Of a stretch of 64,000 bases of DNA, positions 1-64,000 are shown piece by piece; the first letter of the stretch is position 1, and the number at the start of each line of letters is the position of its first letter. This stretch comes from Cladocopium goreaui (lineage: Eukaryota > Sar > Dinophyceae > Suessiales > Symbiodiniaceae): assembly GCA_947184155.2 (NCBI GenBank), contig CAMXCT020001028.1:1-64000 (forward strand), in the 5' to 3' direction. The position numbers were made by a program, and so were the translations under genes. The notes below the pieces were generated by a model that did no database searches, was not told the origin of the DNA, and saw nothing but the letters and a program-made list of their open reading frames with translations.

Positions 1-2945
1 TTTCTTACGATTATGTAGTTTTTCAATATTTTTTGATCAGTCAATTTAAGTCATCCTTGGTCCACATTTGTACCTCTATGTCCAACTAGCTCTCATTTGG
101 ACATCACCATGTTGGTATATGTTGGTGACAAGCTTGGCTCCAAAGCAAGGGCAAGGATTGTGAACTCAAGACCTTTGGCAACTGGGTCACCAAACTTTGC
201 ATCCGTTGGTAATAGGTGCCGCCACGCAGAGTCCTGTGCGGCAAATGACATCCGAACATCGTTCGAAAGACAGCTTGCCGGGGAAAAATGAAACACATTG
301 ATACACAGCATACCACAGCAACGCCTCATGCTTCACACGAATCCATTTCCGTGATCCAAACCACCTCCGTTGTCAGGCTCGAGGAATGTCGCCGTGGAAG
401 ATATGTCAAGGAAGACCTGACTGGAGTTGGTTGCATATATTGGCAGGACACCAACGACACCGATGTGCATGCTGAAATGCGACTACAGAGCAAGATAGAT
501 CATGACATGACAGATCAAGATCAAAAACAGCTGAAAATATAAAGCAAAACATCAAGTGGATTGAGCGGACAAGCTTATCCATGAATCACTTTAGTCACTT
601 TGAGCAGGTTAGCAGTCATCAGTGCATCGGTTCTGGGTCTCTGACTTCGATTGGTTGCATTGATGTTTGATCCCAGTTTCCAGAATTGTTCAGTCATCTT
701 GCCAAAATTTGCAGATCCAAATGCGTTCCAAATCACCCAAGTAATTACGAGATAGTACAAGTACTTTCCCGAGTACTTTCCCCAGTACTTTCCCGAGTAC
801 TTTCCTTGGGTGTGCCATGGTGTACCCTCTGGTGGCCCCCAGCCATCTCGCCAGGCGGAGCATCGCCGCAAGCCATGGCCACCAGCCTGGACCTGGACCC
901 TCTGCACCCGCCGCTTGACTTTGCATAGTCTTCTGCTGGGCTTTCAAGGCCCCCTCCGTTCATCTTGTTTTGCTATGCTTCTAGCTCAACAGACCCCTGC
1001 ATGACATGTCTTGGCAGTGAATGGTGCAACATGATGCAACATATGAGTGGCGGACAAAATTACTTACTATTCGCAATGGACATGGCCAAAGTGAGTGGTC
1101 CCCTATAGGTTGTGAAGGTTTTTACACAAATTTGAACATCCCAAGTCCACTCCCTACTACTTTAGTTTTCCGCTAATTGTCGGTTACTCATATATGACAC
1201 CAGGCATACATAGGCACGTTTTGGCAATGGCCTTGCCAGCTCCAGCCAGGCAAGGCAAAAACATTCGTAAGGATTCAGATTTCGCATGCACAGCCATGCC
1301 AACTGTGCAGTCCCGGACAGTCCCTTACAGAAGTATAACATGCCTTTGAACTAAGAAAGGGATGTGTGAGGAATTGTAAGGGCATTTCTTACTTTGACAA
1401 CAATGATGGGGATGATATACAGGAGGCGATGCAGGAAGTAGTGGGGAATCTCGCCAACACGTGAAACGCTGACAGAGCAATCTTTGGATGTCTGAGCGAG
1501 CTTCTTTGGTGATCATCTGGTTGATGTGCACTGACTATCGCTCAGGGTGAAACAGCTGCTGCTCCAAGAGCCTGAACCGGTTCTTAAAAATGCAGTCAAC
1601 TTGGAGGCTCTGGCTTTTGGCAAATGCCTTCACCAGTCAGGACTCTTCGCGTAGCAGATATTCTACCAGAGCACCAGGAAAATAGTAGGGTCGACTTAAT
1701 TTGAACATGTTGTGTAGCTGACTAGAGGCCAGGAGAAGTCTTTGTGCCAAAAACACTTGGTGCACATAGCAATCATGCCCTTCATGATTGGTTTCAGCTC
1801 AGAGCTTTACATGACCTTCAAATTCTGGGTGCAGTTCCTGCGCTCCCCCAAACTAGGACATCCAGGATATCAAATAAGTTTAATTGTATAGTTATTAAAC
1901 ACACATATATATATATATATAATTATACGTATATATAAATATACATATAATTACATATAGATATATGTATGATTGTATATGTAGGAGTACATGTTATATT
2001 GGAAGGCCTCTAATCTCGAGTATCTTCCCGCACTTGGGAGCCTTTCCTTTGTCACCTGCTGGTCAGGTCCCCTGTGCAACTTGTACATTAGTACATTCGA
2101 CGGAAAGTTGGGACCTGGCGCCAGGGAGGCGGCGGGATGTGACGCTTTTTCCGTAGCCATCCGTAGGACAGGACAGGATGCTTTTCCATGTTACATCATG
2201 TTACATCTACATGGATATTCGTGGATACAATATGGATACAATATGGCATTAAGGTTTTGGTGTTTTCGAATGCTTTATGTAGCGACCTGAAAAAGAAAGG
2301 TCGTGATCATGGCCACGGGCAAACCACACCTCCACTTTGTGGAGACTTCTCGTCACCTGATCGCTCTGCGCTGAACAGGTTCCTTCTCGTGCCCATCATT
2401 TTGGTTTTCTTTTTGTCATTCGAGCTGCATTTGAAAATGAGCTCAAGTGCACTTCCCCAGGTTGCTTGATGTTGCTTGTACATACTACTAAGTTCGGATG
2501 TGCCACATTCCTTTCCACTCTGAAGCCCCATGACCTCCCACACAAACCAGTCACACATTTCCATTATTTTCCATGCACCCCCTACGTTTGCGGCGTGAAT
2601 CAGATCATCATCACACCCACAACGGTTCAAGTGCCTTCGGCCACCTGGGAAATTACCACCAGCCTTGGCCACGGCAGAAACATCTTTCCTACTTGGACAC
2701 CTAGAAACTCGCATTTCACTTTGTGCTCTTGCGTTTGGCCCGCCAAAACTGCTTCGGGCCTGTGTAGCACACAAATCAGCAGATGTTGCGCGTTCTATGT
2801 GCATCTGTATATGTATGTAACTAATTATAACACACACACACATTATATATATATATATATACACATTAAAAACGCATCCACGCATGTTTTTGCAATAATA
2901 TCAAAATATCCATATAATTCCATATGTATATATACCCTGAGAGTC
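1..2945. other. Non-coding stretch, no supported gene
   Basis: I see no convincing gene here. The segment holds a short tandem repeat at about 768-812 and an AT microsatellite at about 1903-1990. A minus-strand open stretch (2307-2885) has no recognisable domain. Open frames are short and overlap on both strands, as expected by chance. Confidence 0.5.
768..812. repeat. Short tandem repeat, about 12-bp unit
   Basis: Four copies of a unit close to GAGTACTTTCCC follow one another with single-base changes. It is a local minisatellite without visible function. Confidence 0.7.
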
Positions 2946-3906
2946 CAATGTTGATGTTTACCTACGCATTTCACTAATGTCGAAGTTTACCTACGCATTT
3001 GTGTAATGTCGATGTTTACTCATCAATGTCGATGTTTACCCTTGAGACATGATGTGCAGCAAATTTATCAACCTTTTGTACTGCTGCCGGATCTTTATCT
3101 TGGACGTGCTTTATTAGTCAAACTCATGCGATATCACTTTGAATCACATTTGACACAGAATTTCCCATAGGATGTTGTTTTGTTTTCACTCAACGATACA
3201 TATATGTTTGCATGAGAGCAGGTGTTTTGCCCTAGATGCCCCCAAACTCAATCTTGGAAACAAAAGACATCATGGGACAGCCGTTCTTGACAAGCAATTT
3301 GGATGCGGTTGGCATCCGGATGACCAGACTGGTTAAAAAAAAACAAGAAAAAACACAAAAACACATTATATTCTAGGGGTGGCTCTTTTCCTCGGGTAAA
3401 CATCGCATTTCACGGGTAAACACCGCATTTCACGGGTAAACACCGCATTTCACGCAAACTTCACGGGTACTTCACGCTATTTCACGCTCAAGAATCTAAA
3501 GATTTTGGGGGGTTTGTCTGGTTTTTCAGTGGCCACACCGAGTTACCGATTTTTTTGGACATTAATCTGGGGCATGAGCTTCTGGCAGTGGTATATGTCC
3601 AAACCGTTTAAGGTCCCATGTTTTGCCCGTGAACTCTGACAGTATATTTGCAAATAGGGTTCCTTGATTTGTTTCCTGTCCGTAAATTCAATACCTGTAG
3701 GATCTTGTAGGTTTCAAATTCAGTTCCAAGGGCCCTACATGCTGGGAAATTGGCATGATAAATACATGTATGATGATTTTGCACTTCATTGCGCTTCCAA
3801 GGTCCGTAGATTTCTGCACAGGGGTTAAACATCGACATTGGGAATGTCGATGTTTAACCAACCCAAACATCAACATTGTCCGCGTAGGAGGTAAACTTCA
3901 ACATTG
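2946..3906. mobile_element. MITE-like element with short inverted termini and repeated subterminal motif
   Basis: The left end reads CAATGTTGATGTTTAC. The right end is its inverse complement with one mismatch (3891-3906). Inside the left end the motif AATGTCGATGTTTACC recurs in diverged form near 2975, 3006 and 3026. Near 3397, 3419 and 3438 the inverted form GGGTAAACACCGCATTTCAC is repeated. There is no coding capacity. This arrangement fits a non-autonomous DNA element or foldback repeat, but I could not find a clear target-site duplication. Confidence 0.5.
3824..3858. repeat. Perfect 16-bp inverted repeat with 3-bp loop
   Basis: GTTAAACATCGACATT is followed by GGG and then by its exact inverse complement. 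It lies just inside the right end of the inverted-repeat element and uses the same motif as that element's subterminal repeats. Confidence 0.9.
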
Positions 3907-6332
3907 ACGCCCAGGGTATATATATCCCATTTCTGTCTCTCTCCCTCTCAACAAGTTCGAGAGAAGCTTGAGGTAAAGGAACCTCACGGAACCTCTCACC
4001 TCCATCCAAGTGATGTCAATATCTACTGATGGATCACCTGGATTCACTTGGAAACTCAACCCTTCAATCAAGTCCAGAAAGGTTGAAGCGTGGCACATTA
4101 CTAACAAGCACCTTGACGCTTAAACCCCAATTTCAGTCAACTTCATCCCTAAGGCCACTTACCGATCTTGCAGTAACAGTTTCCAAACGGCCTTGAAATC
4201 TGCTGGAGGCAGTGAGGCAACTGAGGCCACTGACTCCGAGGCTCTGCAAGCACGATTTGCTAGGTTTTGCATAGTATACCGCGCCAGCCTTCGTTGCATC
4301 ATTTGCAACGACTGCTGGGGACATGCTACGCAATGCTGTGCACAACCACTGCAGACTGTTGTGAGCAAAATGTTATCAAATCCCGATATATCCCGATATC
4401 AATTTGCTTTGAAACACAACGCCAAAAATTCAATCCATTCTTGCATCGGTATAGCATCTAAGAGTCTGGCCGCCACACTGCGCTTCCGAAAATCCTGCTC
4501 CGTCCTTGGCCGAACAAAATGCTCATGCTACAGATTTTCCAAGGATGGTAGCATCCTCCGGATGCATGGCTTCAGACTTGGCAAAGAATGATGCTCGGGG
4601 ACCCAGCGCGGTGTGCCGCAGTTGCAGATTGTCTGCCATCAGCCAATCCTTTGCCCTGTGCCATAGGAGCATTTAGGAGCACGGAAAAGCAAGAAGAACA
4701 CGGGAGTGGATATCCAATGATATCTACTGCACCACCTGGGTCTCAAATCACAGATGCTCACCATTACACCATTACTCACCAATCTCTTACGCGTTGACAG
4801 CGATCTGCCCCTTTCAACTGGCGTTGTCACTGCTGGCCTTCGCTGAGCCATAACAGAGTGGACCTGCAGCCACTGGGCATACCAAGACAGCATAGAGAGC
4901 AACAATTTTCACTTGTTGCAGGAGAAGGGATGGAAAAACTATGGAAAACCAATGGAAAACCAATAATTATGAGCTTATGGGCTTCATTGATTCGATGATT
5001 CAAGCAGTTGGCTATTTCACTGACATTTCCAAGTGCCTTTGATTGCAGGAACTAGCTTGTCATGACCTTCATGATTTATGTTGGCATGAGTATGCTTAAC
5101 TTGTCAACTCGCGTCGACTCACCATCTACTATAGGTACTAGTACGAGTATCTTAATGTATCTCTGTATCTTAATACAGTACTTAGGTGCTCACCGCTGAA
5201 CAGCTCAGCAATTCCACACAGTGCCAAAGAATGATGACTCGCGAGGCATGTCCACTGAATTCAAAGTGCTCGGTCCACAGTGAAGGCTTCACTCTTTGGT
5301 CAGCTAAACTCAGAGCATTCTGCCTCTTGACTGCAACATTTTGGCCAAATGGCACCACCATACGGATGTTGTGTGAGTCAGTCATTTACCATCTTCACTT
5401 ACAGTAACATGCAAGCTGCTCTGATGCTGATATCTGCACCTCTGTTCGAATGTCTGGCTCCACTGCCTCTGGCGGTCGCGACTCGAACCTTATGGCAAGA
5501 TGTGGTAAGAGCCCCAAGGTCTTTTGCCAACAATCCTTCACATGCGTCACGGACGTTCGATGTTAAATTATGTTCAATCATGTTATATCGCATGTTCAAT
5601 TCAGGTAGCTAGAGTATCCACACGAGTTTCACTTCATTTTTAAGCTACCACTGTTCATCCAGCCCACGAATTCATAATTATGCCGTGTCTGATTTCGGCC
5701 AGTGGTTCGTGTTGTGACTTCAGCGATCCAAGGCAATGTCCCCTTCGGCAGTGGCTTGATCCTTCGCACGTGCTCGCTGCCTCGGCAAAGAACCATCGAA
5801 ACAGCGTTTTTTCATATAGAAAACCGGTTCCCTCCTCAACAGACTCAGCCAAGCTAAAAGAAACAAGTCCTCGCAGTTCCTCCCCTATAGGCAGTACTCT
5901 CTCTCTCTCTCTGTGTCTCTTTATCTCTGTCTCTCCCCTCTCCCTCTCTCTCTAACCCTTTTTTGACTTCTGTTCTGGCAGATGTTGAGGGCAAAGGGCA
6001 AATCAAGCCTCAAGGCGTGCAAGGCCTACACATGTGCAGGTAAACACGCTAAGGGAGGCACTGCGCGGACTCGAGGATCTGTTCACAAGCCTTAGCCAAG
6101 CTGACGCACATCCTCAGAATGGGTGGTTTTCCACAGCATAAGATTCCAAAAATTAAACAAAGCACAACGGTCAGAGAGCAAGAGCATATGCATCGTAATC
6201 CATCTACTTATTGAGGCCCCTGCCAAACAGGCCGTGCTCTTTTAGCAAAAGGATCCTGGAGGGCCAGCTGGCAGCTCAGCACTCTAACATCCGGCCGTCA
6301 AATCAAGTAAAATGAATCAAAATGGTATGGTT
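3907..6332. other. Non-coding stretch, nothing recognised
   Basis: Open frames are short and on both strands. A pyrimidine-rich CT run lies at about 5900-5952. I see no domain, RNA gene or transposon end here. Confidence 0.5.
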
Positions 6333-9300
6333 CTACCAAGATTGCCCACAATTTTGCGATGAGAACCTGGTGACCGAGTGCATCCGAGTAATCACTATCC
6401 ATCGCAACTTTAGGCCAGTTCTACGAAGCCAGAGCAACCCAAGCCCGTCATAATTAGGGAGCCATGCAGTATCTTCCAAGAAGTATAAGAGACATTTAAT
6501 TTCACTTTGCGCATGCACTCTCAGAACATGTGGTGCGAGATGTAAATCATGAAGGAACAAACACGATTGCAACCAAACGGGAGGTATCAGCTGCATGTGG
6601 GTCTCCGCGCGCAAATGCGGTGTAAATGACCGGCCTCGTGTTGCACTGACTGACATATGACACTCCCACATTGTGGCACCACCAATGTAGTAAATGATAG
6701 TATATGAACTTATACCATTTTAATCCATTTTATGCGATTGAGCACAGGCTTACTCCCTAGAAGGGCGTCAAGTCAAATATGAGGCTTGCACAGGAATGGG
6801 CGCAATAATCCTCGGTGCGCTGGCAGTTGTGGCCAAAAAATACCGGCGTGAAATCTCCTCTGTTCATCACCCACATTGTTTCAATTGTTTCAAACGGACA
6901 TTTTATGAGCTATCTTCCACGATGGGTGCAAACAAATCAAAGTTTGCTTGGAGGACTTGGTTCAAAACTTTCTAAACTCTTGCTTGCAAAGTGGATTGCT
7001 AACTCCCTCCCAATCCCTGTGGATCTCTCCCCCTCATCCCCATCATCCCCAATGAATTGCCACAGCCCACTGCCACACCCCTTTCTCGTCTCACGCATTG
7101 GACATTTGCAGCTCATCTTTGTGCTGCGCTTTTGCCTGCGATGGAGAGCCCTTCTGCACTCGGAAAGAAACTGTACTTAAGCCCTTACAGGAGTCAACAT
7201 GACCTTGCTGCAATTGATTCAAGCAAAATATGCTTGGATCTGCCAGCATTTGAACATAGAACCCTGAGCATCATGCAGCGATTTGTCTTGAAAGCAGCAT
7301 TTTGATTTTGAAAAGCGGAAGCCATTTAGTTGAAGAGACTGAGTAGACATGACATAAATAAACAAGAAGCAGAATCCGAACAAATATCCGTGGAATAATA
7401 CCTCAATGAAAAATCCTGGAAGAATCCCATGCCCTGCCTGAAGAAATGCAAACGATGCTGCAATGGCGTAAAACACCAATGCTCCTTAGCATAGGACTCA
7501 ATGACTCAATGATGCATGCCTTGAACACAAAAAAGAATGCGTTTTTGGACATGATCATCTTATGCACACGCAATACGACACCACCAAGATCACTCATACA
7601 ACATCTCCGAAACACAAACGCAAACCATCGAACATCTGTACTAGATTTTGTCCTGTCAACATCTCACTCTTGCAGCTCGGTCGCCTATTGTGACCACATG
7701 ATAGCCCTTCACTAGCCTCAAAAAACAAGATTTTACAGGCTTGAGAATGGACAACTCTTGAGTACAACAATTTTGGCACTGGCGGAACATGCGGCAGGTC
7801 ATCCCACAAAGCGACCTATATGGAACAAAAAGAATAATTGTCTAAGAATCAAAAACCATGTAATCGTGACAAACATAATTTATAGCAGTAGAATACATCT
7901 ATCTCTCTCTCTCTATCTCTCTCCAACGCCCCCGAAGGTTCAGCTAAGGCTGAAGGCGAGCTGTTGGCCAAACAAAAGGAGCCACAACGAAGGACTGGGC
8001 TGTACAAACACATGCTAGGAATTGGAATACAGATACATTACCAAATTACACCGAACTAAACAATTTGCTCTGCAAATGGCAAATGGCTTTGCACTTTGCA
8101 TCAGGGGCATCATATAAAGCATTCTATTTAAAAAAAAAACATATCATATGTAGTGTCACATGAGATGAACAAAGATCGAAGCTTTGTCGCAAATTGAACC
8201 AAGATGCCCCAGGTGGTCGATCACCACTCCTCCCAGAAGAGGGATGAGCAGCTTTGCCAAATTTTGCCTCACAAGACATTCTGACTCTGACCACCAAAAA
8301 AAAATATGATTTGCATCATCTGTCGGATCTGTCGCATGGCACAATGATGCAATATGATGCAATAACAATCAATAACATGCATTTACCCCCTTGTAGCTGG
8401 TTGAAATCCGAGCTGCATGGCGAACTGGGTGGCACTCGCAAAGTGCTTGGCTTCTGGCACGCAGGACACAGCCTCTGTGCAAGTGGATTCTTGATGCAGG
8501 AAGAGGACATAAAACGCACAAAGATAAAAAATCATGAAAGGCACGGCACGAAGGGATACTGTATATATATAGTTTAAAAAAAAACAGCAAATGTCAGTAA
8601 TTTCGTTCAAATTCAGAAGCTCTGCGGGACACGCAATTTCCTGCCAAGGGTCAATGCCATTGATGGCAGCAGTAGGAGCTGCACCGAAGAGCAGCAAACC
8701 CAGGTTGGCCATGCCGTATAGCAATGGCGAACCACCTTTTGGCTCTCAAACATTCAATATCATTGCACATCAGAATCATATCATATAACATCATATCATA
8801 TCAATATATAATATCAATTATCAATGTGGGTTCACTAGGCCACCAAAAAAGTCAACTGTCAAATCTGTCAACTGTACCCAAGTGCAAATGCCCCTCTCAC
8901 GAAGCTCTGGCCTGCGAAAGGTAAACAGCACCCGCACAAGAGGCTGAGAATCGCGCAAACAGCCTGAGGGGTCTCAAGTCAAAGCGCTGTCAAAGATTCT
9001 TGCCCTAAAAAGGCGTACTTTGATGTACTTGTATGAAGTGCAGTATAGTTACTATACGGATGAGGTCGTATCATGCTGTATCTTGTCACGCTGGAGACGT
9101 CGACTTGTCATAGTCTAGCCATGCCTAGGCCTCGCCGCGATGGTTCATTCCATTTCAGCCAAGAGACGGTCATCCCATTGGCTTTGCGATAGTTTTGGTA
9201 TCCTCCCACACGGTTCAAATATGCAGCCTTGCAGCTTTCCAGTGGATGTCATGTCTGATTCGATCTGCTTCCAGCAGCCACGCTCTGGTATCATCGTTCT

Positions 9301-12268
9301 CTGACGTCTTATATATACGGTAACTACATTTAAATACCCTATGCTTCCAAAGGACATATCTGGTATAGTCGTTACGTGCTAGCCTATACCGGGGTTTTGG
9401 AGGCTATACCAGGATGTTTTCCTGTTATAGGCGAGCAGTTTTCCCAGTATAGGCTTTCATGAAATCCCTGTATAGGCGTTCATGATTTCCCTGTATAGGC
9501 GCTAAGCCCCTTGAGTCCATACGTATAGGCTGTGAACCATCCCCTGCGCAATCTAGATTGTATTTTGCAAGCTATTTCATTTGTGTGCGCGAACCCGACC
9601 TCGTGTTTGCTCATTGAAGCTGGGCACAAACAAACCGCCAAAAGTCAAAACAAACAGCCATCAAAAAAAACAAAAACGATTTCAGATTTTTTTGTGATCC
9701 CCGAATCCATGTCCCGGTATAGGCGTTCCACGTCCCACTATAGGCGTTCCACGTCCCAGCATGGGCGTTCCACGAGTTGTCCTCGGGTTGTCCTCGGCTC
9801 CCTGTGCTTTCAACATGTCATTTTTTTTCTTGCTGAAATTCTCTGAATCTTTCTGATATCCTGATTCAAACTCCCGAGCGCATGCTCGTTTCCAAGAAAA
9901 ATCTACATCGTTTTTTTTCTGCTGGGCATTTGTGGACAATCCAAAGGGGTCTTAGCATATCCTATTACTATTCGTTGGGCCAGTATCCTGGTATATCCTG
10001 GTATAACCCTTAGGCCACTCCCGGTATAGTCGTTCGTGGCTTCCTGGTATGTCCGAGGTGTTATCCTGGTATGTTCGAGCGAAACCCGGTATGTTCGAGC
10101 ATTCCCAGTATGTTCGAGGCTATACCAGATATGGTCGAGGAAGCATAGGGAATATACGGGTTTTTTAATATACGAACAGGTATTTTAGACTACCCCCGGA
10201 AAGATTTTCCTTGGCCCGCCCAGCCATTTAAGCATACGGAATACAATTCATTTAAACATAATACGGTAACTACATTTAAACATACGAACTGGTATTTCAT
10301 ACTACCTCCGGGGCCTCGCGGTCTGGCCCGCCCTCCACATATTTAAATGTTGTTACATGTTGTTACCGTATATATATATATATATATATACACCAGCAAG
10401 CTACTGATCCATGATGTTGTCTCTGTCAAGCCACTTAGTAGCCTCCAACTGTCGCAAGCATTCTTTACCTTCGTCCCCCCTGACATCATCTGCCGAAAGA
10501 CTCCAGATAGGATTCCACCGATAGGCCCAACTGTGATGACGAGACTGACCTGAGGAACAGCTCTGAGCAAAAGTCAGAAGGTTGCGAATAAAAATTGCCG
10601 GCTAATTATGTGAAGCATATTAATTATTACTATTACATACTACGAGTATTGCATACTATTACTACTTGTCATGTCAAGGCAGGATGATTCCAGTGCAGTA
10701 GCATGAATTGGCATGCTCACCACCAAGTCGCGGCTATGTAGATGGACCGCGGCGACCAATGGAAAACCGCGCCGAGGGCTTGGGTTATGAAGTATAACCT
10801 GAGTTCAGCTCGGCTCTTGGCAATGAGATGAAGCATGTTGAAGCATGTTGAAGCATGAAGCAAATTGGGACAGCCCCCTTCCGCAAGACCTACAAGCGAT
10901 CGAAGCCGTACTGAGAAAAACTGTCTTGCATTGTCTTGCATTGTCTTGCAGTCTTGCATCCTGGGAGCATGAACCCGACCGAACCGGATTGAAAACATCC
11001 AGCAGCCAGCGTGCACAGGAACAGCCCTGAGCCTTGGCTGGAAGCACGCGCACCCAATCACAGCTGCACTGATGGCCGGTCACAGTTGTCAGGGAATGAT
11101 TGCTGTTTCTTCATGTTTAAGGCATTCACGCATCAGCATCATCAGTTGTGCACAAAACCCTCACACCACGAGACCTCCAAGGGCCCGAAGCTCTTTTGGA
11201 ATGAATGACTTCCGGTCGCCTGGGAAATGCAAAACAAGTCTCCAAGATCAGGAATTAGCGGCGAGCACCGCTACTGGTAATTACAGCTTGTTCCAAATGA
11301 TTTTGGACAACGCTTTGCCCCAAAAAATGCCCTGGTCCTCTGTCCCCCTTTTTGGGCCTGATTGTTTCTCCTTTGCGTCTTCTTTCGCACCTGCTGCTTC
11401 TGACTGCTCGACCTCAAGAAGCACAAGAACTTCTACTGTACATTCACATTCTAAGTATTTCTGCATCATCCTGCGTTCATCCACCTTGCAAATAACATCA
11501 AATAACAAAGGGTCCCCCCACAAAATCTATCAAAATCTGGAGGTGCCAAGGTCTCTGTATGTCTTAATTACTGATCCTGAAGAGGGCCCAGACACCCGCA
11601 CCACGTCAGGGTCAAACCGGCTTCCCAACAGGCCGCAAGAGAACATCAGCAACGCTTCCAATAGATATAGAGTCTCCTAGGATGCAGCAGCGGGATTGAA
11701 ACTGTAAAAGAATACTGGTGAAAACATGTGAAAACAACAGGCCATAAATTGAACTGCATCGTGGTTTGCAACTCTCATATTGATCATATATGGCCGAAAC
11801 AAATCACCATGCCACCATCTTTAAACCTTTTCTTGCAACAAACCGTCATGATATGTGCAGCAAACCCAACATCTACCGACCAAGCGAACACATCAAGTCG
11901 AGACTCCCAAGTGGCAATCCCCGTGGCACGGGCCAAGCCGCCAATCACCTTGAGCAACATATGATCCAAACCAAGTGCAAAATGTATGAAACTGTAGTGT
12001 AGCAGTAACAAAATCACACAGTGTCAAATAATATTTATATCAATTCAAATATTTCTAATATAATATTCGATCTGTGACAGGCCGAAGAGAAATGAGATTC
12101 TGCAATGACACAATGAAGTGTCACATCAACAACCAGGTGGGGCCAACAATTAAGCATCTCATCAAGGAAATTCAGGCTCAGGAAGCCACATAGCCGCTTA
12201 CAATTCCTGTCAGCAGCATTGCATTGATTCCGGCCATCCACAGCGTTCGCTTGTCAGTGGGCCCATAC
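6333..12268 (-). CDS. Exons of a possible multi-pass membrane (transporter-like) protein
   Basis: Several minus-strand segments read like exons of one membrane protein. The best are 12202-12268, with an AG|G acceptor and GTAAGC donor, containing TLWMAGINAMLLTGI; 11877-11948, exactly 24 codons and ending at GTAGAT; and one ending at 10469 with donor GTAAAG, containing VGPIGGILSGVF. Weaker segments lie near 8170-8285 (LLIPLLGGVVIDHLG), 8590-8724 (ANLGLLLFGAAP), 7400-7500 (VFYAIAASFAFL) and 6333-6590. The glycine-rich transmembrane segments and the GGxxxDxxG pattern recall major facilitator transporters, but no diagnostic signature is complete. Exon joining was not resolved, and more than one gene is possible. 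A foldback element (9337-10150) sits between the exons, in what would be an intron. Confidence 0.33.
9337..10150. mobile_element. Foldback/MITE-like element with about 38-bp imperfect inverted termini
   Basis: The left end begins CCCTATGCTTCC and continues to ATATCTGGTATAG. The right end is the inverse complement of the same blocks with a 6-bp mismatched spacer. AATA flanks both ends (9333-9336 and 10151-10154), compatible with a 4-bp target duplication, though AT-rich context makes chance likely. The interior carries many diverged copies of a GTATAGGCGTTC-like motif on the left, and of GGTATGTTCGAG on the right. No coding capacity is seen. A TACGGTAACTACATTTAAA sequence recurs outside both ends (9316 and 10263). 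Confidence 0.55.
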
Positions 12269-15200
12269 CTGCCACACAGTGTGCACAGGCTGCCTGACTC
12301 ATAAGAAGGACGTCTGCCACCACCACTAGTGCCGACGCTTCCAGAACAAAATGAGTGTCTCAAACCAAATAATAAGTTTTTTGTTGTTTGCAATGATACC
12401 CAGCTCCAACTGGCAGGGCCTTTGATTGTGACACTTGCAAAAGGATCCAGTGAACGTAATACCAAATGATGCAGCTCAGGGAATGCACACCCTCAAACGA
12501 GCATATAGGGAATCAACAAATACTCTTATCTTATGGATCAAAAAATCTTCCCGCGGCATCAACAAGAAAATATTGTCGGATCAAAAACACATTATTCATT
12601 ATTCCCCATCTGTAGTAGCAGTACTGACAGTAACAGTAGCAGTAGCAATACCAATAGCAGTAGCAGTACTAGCAGCACCAGTGGCAGCAGCAGTACCATA
12701 GTAGCAGCAGCAGTAGTGGTACTAGTATGTAATAGTGATAGTAGTCGTAGTAGTAGCAGTAGTAGTAGTGGTGGTAGTAGTAGTAGCAGTAGCATTGTAC
12801 TGGTAGCACTAATAGTAGGAGCAGTACAGTAGTAGTTGTAGTAGAAGTCGTATTATCATATTTACTTGAATTCATTGTGTTGGGCTGAAACATTTAGGAT
12901 GTGTTTTAAACTTTATTTAGGGATGGGGTAAGCTTTATTAATGCTTTTTTTGAACTTTATTTAAGGTTGCTTTATGGTTGATTTTAAATTTGCATATATA
13001 AATGTTATTTATTCATTTCGGATCATTTCGGGTTAGTTTAGGGTATATTTAGGGTGTGCCTATGGTTGGTATTTGGGATCGCTTTTAGGTTTCTTTACGG
13101 TTGGTTGTAAGTCTTGTTGGTTGGCTGGTTAAGGTTTATTTAGGGTTGGTTTCAGGGTAAGGTTGGCTTAGTTTTTATTTAGGGTCGGTCTAGCTTCGAG
13201 TTTTTTAATGCGTGGTTTTGGATTTATTATGATTTATTTGGGGTTGGCTTCAGGTTTATTTGAGTTTGTTTTGAACTTGCTTAGTGACGGTTTAATGCAT
13301 GATTAGGGTCGCTTTAGTGTTAATTTATATACGGTATATATATTAGTTTAAGTTAAGGCTTATCATTTAGAGCGGGCGTGTTTTGACTTTTAAGGACTGT
13401 GGTTTGGCGGTTTGGTGTTATTTAAAGGTTTGCTTCGGGTTTGGGGGGGGGTGGTTCAAAGTTTGCCTTGAGTTTCTGTAGGTTTGATGGATTCAGTGCT
13501 TTTAAGAATTGCTTCTACGCTTCCTACCTTCCTTCCTTGTAGTTCTTTAATTTATATTCTTTTATCGGAAATGTGTTTGTTTGATCCATCAAATATGTAT
13601 GTCCTATAGATTTAAAGAAATCTCTCCCCTCACCGCTTATTTCAAAAAACTGCGACAGTCTGAAATCCGAAAACGATATTATCACACATGCAACTTGGCT
13701 CATGGGGCTGCCTGTTCACCCATGTGGGGTAGTGTACAGCAGCAAGACCCCAGCACAAGCCACCAATAGCGCGAGCTGCAACGAGTGTGTGCCTATAGCA
13801 GGCGTCTGTGGGATTCTTGGGTTCCACCACAGATGACAAAACTGGAAAACGGGGGAATAAGACTATTGAATAAAGATGGAATAAGATGGAATCAGTTCGG
13901 AATAAGTGTGTGTATATATATAATTATATATATATATAAATCCGAAGGCTACGGCTATATACTCCTGGCAGAAAATAAACCATCTTGTGATATCTTGTGT
14001 TCAGCGTTGGGTGGGGTGCAAACATGTTTGTTGGGGACAATAGGCATGTAGGCTACATGCACAGTAGACACCACATCCCAGTGCCAGTGCTGTCCAAGAC
14101 TGGACCATGTTCGAAAGTATTGGAGTCTGGCTTGCAGCTCCATCATGTTTGAAAGACCTTGATGATCGAATCCCCAAGCAACAGGACGTTGGAGTCACCG
14201 CTATCAAGAATTACTGGAACAGTGTTCTGCTGTTTTGCTGCCAAATCGCAAGCTAGGTAGCAGCGCGCACGCAAGCGAAACTGCAGAAATCACAAAGTAA
14301 CCAATGGTCAACACCTCAGCCGAAAAAAATATGCTTGACTTGTACGGATAGCAAATAGTAGTCGTCTTCGACGAAATGGATGCATGAGCAACCCTAGTGT
14401 TTAAAATCTCTTGGAAAATCATGGAAAATCCCTTGGTATGGTTGGTTGATGCGGATTTTCGTAATGGATTTTGATGGCTTATGACCGTTCCCTATGTAAT
14501 CCAAGTCACAGTACCCGGAATTGGGTAGCATAACCATAACATACTATAACAATCTATAACATACTATAACCCCCTACAATCGTCAACCAACTTGGCTTGT
14601 CATATGGGAATGATAGGTACAGTCGACTGGTTTAGTTACATCATGTTTTCCCAAATCCATGCGTTTCCTCTGCGGAGAAATCGATGCGAGGGGGTCACAG
14701 CAGGGTAAAATAGATACATACATTTTACACGTATCGATGCGACTAAACCACTTGACTGTACTGCAGCTGTATATGTTTTGAATTGTTTTGAGCATTCACA
14801 TGTATACAGAAGTGAACCAGGCTCTGTACTTCTGTGTGAGTTTTGGATCATTGGCGCTTTAGGAGCCATTCACGAATGGTTTTCAAGCTCCACCGTCTGA
14901 TTCATGGCAAGGAGCAGAGAAGGGCGAAAAGCGTTTGAAGATTGCCTCAGGTACAAATTAAATTATATATATCAAATTATCTGATCACATCATATCAATT
15001 CATATCACATCAGTGAATTCGACTCTATGTCTATTGGCTCTTCCAAATATAACGCATGCCAATGGGCGAAACAAAAAGAGCGGCACACAATGAGCTCTTC
15101 GAAGCTCTTCGCCGACAAGTGGCCATGGCCAAAAGGCCGCTTGGAACAATTCCATAGTCTGGAGAACCTGCAACATTGCCCTGACTGGTGTAGGTCAGCT

Positions 15201-15650
15201 GCAGGCCTTGCGAACAGGACTGATCCACGTGCACTCTGCTAGAATGCTGTCTAATTGGCACAGCGGCACATTGTCAAGTGGCAGGACTTGCAGACCAAAA
15301 GTACAAGAAATCTGGGGATCGAGGTCATACAAAGCTCAAGGGCAGAAAATTGTTCATTACATCGATGCATCCCCTGCCTTGTCGAATGGCCGGCATCATA
15401 GATGCCACTACACCAGCTTCAAATGAGCGAACTGCGGTGGACAGCAAAATAAACCCATAGTATCCTTAGACGGCAAGCAGCATCACCCAACACCATCTCG
15501 TCGTGCAAAGCATGCTTAGATGAAATGTATGTATAATGCATTATGATGAGAAGGAGCGTTTGTTTAGATCACCGAGGCGTGCTAAGCAAATTGACTCCAC
15601 GACTCAAATGCACTCTCTGTTTTTAGTCAAGGATCTCTTCTGAGATTTTG
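12269..15650. other. Non-coding stretch dominated by repeats
   Basis: After an AGTAGC microsatellite there is about 700 bp of T- and G-rich sequence with repeated GGTTTATTTAGGGT-like words (12890-13450), resembling a decayed simple repeat. No exon with convincing splice sites was found. Confidence 0.5.
12612..12837. repeat. AGTAGC / AGT-rich microsatellite
   Basis: Imperfect trinucleotide repeat, AGT and AGC type. It is open in several frames and yields meaningless poly-serine or poly-leucine reading frames. Confidence 0.9.
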
Positions 15651-16263
15651 TGTTTTCCGTGCCTCATACACTTCGGCAAGGCATCTCATGTGCACTGGAT
15701 ACAGAAAACACAGCAGCCTTCGCTCAAATAAGTGGAGTTTTTTACCGGCCTTCTGATGCAGAAACTATTGCTTTGCGTCTCTTCCGCTGCAACCGCCAAC
15801 GTCTGTGCAAAAGAACTCCAGCACCGGCTAAGCACAGGTTCTGCTGACCTCAAGTTCCCGAAAATGATCCACAATGCCCATGGCATTCCTTCAGCTTAGC
15901 AAAGGCGTGAAACTGACACCAGGAAGCACACTACATCCCGTGCCATTTTTCTTGTATGGTCTGGTGGCCTCCACCTGAGACCTCACATTAAACCTGCTTG
16001 TGACAACCTCATCCATTGACAAACTTAATGCTGTCCGACGATCCGACTTCTGCCGTATTTTGCACAACCGAGTCACATCTGGATGTGATCCAGGGCGCTG
16101 CATCGGAAGCGAGCGGCAGCCGACGGTCTTTTGCAGGCTCAAGGGGCGCAGTGATGAGATAACTGCCCTGGAAGAAGCTGCAAATGGCTCATGCCGACCC
16201 GCGTGATACTTTGTTCTTTCTCTCCATATATATAAAATCATCCAAAAACAACGAGATAGATTG

Positions 16264-16296
<33 letters not shown>

Positions 16297-16330
16297 ATAA
16301 GAATATACATTCATATGGGAGAGAGAGAGA

Positions 16331-16397
16331 GAGAGTGATAATAGTGGTAGTGGTAGTGGTAGTGGTAGTGGTAGTGGTAGTGGTAGTGGTAGTGGTG
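16331..16397. repeat. GTAGTG microsatellite
   Basis: About ten tandem copies of a GTAGTG hexamer, preceded by a GA dinucleotide run. Confidence 0.9.
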
Positions 16398-16654
16398 GTA
16401 GTAGTACTAATGTAGTACTAAATAATGTATATACATGTATAACTGCATATATAACATGTATATATATATATACTACTACCAGTACAACAACAAGAATAAA
16501 CTACTACTAGCACCACTGCTAGTAATACTATTAATTACTAGTGCTTCTAGTACTATATATTACCATTACATACTATTACTACTGGTATATACTACTGGTA
16601 CTACTAGTAGTACTAGTACTACTAGTACTACTAGAACTACAGTACTTTATACCT

Positions 16655-16835
16655 TTGCTACTATTACTACTACTACTACTACTAGTACTAGTACTACTAC
16701 TACTACTACTAGTACTACTACTACTACTAGTACTACTACTACTACTGCTACTACTAGTACTACTACTAGTACTACTACTAGTACTACTACTAGTACTACT
16801 ACTACTACTAGTTTTACTAGCAGCAGCAGTACTAT
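16655..16835. repeat. ACTACTAGT microsatellite
   Basis: Trinucleotide ACT repeat broken periodically by AGT. It is open in several frames on both strands, and none looks like a real protein. Confidence 0.9.
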
Positions 16836-19800
16836 AGCAGTAGTACACTTTGTAGTTTCCACACACGTGGGTTCAGCGTTAAACTTGGGGTTGAGTGAGT
16901 GGACCCGAGCCATTGACTCAAAGTAGTTCGAGAGATGATGAAGCCAAAACACTGTCCTTATGGTGGCCCTGATAGCCCACCTCTATACATGAGTATTATA
17001 TATGTGATTGACATAAATTATGACCTTTAAAATTTTGGACATGCATCCCAAAAAAGGCGCCTGTTTAATCTGTTTTTCATGTCTGACTTAATCTGCCTGA
17101 TATGTTCTGACCCATGCTAGTATGATGAATGATTGCAGGTGACTGGCAAAAGTATGGATCATCTCAAATGCCTCAGTGGATCCCGTGGCATAAAACTAAA
17201 TGAAAAGCTCCAATCCAGAATGGTATAAGAGCACCACATAGCATCCAGTTGTGTTGCACATGTTTGCACCAACTGCACCTTCACGCCAGCGACCGGCGCA
17301 ATGGGAGCAGCAAGCATGGGGACCAAAGCTAGGCAACTCGTAGCAGCTAAAGCTGGCTGTCATGCGCCACAAATCAATTAAGAATCAATGGGCCAATTGG
17401 TATCATAAGTATTCATAAGTCAGGTGCAGTCTTCACTTTTCTTCCGCTATAATCGCTATATATGTCTTGCATATGCACACTGTGGGACTCAAATCAGGAG
17501 CGTCTTCGGATGCCATGATTGCTAGTCAAGTCATCTAGAGTGCCCTTGCATTGCAGCATAGTGCTTTCTTGGCATCGCGCCTATCCTGAAAACCAAACCG
17601 AGAAACTTCAGATATTGGAAAAGCCCAGCGACCTATCTAGTCAGTGAAAGTTAACATAAGTTGAGACTTTGCGACCGAATCTATGTTGCACAGCTCTTAC
17701 GAAAAAAATGCAAGGTCAGCTCGAGCCACGGAGAGTTGTGGCCGGCAGGCCAGATGATTTGTGGGACTTGTTCTGCTGGCCAACCTCCACTCTAGAGAGT
17801 CGAGCCCATATGAATTTTGATGAACCATTTTCCTGCAACTTCGATACGGCTTGCTCAGATTCCTCAGGCACATTGCATTGGTCCACTTGTATTCCATAGA
17901 GTAGTCAGTAGTAATCCCGTCCCCCTAATATAAAACACACCCCAAGAAATCATGGTTTAGTAAGGGATTCGCACATATTCGGGACCATTTTGGGGGTGGT
18001 TAATATTACGGGGATTATTTCTGCTTCATGTCCTTTCCTTCCCCTTCCACGGCAATTGGTCTCAACATGTCTCAACCATCCCAAAGCCTGAGGGGCCGGA
18101 CGCAGATGGGTGGTCGCAACTGAGCTCCTCAGACCTCATTCCCTCCACATCAGTGGAGCATCGCCACTGAGTGGTTTGTGCTGGTAATGCTTCAGTGACG
18201 CAAGCTTGCATGCGGGAGAACACTGGGAGTCGGGCCAAGAGAATTCCTTGGTGTGATAACAGTTGTAGACCCAAGCGACCCCAAGGTCTAAACACTCCCA
18301 AAAGAAGGCAAGAATCGATGAATCGATGGCAATCAGAACTCAAGGCAGAAGTGTCTGGCAATTCGGCTCCTTATCTGCAGCACACGCAGCGAATCTTTTA
18401 GACCGAGTGGCCTGTGACCCTGGAGGTGTTGGACGTCTGCCTTGCAACCGTCTGCCTGGCGACATTTCAGGTGACTCACAACTCTTTACATCAACAGAAT
18501 TTGTACCCAACTTTTCCGAATCGTGACGTTGTGAGGCTTGTGGGAAAATAGGATTGCACATGCGACATTTGAAATCAACTACTTACTTGTCCATGACAAG
18601 CTCAGTTCAGCCGTTGAATCTCAGCACACAACAGAAATGACCAGCCAGGCCCACCAAAAGCCAAACTGCTTGATGGCGCTTGGCTGAGGCCACTGTACAA
18701 TGCCTGTCCGCAAGACGAACTGGAAACACCAGTCCAAACACCCCGCGGAAAAAAATCCTGTTCACCATGGTTCACAATGTCCACATATGTCCACCATCTC
18801 GTCACTGATTTCAAACCCTGCTTTACAAAGGGCCGCGGGCCTCCTGCTCATGGGGAAGCAAAGTCCTCAAACAGGGCAAGATGATCTGCTGAAAAAGATT
18901 GAAAAAGCACTTCTTCTGAATCAGGAAACAACTCAAGACATCAAGCGCATAAGACATAAGACATAAGAGCTCTACCGCAGTGGCTGTGCTGGAGACAATG
19001 ATCTCGGTGGAGACCGCGGTTCACGTGACCTTGCCCACTGCTGTTTTTTTTAAGTTGCCCGAAGCATTCGACGCTCACAGCTCCGTGACTCCAGTTTCAA
19101 AAACTGACTGAAGTTTATATAATGTGTTTTAACATGTTTTAAAGCAGATTCGCAGCTTAAAATCGAGCACACAAACGCAGTCGCAAGGACATCAAGGGAA
19201 GTGCAGAGAGTGAGGAATGGTGTGATGTCTGAGGCGGCTTCCGATTACGTTTTTCAGACGAAGCTCTCGGCCTTGGATCCGTTGCAACATGGGACTCAAG
19301 ACTGTCGGCATTCCCCCAGCCTACACACCCCCTCACATGAAAGGCATAAAGACATTTTAAATCCGAATTTTGGCTAAATTTGTTCAAAGATGTTCAAAGC
19401 TCAAACAGCTCAAGCGGCCAAAGTGAAATTGCCAAATTAGCGTTTCCGATCTATTCGGCGTTACTCCGCTATTTTGTATATTTTGTTGCAAGGACATCTA
19501 AAGCCCAGGTTGAAAACTTTGAGCCTCTTCTGCCGATAGACACTGCAGTTCGAAAACAACTTCTTTATACTTCTTTCGTAAATGCAGCAGCTGGATTGAT
19601 TGACCTGAGGCACAAGCTGAGCTGGTCGCGAAGAAACCTTAGACAAAACCATTGCCCAGTGACTGCTGCTGCTGCTGCTGCTGCTGTTGCTACTGCTGCC
19701 GCTGCAAATGTAGCATGACACAACATTTTCTTTGAAAGAACTTTGAACATCTAGTGCGAACTTCCATGACTCCTGCAGTCCTGCGAGCCTGGGTTTGTCG

Positions 19801-20336
19801 AATTTAGTCTATGCAGTGCAAAATTATGTAATGCTGCAGTAACTTGCTTGCATCAGCAGATGGCAGAAGATTATAATAAGTTATATAAAGCCTTTGTGGT
19901 GTACAGAGTGGCTTTCTTGCCATGGAAAGCCGTGAGTTCCCGGCATCCGATTGCGATGGATAACCTGGCTAAAAACATCATGGAAACATTCAGCCAAACA
20001 TCAAAAAAATCTGCATGGCTCCAGGGTAAGGCCGATAATTTCAATGAATTCGATAACCGACTTCAAAATCTTCAAAGAAAGCTCTTTCTGCACAGGCTCA
20101 CTACAGCTTGGTGGTCCAAGAATTGCACTGCAGCTTCAAATCTACTATCTTCACCCAGATCTTGCCTGGAGTGACTTTTTCAGCTGCCTGGAAAGAGACC
20201 AGGAGCCCATCTTAACCCCAGCAGTGCAGAGGCCATGCCATTGATCGGATGTCCATCAAATTTGATCACAAGTTGCAGCACAGCGTCACCACATCGCCGT
20301 ATGCTAAGTCCCTGATATTCCCTGATTGCAGTTTAC

Positions 20337-20420
20337 AGTAATCAGATCCGAACATCCCAGCAGCGCCTTCGCCTCAGCTGCCTCGGCCTTCTTTTCTGCC
20401 GGCGGCGTTGGCGAAGTTTC
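20337..20420 (-). CDS. Internal exon of an unrecognised gene
   Basis: Exactly 28 codons lie between an AAG|GAA acceptor and a GTAAAC donor on the minus strand. The peptide is Ala/Glu/Lys-rich (PPAEKKAEAAEAKALLG in the middle), suggesting a flexible or helical linker. It lies downstream of the 20604-20756 exon and may belong to the same gene. No function can be assigned. Confidence 0.4.
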
Positions 20421-20603
20421 CTTGTCAGAAAGGTAAGAAGAATTAAGTATAGACACATCATGACTCCAGAGTTCTCTCTTCCTTTGCGCGTTGTATCTAG
20501 ATGCGCATATTTTAGGAAAAATTAGCCTCAAGATGTCTCAAGATTTCGCACCCACTTGACTATCTTGACTGTGAAATGCTGCATAAACCTGCCTCGCACT
20601 CAC

Positions 20604-20756
20604 CTTCATCCACCGTCTCCAAGGGACCAGATGATAGGCTTCGAACAAATTCCGAGCCTTGCCGAGGTTTTTGTCCCAATGCCGGCGCAGCCACACGGCA
20701 TTCAGCAACTCGATGGAGATTGGTGCATTACGTCGCTCGCAGAAAAGGCCGTTCAA
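20604..20756 (-). CDS. Exon of an unrecognised gene with strong GTGAGT donor
   Basis: The minus-strand reading frame runs to a consensus donor, AAG|GTGAGT, at 20603-20598. The peptide is rich in Trp, Arg and Leu (NAVWLRRHWDKNLGKARNLF in its centre) and is not low complexity. The upstream boundary is not fixed; the frame is open to about 20756. No family is recognised. Confidence 0.45.
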
Positions 20757-21732
20757 ATCGGGGGGCTATGGAACATATGGAACCGGCCATGAATTACATA
20801 GTTATATAAGATATGTTAAGATCAAGATGATCAAGATGCTGATTTATACTTCCAAACTAAACGGTGACAATGTACGTATGATAATGGTGTAATTAAATAA
20901 TAAATAAGGACAATGACAAAGGTCTGCCCTGCCAGTCGGACCCCACCCCAAACGGATATGCCTCGATGAGGCATGCCTTGGCAGTTCGGATTGGAATTGG
21001 AGTATCATTTCCAAACATCCATCTACTGAGGCGCCTTTATGCACTCAATTCTGCTCAAATTAGTCCAACATAGTCCAAGTGACTTACTACAGTAAAGCTA
21101 CAGCAAAACAAAAACTATCAAGAACTAGCAAACAGAAGCGAAGGATTTCACACTGATGTCATGTCATCTGCTGAGAAGGTGGCTTAGGTTGCTCGCTTGG
21201 GTCTGTATTCCTTCGCTTTGCACCTTGCCAGAAGCTGCTCCACAGAACGCTCTTCTGCAAAGGCTAGGTTCAGGCGTTAACTATAGAATCAAAACTGATG
21301 AACGATGGTGAATGTTGATCAACCTTGCCAAATGGGCCAGCGACTCTAATATCATCTATATACTCTGATTATCTCCGATTTCTTTTACTTGTGAAAATGG
21401 TGCACCAATGTGCACCACGTGAAGGAAGGCCATCTGGCTTGAGCACTAGAACTGAAAGCTTTCAAAATAATATAATTGTATACATATTGAAATATATTGA
21501 AATATATTGAAGCTGGTAATCTTGGCATATCTTTATCGTGTTTTATCCAAATGGCAATGGCATGCAATGGCATTTCTGAAGCGATCCCAATCTGCTCGTC
21601 CTTTCCGCGCCTCCGGGGCTTCACGTTTTGCACCTGGAGGCCGAGCAGCACCTCGTTTCTGAAAGCACTCGCTGAGAAATGCTGAACACATTAATGTCAT
21701 TATCACATAGCATCACTGTAGTATGCATTAGT

Positions 21733-21781
21733 TCATATTAATTGATATTAATTGATATTAATTGATATTAATTGATATTAA
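21733..21781. repeat. 10-bp tandem repeat
   Basis: About five copies of ATTAATTGAT in direct tandem. Confidence 0.9.
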
Positions 21782-22386
21782 AAAACTACGCATCCCAAAT
21801 GGAAGGTTGGCAAAAATGGATCACACCGGGCCAAAGATGGCCAAAACACATTGCCATCCTGTTTGACTGCCTTGTGAGAATGTGGTTTGGGACTCTCACT
21901 GCAAAATCACAGCCCAGAAACTGATGAAAGAATCAAAGCGAGCAAACAGTTTGCGCCCCAAATATTCCCAAATAATCTCCCTGTTGCGGCCGTTTACCCA
22001 GCTCAGCATTCCCTACCAGTCGGTGAGGTTCCTACTGAAGACAGGGGTGTCATCCCGCGGCGGATCCTTGCCAAAGGGAGGCTGTGCAGGGATTGATCAA
22101 AGGCATCAACTCGCAGTCGGGGACTTCCATGGGCTTCCTACACCTTCAAGAAAAGCTGCCATAAGCTGCCAGGCCTTGAATTCAGACAGCACACAGCTGA
22201 GGCCACCTCAAGTTCTGGCACGGAGAAATTTTCTCGGATTCACCCCTGGGTCTACACAATGCTCTTGCCACTTGCAGTTCAGCCATAGGCTTCACTGCCT
22301 CAAATCACAAATCCTCTATGCATGCATTCCGGGTTGTTGAGTTCTTCCAGGCATCCGAGCATTGGATGTTGGTATCCCGAACCCAC

Positions 22387-22543
22387 CTGGGTTGAGCCTG
22401 TGCCAGCATGGCTGGAATGCTTGCAGTAAGTGGTGCGCCATTGTGCTGTGCCATTCATCGGCCCAGGGATTGGCAAAAGCAGTCGGTCTGTCTAAGTGAA
22501 AGACATCATCAGGTGGAGGAGTGCCCACAGGCCTTATCACCAA
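22387..22543 (-). CDS. Exon with possible DUF4326-like motif
   Basis: A minus-strand frame ends at a CAG|GTGGGT donor. It contains HLDRPTAFANPW followed by an amphipathic stretch. The RxTxFxNPW pattern recalls the RxTPWGNPF signature of the small DUF4326 family, with the glycine replaced by alanine. This is a weak family inference from one motif. The 5' boundary is unresolved. Confidence 0.35.
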
Positions 22544-24308
22544 AAACCCTCGATTCCTTCTAATTAATCATAAAGACAGGGCTGCCAGATTGCGTGTATA
22601 TAGACATCTAACAATGATTAAAGATCAAAATAACTGCAGCAACTGCAAGCAACTGCAAGTACCTGCATCTAGCATCATCTAGCAAGCAGGTTCGTGGCAC
22701 CGAGTACAATGAAGCCACTCTGCGGCTGTGGCCACATGCAACGCACCAAAAACTGGACATGCCACACAAATATGCAAGATGTGACGCAGGCCGTCCAAAC
22801 ACTGAAGGCATTTTGGTGCATTTTGTTTCTCTTGCTCTCTCGGTAGCTTGTTGTTTCCCTCACTGGTACTTTGATGCGTTGTGGTTTGCTCCAGCGACTC
22901 CAGTGTCTTTGAGCCTGCCTTTCTATGCCTTTCTTATCCTTTCCTCCTTCGTCTCTCGATTGTTTGTCTGGTCTGCACATGTCTCTACACTGTCTCTACA
23001 CCTTGTTCTAGTCCTGACTTCCTGCTGAGCCTGCTGTGCTTCCTCCTTCTCTCACGGCTCCCTGGCTCAGTGGCACATGTCCTTCAGCCTGTCCTTCCGT
23101 CCTGCTTCTGAATCTTGACCAGTTCATGCATGCTTCAGTCTCTTTGCATCATAAGTATAATTTGTATAATGCTCTTACCAACGGAATCAGAGCTCTTGGA
23201 TGCTTAGCATGCTTGGCAGTGGGGCAGTCGAGTTCTGAAGCACTCAAAAGAAAGCTAAAGCACATTATGTGTAATGCCTTCCCCTAGGTTCCTGTGGCAT
23301 CAGTCAATCAAACATCGACTGCTTAATCATGCTGAGACAAAATGAATGAGAATTTGGTGAGATTTGTGGCACATTGTGGCACCAAATGCTTGATTCTACA
23401 TCTTCTACAGCTAAACTGTCCATCAACTGCATTGTAGTCGGCATCAGGAGCCGGCCCGAACTGCACCGCCTGTTTTCCTGGCGAGGGCGCCTCGAGCATT
23501 GCATTCACTTTTCAAGTTTAAGTTGGTGCGATGATGAACTCCACATGCCACGCAGAACCGAAAGCAAGGCGAAAGGGGCGAAGGAGAGGCAGCACTAATG
23601 CAACTCACTCACAGTTGTAATCCCCGGGAAGTAGCTACCACTCTTCTGGGTGCCAGACTGCCGCTTCCATTTCTCGATCGTCCCAACTCAGTCCAAACAT
23701 GCTCAAGCACAGTTTTGCATCATTAGTGAAGAGGTTTCCAGATACTCGCAGCAATTCAGAGCTAAAGCTAAAGCAATGATAGTCCCTGTGCAGGTCCTAG
23801 TCCTAGGGTGAAACTGTGGAGCCTATCACTGACCCGCTCTGAGAAGTTAAAGCGACATGTGCGAAATTCATCATGCAGCTAAACTAAGCACCTAGTTGGA
23901 TTGGGATGGGTTTCAAAACAAGACGGAGATACAGTACATCTCTTTTTCCGCCATCTGCGAACGATACTCGTGAACTACCGTGCGTTAACTTGGACTGGTG
24001 CCAACCTGTGCGACGGAAATGGCAATGACAAGTGCAATGGCGGAAGCCAAACACACCTGGACAAGGTCGGTCTTGAATCTAAACGGACCCTTGCGATGAC
24101 ACCGGGAACAAATCCCATGGTCCATGGCAATCGATCGGCATTTCAAAATATTACTAACCAAAATAAAACGTGCACGCATCCACATAAAGTACTATAATTA
24201 TAATTTATTATACACTTGTCTTTGCCTGTTATGGAGTAAATTATATAATGTAAATTACAAACAATACAAACTGATTGATCTGACTGGACCGTCCAGAATC
24301 AAAAAATA

Positions 24309-25036
24309 TCAGAAACATCTTTCCCAGGCCTGGCTGCTTCCCGGTGTAGATGATGGTTTGCCCACTGCAGTCGGTCCTTCTTGAAAGGTTTGAAAGCTAC
24401 GTCCTGTCGCTGCACTGGCACTGTGAACTGGGGCGCTGGTGGCCGATGTCCCTGTATTCATGACCTTGGCACGAGCAAGTGGCATAAAGTTTTGAAACTT
24501 TGATTGACAATCCACTGGAGCAAGCTGAAAAAAAACACAGAAGTTGTCCAATCAGTCAGAGTCACCGCAGAGAAAAGTGGATCGGAAGCCAGTTGACCAT
24601 TGACCCGCGCTTGATGCAACCTCCAGGTCTGTGCAGCAAGCCACACCGCAAGCACCACATTCAGTGAGGATGAAGAATGACTGTTCATAAATGACCAAAC
24701 CTTGCGCGACAGTTTCAGAGACTTTGAGCATGTCCATTCTGTCCATTCAAACATTAAGACAAAGTGGGGATAAGCAACAAACCAAGAAACCGAAGGGATC
24801 TTTACCATCTCAAGAATGCTCGACTATTTAAATCCTCCCTCCAAAATATTACAGCAAAAACGCGCTATCTTTATATCTGAGGAACGCTTAGAACCACCAC
24901 CCCTGCCAGTGCAATTACAGAGAAAATCACGATGATTTTCGCTGCATGTCCAGGGTCCAGCCCCCGAAGAAGAAGCAAACTTGCAAGAATACGAGAGCAA
25001 TCCAAGGGAAAACAAGGAACCAACAAATTAAAAAGC
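24309..25036 (-). CDS. Site-2-type intramembrane metalloprotease (M50B), exons 5-7, C-terminal half
   Basis: These are the last three exons of the gene that starts at 56479. Exon 5 (24886-25036) enters after AG, completes the codon left open by exon 4, and encodes FNLLVPCFPLDCSRIL. This is the second active-site motif of site-2 proteases, in which the Asp is a zinc ligand. The usual PLDGG is PLDCS here. A transmembrane segment follows (KIIVIFSVIALAGVVVL). Exon 6 (24566-24700, 45 codons) holds the last membrane helix and a cytosolic tail start. Exon 7 (24309-24524) follows a strong TTTTTTTTCAG acceptor and runs 71 codons to TGA with a Ser/Thr/Pro-rich tail. Phases agree across all joins. Known role of the family: cleavage of membrane-anchored regulators inside the bilayer. 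The substrate is unknown. Confidence 0.75.
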
Positions 25037-25564
25037 CTCGATTCGGTCCAGCACTGAAAGAAATAACATCATGGCAATAAAAAAAAAACAAAGTTCCTCC
25101 CTAATTAACAGGAAAACTGCACTAAAAAATCAAAGGTAATAACGTGGAACAACTAGCAAAATCTTCTTGATCAAATGCAGGGTTCAGCATCACAAGGTTG
25201 GTATTCAACATCGCGATGCAAGTCAAGCTGCCGAAGTTGCTATCCTTGTCGCTGCCCGACTTCGCATGAGGTAAGCAAACAATCTGTGGGTTCTGTGCAG
25301 GAGTGCATATCTCATTGTATCTATTTATAACTATAGATATAGATACATAGAACCTCTACCTCCGAATGTATTCTAAATCATTCTAAATCATTCTAAATCT
25401 GGTTCTGGCCGTGTGGTCGATCCTACAGTGCTTCATGAGTCCAGTCATCCTGGACAGGTGGATGAAGCATGACCTCATTTCTTCTATCAGCATCAAAGTT
25501 CCAGCAAAATGACCCAAAAATACAGCAAAACAAAAACAACTCTAGTCCAAGCGCGCGCGTGCGC

Positions 25565-25565
<1 letters not shown>

Positions 25566-25595
<30 letters not shown>

Positions 25596-25597
25596 GG

Positions 25598-25633
<36 letters not shown>

Positions 25634-25705
25634 TGGGTGGGTGGGTGCGTGGGTGCGTGGGTGCGTGGGTGCGTGGGTGCGTGGGTGCGTGGGTGTGTGT
25701 GTGTG
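25566..25705. repeat. TG / GTGGGTGC microsatellite at the 3' end of LINE element 1
   Basis: A (TG)n tract, then (GCGTGCGT)n, then (GTGGGTGC)n, then (TG)n, directly joined to a T9 run. On the minus strand this is the poly-A tail of element 1 followed by (CA)n. Confidence 0.9.
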
Positions 25706-25935
25706 TTTTTTTTTCCAACACTCCTTTTTATGTCTGCAAAAGGTTCGTGCCAGCCAGCATAGCACAGTGGCTATGGTTCCATTTCGGAATCCTTTGGCTT
25801 CTGCTTCCACGGCATTCTATGGAGAAACAAATTGAAAAGGTTGGTTTTCATGGCTTCTTTGGAGAAAAGGCAAAAGGCAGGCTTGCATTGCCTGTTGTTG
25901 GTCCGTCCATCTGGTTTGCATGTTCAGTGCATGGG

Positions 25936-26910
25936 CTAGGCAGGCATGTAGGCAGCTGTGATATCCTGCAGTGGTTGGCGCAGGTTATATCGGTGCAGCC
26001 GAATGCAGTCTGTTCGGACCATCCATATCACTGTGGTGTTGCGCAACATCCATGATGGAATACGCCAGGTCGGCGTTGGGTGTACCCAGTCATCTGTGAG
26101 CAACCATTCCGCAGGTGTGGTCATGTCCACCAACGTTGGAGCCAGCTTCAATCCAGCTCTGTAGTGGCCGCCTTGGTCTTGGCCAAGGTGTGCCATCAGC
26201 GCCACGGGCTGATATTCCACAGGTTCATGTGTCAGTCCAGCTCCTTGAAAAACTGGTACTATGCATGGTGTGTCAATGTTGATCATGCAGTCGCTCTTGT
26301 GAATCCTGCCTGTGTTGTCCCTGGTCAGTCTGTCTATGTGAAGACAAAGGCATACAGGAGCCGTGGTCAGAGCGGCTTGCATTCCGTCCACCTGGCGCCA
26401 GAGGCTGAACAGTTGGGTGAGATCACAGCTATTGGCAGTTGATGTAGTGGCATCCATGTGCAACCAAAGTGGTGTGTATTTGCCACTGCTATCCACGATG
26501 CAAACGCGATCATTTTCCATGTATCTGCGCTCCCAACGCATGTCAAAAGCTGGCGTGGCCATTTGAGTGAGCCACACATGAAGAAACTCAGTTGCATCCT
26601 GCTGCGTGATATCATCAGAATCGACGGCAGGATCCTGTTGTCCCCAGCAACGCAAGGTGTCCTGAAACCAGTCTTGTTCCATGAGATTGGCATGAGTGGC
26701 ATAATTGGCAAGAAGGAAAGACGTCAGCTGGTGGCGTTGCTTACCCCAATAGTTGAAGTCACATGGGTCCAAGGACAGTGTTGTCCACATGAATGTAGTG
26801 ACTGCAGAATTTGCAAAACAAATATTGCCTGGATTTTCCAGGGTGAGAAACGCCACATGTGTGAGAAGGTGTCTCATGTCATGATTGGTCAGGTCAGGCA
26901 TCGGAGTCAT
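25936..26910 (-). CDS. Ubiquitin-specific protease (USP, C19) domain ORF of LINE element 1
   Basis: A 324-codon ORF whose ATG overlaps the stop of the upstream ORF as ATGA (26907-26910). All USP boxes are visible. The Cys box is ENPGNICFANSAV with the nucleophile in NICF, followed by QQDATEFL, the His box GQDQGGHYRAGL and a late DD pair (LLTDDW) that can supply the third triad residue. Length and spacing fit a compact USP fold. Known chemistry of the family is cleavage of ubiquitin from proteins. The likely role, sparing element proteins or target-site factors from degradation, is inference. It is in the same frame as the RT ORF. The homologous domain occurs in elements 2 and 3, so it is a standing part of this LINE family and not a chance fusion. 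Confidence 0.85.
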   Translation of the reverse strand: MTPMPDLTNHDMRHLLTHVAFLTLENPGNICFANSAVTTFMWTTLSLDPCDFNYWGKQRHQLTSFLLANYATHANLMEQDWFQDTLRCWGQQDPAVDSDDITQQDATEFLHVWLTQMATPAFDMRWERRYMENDRVCIVDSSGKYTPLWLHMDATTSTANSCDLTQLFSLWRQVDGMQAALTTAPVCLCLHIDRLTRDNTGRIHKSDCMINIDTPCIVPVFQGAGLTHEPVEYQPVALMAHLGQDQGGHYRAGLKLAPTLVDMTTPAEWLLTDDWVHPTPTWRIPSWMLRNTTVIWMVRTDCIRLHRYNLRQPLQDITAAYMPA

Positions 26911-29051
26911 GGTTCCTCCTTCTTCGCAGTCTGGCCTTTGGATTTCGTCTTCCCTTTCCCCTGTCCTTTCGTTGTGGGCTGGGTCAGTCCCAGCGTCTTC
27001 TGCAATTGGTGCGCCAATGGGCTCTGTTGAAGGCTGTGCATCTTCAGTGAGCCTCCCATGGTCAGCCAGATGGCTGAGTGGCATAGCAGTCGCATCAGTT
27101 GCCAGGGCTGGTCTGCTCGCATGCTCAGCTGCAACCTCCATGGCGTCACTTCTTTGTTGTTGGTCATGGGCAGGGAGTGGAACCTCATCACCAGATGAAC
27201 GTCGCTCAGAGCTTCCAGCATGTCTGTGCAGATCTGGTGCAGGTGTTTCAGCGTGAGTGGTTTGCGTTGACTCACCCTCAGCTGTCTGGCCTGCGCATCC
27301 CATTCCAGGTATGGGCATGTTCCATCCGGCAGCAAGACCAATGTCTGCAAGGCCCGTGTCTTCAGGTCCGAGCCCTCCTTGGCCGTGGCCAGATGGTCCA
27401 GCTTGGTCAGCAGAGTGTTGAAGACCACCTGCATCAGCTTCAGGCGCAGGGGGAGCATCGGCGTCTTCTGCTGGCCCTGTCGGTGCTGCTGATGTTCCTG
27501 GGCCCAGGTCTCTGTCGTCTGCATGAGCAGGTTGATGCAGCTGTCTTGCCCTTTGTTGCCGAAAAAGAAGATGTAGGTGTCCTCCTTCTTCATCAGCTGC
27601 ATATCCCTGTCCAGCTTGAGCGCCAGTTTTGCCAGCTGTGACATTGCGAGGGCCAGATTTACGTTGTTGGCCATGGTCTTTGGGTGTGTCTGTTGGGCCG
27701 GTTCGCCTTTTCTTGGCCTTTTGGGCGGTGCCGCATTCTGTTCCAACTTGAGAGTCTTGTCCAGGTAGGGTGCCATGTGTTGGAACGCTGTCCAAATCTG
27801 TGCACTCATCTCCAGGGACTCGTTCATGTCTTCGTCGGCCATGTCTGCCATGTGCAGCCTTGCTGAGGATGACAGCTGTTTGCAACAGATTTGGGCACTG
27901 GGCTCGAAAGTGAGCTTGAACCGTCTGGGTGCGGTCAGGTGCACTGTGCGTGACAACATCCTCAGGGTGAACACTTGTTCACATGCATAGCACTGAAAGT
28001 CTGTGGCCTGTAAGCTCATGTATCTCGTCAAGAGTTGGTGCATCAACAATCGCACAAGAGGCTGACTACAGTGGTGCACCTCATGCATGTGAATCACTAG
28101 GTCGGCAGGGTGAAGCTTGGCAGCGCAGAGGACACAGTTTTGCCTCAGAATGTCCACAATGGGTGGATCTTTCCAGAGTGCTTCAATGTTGCCCCCAGTG
28201 AGCGCCCTTTCTAGGAGGAAACGGTGTTCCCGGTCAAGCTTTCTGGAAAACATCTGGGCAAGTTCATCTTCCGTTGGAACATGTGGATACAGCAGTGGGT
28301 CCGGCAGGCGCATGAACAAAAGTGCTAACTGGCGCAGTGGTACACACACGTGATGAGGTCTGAAGTTCCCAATGTTGGGGTTGCATAAGCAACCTGTCTC
28401 ATTGTACAGGAGTTCCACTAAAATTCCCGTGAGTCCTTGAGCCATCGACCATAACTTGTCATGCGAGGCCTGGAGGTGACCTGAGAGGTCAGATGCTCGG
28501 CTGTACCGGCATCGGCAGTGCTGGCAGTGAAGAGACAGCTGCATTCTCACATGTGGGTCCCTGAGTGTGTCTGCAAGTTTGCCATGACAGAGAGCGTCAA
28601 TCCATTGTGGTCTCACTTCCAGTACTTCCGTTGGCAGTTCCGGGTTGAAGCTGAGGCATCTGCCCTGGCTTATGTGAGAGCGCAGAGATTCGACATTGTC
28701 ATACATGGTGAGGCAGTGTGCGCACACCGGCTCTCCATCCAGTGTGTCTCTGGCAGCATTAAAGCTGTTGCTCGGCAGCCGGTGCTCAGTGACAAGGTGC
28801 GCATGCAATGCTTCACTGGTCTGAAAGTGCTCCATGCAGATTTCACACCTTTGTGCCAGTGGTGTCTGTGTGCCATCAATTTGGAGCCCGCCTCCGTAGA
28901 TCAACATCATGGCCATCTGGACCCAGACGGGGCATTGGTGGCAGTTCTTGAAGAGTGCCCCGCAAAATGCGCATGGCGTCTCCTCCCCATAAAGGGTTGT
29001 CAGCTGAATCCCCTTTGCTTGAATGTGTGGCCAAAACTCTGGATGGTGCAA
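26907..29051 (-). CDS. Zinc-finger array plus PYLxWD/RFHxL domain, LINE element 1
   Basis: This segment is in the +1 frame relative to the RT. A one-base indel near 29055 separates it from the preceding finger. The first half has C2H2-type fingers, for example CEICMEHFQTSEALHAHL. From about 27850, starting near a MADEDM peptide, comes a less cysteine-rich region. It ends in the conserved block CPYLEWDAQ, then VMRFHSLP, then CHSAIWL. The same block occurs in elements 2 and 3 at the same relative place. A basic tail (KGQGKGKTKSKGQ) closes the ORF. The upstream methionine is a GTG/TTG-type codon, so no true start is implied; translation probably continued from the RT frame before the indel. The fingers likely bind nucleic acid. 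The block's function is unknown. Confidence 0.75.
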   Translation of the reverse strand: MHHPEFWPHIQAKGIQLTTLYGEETPCAFCGALFKNCHQCPVWVQMAMMLIYGGGLQIDGTQTPLAQRCEICMEHFQTSEALHAHLVTEHRLPSNSFNAARDTLDGEPVCAHCLTMYDNVESLRSHISQGRCLSFNPELPTEVLEVRPQWIDALCHGKLADTLRDPHVRMQLSLHCQHCRCRYSRASDLSGHLQASHDKLWSMAQGLTGILVELLYNETGCLCNPNIGNFRPHHVCVPLRQLALLFMRLPDPLLYPHVPTEDELAQMFSRKLDREHRFLLERALTGGNIEALWKDPPIVDILRQNCVLCAAKLHPADLVIHMHEVHHCSQPLVRLLMHQLLTRYMSLQATDFQCYACEQVFTLRMLSRTVHLTAPRRFKLTFEPSAQICCKQLSSSARLHMADMADEDMNESLEMSAQIWTAFQHMAPYLDKTLKLEQNAAPPKRPRKGEPAQQTHPKTMANNVNLALAMSQLAKLALKLDRDMQLMKKEDTYIFFFGNKGQDSCINLLMQTTETWAQEHQQHRQGQQKTPMLPLRLKLMQVVFNTLLTKLDHLATAKEGSDLKTRALQTLVLLPDGTCPYLEWDAQARQLRVSQRKPLTLKHLHQICTDMLEALSDVHLVMRFHSLPMTNNKEVTPWRLQLSMRADQPWQLMRLLCHSAIWLTMGGSLKMHSLQQSPLAHQLQKTLGLTQPTTKGQGKGKTKSKGQTAKKEEP

Positions 29052-30408
29052 CTTGTAAATGGCGGTTCAAGTCTTGGGTTCTGCCTAGGAATTGGTCGCA
29101 AAGACAACATCTATTGGCAAGGTATGTGCTGGCTGCCGTCTCCTTGCGCATGTGGTGCCACGAGCGGTTGCCCACTATGGTAAGGATGCGACGTCCCCAC
29201 TCCTGATTCAAGATGTTGCGCAAGTCGGAATCTGTCAACAACGTGGTGCCTCTTACAGGAGCATCCTGCTTGGCCGCAAACATCTCAGGTGGCCTTGCTG
29301 GATCTGCTTCAAGGGGAAGCGATGGATCAAGCCAGCACGTTGGAGGACCCACAATGAGTACCTGGCAACCGCGTTGGATGTGCATGTGAAAGGTCCTCCA
29401 GCTGGTGAATGTCTGTTGGCAGAATTTGCACTGTGGTAAACCATGGTGCATGTACTGTTTCTGGTCAGCCGGTTGGCTGCGTGCCATGGGTTGTGCATGC
29501 ATGATGGTACAGTGTCTGCGGAATTGCGCTGGATCAGTGGTGGCATAGGGACATTGCAAACATGTGTGAACTGCAGTGGGCACGTCAAGGGCACTCGGTT
29601 GGACAGGCTGCTCAGGTCCTGTTTGCAGGTGCCAGTCAATTTGGAATCTGAGTGTGTCCAGGTGGCTCCAGTCCAACAAACAAATAATGTCACTGGGGTC
29701 TGTGTTGGCAAGGCGTTGGTTCAGAGACTCCTGCAGGCTGTCAACGGAGTTCAGCAACCAGGCAAGCGGTGGGTCTACGTGATTCAAAGCAAGTGCTTGT
29801 TGATGGCTCTGTCCTGTGATGTACGCGTGGTTGCAGAGAATCTGTCTCAACATGCTGTACATATGCAGTTGTATGTGCTTCAATCCAAAGGTGGTCAGGC
29901 CAATGGGGAAAATGCCATACGTCATGATTGGATAAACACAAGTGGTGAACAGGCTGAGTCTCTGTTGCTTGCGTAAACCACGTTTCCCTGTGAGCCACTT
30001 GCGCAGTCGTGTGAAGGCAATGCGGGACAACTGGACGCGATGTTTCACTGTCTGGTCTTCAAATTTGGCATATGACATCACAGCTCCCAGATATATGGCC
30101 TTGCTGGCGATGGGAATCCACACTGTGTCATTGTCCTCATCAGAAAACCGCAGCCATTCCTTTCCCTCTCGCCAGGCTGTCAATTGGGCTCTGGTGCGGC
30201 GGGAGCAGGTGCCGCTCAAGGTGAGCAGTGCTGTACACTTGTTGGGATTGATGAGCAGTCCAAAGCGTTTGAGCAGTTGCAGCGTCTTTGTGATGTTGTG
30301 CATGAGTTGTTGAAAAACATCACCCATCTGATAATCGTCTGCGTAAACATTCAAGCATGAAATCACCCAGTTTGGACTGGTCTCTTTCAGGAGCTCCAGC
30401 AGGAAAAG
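28876..30408 (-). pseudogene. RT C-terminal half and first zinc fingers, LINE element 1
   Basis: This segment is in the same frame as the preceding EN-RT ORF, from which it is separated by one TAG codon (30409-30411). It starts with the rest of the palm: the NVYADDYQ catalytic box lies about 25 codons after the stop. Thumb and connection follow, then C2H2 fingers such as CKFCQQTFTSWRTFHMHI and CCLCDQFLGRTQDLNRHL. After the last finger the frame slides out of homology by a one-base shift and ends at 28876. The nonsense codon splits the RT between the QGC and YADD motifs, so this copy should not make an active enzyme without suppression. Confidence 0.8.
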
Positions 30409-33400
30409 CTACATGTAGCCAGTCCAGAGTAAGGGTGCCGCGCGACATCCTTGTCTAACTCCACACCCTACAGAGACTGGGGTATCTTCTCCATTGCAGT
30501 TGATGTGATAGTGAGTGTTTTGGTGCCAGTGGGATAGCAACAACACTGTTTGGGGGTTAATGCCCACCTCACCAAGTCTGCTGAAAAGTTTTTCACGGCA
30601 CACCCCATCGAAAGCCTTTTCAATGTCGAGGAACAATTGTAGGCCCCCCACTAAACGACATCTGGCAATTCCCTGTTGTCTCGTAAAAGGTGTGGATTTG
30701 GAGCTGGCAGTCAATGTCCTGGCTAAATGGCAATGTCTGGATACTCTGAGCAAGGCCTCTTGAGTCGATTTCCCTGGGAGATAGGCCCATAGGGGCATTT
30801 GGCAAAAAGCCGGAAACGCCTCACGCATGGCACCTTTGGTGAGCAGGCCTACAATACACTTACTGATGGGTTCCTGCAGCGCCAGAGGGCGCAATGCCCC
30901 CGGTGTCGTGGGAGGCTTGTGCGGTTTTGGAATGAGCAACATCCATGCATCTCGAAACCAACTTGGAATGAATGGTTCAGGACGATCCCACCAGTATGTG
31001 AGAAGTGCATGCAATGGTGGTGCAAGTGTGACAGCAAGCATGCGCCACACTGGGGCAGGAGCGCATGGGCGTGCCACAGCCTTGGACACCGGTATTTGGC
31101 TCAGTTCCTTCTCTAGGTCCTCCACCGTGAAGGGCATGCCTGAGAAGCGATGTGCAGCAGTAGGAAAGGTGCAAGGTCCACGCCACGTGTCCATGACATG
31201 TTTCTTCAACAGTGCAGCCTCTTCAATCGGTGAGGCAATGTGTCCCTGGGGATTGCGTAACTGCATCTTTCTCATGGAGGTTTTGGGGGAAAACTTGTTG
31301 ATGATGGCAAACAGTGTTTTGCTGTCATGCCTCTGTGCAGCATGACTGGCACTTTGGATGACCTCATCAAAACGGTGCTTTCTGATTGTCTTGGCATGCT
31401 GCTTGGACCGTCGGTCCAACTTGGCAAAACTTGCCAAGTGCATCCACGCTTGAAACATGTTTGGCAGCGTTTGTGTCGTCAGTCTCATCAGTGCCCGTCT
31501 GTGTTGCCACTTGTTAAGGACAATGTTGGTGAATGTGGAATCATGAGGTTTTTGGTTTGGTCGTGCATGTGGAAAAAACTCGTGTAAACATTGGTTGGCC
31601 ATGTGGTGTAATTGTGGTATGAGCTCATCATCTAAGGTCAGGACCTCAGGCAGGCTGGCCATCAAACGCGTTGCAGCTTGGTGTGCAAACTCTTGCCATT
31701 CCGGTGCATTGGTTTGATAGGCAAACTGGCATTGCTTTCTCTGCTGTGGTGTCACTCCCCAGGCATTCTGAGCACGTTTGGTCTGAAACCATTGCTTCCT
31801 GAGTTTGGCAATCATGGGTACGTGGCCGGTGGACCCTTGGAATGGAGCATCCCAGGCATATGTCACCTGCTTAGCGGCACCATCTGCAACATGTTTGCGC
31901 GTGATGATAAAATCTATCCTGGAACAGGTGTCAGCATGAACAAATGTCGGCCCCAGTTGTGGATGCCAGCTGTTCAAGGCTGTGAGTCCATGGTCTCTCA
32001 GCATTGTGGTGAATCTTCCATTGTCGGCATGTGTAGCCCCTCGGGTGAGGGTTCTATTCCAGTAGAACTTATCTGGTCCACTGTGTGAAGTGGATTGCAA
32101 AAGGTCACAGTTGAAATCCCCTGCCAAAACTAATATGTTGCGTTGAACAAGTCCATGCAAGAACAAGTCCAGTTGGGTCCAGAGCTGCTCTCCGTGCTGT
32201 TGGCATTGCCGGGTGGCAACAGAGGTGTGTTGGTAACACCCCACGAGGTCAACGCATCTGGAGGCATGTTGCACTTGCACATGCAGGAGCCGTCCAGGCA
32301 CCACTGGTCTCCATCGCAAACTGTTGGCAGGGCAAAAGTGCTTGGCCAAAATGCAAAGAATACCCATTCCTTTATGGGAAGGATCCCCTGTGTGTATGAA
32401 ATGAAAGTGATCATCCATCCACGTGTTTTCAAAGCACCATCTGGTCTCGGTTATGAAAGCCACTTCAATGCACTGGTTCAGCATCCAAACTTTCAACTCA
32501 TCCACTCTAAAAGCACCAAGCCCTCCCGCATTCCAATTCAGCACTCGGAATCTTTTGTTGTCAGTGTGCAGTTGATTGCATGAGATGAGAGGCTGTGATG
32601 GGGCAGGAGGTCTCTGTGGTTGAGGTTTGTATGTGTCACGCAACGCCTTGGGGAAGTCTTGAGGTGTGTAGCTTCTGCCTCTATACCATGAGATCCCATG
32701 TTGGAGAGATCTGGCATATGCTCTTTTCAGGCTTCTTTTCACTACCTGCCGTGGTGCAGATAGCCAGCGTTTTGCATTCACGCTTGTTTCTGGCCGCATG
32801 TCATGTGGCTTCGCGTCAACTTGGGTTTCATGTGGCTCAAAGGATTGGGTCAACGCTTCAGCATCTTCCATGACTAAGATGCAACCCTCGCTCCTAGTAG
32901 ATTCAGTGGTGATGTAAGTGAGCAGGATCAAACAGCAAAAACACAGCGCAGGTCTGCTGAGGACCCTGGCAGGGTTGACAAGGAATCTACTCCTGGATTT
33001 GGGACCAGGTTTGCACCAAAAAAATGAGAGAAAAGGCAATGCACTCAGCCAGAACTGTGTGTTCACGGTCCTACCCCAGGCAATCAAAATGAGCACAACG
33101 TTCTGCCACAGAAATGATGTACAACACCAGGCTGTCACTGTGAGGTTTCTTTGACCCACAGTTTTCAACTCAGGGATACTGTGTGAGGAGGCACTCTGAA
33201 AACCAGGTTCACTGTCAGCTTTTGAAAACGCAGTCAGATTCAGTCTCGTACAGCACAAGATGGTTAGAATCAAAAAACTGGTCAAAACGTAACAGTCCGT
33301 TCTGTCAGATTCAGCAGTGTCTGTCAAGTTCAATGCAGCGGGATCCAAAAGTGTTGAAATACAACAGCAAATGTCAAAATAAAATGGAAAAATGTTCAGC

Positions 33401-34491
33401 AGCAATTCAGAGACCTTGTAGATCTGAGCAGGCTGCAGTGCAAATGAGCTGCAGCTTTTGTCACCTGACTGTTGTCTTGTTAGGGCCAGTGAATAAAAGC
33501 CAAGGGAGCCCACCCCGCACTGTAGCTGTATCCAAAAAAAGAATGATCGGAGTCCAAATTTTGTGGCACAGGTCAGTGAGAGAAGCAGTCCACCGGTTGT
33601 GTTGTCAATTTCAAAGCACAGAGTTTGTAGTGCCTGCTCACGGGCCAGTGAAAAATTGTGGGAGCCCACCCCCTGCTGGTTGTCTGCTGGTTGTAAATCC
33701 GAGGAGCAGTCTGGTGTTCCACTTGTACGGGCCAGTGAAAAACTCAGGGAGCCCACCCCGTGTGAGTCTACTATCGTTTGGGCCAGTGACAACTCAGGGG
33801 AGCCCACCCCTTTTCTCGCGTCTGTCCAGTGAGAAGGTTGTCTGTCAGATTGTTGAAATGCTGCTCTGAGAATATGTTGTTTCAATCCAAATGATGCAGT
33901 GCAAGTCGGTGCAAAATTGCCCTGAAACTTGTCACCTCCTGGGAGAGATTGCAGGGCCAGTGAAAAAATTGGGGAGCCCACCCCTTGCCAAACTTCTGTC
34001 CGATCAAACGCCAAACAGAAGTGCAGGAAGCTAGCATGTTCAAGGGCCAGTGAGGTCAAATGAAGGGAGCCCACCCCAAGAATATTCGTCCAAATGAAAT
34101 TATGCTGTCCAGGTGCAAAAAGTTCAGGGGCCAGAAAAGCTGAAGGATATAGGGAGCCCACCCCGTGATATTGGTCCACAATTCGCGTATGGAGAGTTGT
34201 TGCAATGGTGTCAAGGGCCAGTGTACAATGTGCACAGGAGCTCACCCTGTCAAAATCGACTGAGGTTGTGCCCACACTGTATTGTCGCGTTCCAATATCC
34301 AATCCTGTTTGTCTGTTGTTGGAACTGTCAGACAGGGTGTCCAACCCTTTGCACTGCTGATGCACCCAAGGGCCAGTCAGAGCGTCTTGGGAGCCCAATC
34401 CCCAGAGATGGGTGCACCAGCGCTGCTGTAATTGATCCAAGTCGAGGACAAAGGTGAGCTGCCCGAGCACAATCCAGAAAAACTTCGTCAC
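30409..34491 (-). CDS. AP endonuclease and N-terminal RT with GVGS-repeat leader, LINE element 1
   Basis: A 1360-codon open frame. Residues 1-540 are upstream of the conserved methionine (ATG at 32871) and include at least seven copies of a GVGS...SLA motif. After that ATG come a basic block shared with elements 2 and 3 (KRSLKRAYARSLQHGISWY) and the AP endonuclease from about residue 650. Endonuclease landmarks are LNWNAGG, ITETRW, GDFNC near 790 and SRIDF near 858. The RT begins near 1010, with FLDIEKAFDG near 1290 and GVRQGCRAAP near 1345. The frame stops at TAG just before the YADD box. The first listed codon is GTG, so the true start is more likely 32871 or an upstream initiator in the repeat leader. 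Confidence 0.82.
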   Translation of the reverse strand: MTKFFWIVLGQLTFVLDLDQLQQRWCTHLWGLGSQDALTGPWVHQQCKGLDTLSDSSNNRQTGLDIGTRQYSVGTTSVDFDRVSSCAHCTLALDTIATTLHTRIVDQYHGVGSLYPSAFLAPELFAPGQHNFIWTNILGVGSLHLTSLALEHASFLHFCLAFDRTEVWQGVGSPIFSLALQSLPGGDKFQGNFAPTCTASFGLKQHILRAAFQQSDRQPSHWTDARKGVGSPELSLAQTIVDSHGVGSLSFSLARTSGTPDCSSDLQPADNQQGVGSHNFSLAREQALQTLCFEIDNTTGGLLLSLTCATKFGLRSFFFWIQLQCGVGSLGFYSLALTRQQSGDKSCSSFALQPAQIYKVSELLLNIFPFYFDICCCISTLLDPAALNLTDTAESDRTDCYVLTSFLILTILCCTRLNLTAFSKADSEPGFQSASSHSIPELKTVGQRNLTVTAWCCTSFLWQNVVLILIAWGRTVNTQFWLSALPFLSFFWCKPGPKSRSRFLVNPARVLSRPALCFCCLILLTYITTESTRSEGCILVMEDAEALTQSFEPHETQVDAKPHDMRPETSVNAKRWLSAPRQVVKRSLKRAYARSLQHGISWYRGRSYTPQDFPKALRDTYKPQPQRPPAPSQPLISCNQLHTDNKRFRVLNWNAGGLGAFRVDELKVWMLNQCIEVAFITETRWCFENTWMDDHFHFIHTGDPSHKGMGILCILAKHFCPANSLRWRPVVPGRLLHVQVQHASRCVDLVGCYQHTSVATRQCQQHGEQLWTQLDLFLHGLVQRNILVLAGDFNCDLLQSTSHSGPDKFYWNRTLTRGATHADNGRFTTMLRDHGLTALNSWHPQLGPTFVHADTCSRIDFIITRKHVADGAAKQVTYAWDAPFQGSTGHVPMIAKLRKQWFQTKRAQNAWGVTPQQRKQCQFAYQTNAPEWQEFAHQAATRLMASLPEVLTLDDELIPQLHHMANQCLHEFFPHARPNQKPHDSTFTNIVLNKWQHRRALMRLTTQTLPNMFQAWMHLASFAKLDRRSKQHAKTIRKHRFDEVIQSASHAAQRHDSKTLFAIINKFSPKTSMRKMQLRNPQGHIASPIEEAALLKKHVMDTWRGPCTFPTAAHRFSGMPFTVEDLEKELSQIPVSKAVARPCAPAPVWRMLAVTLAPPLHALLTYWWDRPEPFIPSWFRDAWMLLIPKPHKPPTTPGALRPLALQEPISKCIVGLLTKGAMREAFPAFCQMPLWAYLPGKSTQEALLRVSRHCHLARTLTASSKSTPFTRQQGIARCRLVGGLQLFLDIEKAFDGVCREKLFSRLGEVGINPQTVLLLSHWHQNTHYHINCNGEDTPVSVGCGVRQGCRAAPLLWTGYM

Positions 34492-34577
34492 GGATGGCGT
34501 CGTGGTGTCCAGAGTTGAGTTTCAATCCAAAATTGCAAAAAGAAATGGCCAGTCAGAGCAAAAGGGGAGCCACCCCC
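33483..34577. repeat. 5' repeat array of LINE element 1, about 87-bp spacing
   Basis: Ten copies of GGGCCAGTGA followed by 8-13 variable bases and GGGAGCCCACCCC (plus strand) start at 33483, 33642, 33728, 33780, 33954, 34044, 34127, 34215, 34370 and 34546. Spacings cluster around 87 bp or its double. Elements 2 (42960 and 42995) and 3 (44887) have only one or two copies. Confidence 0.85.
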
Positions 34578-34747
34578 AAAAATTGAAGAAATTAAAATGA
34601 GATCCCTGTTGCAATGTCGCCAGTTGATGTCCAAGCCAGTGAAGTTGAATATCTATGGCAGCCCGCGGGTCGGAACGTGGGCACCAGAAATGGCTGCGGC
34701 TCCGCTAAATGGAGCACTTGAGTGCACGCGGGGGTGCAAAGGAGCTT

Positions 34748-34776
34748 GTGTGTGTGTGTGTCTGTGTGTGTGTTTT
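34748..34776. repeat. TG microsatellite and T6 run between LINE elements 1 and 2
   Basis: This short tract is both the 3' tail of element 2 (A6 then CA repeats on the minus strand) and the sequence immediately before the AAGCTCC start of element 1. Confidence 0.85.
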
Positions 34777-35225
34777 TTGGGACCCCATGACCTTTCGTGT
34801 CAGCAGGCTCGAACCCTATCACATGATTTCCATGTGGCCCATACCAGGAACATTTTGACGTCCGGTTCCTGTTGATGGGTCTTACCAGACTGGCAGCCTC
34901 TAAAGGCTATTGGGCACCTAAGCTACCAAAAATTCCTACAGGTGGTTGTTAGTAGGAATGGTAAGTGCCAGGAGAAAGGAATTGAATTCAGTTTGAAAAA
35001 CAAGGAGAAATAAAACAAGGTGAAATGGAGTGATACAGATCTCTCACTCGCGTCTCACCAGCTGCCGCATTTCCCAGCGCCGCAGCAGCGCTCAGCAGCA
35101 CATGCAAGCACCACTCTGCCCAGCAGCTGCAATGCACAGAACGCCAAAGCCAGTCAGTTGCCAGCATAGGCTCCACTCTTCCCTCCACAGCACTGCTCAA
35201 AGAGCATGCAAGAAGTCATGGTACC

Positions 35226-37766
35226 TTAGTGTGGCTCAGTGTGGACTGCATTTTCAGTTGAAGATTCCACGCAGGAGAGCAACTCATCGGACCGTGTGGT
35301 CTCAGCTGCTGCAGTCGGATCCAAACGAGCCCGCTTTGGTTCCTGAATCAGGGCGGCGTCCTTCTCAGTGTCATTCAGCAGTCTGTTGGTAGCGGAGCCA
35401 GTTGTGTGGGCACTGCTAGATGACGCAGAAGCCTGTGATGGTGGCCTCAATTGCAAATGGGTAGCGGCATTGGCATCGGTGGGCTCCTGATTGTTGGTGC
35501 CCTTGGTGGTGTCCGGCTTGGCATGCATGGTCCTGACAGAGAGGTTGTCTGGATATACGAGCCAAGTCATGGTCATGTTGCACAAAATCTCATCAGTCAA
35601 TTGGTCGACATGATCTGGAAGTTTGTTATCATCATAGATCAGCCGGCTCCCATGGTACTTCAGAGCTGTTCTGTGGTGTCCAGTGTTGGGTCCATGTCCA
35701 ATGTGAAAAGTCACTGCCGCAATGTGAAAAGTGAGAAACTGAATCTGCCCCTCAGCATCTGCAAAGCAAGGAAATTCCACTGTTCCATCTGCGATGTCAA
35801 TTGCTTGAATGCATTTTTGATTTTGACCGTCAATGTGCCGGTCGAACATCAAAACGAGGCATCGACTTGCCTGGTCACTTGCTCGACAAAGACCTGATGA
35901 ATCATGCCAGAATGAGATCAAGTCGCGAAGTGTGCACTGAGGAACCGTATGATCAATAAAACGCATCAAAATGGGTGCAAACCGATCGCCCTTTTCACTG
36001 TCGAGCAATGGGTGTGACTCCTTTGTGACCCACTGGAATTTCGTACACCATCGGCATGAGAGGAAAGTAGGGCCCATTCGATCAATGATGAAGGTGGCAA
36101 ACTCCAAAATGTCTTGTTGGGCTGTCAAATCCTCTGCCGTGAAAGCCCCAAAGAGCAGCCAGAGAAACGGCTGAAAAGTTCTCAAATTCAACGGAAAGGG
36201 ATTCCATTGACACAAACCCCTCAAAAGCTCAAAGCCATACGCCCAGCAAGAAGGTGTGAGGCCCTTGCATAACAGGGTGCACCAGGCCAGTGCCTGCATT
36301 GCCGAGTTGACATAGCACATGGTGGCCGTGTCATTCACAAGAATTCTCACCAAATGCTTGGGGCGATCATCTACATCATCCGTCCCAATTGTTTCGCCAA
36401 ATTGGTTCTTTGCTGATTCTGTGGTCTCAGCGTCAACCTCACAAGTTGCCAGACGCTGTGATATGATACTTTGCGCAGCAAATTCCACAGCTCCCCTTGG
36501 GTTCGACTTCCCACTGTCCATAGGAAGGGAACTGCCTTTCCCTCCGACTCCTCCATCTGGAGCTTGCTCAGGGCATGAAACCTGAGAGTGATCTCCGTCT
36601 CCGATTGGAGGATCAGGAGGATGGACTGGAGGATCTTGCTCACCTCTCCAATGGGCAGTGGCGACTCCTTGCTCGGAACCAGCTGGTTGTGGCTGGCATC
36701 CCACCTGAGATACGGCATCTGCTGGCTCGCATCGATGAGGTTGAAACGAATGCAGTCCTTCACCACTTCCGCGCTGGCAGGCGCGTTCTGCAGTCGGTCC
36801 AGCCGCTCCTTGAGCGTTGAGATCATCGTGAGGGCCATGGTGTGTCGCAAGGTGTGGGTCTTGGGACCTGCTTGCCATTCCTTGTGGCAGGCCATCAAGA
36901 TTGGCAGTAGGCTGCCCTCCCCCGGCTTGAGGAAGAGCACAAATTCCATTTCCTGAAGCAAGACATGGATCGTGTCCTCGTGGCGGAGGAGGATCTTGGC
37001 CATCACCTTGACCATCGCTGCTGTGTTGTCTGAGCTGTCCGATCTGGAGGCTGTTGTAGATGAACCACGGTCCTTCTTCCTTTGGCGTTTGTTGGGCTTG
37101 ATGTCTTCCTCGTCTTTGATGCCAAGACTGAGGAGTTGGCCTGGTGTCAATAGGCCACTCCAAATCGTACTCGCTTTGTCCAGATCGTCGGCCATTGGTG
37201 AGAAGAACTGCTAGGTTCAAAAGCGCTGGACACACCCGGGCCCGGGACTCCTCGTGCTGTTCAGAGCCACATAAGAGGCAAGGCTGGCAGATCAGCTGCA
37301 ATCTGTGAAGACACCACAGCGTGTTGAGCTGCTTGAAATCATGTTGTTGCAAATGTTTCACAAGCGCGCCAGGCATGATGAAAAATTTGTGGCACATTAG
37401 GCATTCATGCTTGATGATTTCACGAAGAGTGTCGTCTTGGATCATGAGCATGCCGCATGTGGCCAACAAATCGAAATCCTGACCAGTGGTGTCTGAGTTC
37501 CAAGCATTGAACATCAAGCGCTGGTGCTCTTGGCGTTGAAATGCAGCTTCCACGGCCTGTGGTGTCGGCCAAGCCAGAGGGTCAAGTGGCTGTTTATGAA
37601 GCACAGGGTGCATCAAGAAGGCCGCCAAATGCAGGATCAGGGGGCATCCAGGTAAGTGCAGTTCTGGTACTGGATCAAATGTGAGCACATCCAATGTCGG
37701 CAGAAGCTCTTGACAGTGATCGCAGTATGGATCTTCTGAGTGCTCAGCGCCGTAGATCCTGCAGAG
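35226..37766 (-). CDS. Last zinc fingers and USP (C19) domain, LINE element 2
   Basis: This is in the same frame as the upstream RT ORF, separated by a single TAA (37767-37769). It opens with finger remnants (CDHCQELL, then CLMCHKFFIMPGALVKHL). The middle third (about 37195-36371) is the shadow of an overlapping +1-frame ORF and is low in complexity. The USP domain begins near 36360: Cys box TMCYVNSAMQAL, QQDILEF, His box GPNTGHHRTALK, and YDD near the end. All three triad positions are present, although the canonical GGHY is GHHR. The C-terminal tail is Ser/Thr/Gln-rich. The domain may be read by re-initiation or frameshifting after the +1 ORF. Elements 1 and 2 share the -1 relation between these two ORFs. 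Confidence 0.8.
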   Translation of the reverse strand, partial: LCRIYGAEHSEDPYCDHCQELLPTLDVLTFDPVPELHLPGCPLILHLAAFLMHPVLHKQPLDPLAWPTPQAVEAAFQRQEHQRLMFNAWNSDTTGQDFDLLATCGMLMIQDDTLREIIKHECLMCHKFFIMPGALVKHLQQHDFKQLNTLWCLHRLQLICQPCLLCGSEQHEESRARVCPALLNLAVLLTNGRRSGQSEYDLEWPIDTRPTPQSWHQRRGRHQAQQTPKEEGPWFIYNSLQIGQLRQHSSDGQGDGQDPPPPRGHDPCLASGNGICALPQAGGGQPTANLDGLPQGMASRSQDPHLATHHGPHDDLNAQGAAGPTAERACQRGSGEGLHSFQPHRCEPADAVSQVGCQPQPAGSEQGVATAHWRGEQDPPVHPPDPPIGDGDHSQVSCPEQAPDGGVGGKGSSLPMDSGKSNPRGAVEFAAQSIISQRLATCEVDAETTESAKNQFGETIGTDDVDDRPKHLVRILVNDTATMCYVNSAMQALAWCTLLCKGLTPSCWAYGFELLRGLCQWNPFPLNLRTFQPFLWLLFGAFTAEDLTAQQDILEFATFIIDRMGPTFLSCRWCTKFQWVTKESHPLLDSEKGDRFAPILMRFIDHTVPQCTLRDLISFWHDSSGLCRASDQASRCLVLMFDRHIDGQNQKCIQAIDIADGTVEFPCFADAEGQIQFLTFHIAAVTFHIGHGPNTGHHRTALKYHGSRLIYDDNKLPDHVDQLTDEILCNMTMTWLVYPDNLSVRTMHAKPDTTKGTNNQEPTDANAATHLQLRPPSQASASSSSAHTTGSATNRLLNDTEKDAALIQEPKRARLDPTAAAETTRSDELLSCVESSTENAVHTEPH
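36371..37195 (-). CDS. PYLRWD/RFHAL-domain ORF, LINE element 2
   Basis: A 274-codon ORF beginning with ATG (MADDLDK, matching MADEDM in element 1), in the +1 frame relative to RT and USP. It has a basic patch near residue 35 (KRQRKKDRG) and a helical middle. The conserved block is MPYLRWDAS, TLRFHALSKL and VPFLWTVGSR, ending with WQLVRL. An in-frame TAG lies six codons upstream of the ATG, so the start is well supported. No family is recognised. Conservation in three elements while DNA and flanks diverge suggests a real domain, perhaps RNA- or protein-binding (inference). Confidence 0.7.
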   Translation of the reverse strand: MADDLDKASTIWSGLLTPGQLLSLGIKDEEDIKPNKRQRKKDRGSSTTASRSDSSDNTAAMVKVMAKILLRHEDTIHVLLQEMEFVLFLKPGEGSLLPILMACHKEWQAGPKTHTLRHTMALTMISTLKERLDRLQNAPASAEVVKDCIRFNLIDASQQMPYLRWDASHNQLVPSKESPLPIGEVSKILQSILLILQSETEITLRFHALSKLQMEESEGKAVPFLWTVGSRTQGELWNLLRKVSYHSVWQLVRLTLRPQNQQRTNLAKQLGRMM

Positions 37767-40700
37767 TTACACCACAACTGGGTGCAGATCATTGGGTCCC
37801 AATTGATGTTCCAAGCGCAAATGCACAGTGATGTATTGCAGAGAAACTGATTCACCACAGATTGTGCAGTGACTCTTGGGCAGGTTCATCAGGGCACTGT
37901 CTCGCCAAAGCTTGTCGAACTGCCTCGTGAGAAGACACAATGAAATCCTCTTGAGGTCTGTCAGGGTCAAAAGGTCTCCAATGTGCGACAGCAGTTCATT
38001 GGTCCGGAAAGTCCAAGGAAGGAAGAGTTGCCAGTGTGCCTGGACTCCCAGCATCGCCGCCTGAAGCAGAGCAGTGCACATGTGGCCCGGAGTGCCAAAT
38101 CCCCTGGTGGGGTTGCAAGCGCAACCAAAGTCCTGGAACAACACCCAAGTGAGCAGCTGTTGATACGTCGAGCTCTCAGCCACCAGTGCTTCGTGATGTT
38201 GGTGAAGATGACGGGTCAGGTCATCACCACACCTGCTGACATGACCGCAAATCTGGCAATGCAATGTCAATGCAAGCTTCAGCGCTGGTAGCCGATATAA
38301 AAGATGCACAAAGCCCGACCACAGCAGTTGCTCCATACGTTCTTGGGAGGTGAGCGCCAAGTTGGGAGGCATCGCAGCAGCGTCTGCTTGTTGCTCTCGT
38401 TCCCAAAGCAACCTGGCCAGAGCAAATTGGTGAAATACCAAGCACACATGTTTTGCATGATGTTGAGCTGGAATGCAATGGCATTTCTGTTCTGGATTGT
38501 GTCGTGTGGCAAGATCAGCTGCCATGCGTTCAACCTCTGCCCATTCAGATGGGTGCCCTTGTTTCACATGTCTGGAAGTGTCCTGTCTTCTTCGAAAGGT
38601 CTTACTGCAGGCTAAACACTGAGCACTGATGTGCTGCAGAATGTCAGGATCATCCAGCAAGCTCTCGGCCCTGTTGGTCTGCACTGCCTGATCAATCAGG
38701 CAAGTGATTTCCAAGAGCTTCCAGTTGTTGTCATGGAGAGCCTGCTCTGCGCGGTGACATCGCTGGAGATGCTGCGCCAAGCCATGTTTGGTCGTGTAGG
38801 CCTTTCCACAGGTCTCACAAATCAGCTTCTCTGTCTCTGCAATGTCACAGTAGACTGCAGTAAGATCCATTTCCGTAAGGAGCATTGCCAGTTGTCTCCA
38901 GATAATACACTTGTGATATCTGGTGTAGGAAACTGAGCATAGTTCACAGGGATTGCTCACTGTCACGTGAGCGCAGTAAAACTGAAGAGCAGGAAGATGA
39001 TGCTGAAACGTCCGTGCATGATCATCATTCCAATGTCGCATCAAGCCAGTAACAGTGGAATGAAATTTCCCACAAATGGCACAATGATGAAGAAAATACA
39101 TCAAAAGCACTGCATTTCGACAGAGGGCTGCGACTTGATGTGCTCTGGCAAATTGCAGGAGCTCCTGCACCCTCAAGCGGTGTTCCACCTGATCGATCTC
39201 CTGCAAGGCAGTTGTGCAAACAAAAGTAACATGATATTGAAATCTGTGCCATGTGGTAAATCTCTCACCGCATCGTTGACATGTTGGAACTGCAGGAGTA
39301 GGTTGCATCGTCATCAATCTGAGCTTGCCTGATCGTTGTCCATGATCCACAGTGCAATGCCTACGCAATGAAGTCAAAGTGGAGAAGGTCATGCCACAAA
39401 TATTGCATTCATGTGAGTCAATGGTGTGGTGGGCCTCTGTCGCAGGCAAATCAGCATGCACTTGCTCGTACACCTTGTCAATGACCTGAATCAAAATGTC
39501 ATAGTTCGGCAAGGGAGTAAGTCGAAGAATGTCATCATCTTGAAGGTTTTGATGTCTGAGCAAGGTGCGTCTGGCTGTTTGGAGACAAAGATCACGCAAG
39601 CGCAGAAGGGGATGAGGCAGGTTGTGTTTGTGGAAAAATGTCCAGTTGTTCTCTTTGGTGAGATGAACAGGTTCACGGAGGATTCTTCTCAATTGCTTGA
39701 TGCAGAATCTGTAGAGTAAGGTGATTGTGACATCAGTAAATCCCGTGGCTATGATCCCGTATCGTAAGCAAGCATACGTACATTGGTACCATATCTTGAC
39801 TCTTTGTTTGGCGCTGAAGCGTTGAGTGAAAAGCCAGCGATGGAGCTGATGAGACGTCTGCTCGCTGTGTTTCAATCTCAACCGCATTGTTTCTCGTTCA
39901 AAATTGTGATAGGACAGCATGACCCCCAGATATTTGAATGATCTTACCAATTTGATTTTTGTAAATGAACCATCTGAACGTGGAATCTTGACAAATGTTC
40001 CATTTTGTGTCCTGAGCATGAATTTCCGTTGAATCTTCCCAGTTGATTTTCCAGTCATTCTGAGAGTAATGGTGGTCTTTGCCAAGTTCAGTTCAAGATT
40101 GGCGCCCTCGATCAGGTCAAGGAGGGTGCCAAACGCATGCAACAGGGTCTCAAAGGATTCCTCATTGTCAAATGTGCTATGTGAGCAAATGTCATCTGCA
40201 AAAATCGTAACGCAGAGAAGAAGAAACTGCGGTGAAAGCTTGTTGGCAAGTTCTGTCATCAAAACTGAGATGAAAACTGTCCAAAGGCATGGGGCCGCCT
40301 TGCAGCCTTGTCGTATGCCTCGATGTGTTTTGACTGTTCTGTGAGCCCCTCGGTGTTCGAACTCATAGGCCGTGGTATTGTAGACACATTGCAAAAGGCT
40401 GATAATGTCTGTTGTGACTCCAAGAGATATCAAACCTGCAAATAAATGTGATCTATCAACCATGTCGAATGCCCGGGTTAGGTCAAGACACAATGTCATC
40501 CCACCAAGCAATGAGGGAGCAGCCATGCCCATTCGTTGTCTGTGCAGTGGATAACTCATCTCACTCGCCTTTTGCCTGACTAGCCTGCAGTGATTGGCAA
40601 GTCGATGTATGGCATCATCAGTACCACGGCCTCCAGCATAGGCAAATTGTGGCAGTCGATGCAAAAAGTGCTGCAATTGTTGTTGGATGGCTTTGGTGAC

Positions 40701-42371
40701 CAAGCCTAAAGTTATCTTCCCAGTCGGCTCCAACAGGGCAATCGGGCGCAATTCCGAGGGGTGTTGACCTCGTTTGCCCGGCTTGACAAGCAGGGCCAGG
40801 TTGCCCACCCCCCACATTTCTGGAAAGCTCGGAACCTTGCAACAATCATGCAGCATCCGTGCAAGGTAATGGGCAATTGCCTCAGCTCCATACTTCCAGA
40901 AGGGCGCTGGTGAGAACTGGGGTGACAAAGCCTTATGAGTCGGCAGGGTTTGTAGCCCATGTGTGAAGTCCGCAACTGTGAATGGCCATTCAAAGGGTTC
41001 AACTGGAAAATGAGACACTCCATCTGAGTACAGGTCGTGGAACCATTGTTGTAACCAGTCAGCAGCTGCATCAGGTCCAAGGAGATCACCTTGCAGTGAG
41101 CGGAGCAAGATACGCTTCTGTGGCTGTTTTGGTGCAATGGATCTGATTGCCTGAAACAGGGTAAAATGATCTTGGGCTCGTTCAGCTCTGTCTGCAGCAT
41201 CATAGACCTGATCCAGTCTGTGTTTGCGAGCTGCCTTTGAGGCTTGGGCCATGAGATGTCTTGCTTTGCATCTGCAACTGACATGAAACCATGCTCTGAA
41301 GAGTCCAGCCAGATCGCGAGTCCGTACCCTTCTCAGCTTCAATGTGTGTTCCTGGAATCGTCGAAATGGCCCAACATCCAATCTGTCAATTTTGTGGGTT
41401 TGATCATGTTGGAATGGTTTGCCAGAAAACTGATTCAAGGTCTCATGTAGCAGTGAAAGATCTGATGCATTGGATTCCTCGAGTCGACGTACAGCAGCGT
41501 TCACCTGTGCATGAAAAATGTCAAAAACGGTGTCCTGTTTGGTGCAATGCTGGTGAAGTTGAAGCCGTTGTTGTCTCGTCCATCCACTGTTATGCTGTTT
41601 GTGTTCAGGAAACCATTCACGCCTGATGGTGGTCATCAGTGGTACATGAAAAGCGCCAGTGATGGGGACCAGTGCGAAGTCCCTGAGCAGTTTAACGTCT
41701 CTTGCTGTTTGATCGGCATGAGCTCTTCGAATGCAGATGTAGTCAATTCTGGATGAATGATTGCAAAATTCATAAGTGGGTCCATCTCCTGCATTCCAAG
41801 TATTGAGAGCCATCAAATCAAATTGCAAAAGAAGTTGTTTCCAATGATCAGCATCTGGATGTCTCGGCCCATGACAGCGTTTGCCATCTTTGGCAAATGT
41901 CGGATATCCCACAGCATTGGTTCTCTGATCTGCAGAACAGTTGAAATCGCCAGCCATGAGCAAAACATTCTTCTTTGACAGCGTGGTGAGCAAAGTAAAC
42001 AGTTGATGCCAGAGTCGTTCTCTAGATTCCATGTGGCTAGGGATACAAGTGAATTGATAAACATTGATGATATCTATGCATCTCGACCCCCCATGGATTT
42101 TCAGCTGTAAAATGCGCCCTGGGATGTGTTCATGCCAAGAGAGATCTGATGGATGGCAGATACGTTTTGAGACCATGCACAAAAGTCCAGCCTGGTTTGT
42201 CTGGTTGCCAGAGTGCACCATCATGTATCCCTTGGACATCCAGTCGCTAGAGAACGGCCAGTGAGTTTCCTGAAGGAGGAGAACGTCGACTGTTTGCTGC
42301 TCCAGCCACATTGTCAAGAAGTCCCAGTGAGTTGGTGGAAGCCCATTGCAGTTCCATGAGAAACATGTCAA
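37767..42371 (-). CDS. AP endonuclease, reverse transcriptase and zinc-finger protein, LINE element 2
   Basis: An uninterrupted frame of 1534 codons. The endonuclease starts at once (FSWNCNGL at residues 4-11), then LLQETHW, GDFNCS near 142, SRIDYI near 208 and the HVPL motif near 240. RT landmarks are LDLTRAFDMV near 630, RQGCKAAP near 690 and FADD near 722. From about residue 985 come at least seven C2H2 fingers, for example CNICGMTFSTLTSLRRH and CAICGKFHSTVTGLMRH, unevenly spaced. The first codon is TTG and no ATG precedes the endonuclease in this frame. The basic N-terminal block lies in the adjacent frame (42247-42660), so a one-base indel or a frameshift near 42375 must join them. Function: target-site nicking and target-primed reverse transcription. 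Confidence 0.88.
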   Translation of the reverse strand: MTCFSWNCNGLPPTHWDFLTMWLEQQTVDVLLLQETHWPFSSDWMSKGYMMVHSGNQTNQAGLLCMVSKRICHPSDLSWHEHIPGRILQLKIHGGSRCIDIINVYQFTCIPSHMESRERLWHQLFTLLTTLSKKNVLLMAGDFNCSADQRTNAVGYPTFAKDGKRCHGPRHPDADHWKQLLLQFDLMALNTWNAGDGPTYEFCNHSSRIDYICIRRAHADQTARDVKLLRDFALVPITGAFHVPLMTTIRREWFPEHKQHNSGWTRQQRLQLHQHCTKQDTVFDIFHAQVNAAVRRLEESNASDLSLLHETLNQFSGKPFQHDQTHKIDRLDVGPFRRFQEHTLKLRRVRTRDLAGLFRAWFHVSCRCKARHLMAQASKAARKHRLDQVYDAADRAERAQDHFTLFQAIRSIAPKQPQKRILLRSLQGDLLGPDAAADWLQQWFHDLYSDGVSHFPVEPFEWPFTVADFTHGLQTLPTHKALSPQFSPAPFWKYGAEAIAHYLARMLHDCCKVPSFPEMWGVGNLALLVKPGKRGQHPSELRPIALLEPTGKITLGLVTKAIQQQLQHFLHRLPQFAYAGGRGTDDAIHRLANHCRLVRQKASEMSYPLHRQRMGMAAPSLLGGMTLCLDLTRAFDMVDRSHLFAGLISLGVTTDIISLLQCVYNTTAYEFEHRGAHRTVKTHRGIRQGCKAAPCLWTVFISVLMTELANKLSPQFLLLCVTIFADDICSHSTFDNEESFETLLHAFGTLLDLIEGANLELNLAKTTITLRMTGKSTGKIQRKFMLRTQNGTFVKIPRSDGSFTKIKLVRSFKYLGVMLSYHNFERETMRLRLKHSEQTSHQLHRWLFTQRFSAKQRVKIWYQCTYACLRYGIIATGFTDVTITLLYRFCIKQLRRILREPVHLTKENNWTFFHKHNLPHPLLRLRDLCLQTARRTLLRHQNLQDDDILRLTPLPNYDILIQVIDKVYEQVHADLPATEAHHTIDSHECNICGMTFSTLTSLRRHCTVDHGQRSGKLRLMTMQPTPAVPTCQRCGERFTTWHRFQYHVTFVCTTALQEIDQVEHRLRVQELLQFARAHQVAALCRNAVLLMYFLHHCAICGKFHSTVTGLMRHWNDDHARTFQHHLPALQFYCAHVTVSNPCELCSVSYTRYHKCIIWRQLAMLLTEMDLTAVYCDIAETEKLICETCGKAYTTKHGLAQHLQRCHRAEQALHDNNWKLLEITCLIDQAVQTNRAESLLDDPDILQHISAQCLACSKTFRRRQDTSRHVKQGHPSEWAEVERMAADLATRHNPEQKCHCIPAQHHAKHVCLVFHQFALARLLWEREQQADAAAMPPNLALTSQERMEQLLWSGFVHLLYRLPALKLALTLHCQICGHVSRCGDDLTRHLHQHHEALVAESSTYQQLLTWVLFQDFGCACNPTRGFGTPGHMCTALLQAAMLGVQAHWQLFLPWTFRTNELLSHIGDLLTLTDLKRISLCLLTRQFDKLWRDSALMNLPKSHCTICGESVSLQYITVHLRLEHQLGPNDLHPVVV

Positions 42372-42660
42372 ACGTCTTCTCTGAATGGCTCTTGGGGGGG
42401 TTCACATTCTTGGATCTGGGTACAGCAGGAGATGCCTGTTGTGTGCCAAGCTGTGATGCCGTATACAGTCTACCCTTATACCAAGTGATTCCGTGAATTC
42501 TCGCCCTGGTCAAAGCTCGTTTAAAACTCCTTTTGCAAACTTGTCTATGAAAACCAGTCTGGTGCGATTCTTGAATCTTTCTGGGTTCCCATCCATGTTG
42601 TTTCGTGGAAGGCCAAGTGTCAAAAGTCTTGTCAGGTGCATCCACTCTCTCATCACCCAT
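42247..42660 (-). CDS. Basic N-terminal block, LINE element 2
   Basis: It starts at the methionine conserved in all three elements, directly after an SEGF-like peptide (MGDERVDA). It carries the shared basic motif KRSFKRALTRARIHGITWYK at residues 45-65, likely an RNA-binding or nuclear-import patch (inference). The frame then runs past the start of the endonuclease in a different frame and stops at 42247. In element 1 the equivalent block is fused in frame to the endonuclease. Confidence 0.6.
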   Translation of the reverse strand: MGDERVDAPDKTFDTWPSTKQHGWEPRKIQESHQTGFHRQVCKRSFKRALTRARIHGITWYKGRLYTASQLGTQQASPAVPRSKNVNPPKSHSEKTFDMFLMELQWASTNSLGLLDNVAGAANSRRSPPSGNSLAVL

Positions 42661-43226
42661 GGAAGTGATGAAACCCTCACTCCTCATCAGTCCACCAAAA
42701 ATGTTGATTCCAAAAAGAGTCCAAAAGACCAGAAGAGCTCTTTGTTGGTGTCCTGATGGCCGGAATTGGGACCGGCTAGCGGTCTTCTTCTGTAGATCTC
42801 TATGATGAAGAGGCGAAGCAAAAATCTGGTTGGTGTAGATCAAAATTGAGCAGAATGCAAATGATAGAACTGCTTCGGCACTGAAGGGAGCGTTGTCCAG
42901 CAGCAGTGTTGCAGAGCCAATCAATGTGATTGCAAAACCCAAAATTATCTGAATCCACAGGCCAGAAAAGATTGTGGGAGCCCACCCCATCCACCAGTCA
43001 CGGGGAGCCACCCCCTCAGATCGGCCAGAATTAAGAAGACAAAGTAGAGAAGGAAGGTGAAGTCAATCGCCGAAAAGTAGTCACAGGATCAGCAGCAGCG
43101 ATTGCAACACCAGGCCGCCACAACGAAAGCCACCAGATGGCAAAGCGCAGTGGAACGTCGGGGGCAACTGCTACCCGCAGGGTTCCTCACCCTTTGAGTG
43201 CGGCTCTCGTGACCGCTCAGGAGCTT

Positions 43227-43246
43227 GTGTGTGTGTGTTTTTTTTT
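43227..43246. repeat. TG microsatellite and T8-9 run between LINE elements 2 and 3
   Basis: Same junction structure as between elements 1 and 2: element 3 ends in an A-run and CA repeats, and element 2 begins AAGCTCC. Confidence 0.85.
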
Positions 43247-43513
43247 CCTACCCCATTAACACCTTGTTGTGTCAGAAGGCGAGCTCAGCAACAGCTTGTG
43301 CTGTCGGCTATCTATGCGACTGATTTCGACGTCCGCAGTGGCAAAAGATGGACTTATCACACCAGGCCTATCCCTAGGGATTACAGGAGAAATAAAAAGT
43401 CGTAAAGGACAAGGTGAAAAAATCAAGTCATCCACAAGTAGTTGTTAGCAGATACTTGACGCACCAATCCAATGAATTATTGAAACTCTCAGTCGCTGTC
43501 ACCATTCGAAGTT

Positions 43514-44530
43514 TCAGCTGCCAGCAGCCGCACCACCAAGCAGCAGCCCGCAGCGCGACGCAAAAAGAAGAGCCAAGCGCCAGCAGCAAAGCGCATGAAG
43601 AGGAGCAGCAGCTAATGCATGCAAGTGGCTGGAAGTTAAAGAAAACAAAATTGCCATCCATTCCAGAGCCGTCCAATGCCCTGCAAGAACCAAGTTCAGC
43701 TCACCATCTAGGATGAAGTAAAGGGTTGTGCTCTGAGGAGATGGTTCAAAACGCAGTGCCCTCTGTTGCCAATGTCCGCTGTAATTGCTTCGCAAAGACT
43801 CATGTCGCAGCAAATCCAAGAGAATCAAATTGTTGGAAACAATGTTCCGCATCAATTCGAATCCACAGCGCCATTGCTCATAGACAAAGCCTCCTACAAG
43901 GAGCAACAACCAAGCCAAGCATTCAATCACCGAAATGGCTGCGCAAGCTCTGCCAGAGGGATTGAAGAAGAGGCTCACAGTGCCAAATCCCACATCGATT
44001 TCAGAAGCGGCGCCGCCAATGGTTGACGGGACAAGGTCTGTGGCTTCAGCCTCACCTATATGAGGTGCCAAATGGCATGATGCGATAAGGCCGCTAATTG
44101 CTGCTGAAGCTCCGGGCTGTTGCGAAGAGACAAGGTCCACAGCCACGGCACCGGCTGCTGCAATCGATCCCCTTCTTGGGTCTTCCAAAGAGCGTGAAAT
44201 CTCAGCGTCACACTGCTGTCCGCCATCAACCCCACTATGTTTCTGTAGACCACTGCAATCGGAATCCCCTGAGCATCTGTCTGCTGTAGGCATCGATGTG
44301 GATTGTCCCAACGTAGGAACGGCATTGTCCGATCTTTGTTGTTGACCACCAAGTGATACTGGACACAAGCCTGTATAACCATGTTGTTTGGCTCTATTGC
44401 GGGCCCTTCGAAAACTTCTTGTTGCCCCTTGTTTGCATGAATGTCTGGTGTGAAAAGGTTCGAAAACCGTTTTGAGCTCCTGTTCATGTTCTTTTGTGGA
44501 CGGTCTCGTGTCCACTCCTTCATGATGCAT
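43514..44530 (-). pseudogene. Element 3 fused frame: basic N-terminal block and truncated USP
   Basis: It starts at the conserved ATG (44530; peptide MHHEGVD). The basic block RSFRRARNRAKQHGYT is followed immediately by the deletion junction. The frame then passes under the PYLRWD-like block, which is in the +1 frame, and re-enters homology as a USP Cys box (NPSGRACAAISVIECLAW) and a following helix like that of element 2 (CGFELMRN). No QQD or His box is recognisable, so it cannot be an active protease. The tail is Leu/Ala-rich. Confidence 0.6.
44056..44370 (-). CDS. PYLRWD-like block in element 3
   Basis: The +1-frame segment after the deletion junction reads MPFLRWDN, VTLRFHALWK, VPWLWTLSLR and HHAIWHL, aligning without gaps to the block in elements 1 and 2. 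It confirms the domain as a family-wide feature and keeps the same frame relation to USP. Confidence 0.65.
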   Translation of the reverse strand, partial: ACVQYHLVVNNKDRTMPFLRWDNPHRCLQQTDAQGIPIAVVYRNIVGLMADSSVTLRFHALWKTQEGDRLQQPVPWLWTLSLRNSPELQQQLAALSHHAIWHLI

Positions 44531-45140
44531 GACCATCATGAAACCCTCACCCCACTTTGGACTCCACCAAGAATAGGAATGGAGGAAGAGCAGCAAAATT
44601 GTCAAAAATTGTGCCAGCATGTCCAAAGCCCGGAATTGGGACCGGGGTGCGCCAGTGAGCACCAATCAAGGTCGTCCAACTTGACCACAAAAGAAGAACT
44701 CAAAGGAAATTCCGTTGGTCCAAAGAAAAGTGGAATCAAATAAGCACGCCCAATCAAGGGAAATTTTATTCCAGCAGGAGAGGGGTGTGTCAGGCGCAAG
44801 TTGAAGTCGAGGTCAATGATCCAGGTGTATAGCAAAATGAAGTCCAAGCCAAAATTGAAAGTTGATCCAGGGCTCACCCCACAAAGGTCCAGAGAAAATG
44901 CCGGGGGACCACCCCGAAATTAATCAAAGAAACCAGCAGTGATGGACCTGCACAGGATCCAGAGCGCAGCTCGATGCCGGCAGCACCTAAGCGCAAGCAG
45001 CCGAACAGCACCGCACCTTGCCAAAAGCAAGGTCACCAAGCCACCGCCAGAGCACCGCGGGTCAAAACGATCGGGTGGCAATGGCTGCAGCAGACACCTA
45101 GGATCAACCGATCCTTGATCGCGGCACTCGCGGCCGCACA

Positions 45141-45530
45141 GGGGCTTGTGTGTGTGTGTGAAACCCGTTATAACATACGGATATTTTACAATTTCGTACA
45201 ACGAAGCAAGGAAGACAATATGTGGCGACAATAAGAACTGAATTTTAATTCAGACATGCAGGGGGCTGGAGTGTGAATCAGAAGTCTCCAGCCAACGAAG
45301 ACGCTTCTGATGTCACAGTGATATCAACCTGGGACGCTGGGTTGACGTACCTGCAATGTTGGTTCGAACTTTTGCACAAGCTGTTCTATTACCTTGTTTT
45401 TGAGTCCTTTGGCAAGAATCGATTGCCCGAATTTCACCGTTTGCAACCGTGCCCCATCGAAGGTGACTTAGGAAATCAGGCGACGGCAAGTTCTACTCTC
45501 ATCATCATCAAATCAACCTAAGCAGTGTGT
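45141..45530 (+). repeat. Left flanking direct repeat of the Penelope-like element
   Basis: The sequence from 45161 to 45530 is identical to 53121-53490; only the preceding TG tract differs by one unit. It begins GGGGCTTG(TG)n and ends AAGCAGTGTGT. It holds an 82-codon open stretch without ATG. It resembles the pseudo-LTRs of Penelope-like elements. Confidence 0.92.
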
Positions 45531-45618
45531 TTGGGTGAACTCACTGACTTGTGAGCACCGTCGATCTGCTTCGTGCGGGTCTAGATCTGGTCACCGGCCG
45601 CTCCGGTGGATAGTGGAA

Positions 45619-45800
45619 TGTCCAATTGGGACAATCCGGATTCGACGTGGTTGTTATGTCAATCACAGGATTACTCCACTTTAGGAGCGAATTATGACAA
45701 TTTGTCATACTTCAACGGATTAGTCCCAACGATGGACGGATTAGTCCCTTCGAAGGACCAGGATTAATCCCTATAGGGATGGATTAACCCTTCGGGGGGT
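45619..45800. promoter_or_regulatory. Array of short hairpins led by GGATTA
   Basis: Five units each consist of GGATTA followed directly by a small hairpin, at 45668, 45717, 45738, 45761 and 45781. The stems differ but pair: CTCC/GGAG, GTCC/GGAC, GTCC/GGAC, ATCCC/GGGAT and ACCC/GGGT. Two more hairpins lie nearby (45619-45633, and 45693-45709 with an 8-bp stem). The array sits between the left repeat and ORF1, so it may be a promoter, RNA packaging or translation element. Confidence 0.7.
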
Positions 45801-46081
45801 CTCACCTGTTGTCTTACCCAGGTCCGATCCTTACAGAATCACAGCTTGCAGTTCAAAAAACGTTCTGATTCTTTCACAATTCTCGCTGTTTGACATTTTT
45901 GTGACCTTTATATGTTTGCTTTTGAATGTCATGAACAATGTACCCAATATGTTGGCTCTGAAGCGACAGTTGCTGCAAGATGTCATTGTTTTAAACCAAC
46001 ATCCTTCAATGTTACAGGTGGTTGTTGTCTGCTTCAATTTTATTGTTTTTCCTTTTTTCTCTTTTGCCTTCGTTTTCATAT

Positions 46082-47755
46082 ATGGACATTATCAACATTA
46101 CCATGATACCGACCGGCGTAGTTCCGAAGTCCATGGGTCCCCCACCTCGTGATCCAATTCCTACTTGGGCCACACCAGCTAGCAGACGTACCACTGAAGA
46201 TGTCAGTTTTCATTATCGGGGATTCACTGGCGAGTTTGAATTCAGAGTACCTCGCGGAGAGGCATCACTCATGGCACAACGTGTTATTCAGAATGATCAG
46301 GCTATTCAGATGCACAGTCTACAGGTTCAGGAACATCAATGCCAATTGGGAATACTTCAAGCTCAAAATCAATTTCATCAGCTTGGGATTATCTCTCAAT
46401 TTGCCAATTTGACGCATGCAGGAAATCAAACAGGTTGGATACCTGGCTTACATTTGACCTTTCCCAATTCTTCGGGACAAATCGCGACATCAGTTACACC
46501 TGCTCTGACTGATCGGGTAACGACCTCAGAACGGCCATCGAAACGATTTCGCAGTGAAAATGTATTGGAACCTCCAAGATCGGAACGTGGTCCGGATCCC
46601 CTGGACAAGTCTGGTACGATTCCATCTCAGCTCGGCACTTTCGTACATCAGTGGGGAACTCAGAACTTCCAAAGCGATGTCGCTCCTGAAGTTTCTGCAG
46701 AGACTCAAACAAAATCAGTATGTTTCAAAATTGGACGACAACCAGAAAAGTTTATCTCTTCCAGTGTACTACAGATTATGGAATTTAAGCATCCACAATT
46801 GGAACACCTCGGACACCATTTGTGGGTGTCGCATCCACTGGCACGTTTTTCGTCCAATCAATTTGATGCAATACGACATGGAACATTGAAGGAGTTGGAT
46901 TGGTGTGGACTGTACAGCACTGTATTGCGTTTACACTCAGATTTATACCAAAATCCACATCGAATTGCTGGAGGATTTGAGATGGGCAGACTTATTGAAG
47001 AACCACGTCAACAAAAATGGATTCCAGACATGCATCATTTTTGTCGAGCCAACGGCTATCAAACCTTCGATGAAGCCAAACGAATGAGTGGTTTTTGGTA
47101 TGAATATGTCATACATGATTTGCGCACATGCTTTCCATCAGCCTTCATGAACTCACGAGCTGCTCATGTGGAGGAAGGAATCCAAATTCTGATTGCATCC
47201 TTGATGCAATATCCAGCCAACTCTATTTTGATAGAGGAATTTCAGATATTGATGTCTTCCACACAGACACCCTTGGCCATCCTAGCATCAGTGCAACCAC
47301 CATATTTTCGAAGCACTCCCAAAGTCCAATTCAATCATCGTTTCCTTTTTGGCCATAACACTCAGGCTTTAGCTCTGTGTGACATTGTTCGGGAAGGATT
47401 TATTCGTCCTTCTAGTTGTGATCCCGCTGACAAATCATGGTTGCCACCTACTTCCTTTTATTGCCGAGCAGTCGTACCTAACCATGATGATTTTCACAAA
47501 AGTGATATGGAACGTTTGGTCAAGATGTGCGGAAAGTACGGCGGCGCCCTCAGTGATCGCCCTGTATGTATTCTTGGAGAAGCATTTTCAAGGCAGGAAC
47601 ATATTCGTACACCACAGGGTGGAGTTATGGCTGACCATATGATCACTATGGTAGCTGACTCAGCACATGGAGCGGACCAACGGTGGGCTTTCCGATCCCA
47701 TCTTTCGAAGATCAAGTACGTCGCGGTGATCCTACATGAGAGCAAATTAAAATGA
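46082..47755 (+). CDS. ORF1 of the Penelope-like element, unknown function
   Basis: It encodes 557 residues from the first ATG, which follows a long pyrimidine tract. Residues 1-230 are Gln/Ser/Pro-rich and probably disordered, with a Gln-rich helical stretch near residues 65-110. From about 240 the protein looks globular, rich in Trp, His and Phe. The C-terminal part has FGHNTQALALCDIVREGFIRP near residue 425, which faintly recalls the HGT...IxxxGFxxS start of ADP-ribosyltransferase-like folds. This is a single-motif inference. No zinc knuckle or RNA-binding signature is visible. Because both direct repeats are identical and the frame is intact, the protein is probably made. The position upstream of the RT suggests a gag-like partner, but this is not shown. 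Confidence 0.65.
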   Translation: MDIINITMIPTGVVPKSMGPPPRDPIPTWATPASRRTTEDVSFHYRGFTGEFEFRVPRGEASLMAQRVIQNDQAIQMHSLQVQEHQCQLGILQAQNQFHQLGIISQFANLTHAGNQTGWIPGLHLTFPNSSGQIATSVTPALTDRVTTSERPSKRFRSENVLEPPRSERGPDPLDKSGTIPSQLGTFVHQWGTQNFQSDVAPEVSAETQTKSVCFKIGRQPEKFISSSVLQIMEFKHPQLEHLGHHLWVSHPLARFSSNQFDAIRHGTLKELDWCGLYSTVLRLHSDLYQNPHRIAGGFEMGRLIEEPRQQKWIPDMHHFCRANGYQTFDEAKRMSGFWYEYVIHDLRTCFPSAFMNSRAAHVEEGIQILIASLMQYPANSILIEEFQILMSSTQTPLAILASVQPPYFRSTPKVQFNHRFLFGHNTQALALCDIVREGFIRPSSCDPADKSWLPPTSFYCRAVVPNHDDFHKSDMERLVKMCGKYGGALSDRPVCILGEAFSRQEHIRTPQGGVMADHMITMVADSAHGADQRWAFRSHLSKIKYVAVILHESKLK

Positions 47756-48369
47756 TTAATCCATGGAGTATACATCTCCAGAAATCATGTCTTGGAGTCT
47801 TTATTTGGAGTATAAAAACAGTGCTGACTCAGATTTTTCGATTGTTAGCTTCGCGTGTGTGCATCGTTTTTCTGCCGTGTTCTTGTCCCCTTTTCTTTTT
47901 GCTTGTCCCCCTTTTCCTTTTGCTTGCCTCCTTCTTCCTTTTTCCTTGCTTCTTCTGCATGCTACCTTCCCGCGGTGTCCTTCTCTGTGTTGCTTCTAAG
48001 TAATTTGTGCTCCGCAGCGTATTTATATAGGAGCTATGTTGCGTCAAAATTGCATCAATCGCCGACATATTTTCAGGAACGTTATGCTGATGAAGAATCT
48101 ATGCGATCAGTTTTACATCACCGGTGTCTGTTCTGTTCGATGCATGTGGAACTTCATACTTTAGATTTTTCACAATGTGAATTTGACAATGAGAATTGAC
48201 CTTGACCTTGTACAGTTCTACTGAGTTAACAGCATGTCAGTCCATTAAGTCACTGTGTCAGTGGCACTCATTTTCACACAAAGTTCTTCTGCGATTTTGT
48301 CTTTGACACTTCAGCAGGTTCAAGACATCAACTTATCGACTTTCCTACTCTTCCCCTCCTCATATAGAC
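47756..48369 (+). other. Spacer between ORF1 and ORF2 with long pyrimidine tract
   Basis: A C/T-rich run (about 47860-47995) ends near TCTAAG and CCGCAG, a good 3' splice-site context. A short open stretch follows to 48199 (RCLFCSMHVELH near its end). A second pyrimidine-rich run ends in CACTTCAGCAG at about 48320, just before ORF2. These tracts could serve as splice acceptors for separate ORF mRNAs. Confidence 0.45.
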
Positions 48370-49446
48370 ATGGGACGGAATTCTCGATCTCGATCGACCA
48401 GACGAACACACCGAGAAACAGGAAGACGTAGATCATCTCGCCAGAGCCCCAGAGAACGATCTCCTCGTCGGAAGAATCGGGACGATTCACGTCATCGTTC
48501 TGAGCTCAAAAGATCGCAGACGGACCGACTTGAGATCCCGTCATCATGGAACAGCAGTGATACTCATTGGGACACAAAAACAGAATATGGACTAAATCTT
48601 CCCAAGAGGGTTGAATCTACTCAATTTAGTCGTCGACAGAACCTTGCAGGACAAGAAATATCCCAAATTAAGCTTATCGATGTTGTTCAAAGTGGAATCA
48701 GCAATTGGGGCCTTCGCCTCGTGGCCAACGGTAGATTTGTTTCATGCGAATTCTTTCGCAATCGACTGGAAGCTACTTTTGCCACTACACTTTTTCGAGA
48801 AATGTCAAAGCAGAAGGACACCTTGGACTTCCATCGACTGTTGGGAGCTTTCACACCACAGGGTCAAGATCCGCAAGAATGGGACACGAAGTTGACAAGT
48901 ATCAAGGGATTGGTCCAGTCAACATTAGATCATTTTCGCACTCTCTGTCCTCAAGATTCACAGCAAGCCATACTAGAAGAACTAGAGAAACTCAAGGCTG
49001 AGAATGCTGCATTGAAAGCATCCCAAGCTCCAGATAGTGGTAATCCACCATCCCAACAGACGCAGCGGCCCCCAACAGGCCAACCCCAAATCAATGCGTT
49101 TTTCCCCAACAGTAGTACACCAGGAGGCCCATCCAGTCCTGCAGACCCTTTGATGTCCTATCGTCGCAAAGACGCCCAAGCCTTCTATGCAATCCAGGCA
49201 CCTCAAACAGGAACTGAGGCAAAAGTCCGTGATTGGGTGAAGAAGAACGTTCCCAAGGAACGTCAGGGAGAATTGAACAAGTGTGTTGAAACTCTTCAAA
49301 ACCATTTGAAACAATTCGATCAGGCGAATCAACCCAACCTGGAACCAATTTTAAGCGATTGGGGCCTCTCCTCTTCCTTTTTGTCGAAATGCAATGTTGA
49401 TGCTCACATCAGATTGTTGGCAGCAGTTCAGCTGCTGCGAAACTGA
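48370..49446 (+). CDS. ORF2 of the Penelope-like element, Arg/Ser-rich protein
   Basis: It has 358 residues from ATG. Residues 1-55 are an Arg/Ser-rich tail (RSRSTRRTHRETGRRRSSRQ), typical of RNA-binding or nuclear speckle-type proteins. A central part with DVVQSGISNWGLRLVANGRF may be globular. Residues 196-215 form a Leu/Glu/Lys coiled-coil (AILEELEKLKAENAALKA). A Pro/Gln linker and a helical C-terminal region follow, where WVKKNVPKERQGELNKCV lies. The ORF ends with a single TGA, and the frame continues open into the GIY-YIG/RT protein. A nucleocapsid-like or chaperone role is inference. No homologue is recognised. Confidence 0.7.
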   Translation: MGRNSRSRSTRRTHRETGRRRSSRQSPRERSPRRKNRDDSRHRSELKRSQTDRLEIPSSWNSSDTHWDTKTEYGLNLPKRVESTQFSRRQNLAGQEISQIKLIDVVQSGISNWGLRLVANGRFVSCEFFRNRLEATFATTLFREMSKQKDTLDFHRLLGAFTPQGQDPQEWDTKLTSIKGLVQSTLDHFRTLCPQDSQQAILEELEKLKAENAALKASQAPDSGNPPSQQTQRPPTGQPQINAFFPNSSTPGGPSSPADPLMSYRRKDAQAFYAIQAPQTGTEAKVRDWVKKNVPKERQGELNKCVETLQNHLKQFDQANQPNLEPILSDWGLSSSFLSKCNVDAHIRLLAAVQLLRN

Positions 49447-52251
49447 CAATTTGAATTTGCTACAGATCAAGTAAGCCCACCTACTAACGGTGGCTTGATA
49501 AAACCTTTTGACCAAGCACACACCCGAAAGGCACGACGTAAGATCGCACAATTTCGGGAGATTGCTCAATCCTTCATCTTTTTTGTTGCATGTCTTTTGC
49601 AATATACTCCACAACTGACTTGGCGACTTCAACGGATGTTGTTATGGTCTCTTAGTCAATGGACAGTTTTTGGAGTATGTTTGAATTCATGGACAAACAA
49701 GCGACGACGACTGATGACTATCCTTCAACATGCACGACTTCCGTTTAAATTCTCATGGACATGGTGGACACAAACATCAGTTATTTACATGCGTTTGGAT
49801 CTCTGGGATGCTGATTTTTACATTGGAGCCACAGAACATTCTGTTTTTGACCGAGAACAGAGCCGTATGCGGAAATTTCGTCAACTTGGTAACCAACAAC
49901 TTGCGTATTTCGAGCCTGCCCTAAAAGTTTGGTTCCACCTGAACAATTTCTACAGGTTTGGCTGTTTTCCTTTACAACAGCAAAACCTTGACAAATTGTA
50001 TGCCATGGAAACGGCATTTCAGACGACGTACCGGCCTAAATACAATTGGCCATGGATCAAGCCTTTCTTACAGAAGTTCCATATTGGGAAGCAGCGGTTC
50101 GGGCCCTCAGTCTCCAAACCCTTTCTTGAAAAGACTCGAAAGTTTTGTCGTCGATATTTGAAGCGAACGGCTACAAATCAGCGGTGCGTTTTGGGCCTCA
50201 GATTTCATTCTGCGGATCGAATCTACACATTACTCACTCGTTTAGGCTCTGACACCATCGAAAAGTTTCATGTTTCCAAATTACTGCGTTCATCACAAAC
50301 AGACATACAATATCTTTTCTTGCTTTGGAGACTTTCCCATCAATTGGGAGAACCTTTTCGTACACGCTGTCAATCACAACTTCGTTTGATCCTCAGATTT
50401 AAGGGAACGGAATCTCCGCCACCCAATGTGCCTATGCGACTTCAAGTTCTATCTGACGACATGAACGATGCGATAAAACAGTGGCTTCTGAATTTCACTT
50501 TTCATCATTCCATCAATTTCCCTCCGTTTCACAAAGTACGGGCACCATTTGTGCGCATCAAGAATCGGACGTTGGGACAAACATTTTTCAATTTTCGAAA
50601 AGTGTTGAAATGGTGGACACCTGAACAGCAACCTTTGTGTACATGCCACCTCTTTCCTTTGCATATTCGACAACGTGAACGAAAAACCGAACATATTTCT
50701 GTTTTTGCACAAGAATGCTTTCCTGATGAAGCATTTCTCCATCAACATATGGCTGAAGAGATTTCACCATCATGGAGACACTTCTTTCACCATAACACGT
50801 ATCAATTCGAACAGTGGCTGCATCGATGGAAGCTATCACATTCACTGATCCAATATTGGCAAGCTTTCATCCTGACACAGTGGAAGATCTATAAACAGAA
50901 TTCTCTCGGACAGACCCAGAAACAGATTCAGCGACTTCAACATCGCTTACGTTCTTTTGTAGTCTCGCCCTCAGATCATTTTCCGCATTCTTTGACATTA
51001 CACTGTCCTGCTCAGTGGCAATATTTGATGAACCGAACGTTCCTGGATACTTCGGTATTTCTTCGCTGCCAAGCGTATCCTATTCCGTTATTGAAGCACA
51101 TTCAACAAAATATCCCTGACTGGATTATGCAACACTACAAATGGGGCTTCAAATTTGGATCCACTCTCAGCACCGCATACATTCTCCCAAAACCATCCAG
51201 GTTATTTCAAAAAGCAAGACCAATTGTGGATTATTCTCGAGCATGGTGTCGACCAATTGGAAGTGCACTAGCAACAGCGTTATATGAAATTTTGCAAGTT
51301 GTATATTCTGATCTCCTATCTGTTACGGATATCAAGTCGGTGCTACATGCAATTGCCAAGTTGTTTTCCCACCAAGACTACGCTTATGGTGAACTCACTG
51401 TGGAACAAGAAGACACTGCTGGGTTTTACAATCAAGTTGATCATTCTCGTATGTTACAGGCTGTTCAATTTGCTGTGTGTCGGTTTTGTGAACTTCAAGG
51501 ACAAACATTTGACTCTTTTCTCAACATTCATCAAGAGACTACGGAACGCACTTTACGAATTGTTCGTGGATTTTGGCGGTCACATAGCCACAAATACCGA
51601 CCAATTTGTCTTGCCCATATACAACCGCTCAGCCAATACCTTTTGAATCATAGTTATTTCAGTATTGGAGGCACAGTATTCCAACAGCGTCGTGGTGCAA
51701 GTATGGGTTCCCAATGGGCACCCATTTTCTGTTCAGCAGTTGCATTACTCAGAGAATGGATTTTTCATTCCTATTTTCAGGTCTTTCGCACAAACATGAA
51801 TTTTCATCATCGGTATGTCGACAACCGCTTGATTCTAGCAACAGACATCGATCGCGCCAGTCTGGACTTTGACCTATTTTGGAGACTGGATTTCTATACA
51901 AATCCCATCCTTTTGGAACCAGTACCTGGTGATGAAGCCCTGGGATACAAAATTGATTGCCTACAACATACCATTACTTTGCAGTTACCATGGAACAAAC
52001 CCTTGAGACACAGCTCTGGCTGTGGTGTCTCACGTACCGCCCTCAGTGGTCTTATTGCTCGTATTCGACTCATTCTCACGGGCGTGTATCCACAACATCT
52101 TCATCTACCTCAAATTCAAGATCTCATTGGACTGATATCAACTCGAGACTCTGCTCTTGTGACCACAGATTCCGCACGCAAGACCATAATGACTGTTATC
52201 CACCAAGTCCATCCACATTTACAAGCGCGTGATGTTTTCAGATTCGCTTAA
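49447..52251 (+). CDS. ORF3: GIY-YIG endonuclease and Penelope-type reverse transcriptase
   Basis: This is 934 codons in frame with ORF2, with no other stop after its TGA. The first in-frame ATG is at 49636, upstream of the nuclease. The GIY-YIG domain starts near 49785 (YMRLDLWDADFYIGAT); a downstream Arg, the Glu of KLYAMETAF and the closing YNWPWI fit the family. A long linker carries a CTCH motif. RT motifs are RPIVDYSRAW (about 51221), EDTAGFYNQVD with the catalytic Asp (about 51409), RRGASMGSQWAP (about 51690) and RYVDNRLI (51811). The last is the YxDD box with Asn in place of the second Asp. The DTAGFYNQV form matches the D..xLFTNIP pattern of Penelope RTs. Expected role: nicking target DNA and priming reverse transcription there. 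Confidence 0.87.
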   Translation, partial: QFEFATDQVSPPTNGGLIKPFDQAHTRKARRKIAQFREIAQSFIFFVACLLQYTPQLTWRLQRMLLWSLSQWTVFGVCLNSWTNKRRRLMTILQHARLPFKFSWTWWTQTSVIYMRLDLWDADFYIGATEHSVFDREQSRMRKFRQLGNQQLAYFEPALKVWFHLNNFYRFGCFPLQQQNLDKLYAMETAFQTTYRPKYNWPWIKPFLQKFHIGKQRFGPSVSKPFLEKTRKFCRRYLKRTATNQRCVLGLRFHSADRIYTLLTRLGSDTIEKFHVSKLLRSSQTDIQYLFLLWRLSHQLGEPFRTRCQSQLRLILRFKGTESPPPNVPMRLQVLSDDMNDAIKQWLLNFTFHHSINFPPFHKVRAPFVRIKNRTLGQTFFNFRKVLKWWTPEQQPLCTCHLFPLHIRQRERKTEHISVFAQECFPDEAFLHQHMAEEISPSWRHFFHHNTYQFEQWLHRWKLSHSLIQYWQAFILTQWKIYKQNSLGQTQKQIQRLQHRLRSFVVSPSDHFPHSLTLHCPAQWQYLMNRTFLDTSVFLRCQAYPIPLLKHIQQNIPDWIMQHYKWGFKFGSTLSTAYILPKPSRLFQKARPIVDYSRAWCRPIGSALATALYEILQVVYSDLLSVTDIKSVLHAIAKLFSHQDYAYGELTVEQEDTAGFYNQVDHSRMLQAVQFAVCRFCELQGQTFDSFLNIHQETTERTLRIVRGFWRSHSHKYRPICLAHIQPLSQYLLNHSYFSIGGTVFQQRRGASMGSQWAPIFCSAVALLREWIFHSYFQVFRTNMNFHHRYVDNRLILATDIDRASLDFDLFWRLDFYTNPILLEPVPGDEALGYKIDCLQHTITLQLPWNKPLRHSSGCGVSRTALSGLIARIRLILTGVYPQHLHLPQIQDLIGLISTRDSALVTTDSARKTIMTVIHQVHPHLQARDVFRFA

Positions 52252-53102
52252 CAAAAAGGAGTGAACAGCTTACTCAATCATTCTTAACTTGTCGCACTCT
52301 GTTGTTTTTTGCCAAATAGAGATACGCATGAGAATGTGATTTGTGTGTAGTAACTTATTCATGGCTGCATCAGTTCAAACCTTTCAATGTTGGGTTCAAG
52401 TCTGTCGCCATTTACAGACCATCGGATTTACCTCTACTCTACACTGGTTCTACTAACATGAATTGATCTCTTTTGCCCTTGTCCACAACAGCTGTCACAA
52501 TTTCTCCATGTTAGACGTCGATTGTATAGTGCTCTGAGTGGTGTCGGGACCTCAGTTACCCCCAATCATGCTTTAGGTTTCAGAGTTCTAAATGCCTCAA
52601 GATTTTTGACACAGAAGATTTTTCGACAAAAAAATTCGACATAATCACCTGACCAGAGTTATCAGCCCGGACCTCGGACGCTTTCGTTCACTGAATTGAA
52701 TCCACCACGATCAATGGTCGGCGGCCTAGTCTTATGAAATACCGAAATCCAGACAGCGTGTTCACTCCTCTGTTAGTGTCTCGTAACATTTCAGGACAGC
52801 GATTCTGTTATTTGAGTGACAATGTGCGTCTGTCATTTTAACTAATTAATTTCTTTATAAGAGTATTCGACATAACAACCTGACGAGAGTTATCAGCCCG
52901 GACCTCACATGCTTTCGCTCACTGAACTGAATTCACCACAAACAATGGTTGGCGGCTTAGTCTCATGAAGTACCGCATTTCACACAGAGTTTTCGCTCCT
53001 CCATTAGTGTTTTTGTGAAGTTTCAGGACTGCCATTCTGTCACTTGAGCGACAGTGTGAGCTTGCCATTTCAACTACTCATGTAATTTCGTCATCGCCCT
53101 AC
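52252..53102 (+). repeat. 3' region of the Penelope-like element with 231-bp tandem duplication
   Basis: Two diverged copies, 52635-52865 and 52866-53096, begin TTCGACATAA and share blocks such as GAGTTATCAGCCCGGACCTC. No ORF is present. It lies between the RT stop and the right direct repeat. Confidence 0.8.
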
Positions 53103-53490
53103 GGGGCTTGTGTGTGTGTGAAACCCGTTATAACATACGGATATTTTACAATTTCGTACAACGAAGCAAGGAAGACAATATGTGGCGACAATAAGAACTG
53201 AATTTTAATTCAGACATGCAGGGGGCTGGAGTGTGAATCAGAAGTCTCCAGCCAACGAAGACGCTTCTGATGTCACAGTGATATCAACCTGGGACGCTGG
53301 GTTGACGTACCTGCAATGTTGGTTCGAACTTTTGCACAAGCTGTTCTATTACCTTGTTTTTGAGTCCTTTGGCAAGAATCGATTGCCCGAATTTCACCGT
53401 TTGCAACCGTGCCCCATCGAAGGTGACTTAGGAAATCAGGCGACGGCAAGTTCTACTCTCATCATCATCAAATCAACCTAAGCAGTGTGT
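53103..53490 (+). repeat. Right flanking direct repeat of the Penelope-like element
   Basis: This is the second copy of the 388-390-bp repeat. It ends AAGCAGTGTGTGT and runs directly into a TATG-type microsatellite. Confidence 0.92.
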
Positions 53491-53642
53491 GTTTAATTTC
53501 ATGTATGCATGTAAATGTGTATGTATATGTATGTATATGTATGTATGTGTATATATATATGCATTTATCTGCCTATCTAAATATTATATATATATGTGTA
53601 CATGTATGCATATGTATATGTATATTTATATATGTGTATGCC

Positions 53643-53673
<31 letters not shown>

Positions 53674-54540
53674 GTAGTTAGGTAGGTAGGTATGTATGTC
53701 TGTATGTATGTATGTATAATATATGTATATGTGTATGTATATGTATGTATATGTATGTATATGTTTGATTATGTATGTTTCTGTACGTATATGCATGTAG
53801 ATGTATGTATATTCATGTCTATCTGTATGTATATATGTATATTTAAACGTATTTTTTGTTTATCTATATACGTGTATGTATATGTATAGATAGAATATAG
53901 GTATATGTATATGTAAATGTAAATGTATATGTATATGTGTACGTGTATGTTTATGTATGTGTACATATATGTATTTGTGTATGCATGTATGTATGTATGC
54001 ATGCATGTATGTATGTATACTATAGTATAGTATAGTATCGTATCATATCGTATAGAATTCGTATAGTATAGTATATGTCTGTATGTGTATGTAATTGTAT
54101 GCATATGTATGTATATGTATGTAATTGTACGTAATTGTATGTATATGTATGTATAGTACTGTATATGTATGCATATGTATGTAATTGTATGTATATGTAT
54201 GCATATGTATGCATATGATTGCATATGCCTGTATATGTATGTATATGTATGTATGTATGTATGTCTATGTATATATGGTGTGTGCATGTACATGTATGTA
54301 GATGCATGTGTATGTGTATGTATGTGTTTGTATTTGTTTGTTTTTGTTTGTTGTTGTTTCCTGTTTGTCTTTGTTTTTGTTTGTGTTTGTTTGCTTTTGT
54401 TTGTTTGTTTGCTTGTGTGTTTGTGTGTTTGTGTGTTTGTGTTTTTGTTTGTTTGTTTGTTTGTTTGTTTGATTGTTTGTTTGTTTGTTTGTTTGTATTT
54501 GCTTGTGTTTGTGTGTGTGTTTGTGCGTGTTTGATGTTTA
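53491..54540. repeat. Long TATG/TGTT microsatellite
   Basis: About 1 kb of imperfect (TATG)n, (TATATG)n and finally (TTTG)n. Long open frames on both strands are products of the repeat. It borders the right end of the retroelement nest. Confidence 0.95.
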
Positions 54541-54979
54541 ATCGCAGAAAATGTATGATCAGTGTTTAGGCATACACACAGCACCACATTCATATATATG
54601 AGTATATATATATATACTATAATATTCAATATACTTTAAGCACCCTTAAGCAACCAAAGCCCCAAAGAAGCAGCGTTTGAGATGGTTTAAGGAAAATAAA
54701 CCAGGTTTCTACAGCCACCTGGATTTTTCCAGACTTTGGTTGGTCCAGGTATACACCTCCATGTGTGCATCTATGTCTATGAAAAATTGTGTCGATGCAA
54801 TACAAGCAAACCCTAGTCGGAATGAATCAAATGGTTGACTCAAATTAAATGGTTTTTGTAAAAATGCCGATGAGAGCGGAAAGAAATGATGGCCAGAGAG
54901 GTCAGAGTTGCGACGCAATTCATCAGCATTATATACTATCATTACTTCCGCTCTCTGTCCTTCCCGCTCCATTGCACAC

Positions 54980-56479
54980 TTCTGCAGAGGATCTATCCAC
55001 AAGCCATGTGTAGACAGAGTGACGCTTCCATGCAGCAATGCCAAAAGTCCAGCCCAAAGACCCAGCATCGGCCTTAGATGGACGCCGTTCGCACCTGCAT
55101 TGCCAAAATAAAAAGCAGAAATGCTACTCACTGTGCCGAATGCTGCAGAACAAAAAGGACGCAAATTAGAAGCTAGCACTTCAATATTTAATCTAGTGTT
55201 TGGACATCTGCTTGACTTGAAGGTGCGGTCTTAACACCGGAGTTCAAGAGATTGAAAGGAGGGGGTAAACAAAAAACCGATCTCAAGCAAATGTGGAATC
55301 GGCAAATGGGTCGCTGGCCCTGAGCCAGAGATCAATATTTGTTCCTCCAGATTGCCAAACATATGTCCACGTGGGATGCAAGCAGTGACAACAACACGCA
55401 TGCAAAGCACAAGTCCACGATGCTTTGCCCAACATTCCCCTTTGCCAGCTTCTATTGGCCACACCCTACCGAAATGCTGCTAGATGATCTTAGCGTCTTT
55501 TCTCTTGAAAACTTCAGACATAACTGGCATAAGGTAACACTAAGGTAACACAACATGACAGAACCGTGATCCAATTTGATCCACCGCGATCCAACGAGAC
55601 CATGACGACCCTGGTCCTTTGGCTTCACAGCGCCTCCAATGAAGGCAAGGCCGCCCAAAGGCCACAGCAGGATGTGATCAGCAGTGCAACCGCAACGTTT
55701 GGCAGCGATGACATGGCCCAACTCATGAACCAAAACCTCAACACGTCGGAGGCAGAAAACAAGCTTAAGGGGAGGCCATAATCAAGAGGCATTGGGCAAA
55801 AACCACTATAATCACGATATAATATAGTTCTCTCTTAGTTGCATCTACATGTAGGGTCTAGTCACTTTTAGTCATTACTTACCTCCTTGCACTAATTCTC
55901 AGAAATTGTGCCTCCCTCACCCCTCTTCTAAGATTCTAAGTTAAGTCTGGCAGTCTAGCAAGAGAACGAGAACCCCCAATTCGGTGCAGCATGTTCAGCG
56001 ATTCAGCGCTACAAGGGACATGTCGTTGGGATGGGGAAGCTGCACAATTGGAGCCAATGCGATCCTATCAGGTATATATAATTATATATATATTACATGA
56101 TTTCATATGCTCTATAGATATAATATATAAGTATATATATATATATAAGTATATATATAAGTATATATATAAGTATATATATATATAAGTATATATATAA
56201 GTATATATATATATAAGTATTATTATTATTATATATATAATTTGTTCAACAAAACATTTACCTCTTTCAGCCAAGGGCCGTGATCAATAGCAGCGGCCCG
56301 GCCACCAATACTGCCAGAAGCACTGACTGCCAGGGATGCCCCGCTGCGACAGTGCTCAAGGCAGCCAGGACTGCTGCCAAAGGCAAGAACACATGCAGCC
56401 GGATTGGAGTTCCCATGACTTGGCCACATGGAAAGGATAGCCACTCAATACCTGACCTTTGGCTGCCATCGCCCGACAT
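54980..56479 (-). CDS. Site-2-type intramembrane metalloprotease (M50B), exons 1-4, N-terminal half
   Basis: Exon 1 (56279-56479) starts at ATG (MSGDGSQ) and contains VMGTPIRLHVFLPL and two hydrophobic helices, ending at a GC donor. Exon 2 (55629-55736, 36 codons) carries the zinc-binding HELGH (VLVHELGHVIAAKRCG), then LLWPLGGLAF, a family hallmark. Exon 3 (55304-55344) reads EQILISGSGPATH, the conserved GP motif. Exon 4 (54980-55072) continues LPMLGLWAGLLALLHG. All joins keep phase. Acceptors are AG|G; exons 1 and 3 use GC donors and exons 2 and 4 use GT donors. The gene continues at 25036, across a 29.9-kb intron full of retroelements. The total of about 314 residues fits the M50B family, whose members cut transmembrane substrates within the membrane. 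The subcellular site is unknown. Confidence 0.78.
56070..56240. repeat. TATA-type microsatellite in intron 1 of the protease gene
   Basis: TATATAAG repeats, with length variants. No function is apparent. Confidence 0.9.
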
Positions 56480-56773
56480 TTTGGGCAAATTTCCGCAGCC
56501 AACCTGCGAATCAACGTTTCGAGCCTCAATGGCCAAACATGATACCGACTTTTTGAGAAATATGTACAGTTACATATGTAACATGTACCATATATGGCTG
56601 AGTCACGCTGAATCAAGAATTCAGAATTTGGCCGTGAAATCTTCGCAGCTTTCTGATATGTTTTTCCACGATTTCCTTACTATGGGTCTCTCATAATTTC
56701 AGAATAGTTTTTCAAAGATTTGCCTTGTTTTATTCCCCACCTGCCAGGTGAGGGTTGTTAGATTTTATGTCAG

Positions 56774-56880
56774 TTGCCTCCTCCTCCTGCTCCTCCTGCT
56801 CCTCCTCCTCCTCCTGCTCCTCCTCCTCCTCCTCCGCCTCCTCCTGCCTCGTCCTCCTCCTCCTCGTCCTCCTCGTCATC
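56774..56880. repeat. CTCCTC microsatellite
   Basis: Imperfect CTC/CTG trinucleotide repeat upstream of the protease gene. Confidence 0.9.
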
Positions 56881-56933
56881 CTTGTCGTCCTTGCTCAACT
56901 GCGACCCGCGACCCGTTCCCTTCCGATCCATCC

Positions 56934-57120
56934 TCGCCCAGTGTTCCCTGCCGGACCTCAACCACGACCATCCACGCCCAGTGTTCCCTGCCGGACCTCA
57001 ACCACGACCATCCGCGCCCAGTGTTCCCTGCCGGACCTCAACCGCGACCATCCGCGCCCAGTGTTCCCTGCCGGACCTCAACCGCGACCATCCGCGCCCG
57101 GTGTTCCCTGCCGGACCTCA
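56934..57120. repeat. 40-bp tandem repeat
   Basis: About four and a half copies of a unit beginning CCCAGTGTTCCCTGCCGGAC, with a few substitutions. Confidence 0.92.
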
Positions 57121-57124
57121 TGTA

Positions 57125-57713
57125 GGAATGTCAGATAGACTGCCAGATAGAATGCCAGATAGAATGTCAGATAGGATGCCAGATAGAATGCCAGATAGAA
57201 TGCCAGAAAGAATGCCAGAAAGAATGCCAGATAGAATGCCAGATAGAATGCCAGAAAGAATGCCAGATAGAATGCCAGATAGAATGCCAGATAGACTGCC
57301 AGATAGAATGTCAGAATATATGTCAGAATATATGTCAGATATAATGCCAGATAGAATGCCAACATATATGCCAGAATATATGTCAGATAGAATGCCAAAA
57401 TATATGTCAGATATAATGCCAGATAGAATGCCAGAATATATGCCAGAATATATGTCAGATAGAATGCCAGAATATATGTCAGAATAAATGACAAGTAGAA
57501 TGCCAGAATACATGTCAGATGAAATGTCAGAAAATATGTCAGATAGAATGCCAGATAGACTGCCAGATAGAATGCCAGGTGGAATGTCAGGATATATGCC
57601 AGATAGAATGCCAGAATATATGCCAGAATATATGCCAGAATATATGTTAGAATATATGTCAGATAGGATGTCAGAATATACTAAATATATGTCCAAATAT
57701 ACGTCCTGACATG
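57125..57713. repeat. 12-bp minisatellite (ATGCCAGATAGA family)
   Basis: Nearly 50 units of 12 bp with two main variants, AGATAGA and AATATA. The unit length keeps long frames open on both strands. I regard these frames as non-genic. Confidence 0.92.
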
Positions 57714-57715
57714 TC

Positions 57716-59375
57716 ATGGTGGGGATCACACGAAGTAGAGTAATTTTGTTGGTTTTTCTTCTTCTTTCTTCTTGACTTCAATATAAAATGCCTATCAAAG
57801 CCTACAAGTCTACTCTGCCTGATTCTGCCAGAGCGCTTTGCCCTGCATTGTGAAATTTGAATGAATTTGAAATCTACAGAGTAGTCCTTCATGTGCTGGA
57901 TCTCCATTTCCTCCTTTTTCACAAAAGAACTTCTTCTCGTCAAAAAAATGTCCATCATTGACCCTCTTCCAGCCCATGCAGCTGCTTTTCTCTGGCAGTT
58001 CTGGCAGTTTCAGAGTTGCGGCAAGCCAGTCCAACGACCAGAAGCTGCAATGTCTTGTAACAACAGCACGTCACACTCCAGTGCTGAGCCTGCAATGGTG
58101 CCAATGCAGAGATCGGGAAATGTGCAGCAATAATCAATAATCATTCTTGTTGACGGCCCTTTTTCTCAGCTATGACCGAAAATGTATTGACCCCTTTCGA
58201 AGAATCTCCTTGGTTCCCCTGTCAGCTACTTAAAATTTCTGACTCTCGGTGCAATTTGGAAGCGGCCGGGCCACACCGCGCTGCCGCACCTGTGGTTTCA
58301 CTGCCATTGGCGTGCCGCACGGAGTATTCCCACTGGCACGGACCATCTGTCCTCAGCTGCCTCAGCTCATCTCAGCTCTATGTGATTCTGTGTGAGTGTG
58401 TGTGTTCCTTGCCAAGTCATTGCTTCCAACTCCAGAGGTTAATGACATCCAGGATCATCCAGGCAAAATGTTTGACATTACATTGATATTACATGATATT
58501 ACTGTCCCGTCAATCCCCGCCCCAACCATCCAGACATATCCAAACATATCCAAACGATCCAATTTCATGCAATTAGAACATTAAGTTGGACCTCCAGCAA
58601 ACACCAGTGCCCAACATGTTGCAACTATGGCACGGTTGCATCAAATCTGGAGAAGCCAATGACGCAATCCAAGGAGTGAACTTCTGGTCTGGCCGGTCGC
58701 CTTGCCTCAGCAAATGACATATCATTTCTTTAGCAACTTTAGTAGTTACACCTGAGTCGTGAGGCCTCTGATGAAAGCTTGGGAAGTGTGGTCAGGTGGA
58801 CAGCTGAGAGCAACTTTGAAAGCTTTCCCACCAATTCAAGCGCTCCCAAATTCGAATCATGAAAAATGGGACCCTCCAGACCCGGTCACAAGTGAACATG
58901 CTGCAACAATCACCGGACAAGACCATTGAACTTTCTTATTGATCGTTCTTGAATTTCATCGCACATTGTCTGCAAACACCCTGTAAACTGTAAAGCAGCT
59001 ATGGCCATGACCTACCACGACCTTCTATTCCTCGCTGGGGCACACATGCTTTGACTTGGCGGCCACGAACCCATTGACCACCATACGCACTTGCTGAGGC
59101 TGGCCTGCAGGTGACACTGCCGCAACTAAAATCACCAGCTCCATGCAGCTCCTCTTGATGGTGGGCCTCCAGAGCCCAGCAAGAGCAGGATAAACATTGG
59201 CTGATGAAACCTCAGACTCAACTAGGCACTGTTGTAGGGTGTTGTAGGCATTTGCCTGCCGACAACCTGTATTACTGTATTCGTCGCAGGTTGGTGATAC
59301 TGCATCATGTCCACTGAATCAACACACTGCTCAAATCAAGTGGGATCAAGGCCGGCACTGCGGAATCAACCCCAC
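57716..59375. other. Non-coding stretch with weak exon candidates
   Basis: A minus-strand segment at about 58260-58350 (LRQLRTDGPCQWEYSVRH in part) could be an exon. No domain or confident splice pair was seen. The rest shows nothing recognisable. Confidence 0.35.
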
Positions 59376-59432
59376 CTGCACTGCGAAGTCCACACCAATG
59401 CCTGCGGACATGGCCTCCAGCATGTAGCAGTT
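59376..59432 (-). CDS. Exon resembling the RND/Patched family
   Basis: Exactly 19 codons lie between a TTTTGTGTTCAG acceptor and a CAG|GTGGGG donor. The peptide includes MLEAMSAGIGVDFAV, close to the MxxGIGVDFxxH stretch in a transmembrane helix of RND-type permeases such as Patched and Dispatched. The usual His falls at or after the exon end. Neighbouring exons were not identified with certainty; a minus-strand open stretch at 59490-59690 (SFSERVATAACLIAL) may be the preceding one. It lies upstream of the protease gene on the same strand. Confidence 0.5.
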
Positions 59433-60002
59433 CTGAACACAAAATACTGCTACTCTTGGGAGACATTGGTATACTGTAGAACCTTTGAAAAGTCTGCACA
59501 TGAGAAAGGGCAATCAGACAAGCTGCTGTGGCCACTCGCTCGGAGAAGCTAGTGTCCAGTGCCATGGACAGCTGTTGTTCCAGCAGAAGATGTAAATCGT
59601 GCAGGATCCTGATGATTTCACGAGCAAGATGGTTCAAAGGATCCAATAAATCTAATTGGCAAATTGATGGCAAGTAATTAAGCACATTCCAAAGAGAAGA
59701 GTTATATATATAACATGTATCATAATCAACATGGATCAACATGGTATAATCGTTGTGTTGCTCATCGTTGGCTGGACTTGCCAGGTATATCCTGATATCA
59801 ATTGATTCAGCATCTCCGAGGCTGCGACGGAATGCCAGGTCTGGCTTGAAGGCGCACAGGCAGCACGGATGCCGCGCTGGATGTGAGGAAAATCCTTCCC
59901 ACAGGGTCTCAAAGAGAGCTGAGTAAAACACGGGGAATAAGACATGGCAATGCAAAACACATTGAAAGAGACGGAGAGGAAATTAAAAAAGGAGGATACC
60001 AA

Positions 60003-60057
60003 GAACCATACAGTACCAAGAACCATACCAAGAACCATACCAAGAACCATACCAGTA
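60003..60057. repeat. 15-bp tandem repeat
   Basis: About three and a half copies of ACCAAGAACCATACC-type units. Confidence 0.85.
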
Positions 60058-61028
60058 CCAAAAGTTGCTTCATTAGAATCATTAGTTCAACGAGTGTCAA
60101 CGATGATGATAAACCTGGTATACATCCTGGATCATCCTGGTACAGTACCCCACTCTCCTGAAACCTGAGTTGGCCATGAGCCGTCCGAGGTCTCTTTCAG
60201 CTTCTCTCAACGGCGCTACTTCGCTGCGAAAGGTGCCACGGGGAGTTCTCAACAACGGCGGGCAAATTAAAGAGCCTCATCACTGGCCCCGGTGGGCTGA
60301 CAGAAACGAGCAGAAGCATATAAATACAATATATTACAATTGTATTACATTATTATATTGCAGCAGCTAGGTGCTGCAGGAGGGCAAGTCGCGGAAATGC
60401 AAGGCAAGGCAGGGATGTTTGGAATTTGGCACGCACATTTCATTTGTCAATATTGATATCGATGATACTGCCAAGATCTGCCAAGCAACCTGAAATGTGA
60501 GCCAGTTGATCCTCGTGCACAAGCGTCACCTCCTGAAGGGCTATCTGTGGCGCCTGAGTCGCTTCCTCTGCAGGGGGTACCTCTGCAACTGGCTCTTCAC
60601 CTTCCAGGTCAAACTCTTCACTCGAACCTCAGAGGAACCAAGTCTGCAAGACATGAACCAGGCAGCTTGAATGACCCTCCACACATTAAAATACGTACGT
60701 ACTAACAGTAGGGAAAAAGCTCTTCAAATCGAAACAAACAGAGACTCTTCGCACAATTTTGTTCTGAAGTCTTCTCGTTGTTGTTCATGGTTTTTGCTCT
60801 CGTTGTTCTGGTGTTGGAGTTAGATTGGTCTTTTTTGCTGAGTTGCTCCTGCTGTCGTAGTCACTTTTGAAGTATTGGTTCTCTTGGTGTTGCTAAGGTG
60901 GTTGCTGTTGTGGCGTCTCTGGTAATCACATTCCAACAGCATCCAACAGCAACCAACAGCATCACATTGTTCGATCCAGCCTGTGTTGACTCGTGCATGA
61001 AGGTATGCCGCTGCTTGTGCTTTGACAG

Positions 61029-61144
61029 CCGGGCTGGCACTGCGCATGCGAGCCACCATTACCATTGGCAAGAAATCAAAGAAGGCCTTCCTGCATCAAG
61101 ACAATGCCGGCACGGATTGGGATTTCAGGCAGGCTCTTTCAGAG
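61029..61144 (+). CDS. Possible exon, strand uncertain
   Basis: On the plus strand a TTTGACAG acceptor and GAG|GTAAAG donor bound an open segment containing TITIGKKSKKAFLHQDNAG. On the minus strand the same DNA reads KAFFDFLPMVMVARMRSAS after a GATGCAG acceptor. Minus would agree with the neighbouring genes; plus has the better splice pair. No domain is recognised. Confidence 0.3.
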
Positions 61145-62170
61145 GTAAAGTATGGTAAAGTACTCCTCAACATCTCTCAACAATGCAGTAGATTTGCCGA
61201 TGATTCATGTTTGGGGGGGAACTTGCTGTTCACCTGAGTTAGCCCATTGATCAATCAATGCCGATTGTGCGTTTTTTGATCAAACTTGGCAAGCACGTCG
61301 TGAAACCCACGAAAGCGAACAATAACCTCACCACCCTCACCAACAGAGTCTCTCTCGCGCTCCCTCTCTTTTTCATTTCAGGGAGGCGTGTCAATTTGTG
61401 CTGCACGTGCTTCAGTCCAATCCCTGTCAGAACATATTCATCCTAGTCGCAGACAAATATTATTGAATTATTGTCACCATATTTCATCATGGAAGAAATT
61501 GGCAGCAAATCCTGACAGCTTGCTCAAAGAGGAGCTCCAAAATGCTTCGCCGCACAACGCTACGCAATGGTGAGGTGTCTTCGGAGAGCCTCAGAGTAGA
61601 ACGGGTTTGTTTGCCATATCCTCATGGTCAAACAAATCTATGCATATAAAAAAATATAAAGAATCTATTTCTAGATATTCTACGAAAGCGGTGGACATCA
61701 TTTATATTCATTTATCAATCAGTACCCTGCAGGCCAAAAGTCGCTCCATCACCAGCACTCGTGGAAGGAGACGAGGCGACAGGCAGGGCTCCTGATGGCC
61801 AGTCTAATATCAAACATGCTGGCACCATCAGCGTGTCGCCGATTGGAGTCTTGCCGATTGGTGGTACCGGACATGTATATTACATACCATACCATACCAC
61901 ACCACAACATTACACGGCATTGCATTGCATTACTTTACATTACATTACGTGACATTACATTACATCCATTACATATCCTTGTTCATTTGTGTATATGTTG
62001 TCTGCGTACTTGTAAAACTCTAAAATCTCAATATCCGTCTATATATTATGTAAATGTATATAATATGTACATATTTATATATATATATATAATTATCCGG
62101 GTTGAAATATCCGGGGAGCCCCCGTGCCCCCTCATTTTATTAGTACAAACCTCCGGCCTTACCCTGGTTT

Positions 62171-62595
62171 GCTACAAAATGAACAACCACCATCAAAAAC
62201 ACCCAACTACAAAATGAAAACCCAGGGTCCAGGGGCATCAACATAGGTTTGCTACAAAATGTCATGCCCAAGGGCTTTATTTCTAACTTCAACATCCAAC
62301 ATGTTACTTCTTGCTTTGTTGCAGGTCATTTTGTAGCTATTACATCCTTCTACAGATCCAGTGGAGGGATTTCATTTTGTAGCCACATGAGGGCCGCTCC
62401 CACATGTTCTTCTTCTTGATTGCCAACCAAAAAACTACAAAATGTTTTCCGGGTCAATTAGCAAGTTGCTACAAAATGGTTTGGGTTTTTTATGTTATCA
62501 TGTGTTATCCAAACAAGAGCAGCTACAAAATGGATTCACGGCCTCACCATATAAGCCCACACACAGCCTTAAAAAAACTACTTTGCTACAAAATG
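62171..62595. repeat. Cluster of CTACAAAATG motifs in both orientations
   Basis: Copies lie at 62172, 62207, 62252, 62435, 62469, 62523 and 62586 on the plus strand, and at 62327 and 62373 on the minus strand. Intervening sequence is unrelated. It may be the remains of a MITE or a binding-site array. Confidence 0.75.
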
Positions 62596-62984
62596 GTGGC
62601 CCTGGGTGCATTTTTAAAACCCTGTTTCACTGATAAAATGCATTAGATTGTTAGCCCAGGGCCCTTCAATCTGTAGCTGAAATTTTAACGCGGATATATA
62701 ATTTACATATATAATATATAATATATGGATATGATATGTGTATTATTGTACATTGATGTATATTGTGAACTATATGTGTGTATGCATATGGTAGCAACAT
62801 ATATGATCATACAACCATAATATGTATACTAATAATAATAATGTGTAATCATGAACTTAGTATTTAATAATATGAACGTGTGCCACAACAAATGCGCCAC
62901 ACACAAGGCAAAACGTATCTTTTTTTGTGACTCCCCCATCGTTTTAGGAGGTTTCATGTGAAAGCAAACATCTCCAATACATAT

Positions 62985-63170
62985 TTAATCAATTTTACAA
63001 TTTGACGTAAATTTTGACGGAATTTCATGTCTTGTGCTTGTTGCTGTCTCGTTTGAACCGCTCCTAGCTTCGGTGCTCCCAGTGGCACTCTCGGGCTCGT
63101 CCTTGGAGAGCTCCTCAGGCGGTATGGTATCTGCGGTGAGGGACTGGGCGGGAAGCGCAGGATACGAGTA
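62985..63170 (-). CDS. Possible 3' exon of an unknown gene
   Basis: A minus-strand frame of 61 codons ends in TAA at 62985. The peptide is acidic and Ser/Thr-rich (PPEELSKDEPESATGSTEAR in the middle), typical of a disordered C-terminus. Both alternative frames are also open here, which lowers confidence. No domain is visible. Confidence 0.3.
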   Translation of the reverse strand, partial: YSYPALPAQSLTADTIPPEELSKDEPESATGSTEARSGSNETATSTRHEIPSKFTSNCKID

Positions 63171-63419
63171 TCAGGGGTAAAGCCCCGGACCATCGTAGCA
63201 CCATTTGAAAACAAGTGACAAGTGATGACAAGAACTATAAGAACTGACAAGATACTTTGAATAAATTCACATACAAATGGGTCCCCTAGAGTTTGTGATA
63301 CCCGAAATATCCAGAAGAAACTGTGAGAATAATTCGAAAATCGGGTGGTAGCATCTGATGGGTCTTGAGCCACACTGCCAACTATGCCATGCCGAAGTTA
63401 GCCTCTGATGCTTGTGGGA

Positions 63420-63700
63420 TCACCCAGGTTGAAGAGACAACTGGAACAAGGCCCGATAGACATCCCTGGGCACCTGTATGGATCCACCCGTCTCTCTGAA
63501 GGCTTGGCAACCAAGAAGTCCTGCCAAGACTTCCAGCAAAATGTCTGATAAAATGGAAGGTCCTGGAAGATCCTGGAGTAGTTCTGCAAAATTCTGCGAA
63601 GCTCTTGTCACTGAAGAAAGCGCCAAGAAAAACGAGCCTGGAACCTGGGCTTCCCTGCAGCCTGCCCAAGCTGCAGTTCGGGCACAGCATACCATAAAAA
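63420..63700 (-). CDS. Possible exons of an unknown gene
   Basis: After a strong TTTTTTTCTGCCTTGCAG acceptor (exon start about 63703) the minus strand is open in two frames. One reads IFMVCCARTAAWAGC and later LLQDLPGPSILSDILLEVL. The other reads FQDLPFYQTFCWKSWQDF. Which frame is used cannot be decided from sequence alone. Confidence 0.3.
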
Positions 63701-64000
63701 TCTGCAAGGCAGAAAAAAACAGTGACCAACAATAGCCAGATTTTTTCACCATCTGTTACAAGTCAACGGAATACTACTCTAAATGCCCCAAACAACTCAA
63801 GAAGACGCCTCCGCACGATGCTTGGACCCTGCATTTTGCCGCAAGTCCACACGTGCAGGAGCACTAAATTCGGAAGCCCATACCACCTGAGCACCTCAGA
63901 AATCGTTTTGTCTTCTGATGTTGATTATCATATCAACCATCCGTCTATGTGGCGGATTGCAATCATTGGCGTATAAGGGCACAGGTGTGCGTGTGCCTGC

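Follow-up and report, generated by a model that had tools for sequence, protein, structure and literature searches.

Can a LINE-type retrotransposon carry its own ubiquitin-specific protease (USP), as an earlier note on this DNA proposed, or does the protease belong to a host gene? The window, i.e. the whole 64,000-nt stretch, bears on this question between 25.5 and 45.2 kb, where three LINE-type elements lie head to tail, all on the minus strand. We analysed these copies together with their relatives in protein databases.

Three LINE-type copies flanked by (CA)n runs

Element 1 (25707..34746) is a copy with endonuclease (EN), reverse transcriptase (RT), C2H2 fingers, a linker and a USP, its 5' end lying at a (CA)n run and its 3' end in A9(CA)n. 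Element 2 (34780..43225, ends approximate) is a second copy from the same superfamily, and element 3 (43238..45146, ends approximate) has lost EN and RT by an internal deletion; its N-terminal part continues, within a single open frame, into linker and USP remnant. None of the three window copies has an intact polyprotein frame. In element 1, the leader, N-terminal region, EN, RT and first C2H2 region span 28876..34521 (minus strand), with a stop within the RT at 30409 and two breaks in the frame, near 28.9 kb and 27.9 kb. The enzymatic part is best preserved in element 2, as a 1544-aa ORF (37767..42401, minus strand) that matches Pfam RVT_1 (1.5e-17), Exo_endo_phos (1.2e-12) and zf-C2H2_4 (3e-06), and whose polyprotein frame is interrupted by a break near 42.3 kb and by a stop at 37767. 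Element 2 thus joins EN and RT within a single ORF, the arrangement of APE-type LINEs, and among solved structures its RT is closest to LINE-1 ORF2p (1e-11), with R2 proteins further down (1.5e-4). The EN-RT parts of elements 1 and 2 are 32% identical over 722 aligned columns, which makes the two copies distant cousins and, with the domains of the element 2 ORF, bears out the LINE-type assignment of the earlier note. The repeats listed between 24 and 46 kb, at a minimum length of 30, are simple, leader and end repeats, none of them LTR-like.

(CA)n runs are found on the minus strand at the 5' end of element 3 (45147..45160), at the joint of elements 3 and 2 (43226..43237), at the joint of elements 2 and 1 (34747..34760) and beyond the A-rich 3' terminus of element 1 (25693..25706), the last within a longer simple-repeat array. 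The 5' ends of all three elements read AAGC(T/C)CC directly after the CA run, and their three 3' ends carry A6-A9 ahead of (CA)n. Of the nine CA/TG runs of at least 12 nt in the window, four lie at these element-end sites, two in the array past the 3' end of element 1, and three elsewhere. This single array at one locus suggests (CA)n-directed insertion. (AC)n-specific LINEs, such as Mino of the R1 clade, are known. Microsatellite-targeting LINEs are described in PMC4640811.

Some further features of the window were recorded. Motifs around GGGAGCCCACCCC are repeated in the leader of element 1 (33482-34248) with spacings of 87, 51, 174 and 180, all multiples of three, and a motif of this type occurs as a single copy in the leader of element 2 (42965-43000). 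Beyond the elements, a retroelement-like ORF on the plus strand (49447-52251) has a weak RVT_1 match (E 0.011) and, by eye, a GIY-YIG-like N-terminal stretch, and is perhaps Penelope-like; it is preceded by ORFs at 48307-49446 and 45995-47755. Simple repeats and tandem repeats of 12-40 bp are densely packed at 53501-57706.

The USP domain and its distribution among relatives

The 324-residue ORF reported in the earlier note at 25936-26910 is present on the minus strand and constitutes the USP domain of element 1, with Cys31, QQD at 103-105, His249 and Asp274. All motifs previously read from it (NICF, QQDATEFL, GGHY and DD) were recovered, and so were those of the element 2 domain (35523..36371, minus strand; MCYVN, QQDILEF, GHHR and the DD of YDD). 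The Pfam search proposed for the element 1 ORF gave a significant UCH (PF00443) match in the parent ORF (E 2.1e-8; 34.6 bits versus a cut-off of 23.9 bits). The AlphaFold model, made for the element 1 domain only (pLDDT 78, pTM 0.81), predicts a USP fold in which the papain-like triad is not missing, Cys31, His249 and Asp274 being conserved, and the best 50 Foldseek and best 50 VIA matches to this model are USP entries or larger complexes, e.g. the spliceosome.

The element 2 domain is only 23% identical to that of element 1 and falls below the Pfam UCH cut-off (E 0.55 within the whole ORF; E 0.015 and 15.4 bits alone). We take it as a USP because a close relative passes Pfam UCH: P0073 (2.9e-6) shares 67% identity with element 2 across the covered 34% of the query. 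In element 3, the remnant below about 43996 has, by eye, a Cys box like that of element 2, but scores 1.1 bits with the family HMM (E about 1) and has no Pfam match, so that the truncated USP claimed for this copy keeps its resemblance and lacks a profile match. The C19-type domain formerly placed at the end of all three elements thus stands for element 1 by Pfam and for element 2 through its relatives, and is reduced to a remnant in element 3.

To follow the domain beyond the window, we used the element 1 USP as a query, which retrieved 13 proteins (E 1.9e-141 to 1.7e-27), and the EN-RT-ZnF ORF of element 2, which retrieved 90. A family USP HMM, made with 15 USPs (the 13 matches plus those of elements 1 and 2, but none of the 90), scores above 50 bits in 36 of the 90 relatives, including 21 of the 22 that are at least 2200 aa long; the expectation that other family copies carry the domain was therefore confirmed. 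The one exception, P0099, is a distant named gene model, and its close relative P0098 has a USP piece with QHD (11.5 bits). In the long relatives, the polyprotein measures about 2200-2630 aa, each possibly a single ORF or a spliced gene model, and is ordered as endonuclease, RT, several C2H2 fingers, linker and C-terminal USP, the latter starting 681-1118 aa beyond the RT in the 34 USP-positive proteins having an RT match. Most of the 54 USP-negative relatives stop before or about this expected start, and ten extend at least 900 aa beyond the RT. Of these ten, P0081 (1157 aa past the RT) and P0098 (1450 aa) pass the expected start without scoring for the USP; both retain pieces of it, in P0081 a GHY stretch. 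Precomputed Pfam annotation places UCH in 14 of the 90, seven of which also have EN and RT, each perhaps as one ORF or a spliced model.

These data bear on whether the USP is foreign to the element, i.e. a host deubiquitinase gene or pseudogene that adjoins, or was captured by, single LINE copies. The broken state of the window copies and the weak Pfam score of the element 2 domain would fit such an origin, to which we nevertheless give almost no credence: EN, RT and UCH are joined in predicted proteins on different contigs, the USP is present in nearly all long relatives, and RT and USP distances among 29 proteins vary together (r 0.91, with 0 of 2000 permutations equally high). A LINE family carrying a C-terminal USP of C19 type is thus supported, from profile matches and the predicted fold.

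Named sources among the 90 relatives are Cladocopium goreaui (P0035, USP-positive), Symbiodinium sp. CCMP2592 and S. microadriaticum; the USP-positive P0071 carries a Skav gene name, which we take to denote Fugacium kawagutii, and P0104, from Aphanomyces, is a weak match of an RT protein. The hosts of this LINE lineage are most likely dinoflagellates, judging from these sequences and in line with the named relatives from Cladocopium and Symbiodinium.

Conservation of the catalytic residues was read from an alignment of 51 sequences (the 36 USP-positive relatives, the 13 matches of the USP search and elements 1 and 2), in which the triad is kept, counting non-gap residues, in 46/46 sequences for Cys, 47/48 for His and 48/49 for Asp. 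The USP fold could have been retained as a catalytically dead module for ubiquitin binding or as a scaffold, a reading consistent with the low identity between USPs (mean 0.33 in 29 sequences) and with the single exceptions in the His and Asp columns. Yet it is precisely across such very divergent copies that Cys, His, Asp, Q103 and D105 remain near-completely conserved, and we consider a dead module improbable. We infer that the USP is catalytically active, as a deubiquitinase that the element carries in cis with its RT.

ORF X overlapping the linker

The segment ahead of the USP is double-coding at the sequence level: an ORF that went unmentioned in the earlier note, here called X, runs in the +1 frame over the linker that separates the last fingers from the USP and that has a low-complexity look in P0017, P0043 and P0030. 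All three window copies show it on the minus strand. Element 1 has a 314-aa X (26907..27851; +1 relative to the linker-USP frame) that scores 94.0 bits at 27827-26991 with an X HMM from which element 1 was left out, and its TGA overlaps an ATG in the USP frame. Element 2 has a 274-aa X inside the linker (36371..37195; 445.6 bits, with its own row in the model), and element 3 a remnant (43996..44388; 106.8 bits). X is about 270 aa long, with a basic stretch near its N-terminus and an alpha/beta arrangement in the predicted model, for which the structure search returned no significant fold match. We found X in 30 database entries including that of element 2, the others being 38-81% identical and 21 entries measuring 269-283 aa.

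The overlap extends to the relatives. In a joint-encoding test that covered 26 of 104 proteins, one DNA can encode polyprotein and X at +1 over all 279 residues for P0021/P0118, 219 for P0022/P0120, 162 for P0017/P0130 and 138 for P0025/P0111. An X profile (without element 1, and containing the X partners of some of the polyproteins under test) was then run against all codon choices for the 400 aa before the USP. At +1 it scores 39-286 in 31 of the 36 USP-positive proteins, compared with at most 14.7 in the +2 frame and 13.1 in control blocks, where protein length allowed them. The remaining five score 21.1 (P0035, a GenBank gene model with X and USP in one predicted frame) and 10.5-13.9 (P0089, P0091, P0093 and P0102); a wider profile gives 22.8 for P0093 and 17.5 for P0089, values that are suggestive only. 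By profile over codon choices, X is thus weakly seen in P0089 and P0093 and was not found in P0091 and P0102.

Is the linker frame itself maintained across X? In elements 1 and 2 it contains no stop, against 16.4 predicted when X is recoded, and 0 of 20000 such recodings leave it open in either element; permuting codons within amino acids leaves it open in 0/20000 trials for element 2 and 80/20000 for element 1. In the reverse test, the X frame is open in 939/20000 recodings of the element 2 linker. The openness of X is by itself weak evidence, and the case for X therefore rests on conservation: among five pairs, all ten comparisons show X to be better conserved than the linker. Selection seems to act on both frames, linker and X, in most of the lineage that bears the USP.

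The junction of X and USP allows another arrangement, in which the USP would have a start of its own, through the ATGA stop-start with X or through trans-splicing, and be made separately instead of forming the C-terminal end of the RT polyprotein. The element 1 X stop does overlap the ATG just ahead of the USP, a Met-Thr is found at about the matching place in P0010, and the distant gene model P0098 has an in-frame X followed by the USP piece. Against this, in elements 1 and 2 the linker runs through the X overlap without a stop where about 16 are expected, it is also open in the fused relatives of 2200-2630 aa, and the pre-USP ATG is missing in element 2 and P0002. We regard separate synthesis as unlikely, and continue with the USP as the polyprotein's C-terminus.

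More distant relatives read X differently. P0090, P0094, P0095, P0096, P0098, P0099 and P0100 have X directly downstream of the RT in the predicted protein, several of them being GenBank models in which splicing could have joined frames, and P0081 has X after the RT in frame. In P0020, P0031, P0052 and P0081, part or all of X lies in the polyprotein frame, as a frame break would give. An RT tree of matches to the element 2 ORF only, with 80 of the 90 relatives (eight were dropped for a short RT, and P0073 and P0092 have no RT match), groups P0089, P0091 and P0093, which have the USP in the polyprotein, with P0090, P0094, P0096, P0098 and P0099 (support 0.73). Since in the distant set first listed X is read in the polyprotein's own frame, the overlap may derive from a fused state by a frame switch.

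The in-frame X that follows EN-RT-ZnF in the distant clade and in P0081, some of them gene models, would also suit production of X by +1 ribosomal frameshifting from the RT polyprotein. We find this rather unlikely, given that the X frame of element 2 has a stop six codons upstream of the X ATG and that an M[GA]D start is aligned in most complete X relatives, though ORF callers pick Met starts, which biases this alignment. X probably starts at its own ATG, perhaps on a trans-spliced or internally initiated message.

Relation to known elements and possible roles

Taken together, the elements probably represent a lineage of APE-endonuclease LINEs that may insert at (CA)n and whose polyprotein ends in a USP, with ORF X overlapping its linker. 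With LINE-1-like LINEs they share an APE-type endonuclease and RT in one protein, as well as LINE-1 ORF2p as the closest solved RT; they differ by their several C2H2 fingers, the linker overlapped by X, the C-terminal USP and the (CA)n ends. Deubiquitinase or SUMO-protease domains are already known in DNA transposons, one of them C19 (PMC2836005), and Ulp1 domains in some LINEs (PMC4640811). The latter, Utopia/NeSL, likewise combine a LINE with a cysteine protease domain of ubiquitin-like-protein type, but this domain is of Ulp1 type and N-terminal, with a restriction-like endonuclease, and is described there from nematode families (PMC4640811), whereas nearly all the long relatives found here combine an APE endonuclease with a C-terminal USP fold. 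Ginger1, Helitron and Mutator elements with OTU or Ulp1 similarly fuse a mobile-element enzyme to such a domain, and a Trichomonas transposase carries peptidase C19, the family found here; these are all DNA transposons, the present elements being retrotransposons, and a role via ubiquitin- or SUMO-regulated DNA repair was proposed for the OTU/Ulp1 cases (PMC2836005). SymbioLINE-Dnmt of Symbiodinium is a dinoflagellate LINE that has captured a chromatin-biology enzyme, in that case a methyltransferase in an upstream ORF, and the word ubiquitin occurs 0 times in the main text of its description (PMC5890265). None of the literature matches listed, all open-licence papers, describes a USP in a LINE or a conserved gene overlapping its linker.

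How might the USP serve the element? Carried in cis with the RT, it could strip ubiquitin from the polyprotein, from an RNP partner, or from repair or replication factors at the nick, and so let target-primed reverse transcription finish. Our first choice, held tentatively, is that it would work in cis on the RT polyprotein or the RNP; we give slightly less weight to repair, replication or chromatin factors as its targets at the nick. The earlier note had proposed either protection of the RT complex or an effect on chromatin ubiquitin at the target. X may be an RNP protein, a nucleic-acid-binding partner like ORF1p of other LINEs, from its basic stretch, its size and this analogy. We lean, with modest conviction, towards an old dinoflagellate LINE lineage in which ubiquitin editing would be a core step of retrotransposition, an active USP ending nearly all long copies and the path to it overprinting, in most of the lineage, the conserved X as a putative RNP protein.

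Ubiquitin control of retrotransposons has mostly been studied from the host side. If the above is true, a LINE with a deubiquitinase in cis would let the ubiquitin marks that block target-primed reverse transcription be asked about directly, and would offer a conserved overlapping gene pair inside a LINE, together with a distant clade whose X is free of the overlap. Such elements may be mistaken by automatic annotation for host USP genes or for LINE-1; the name of P0035 is an example.
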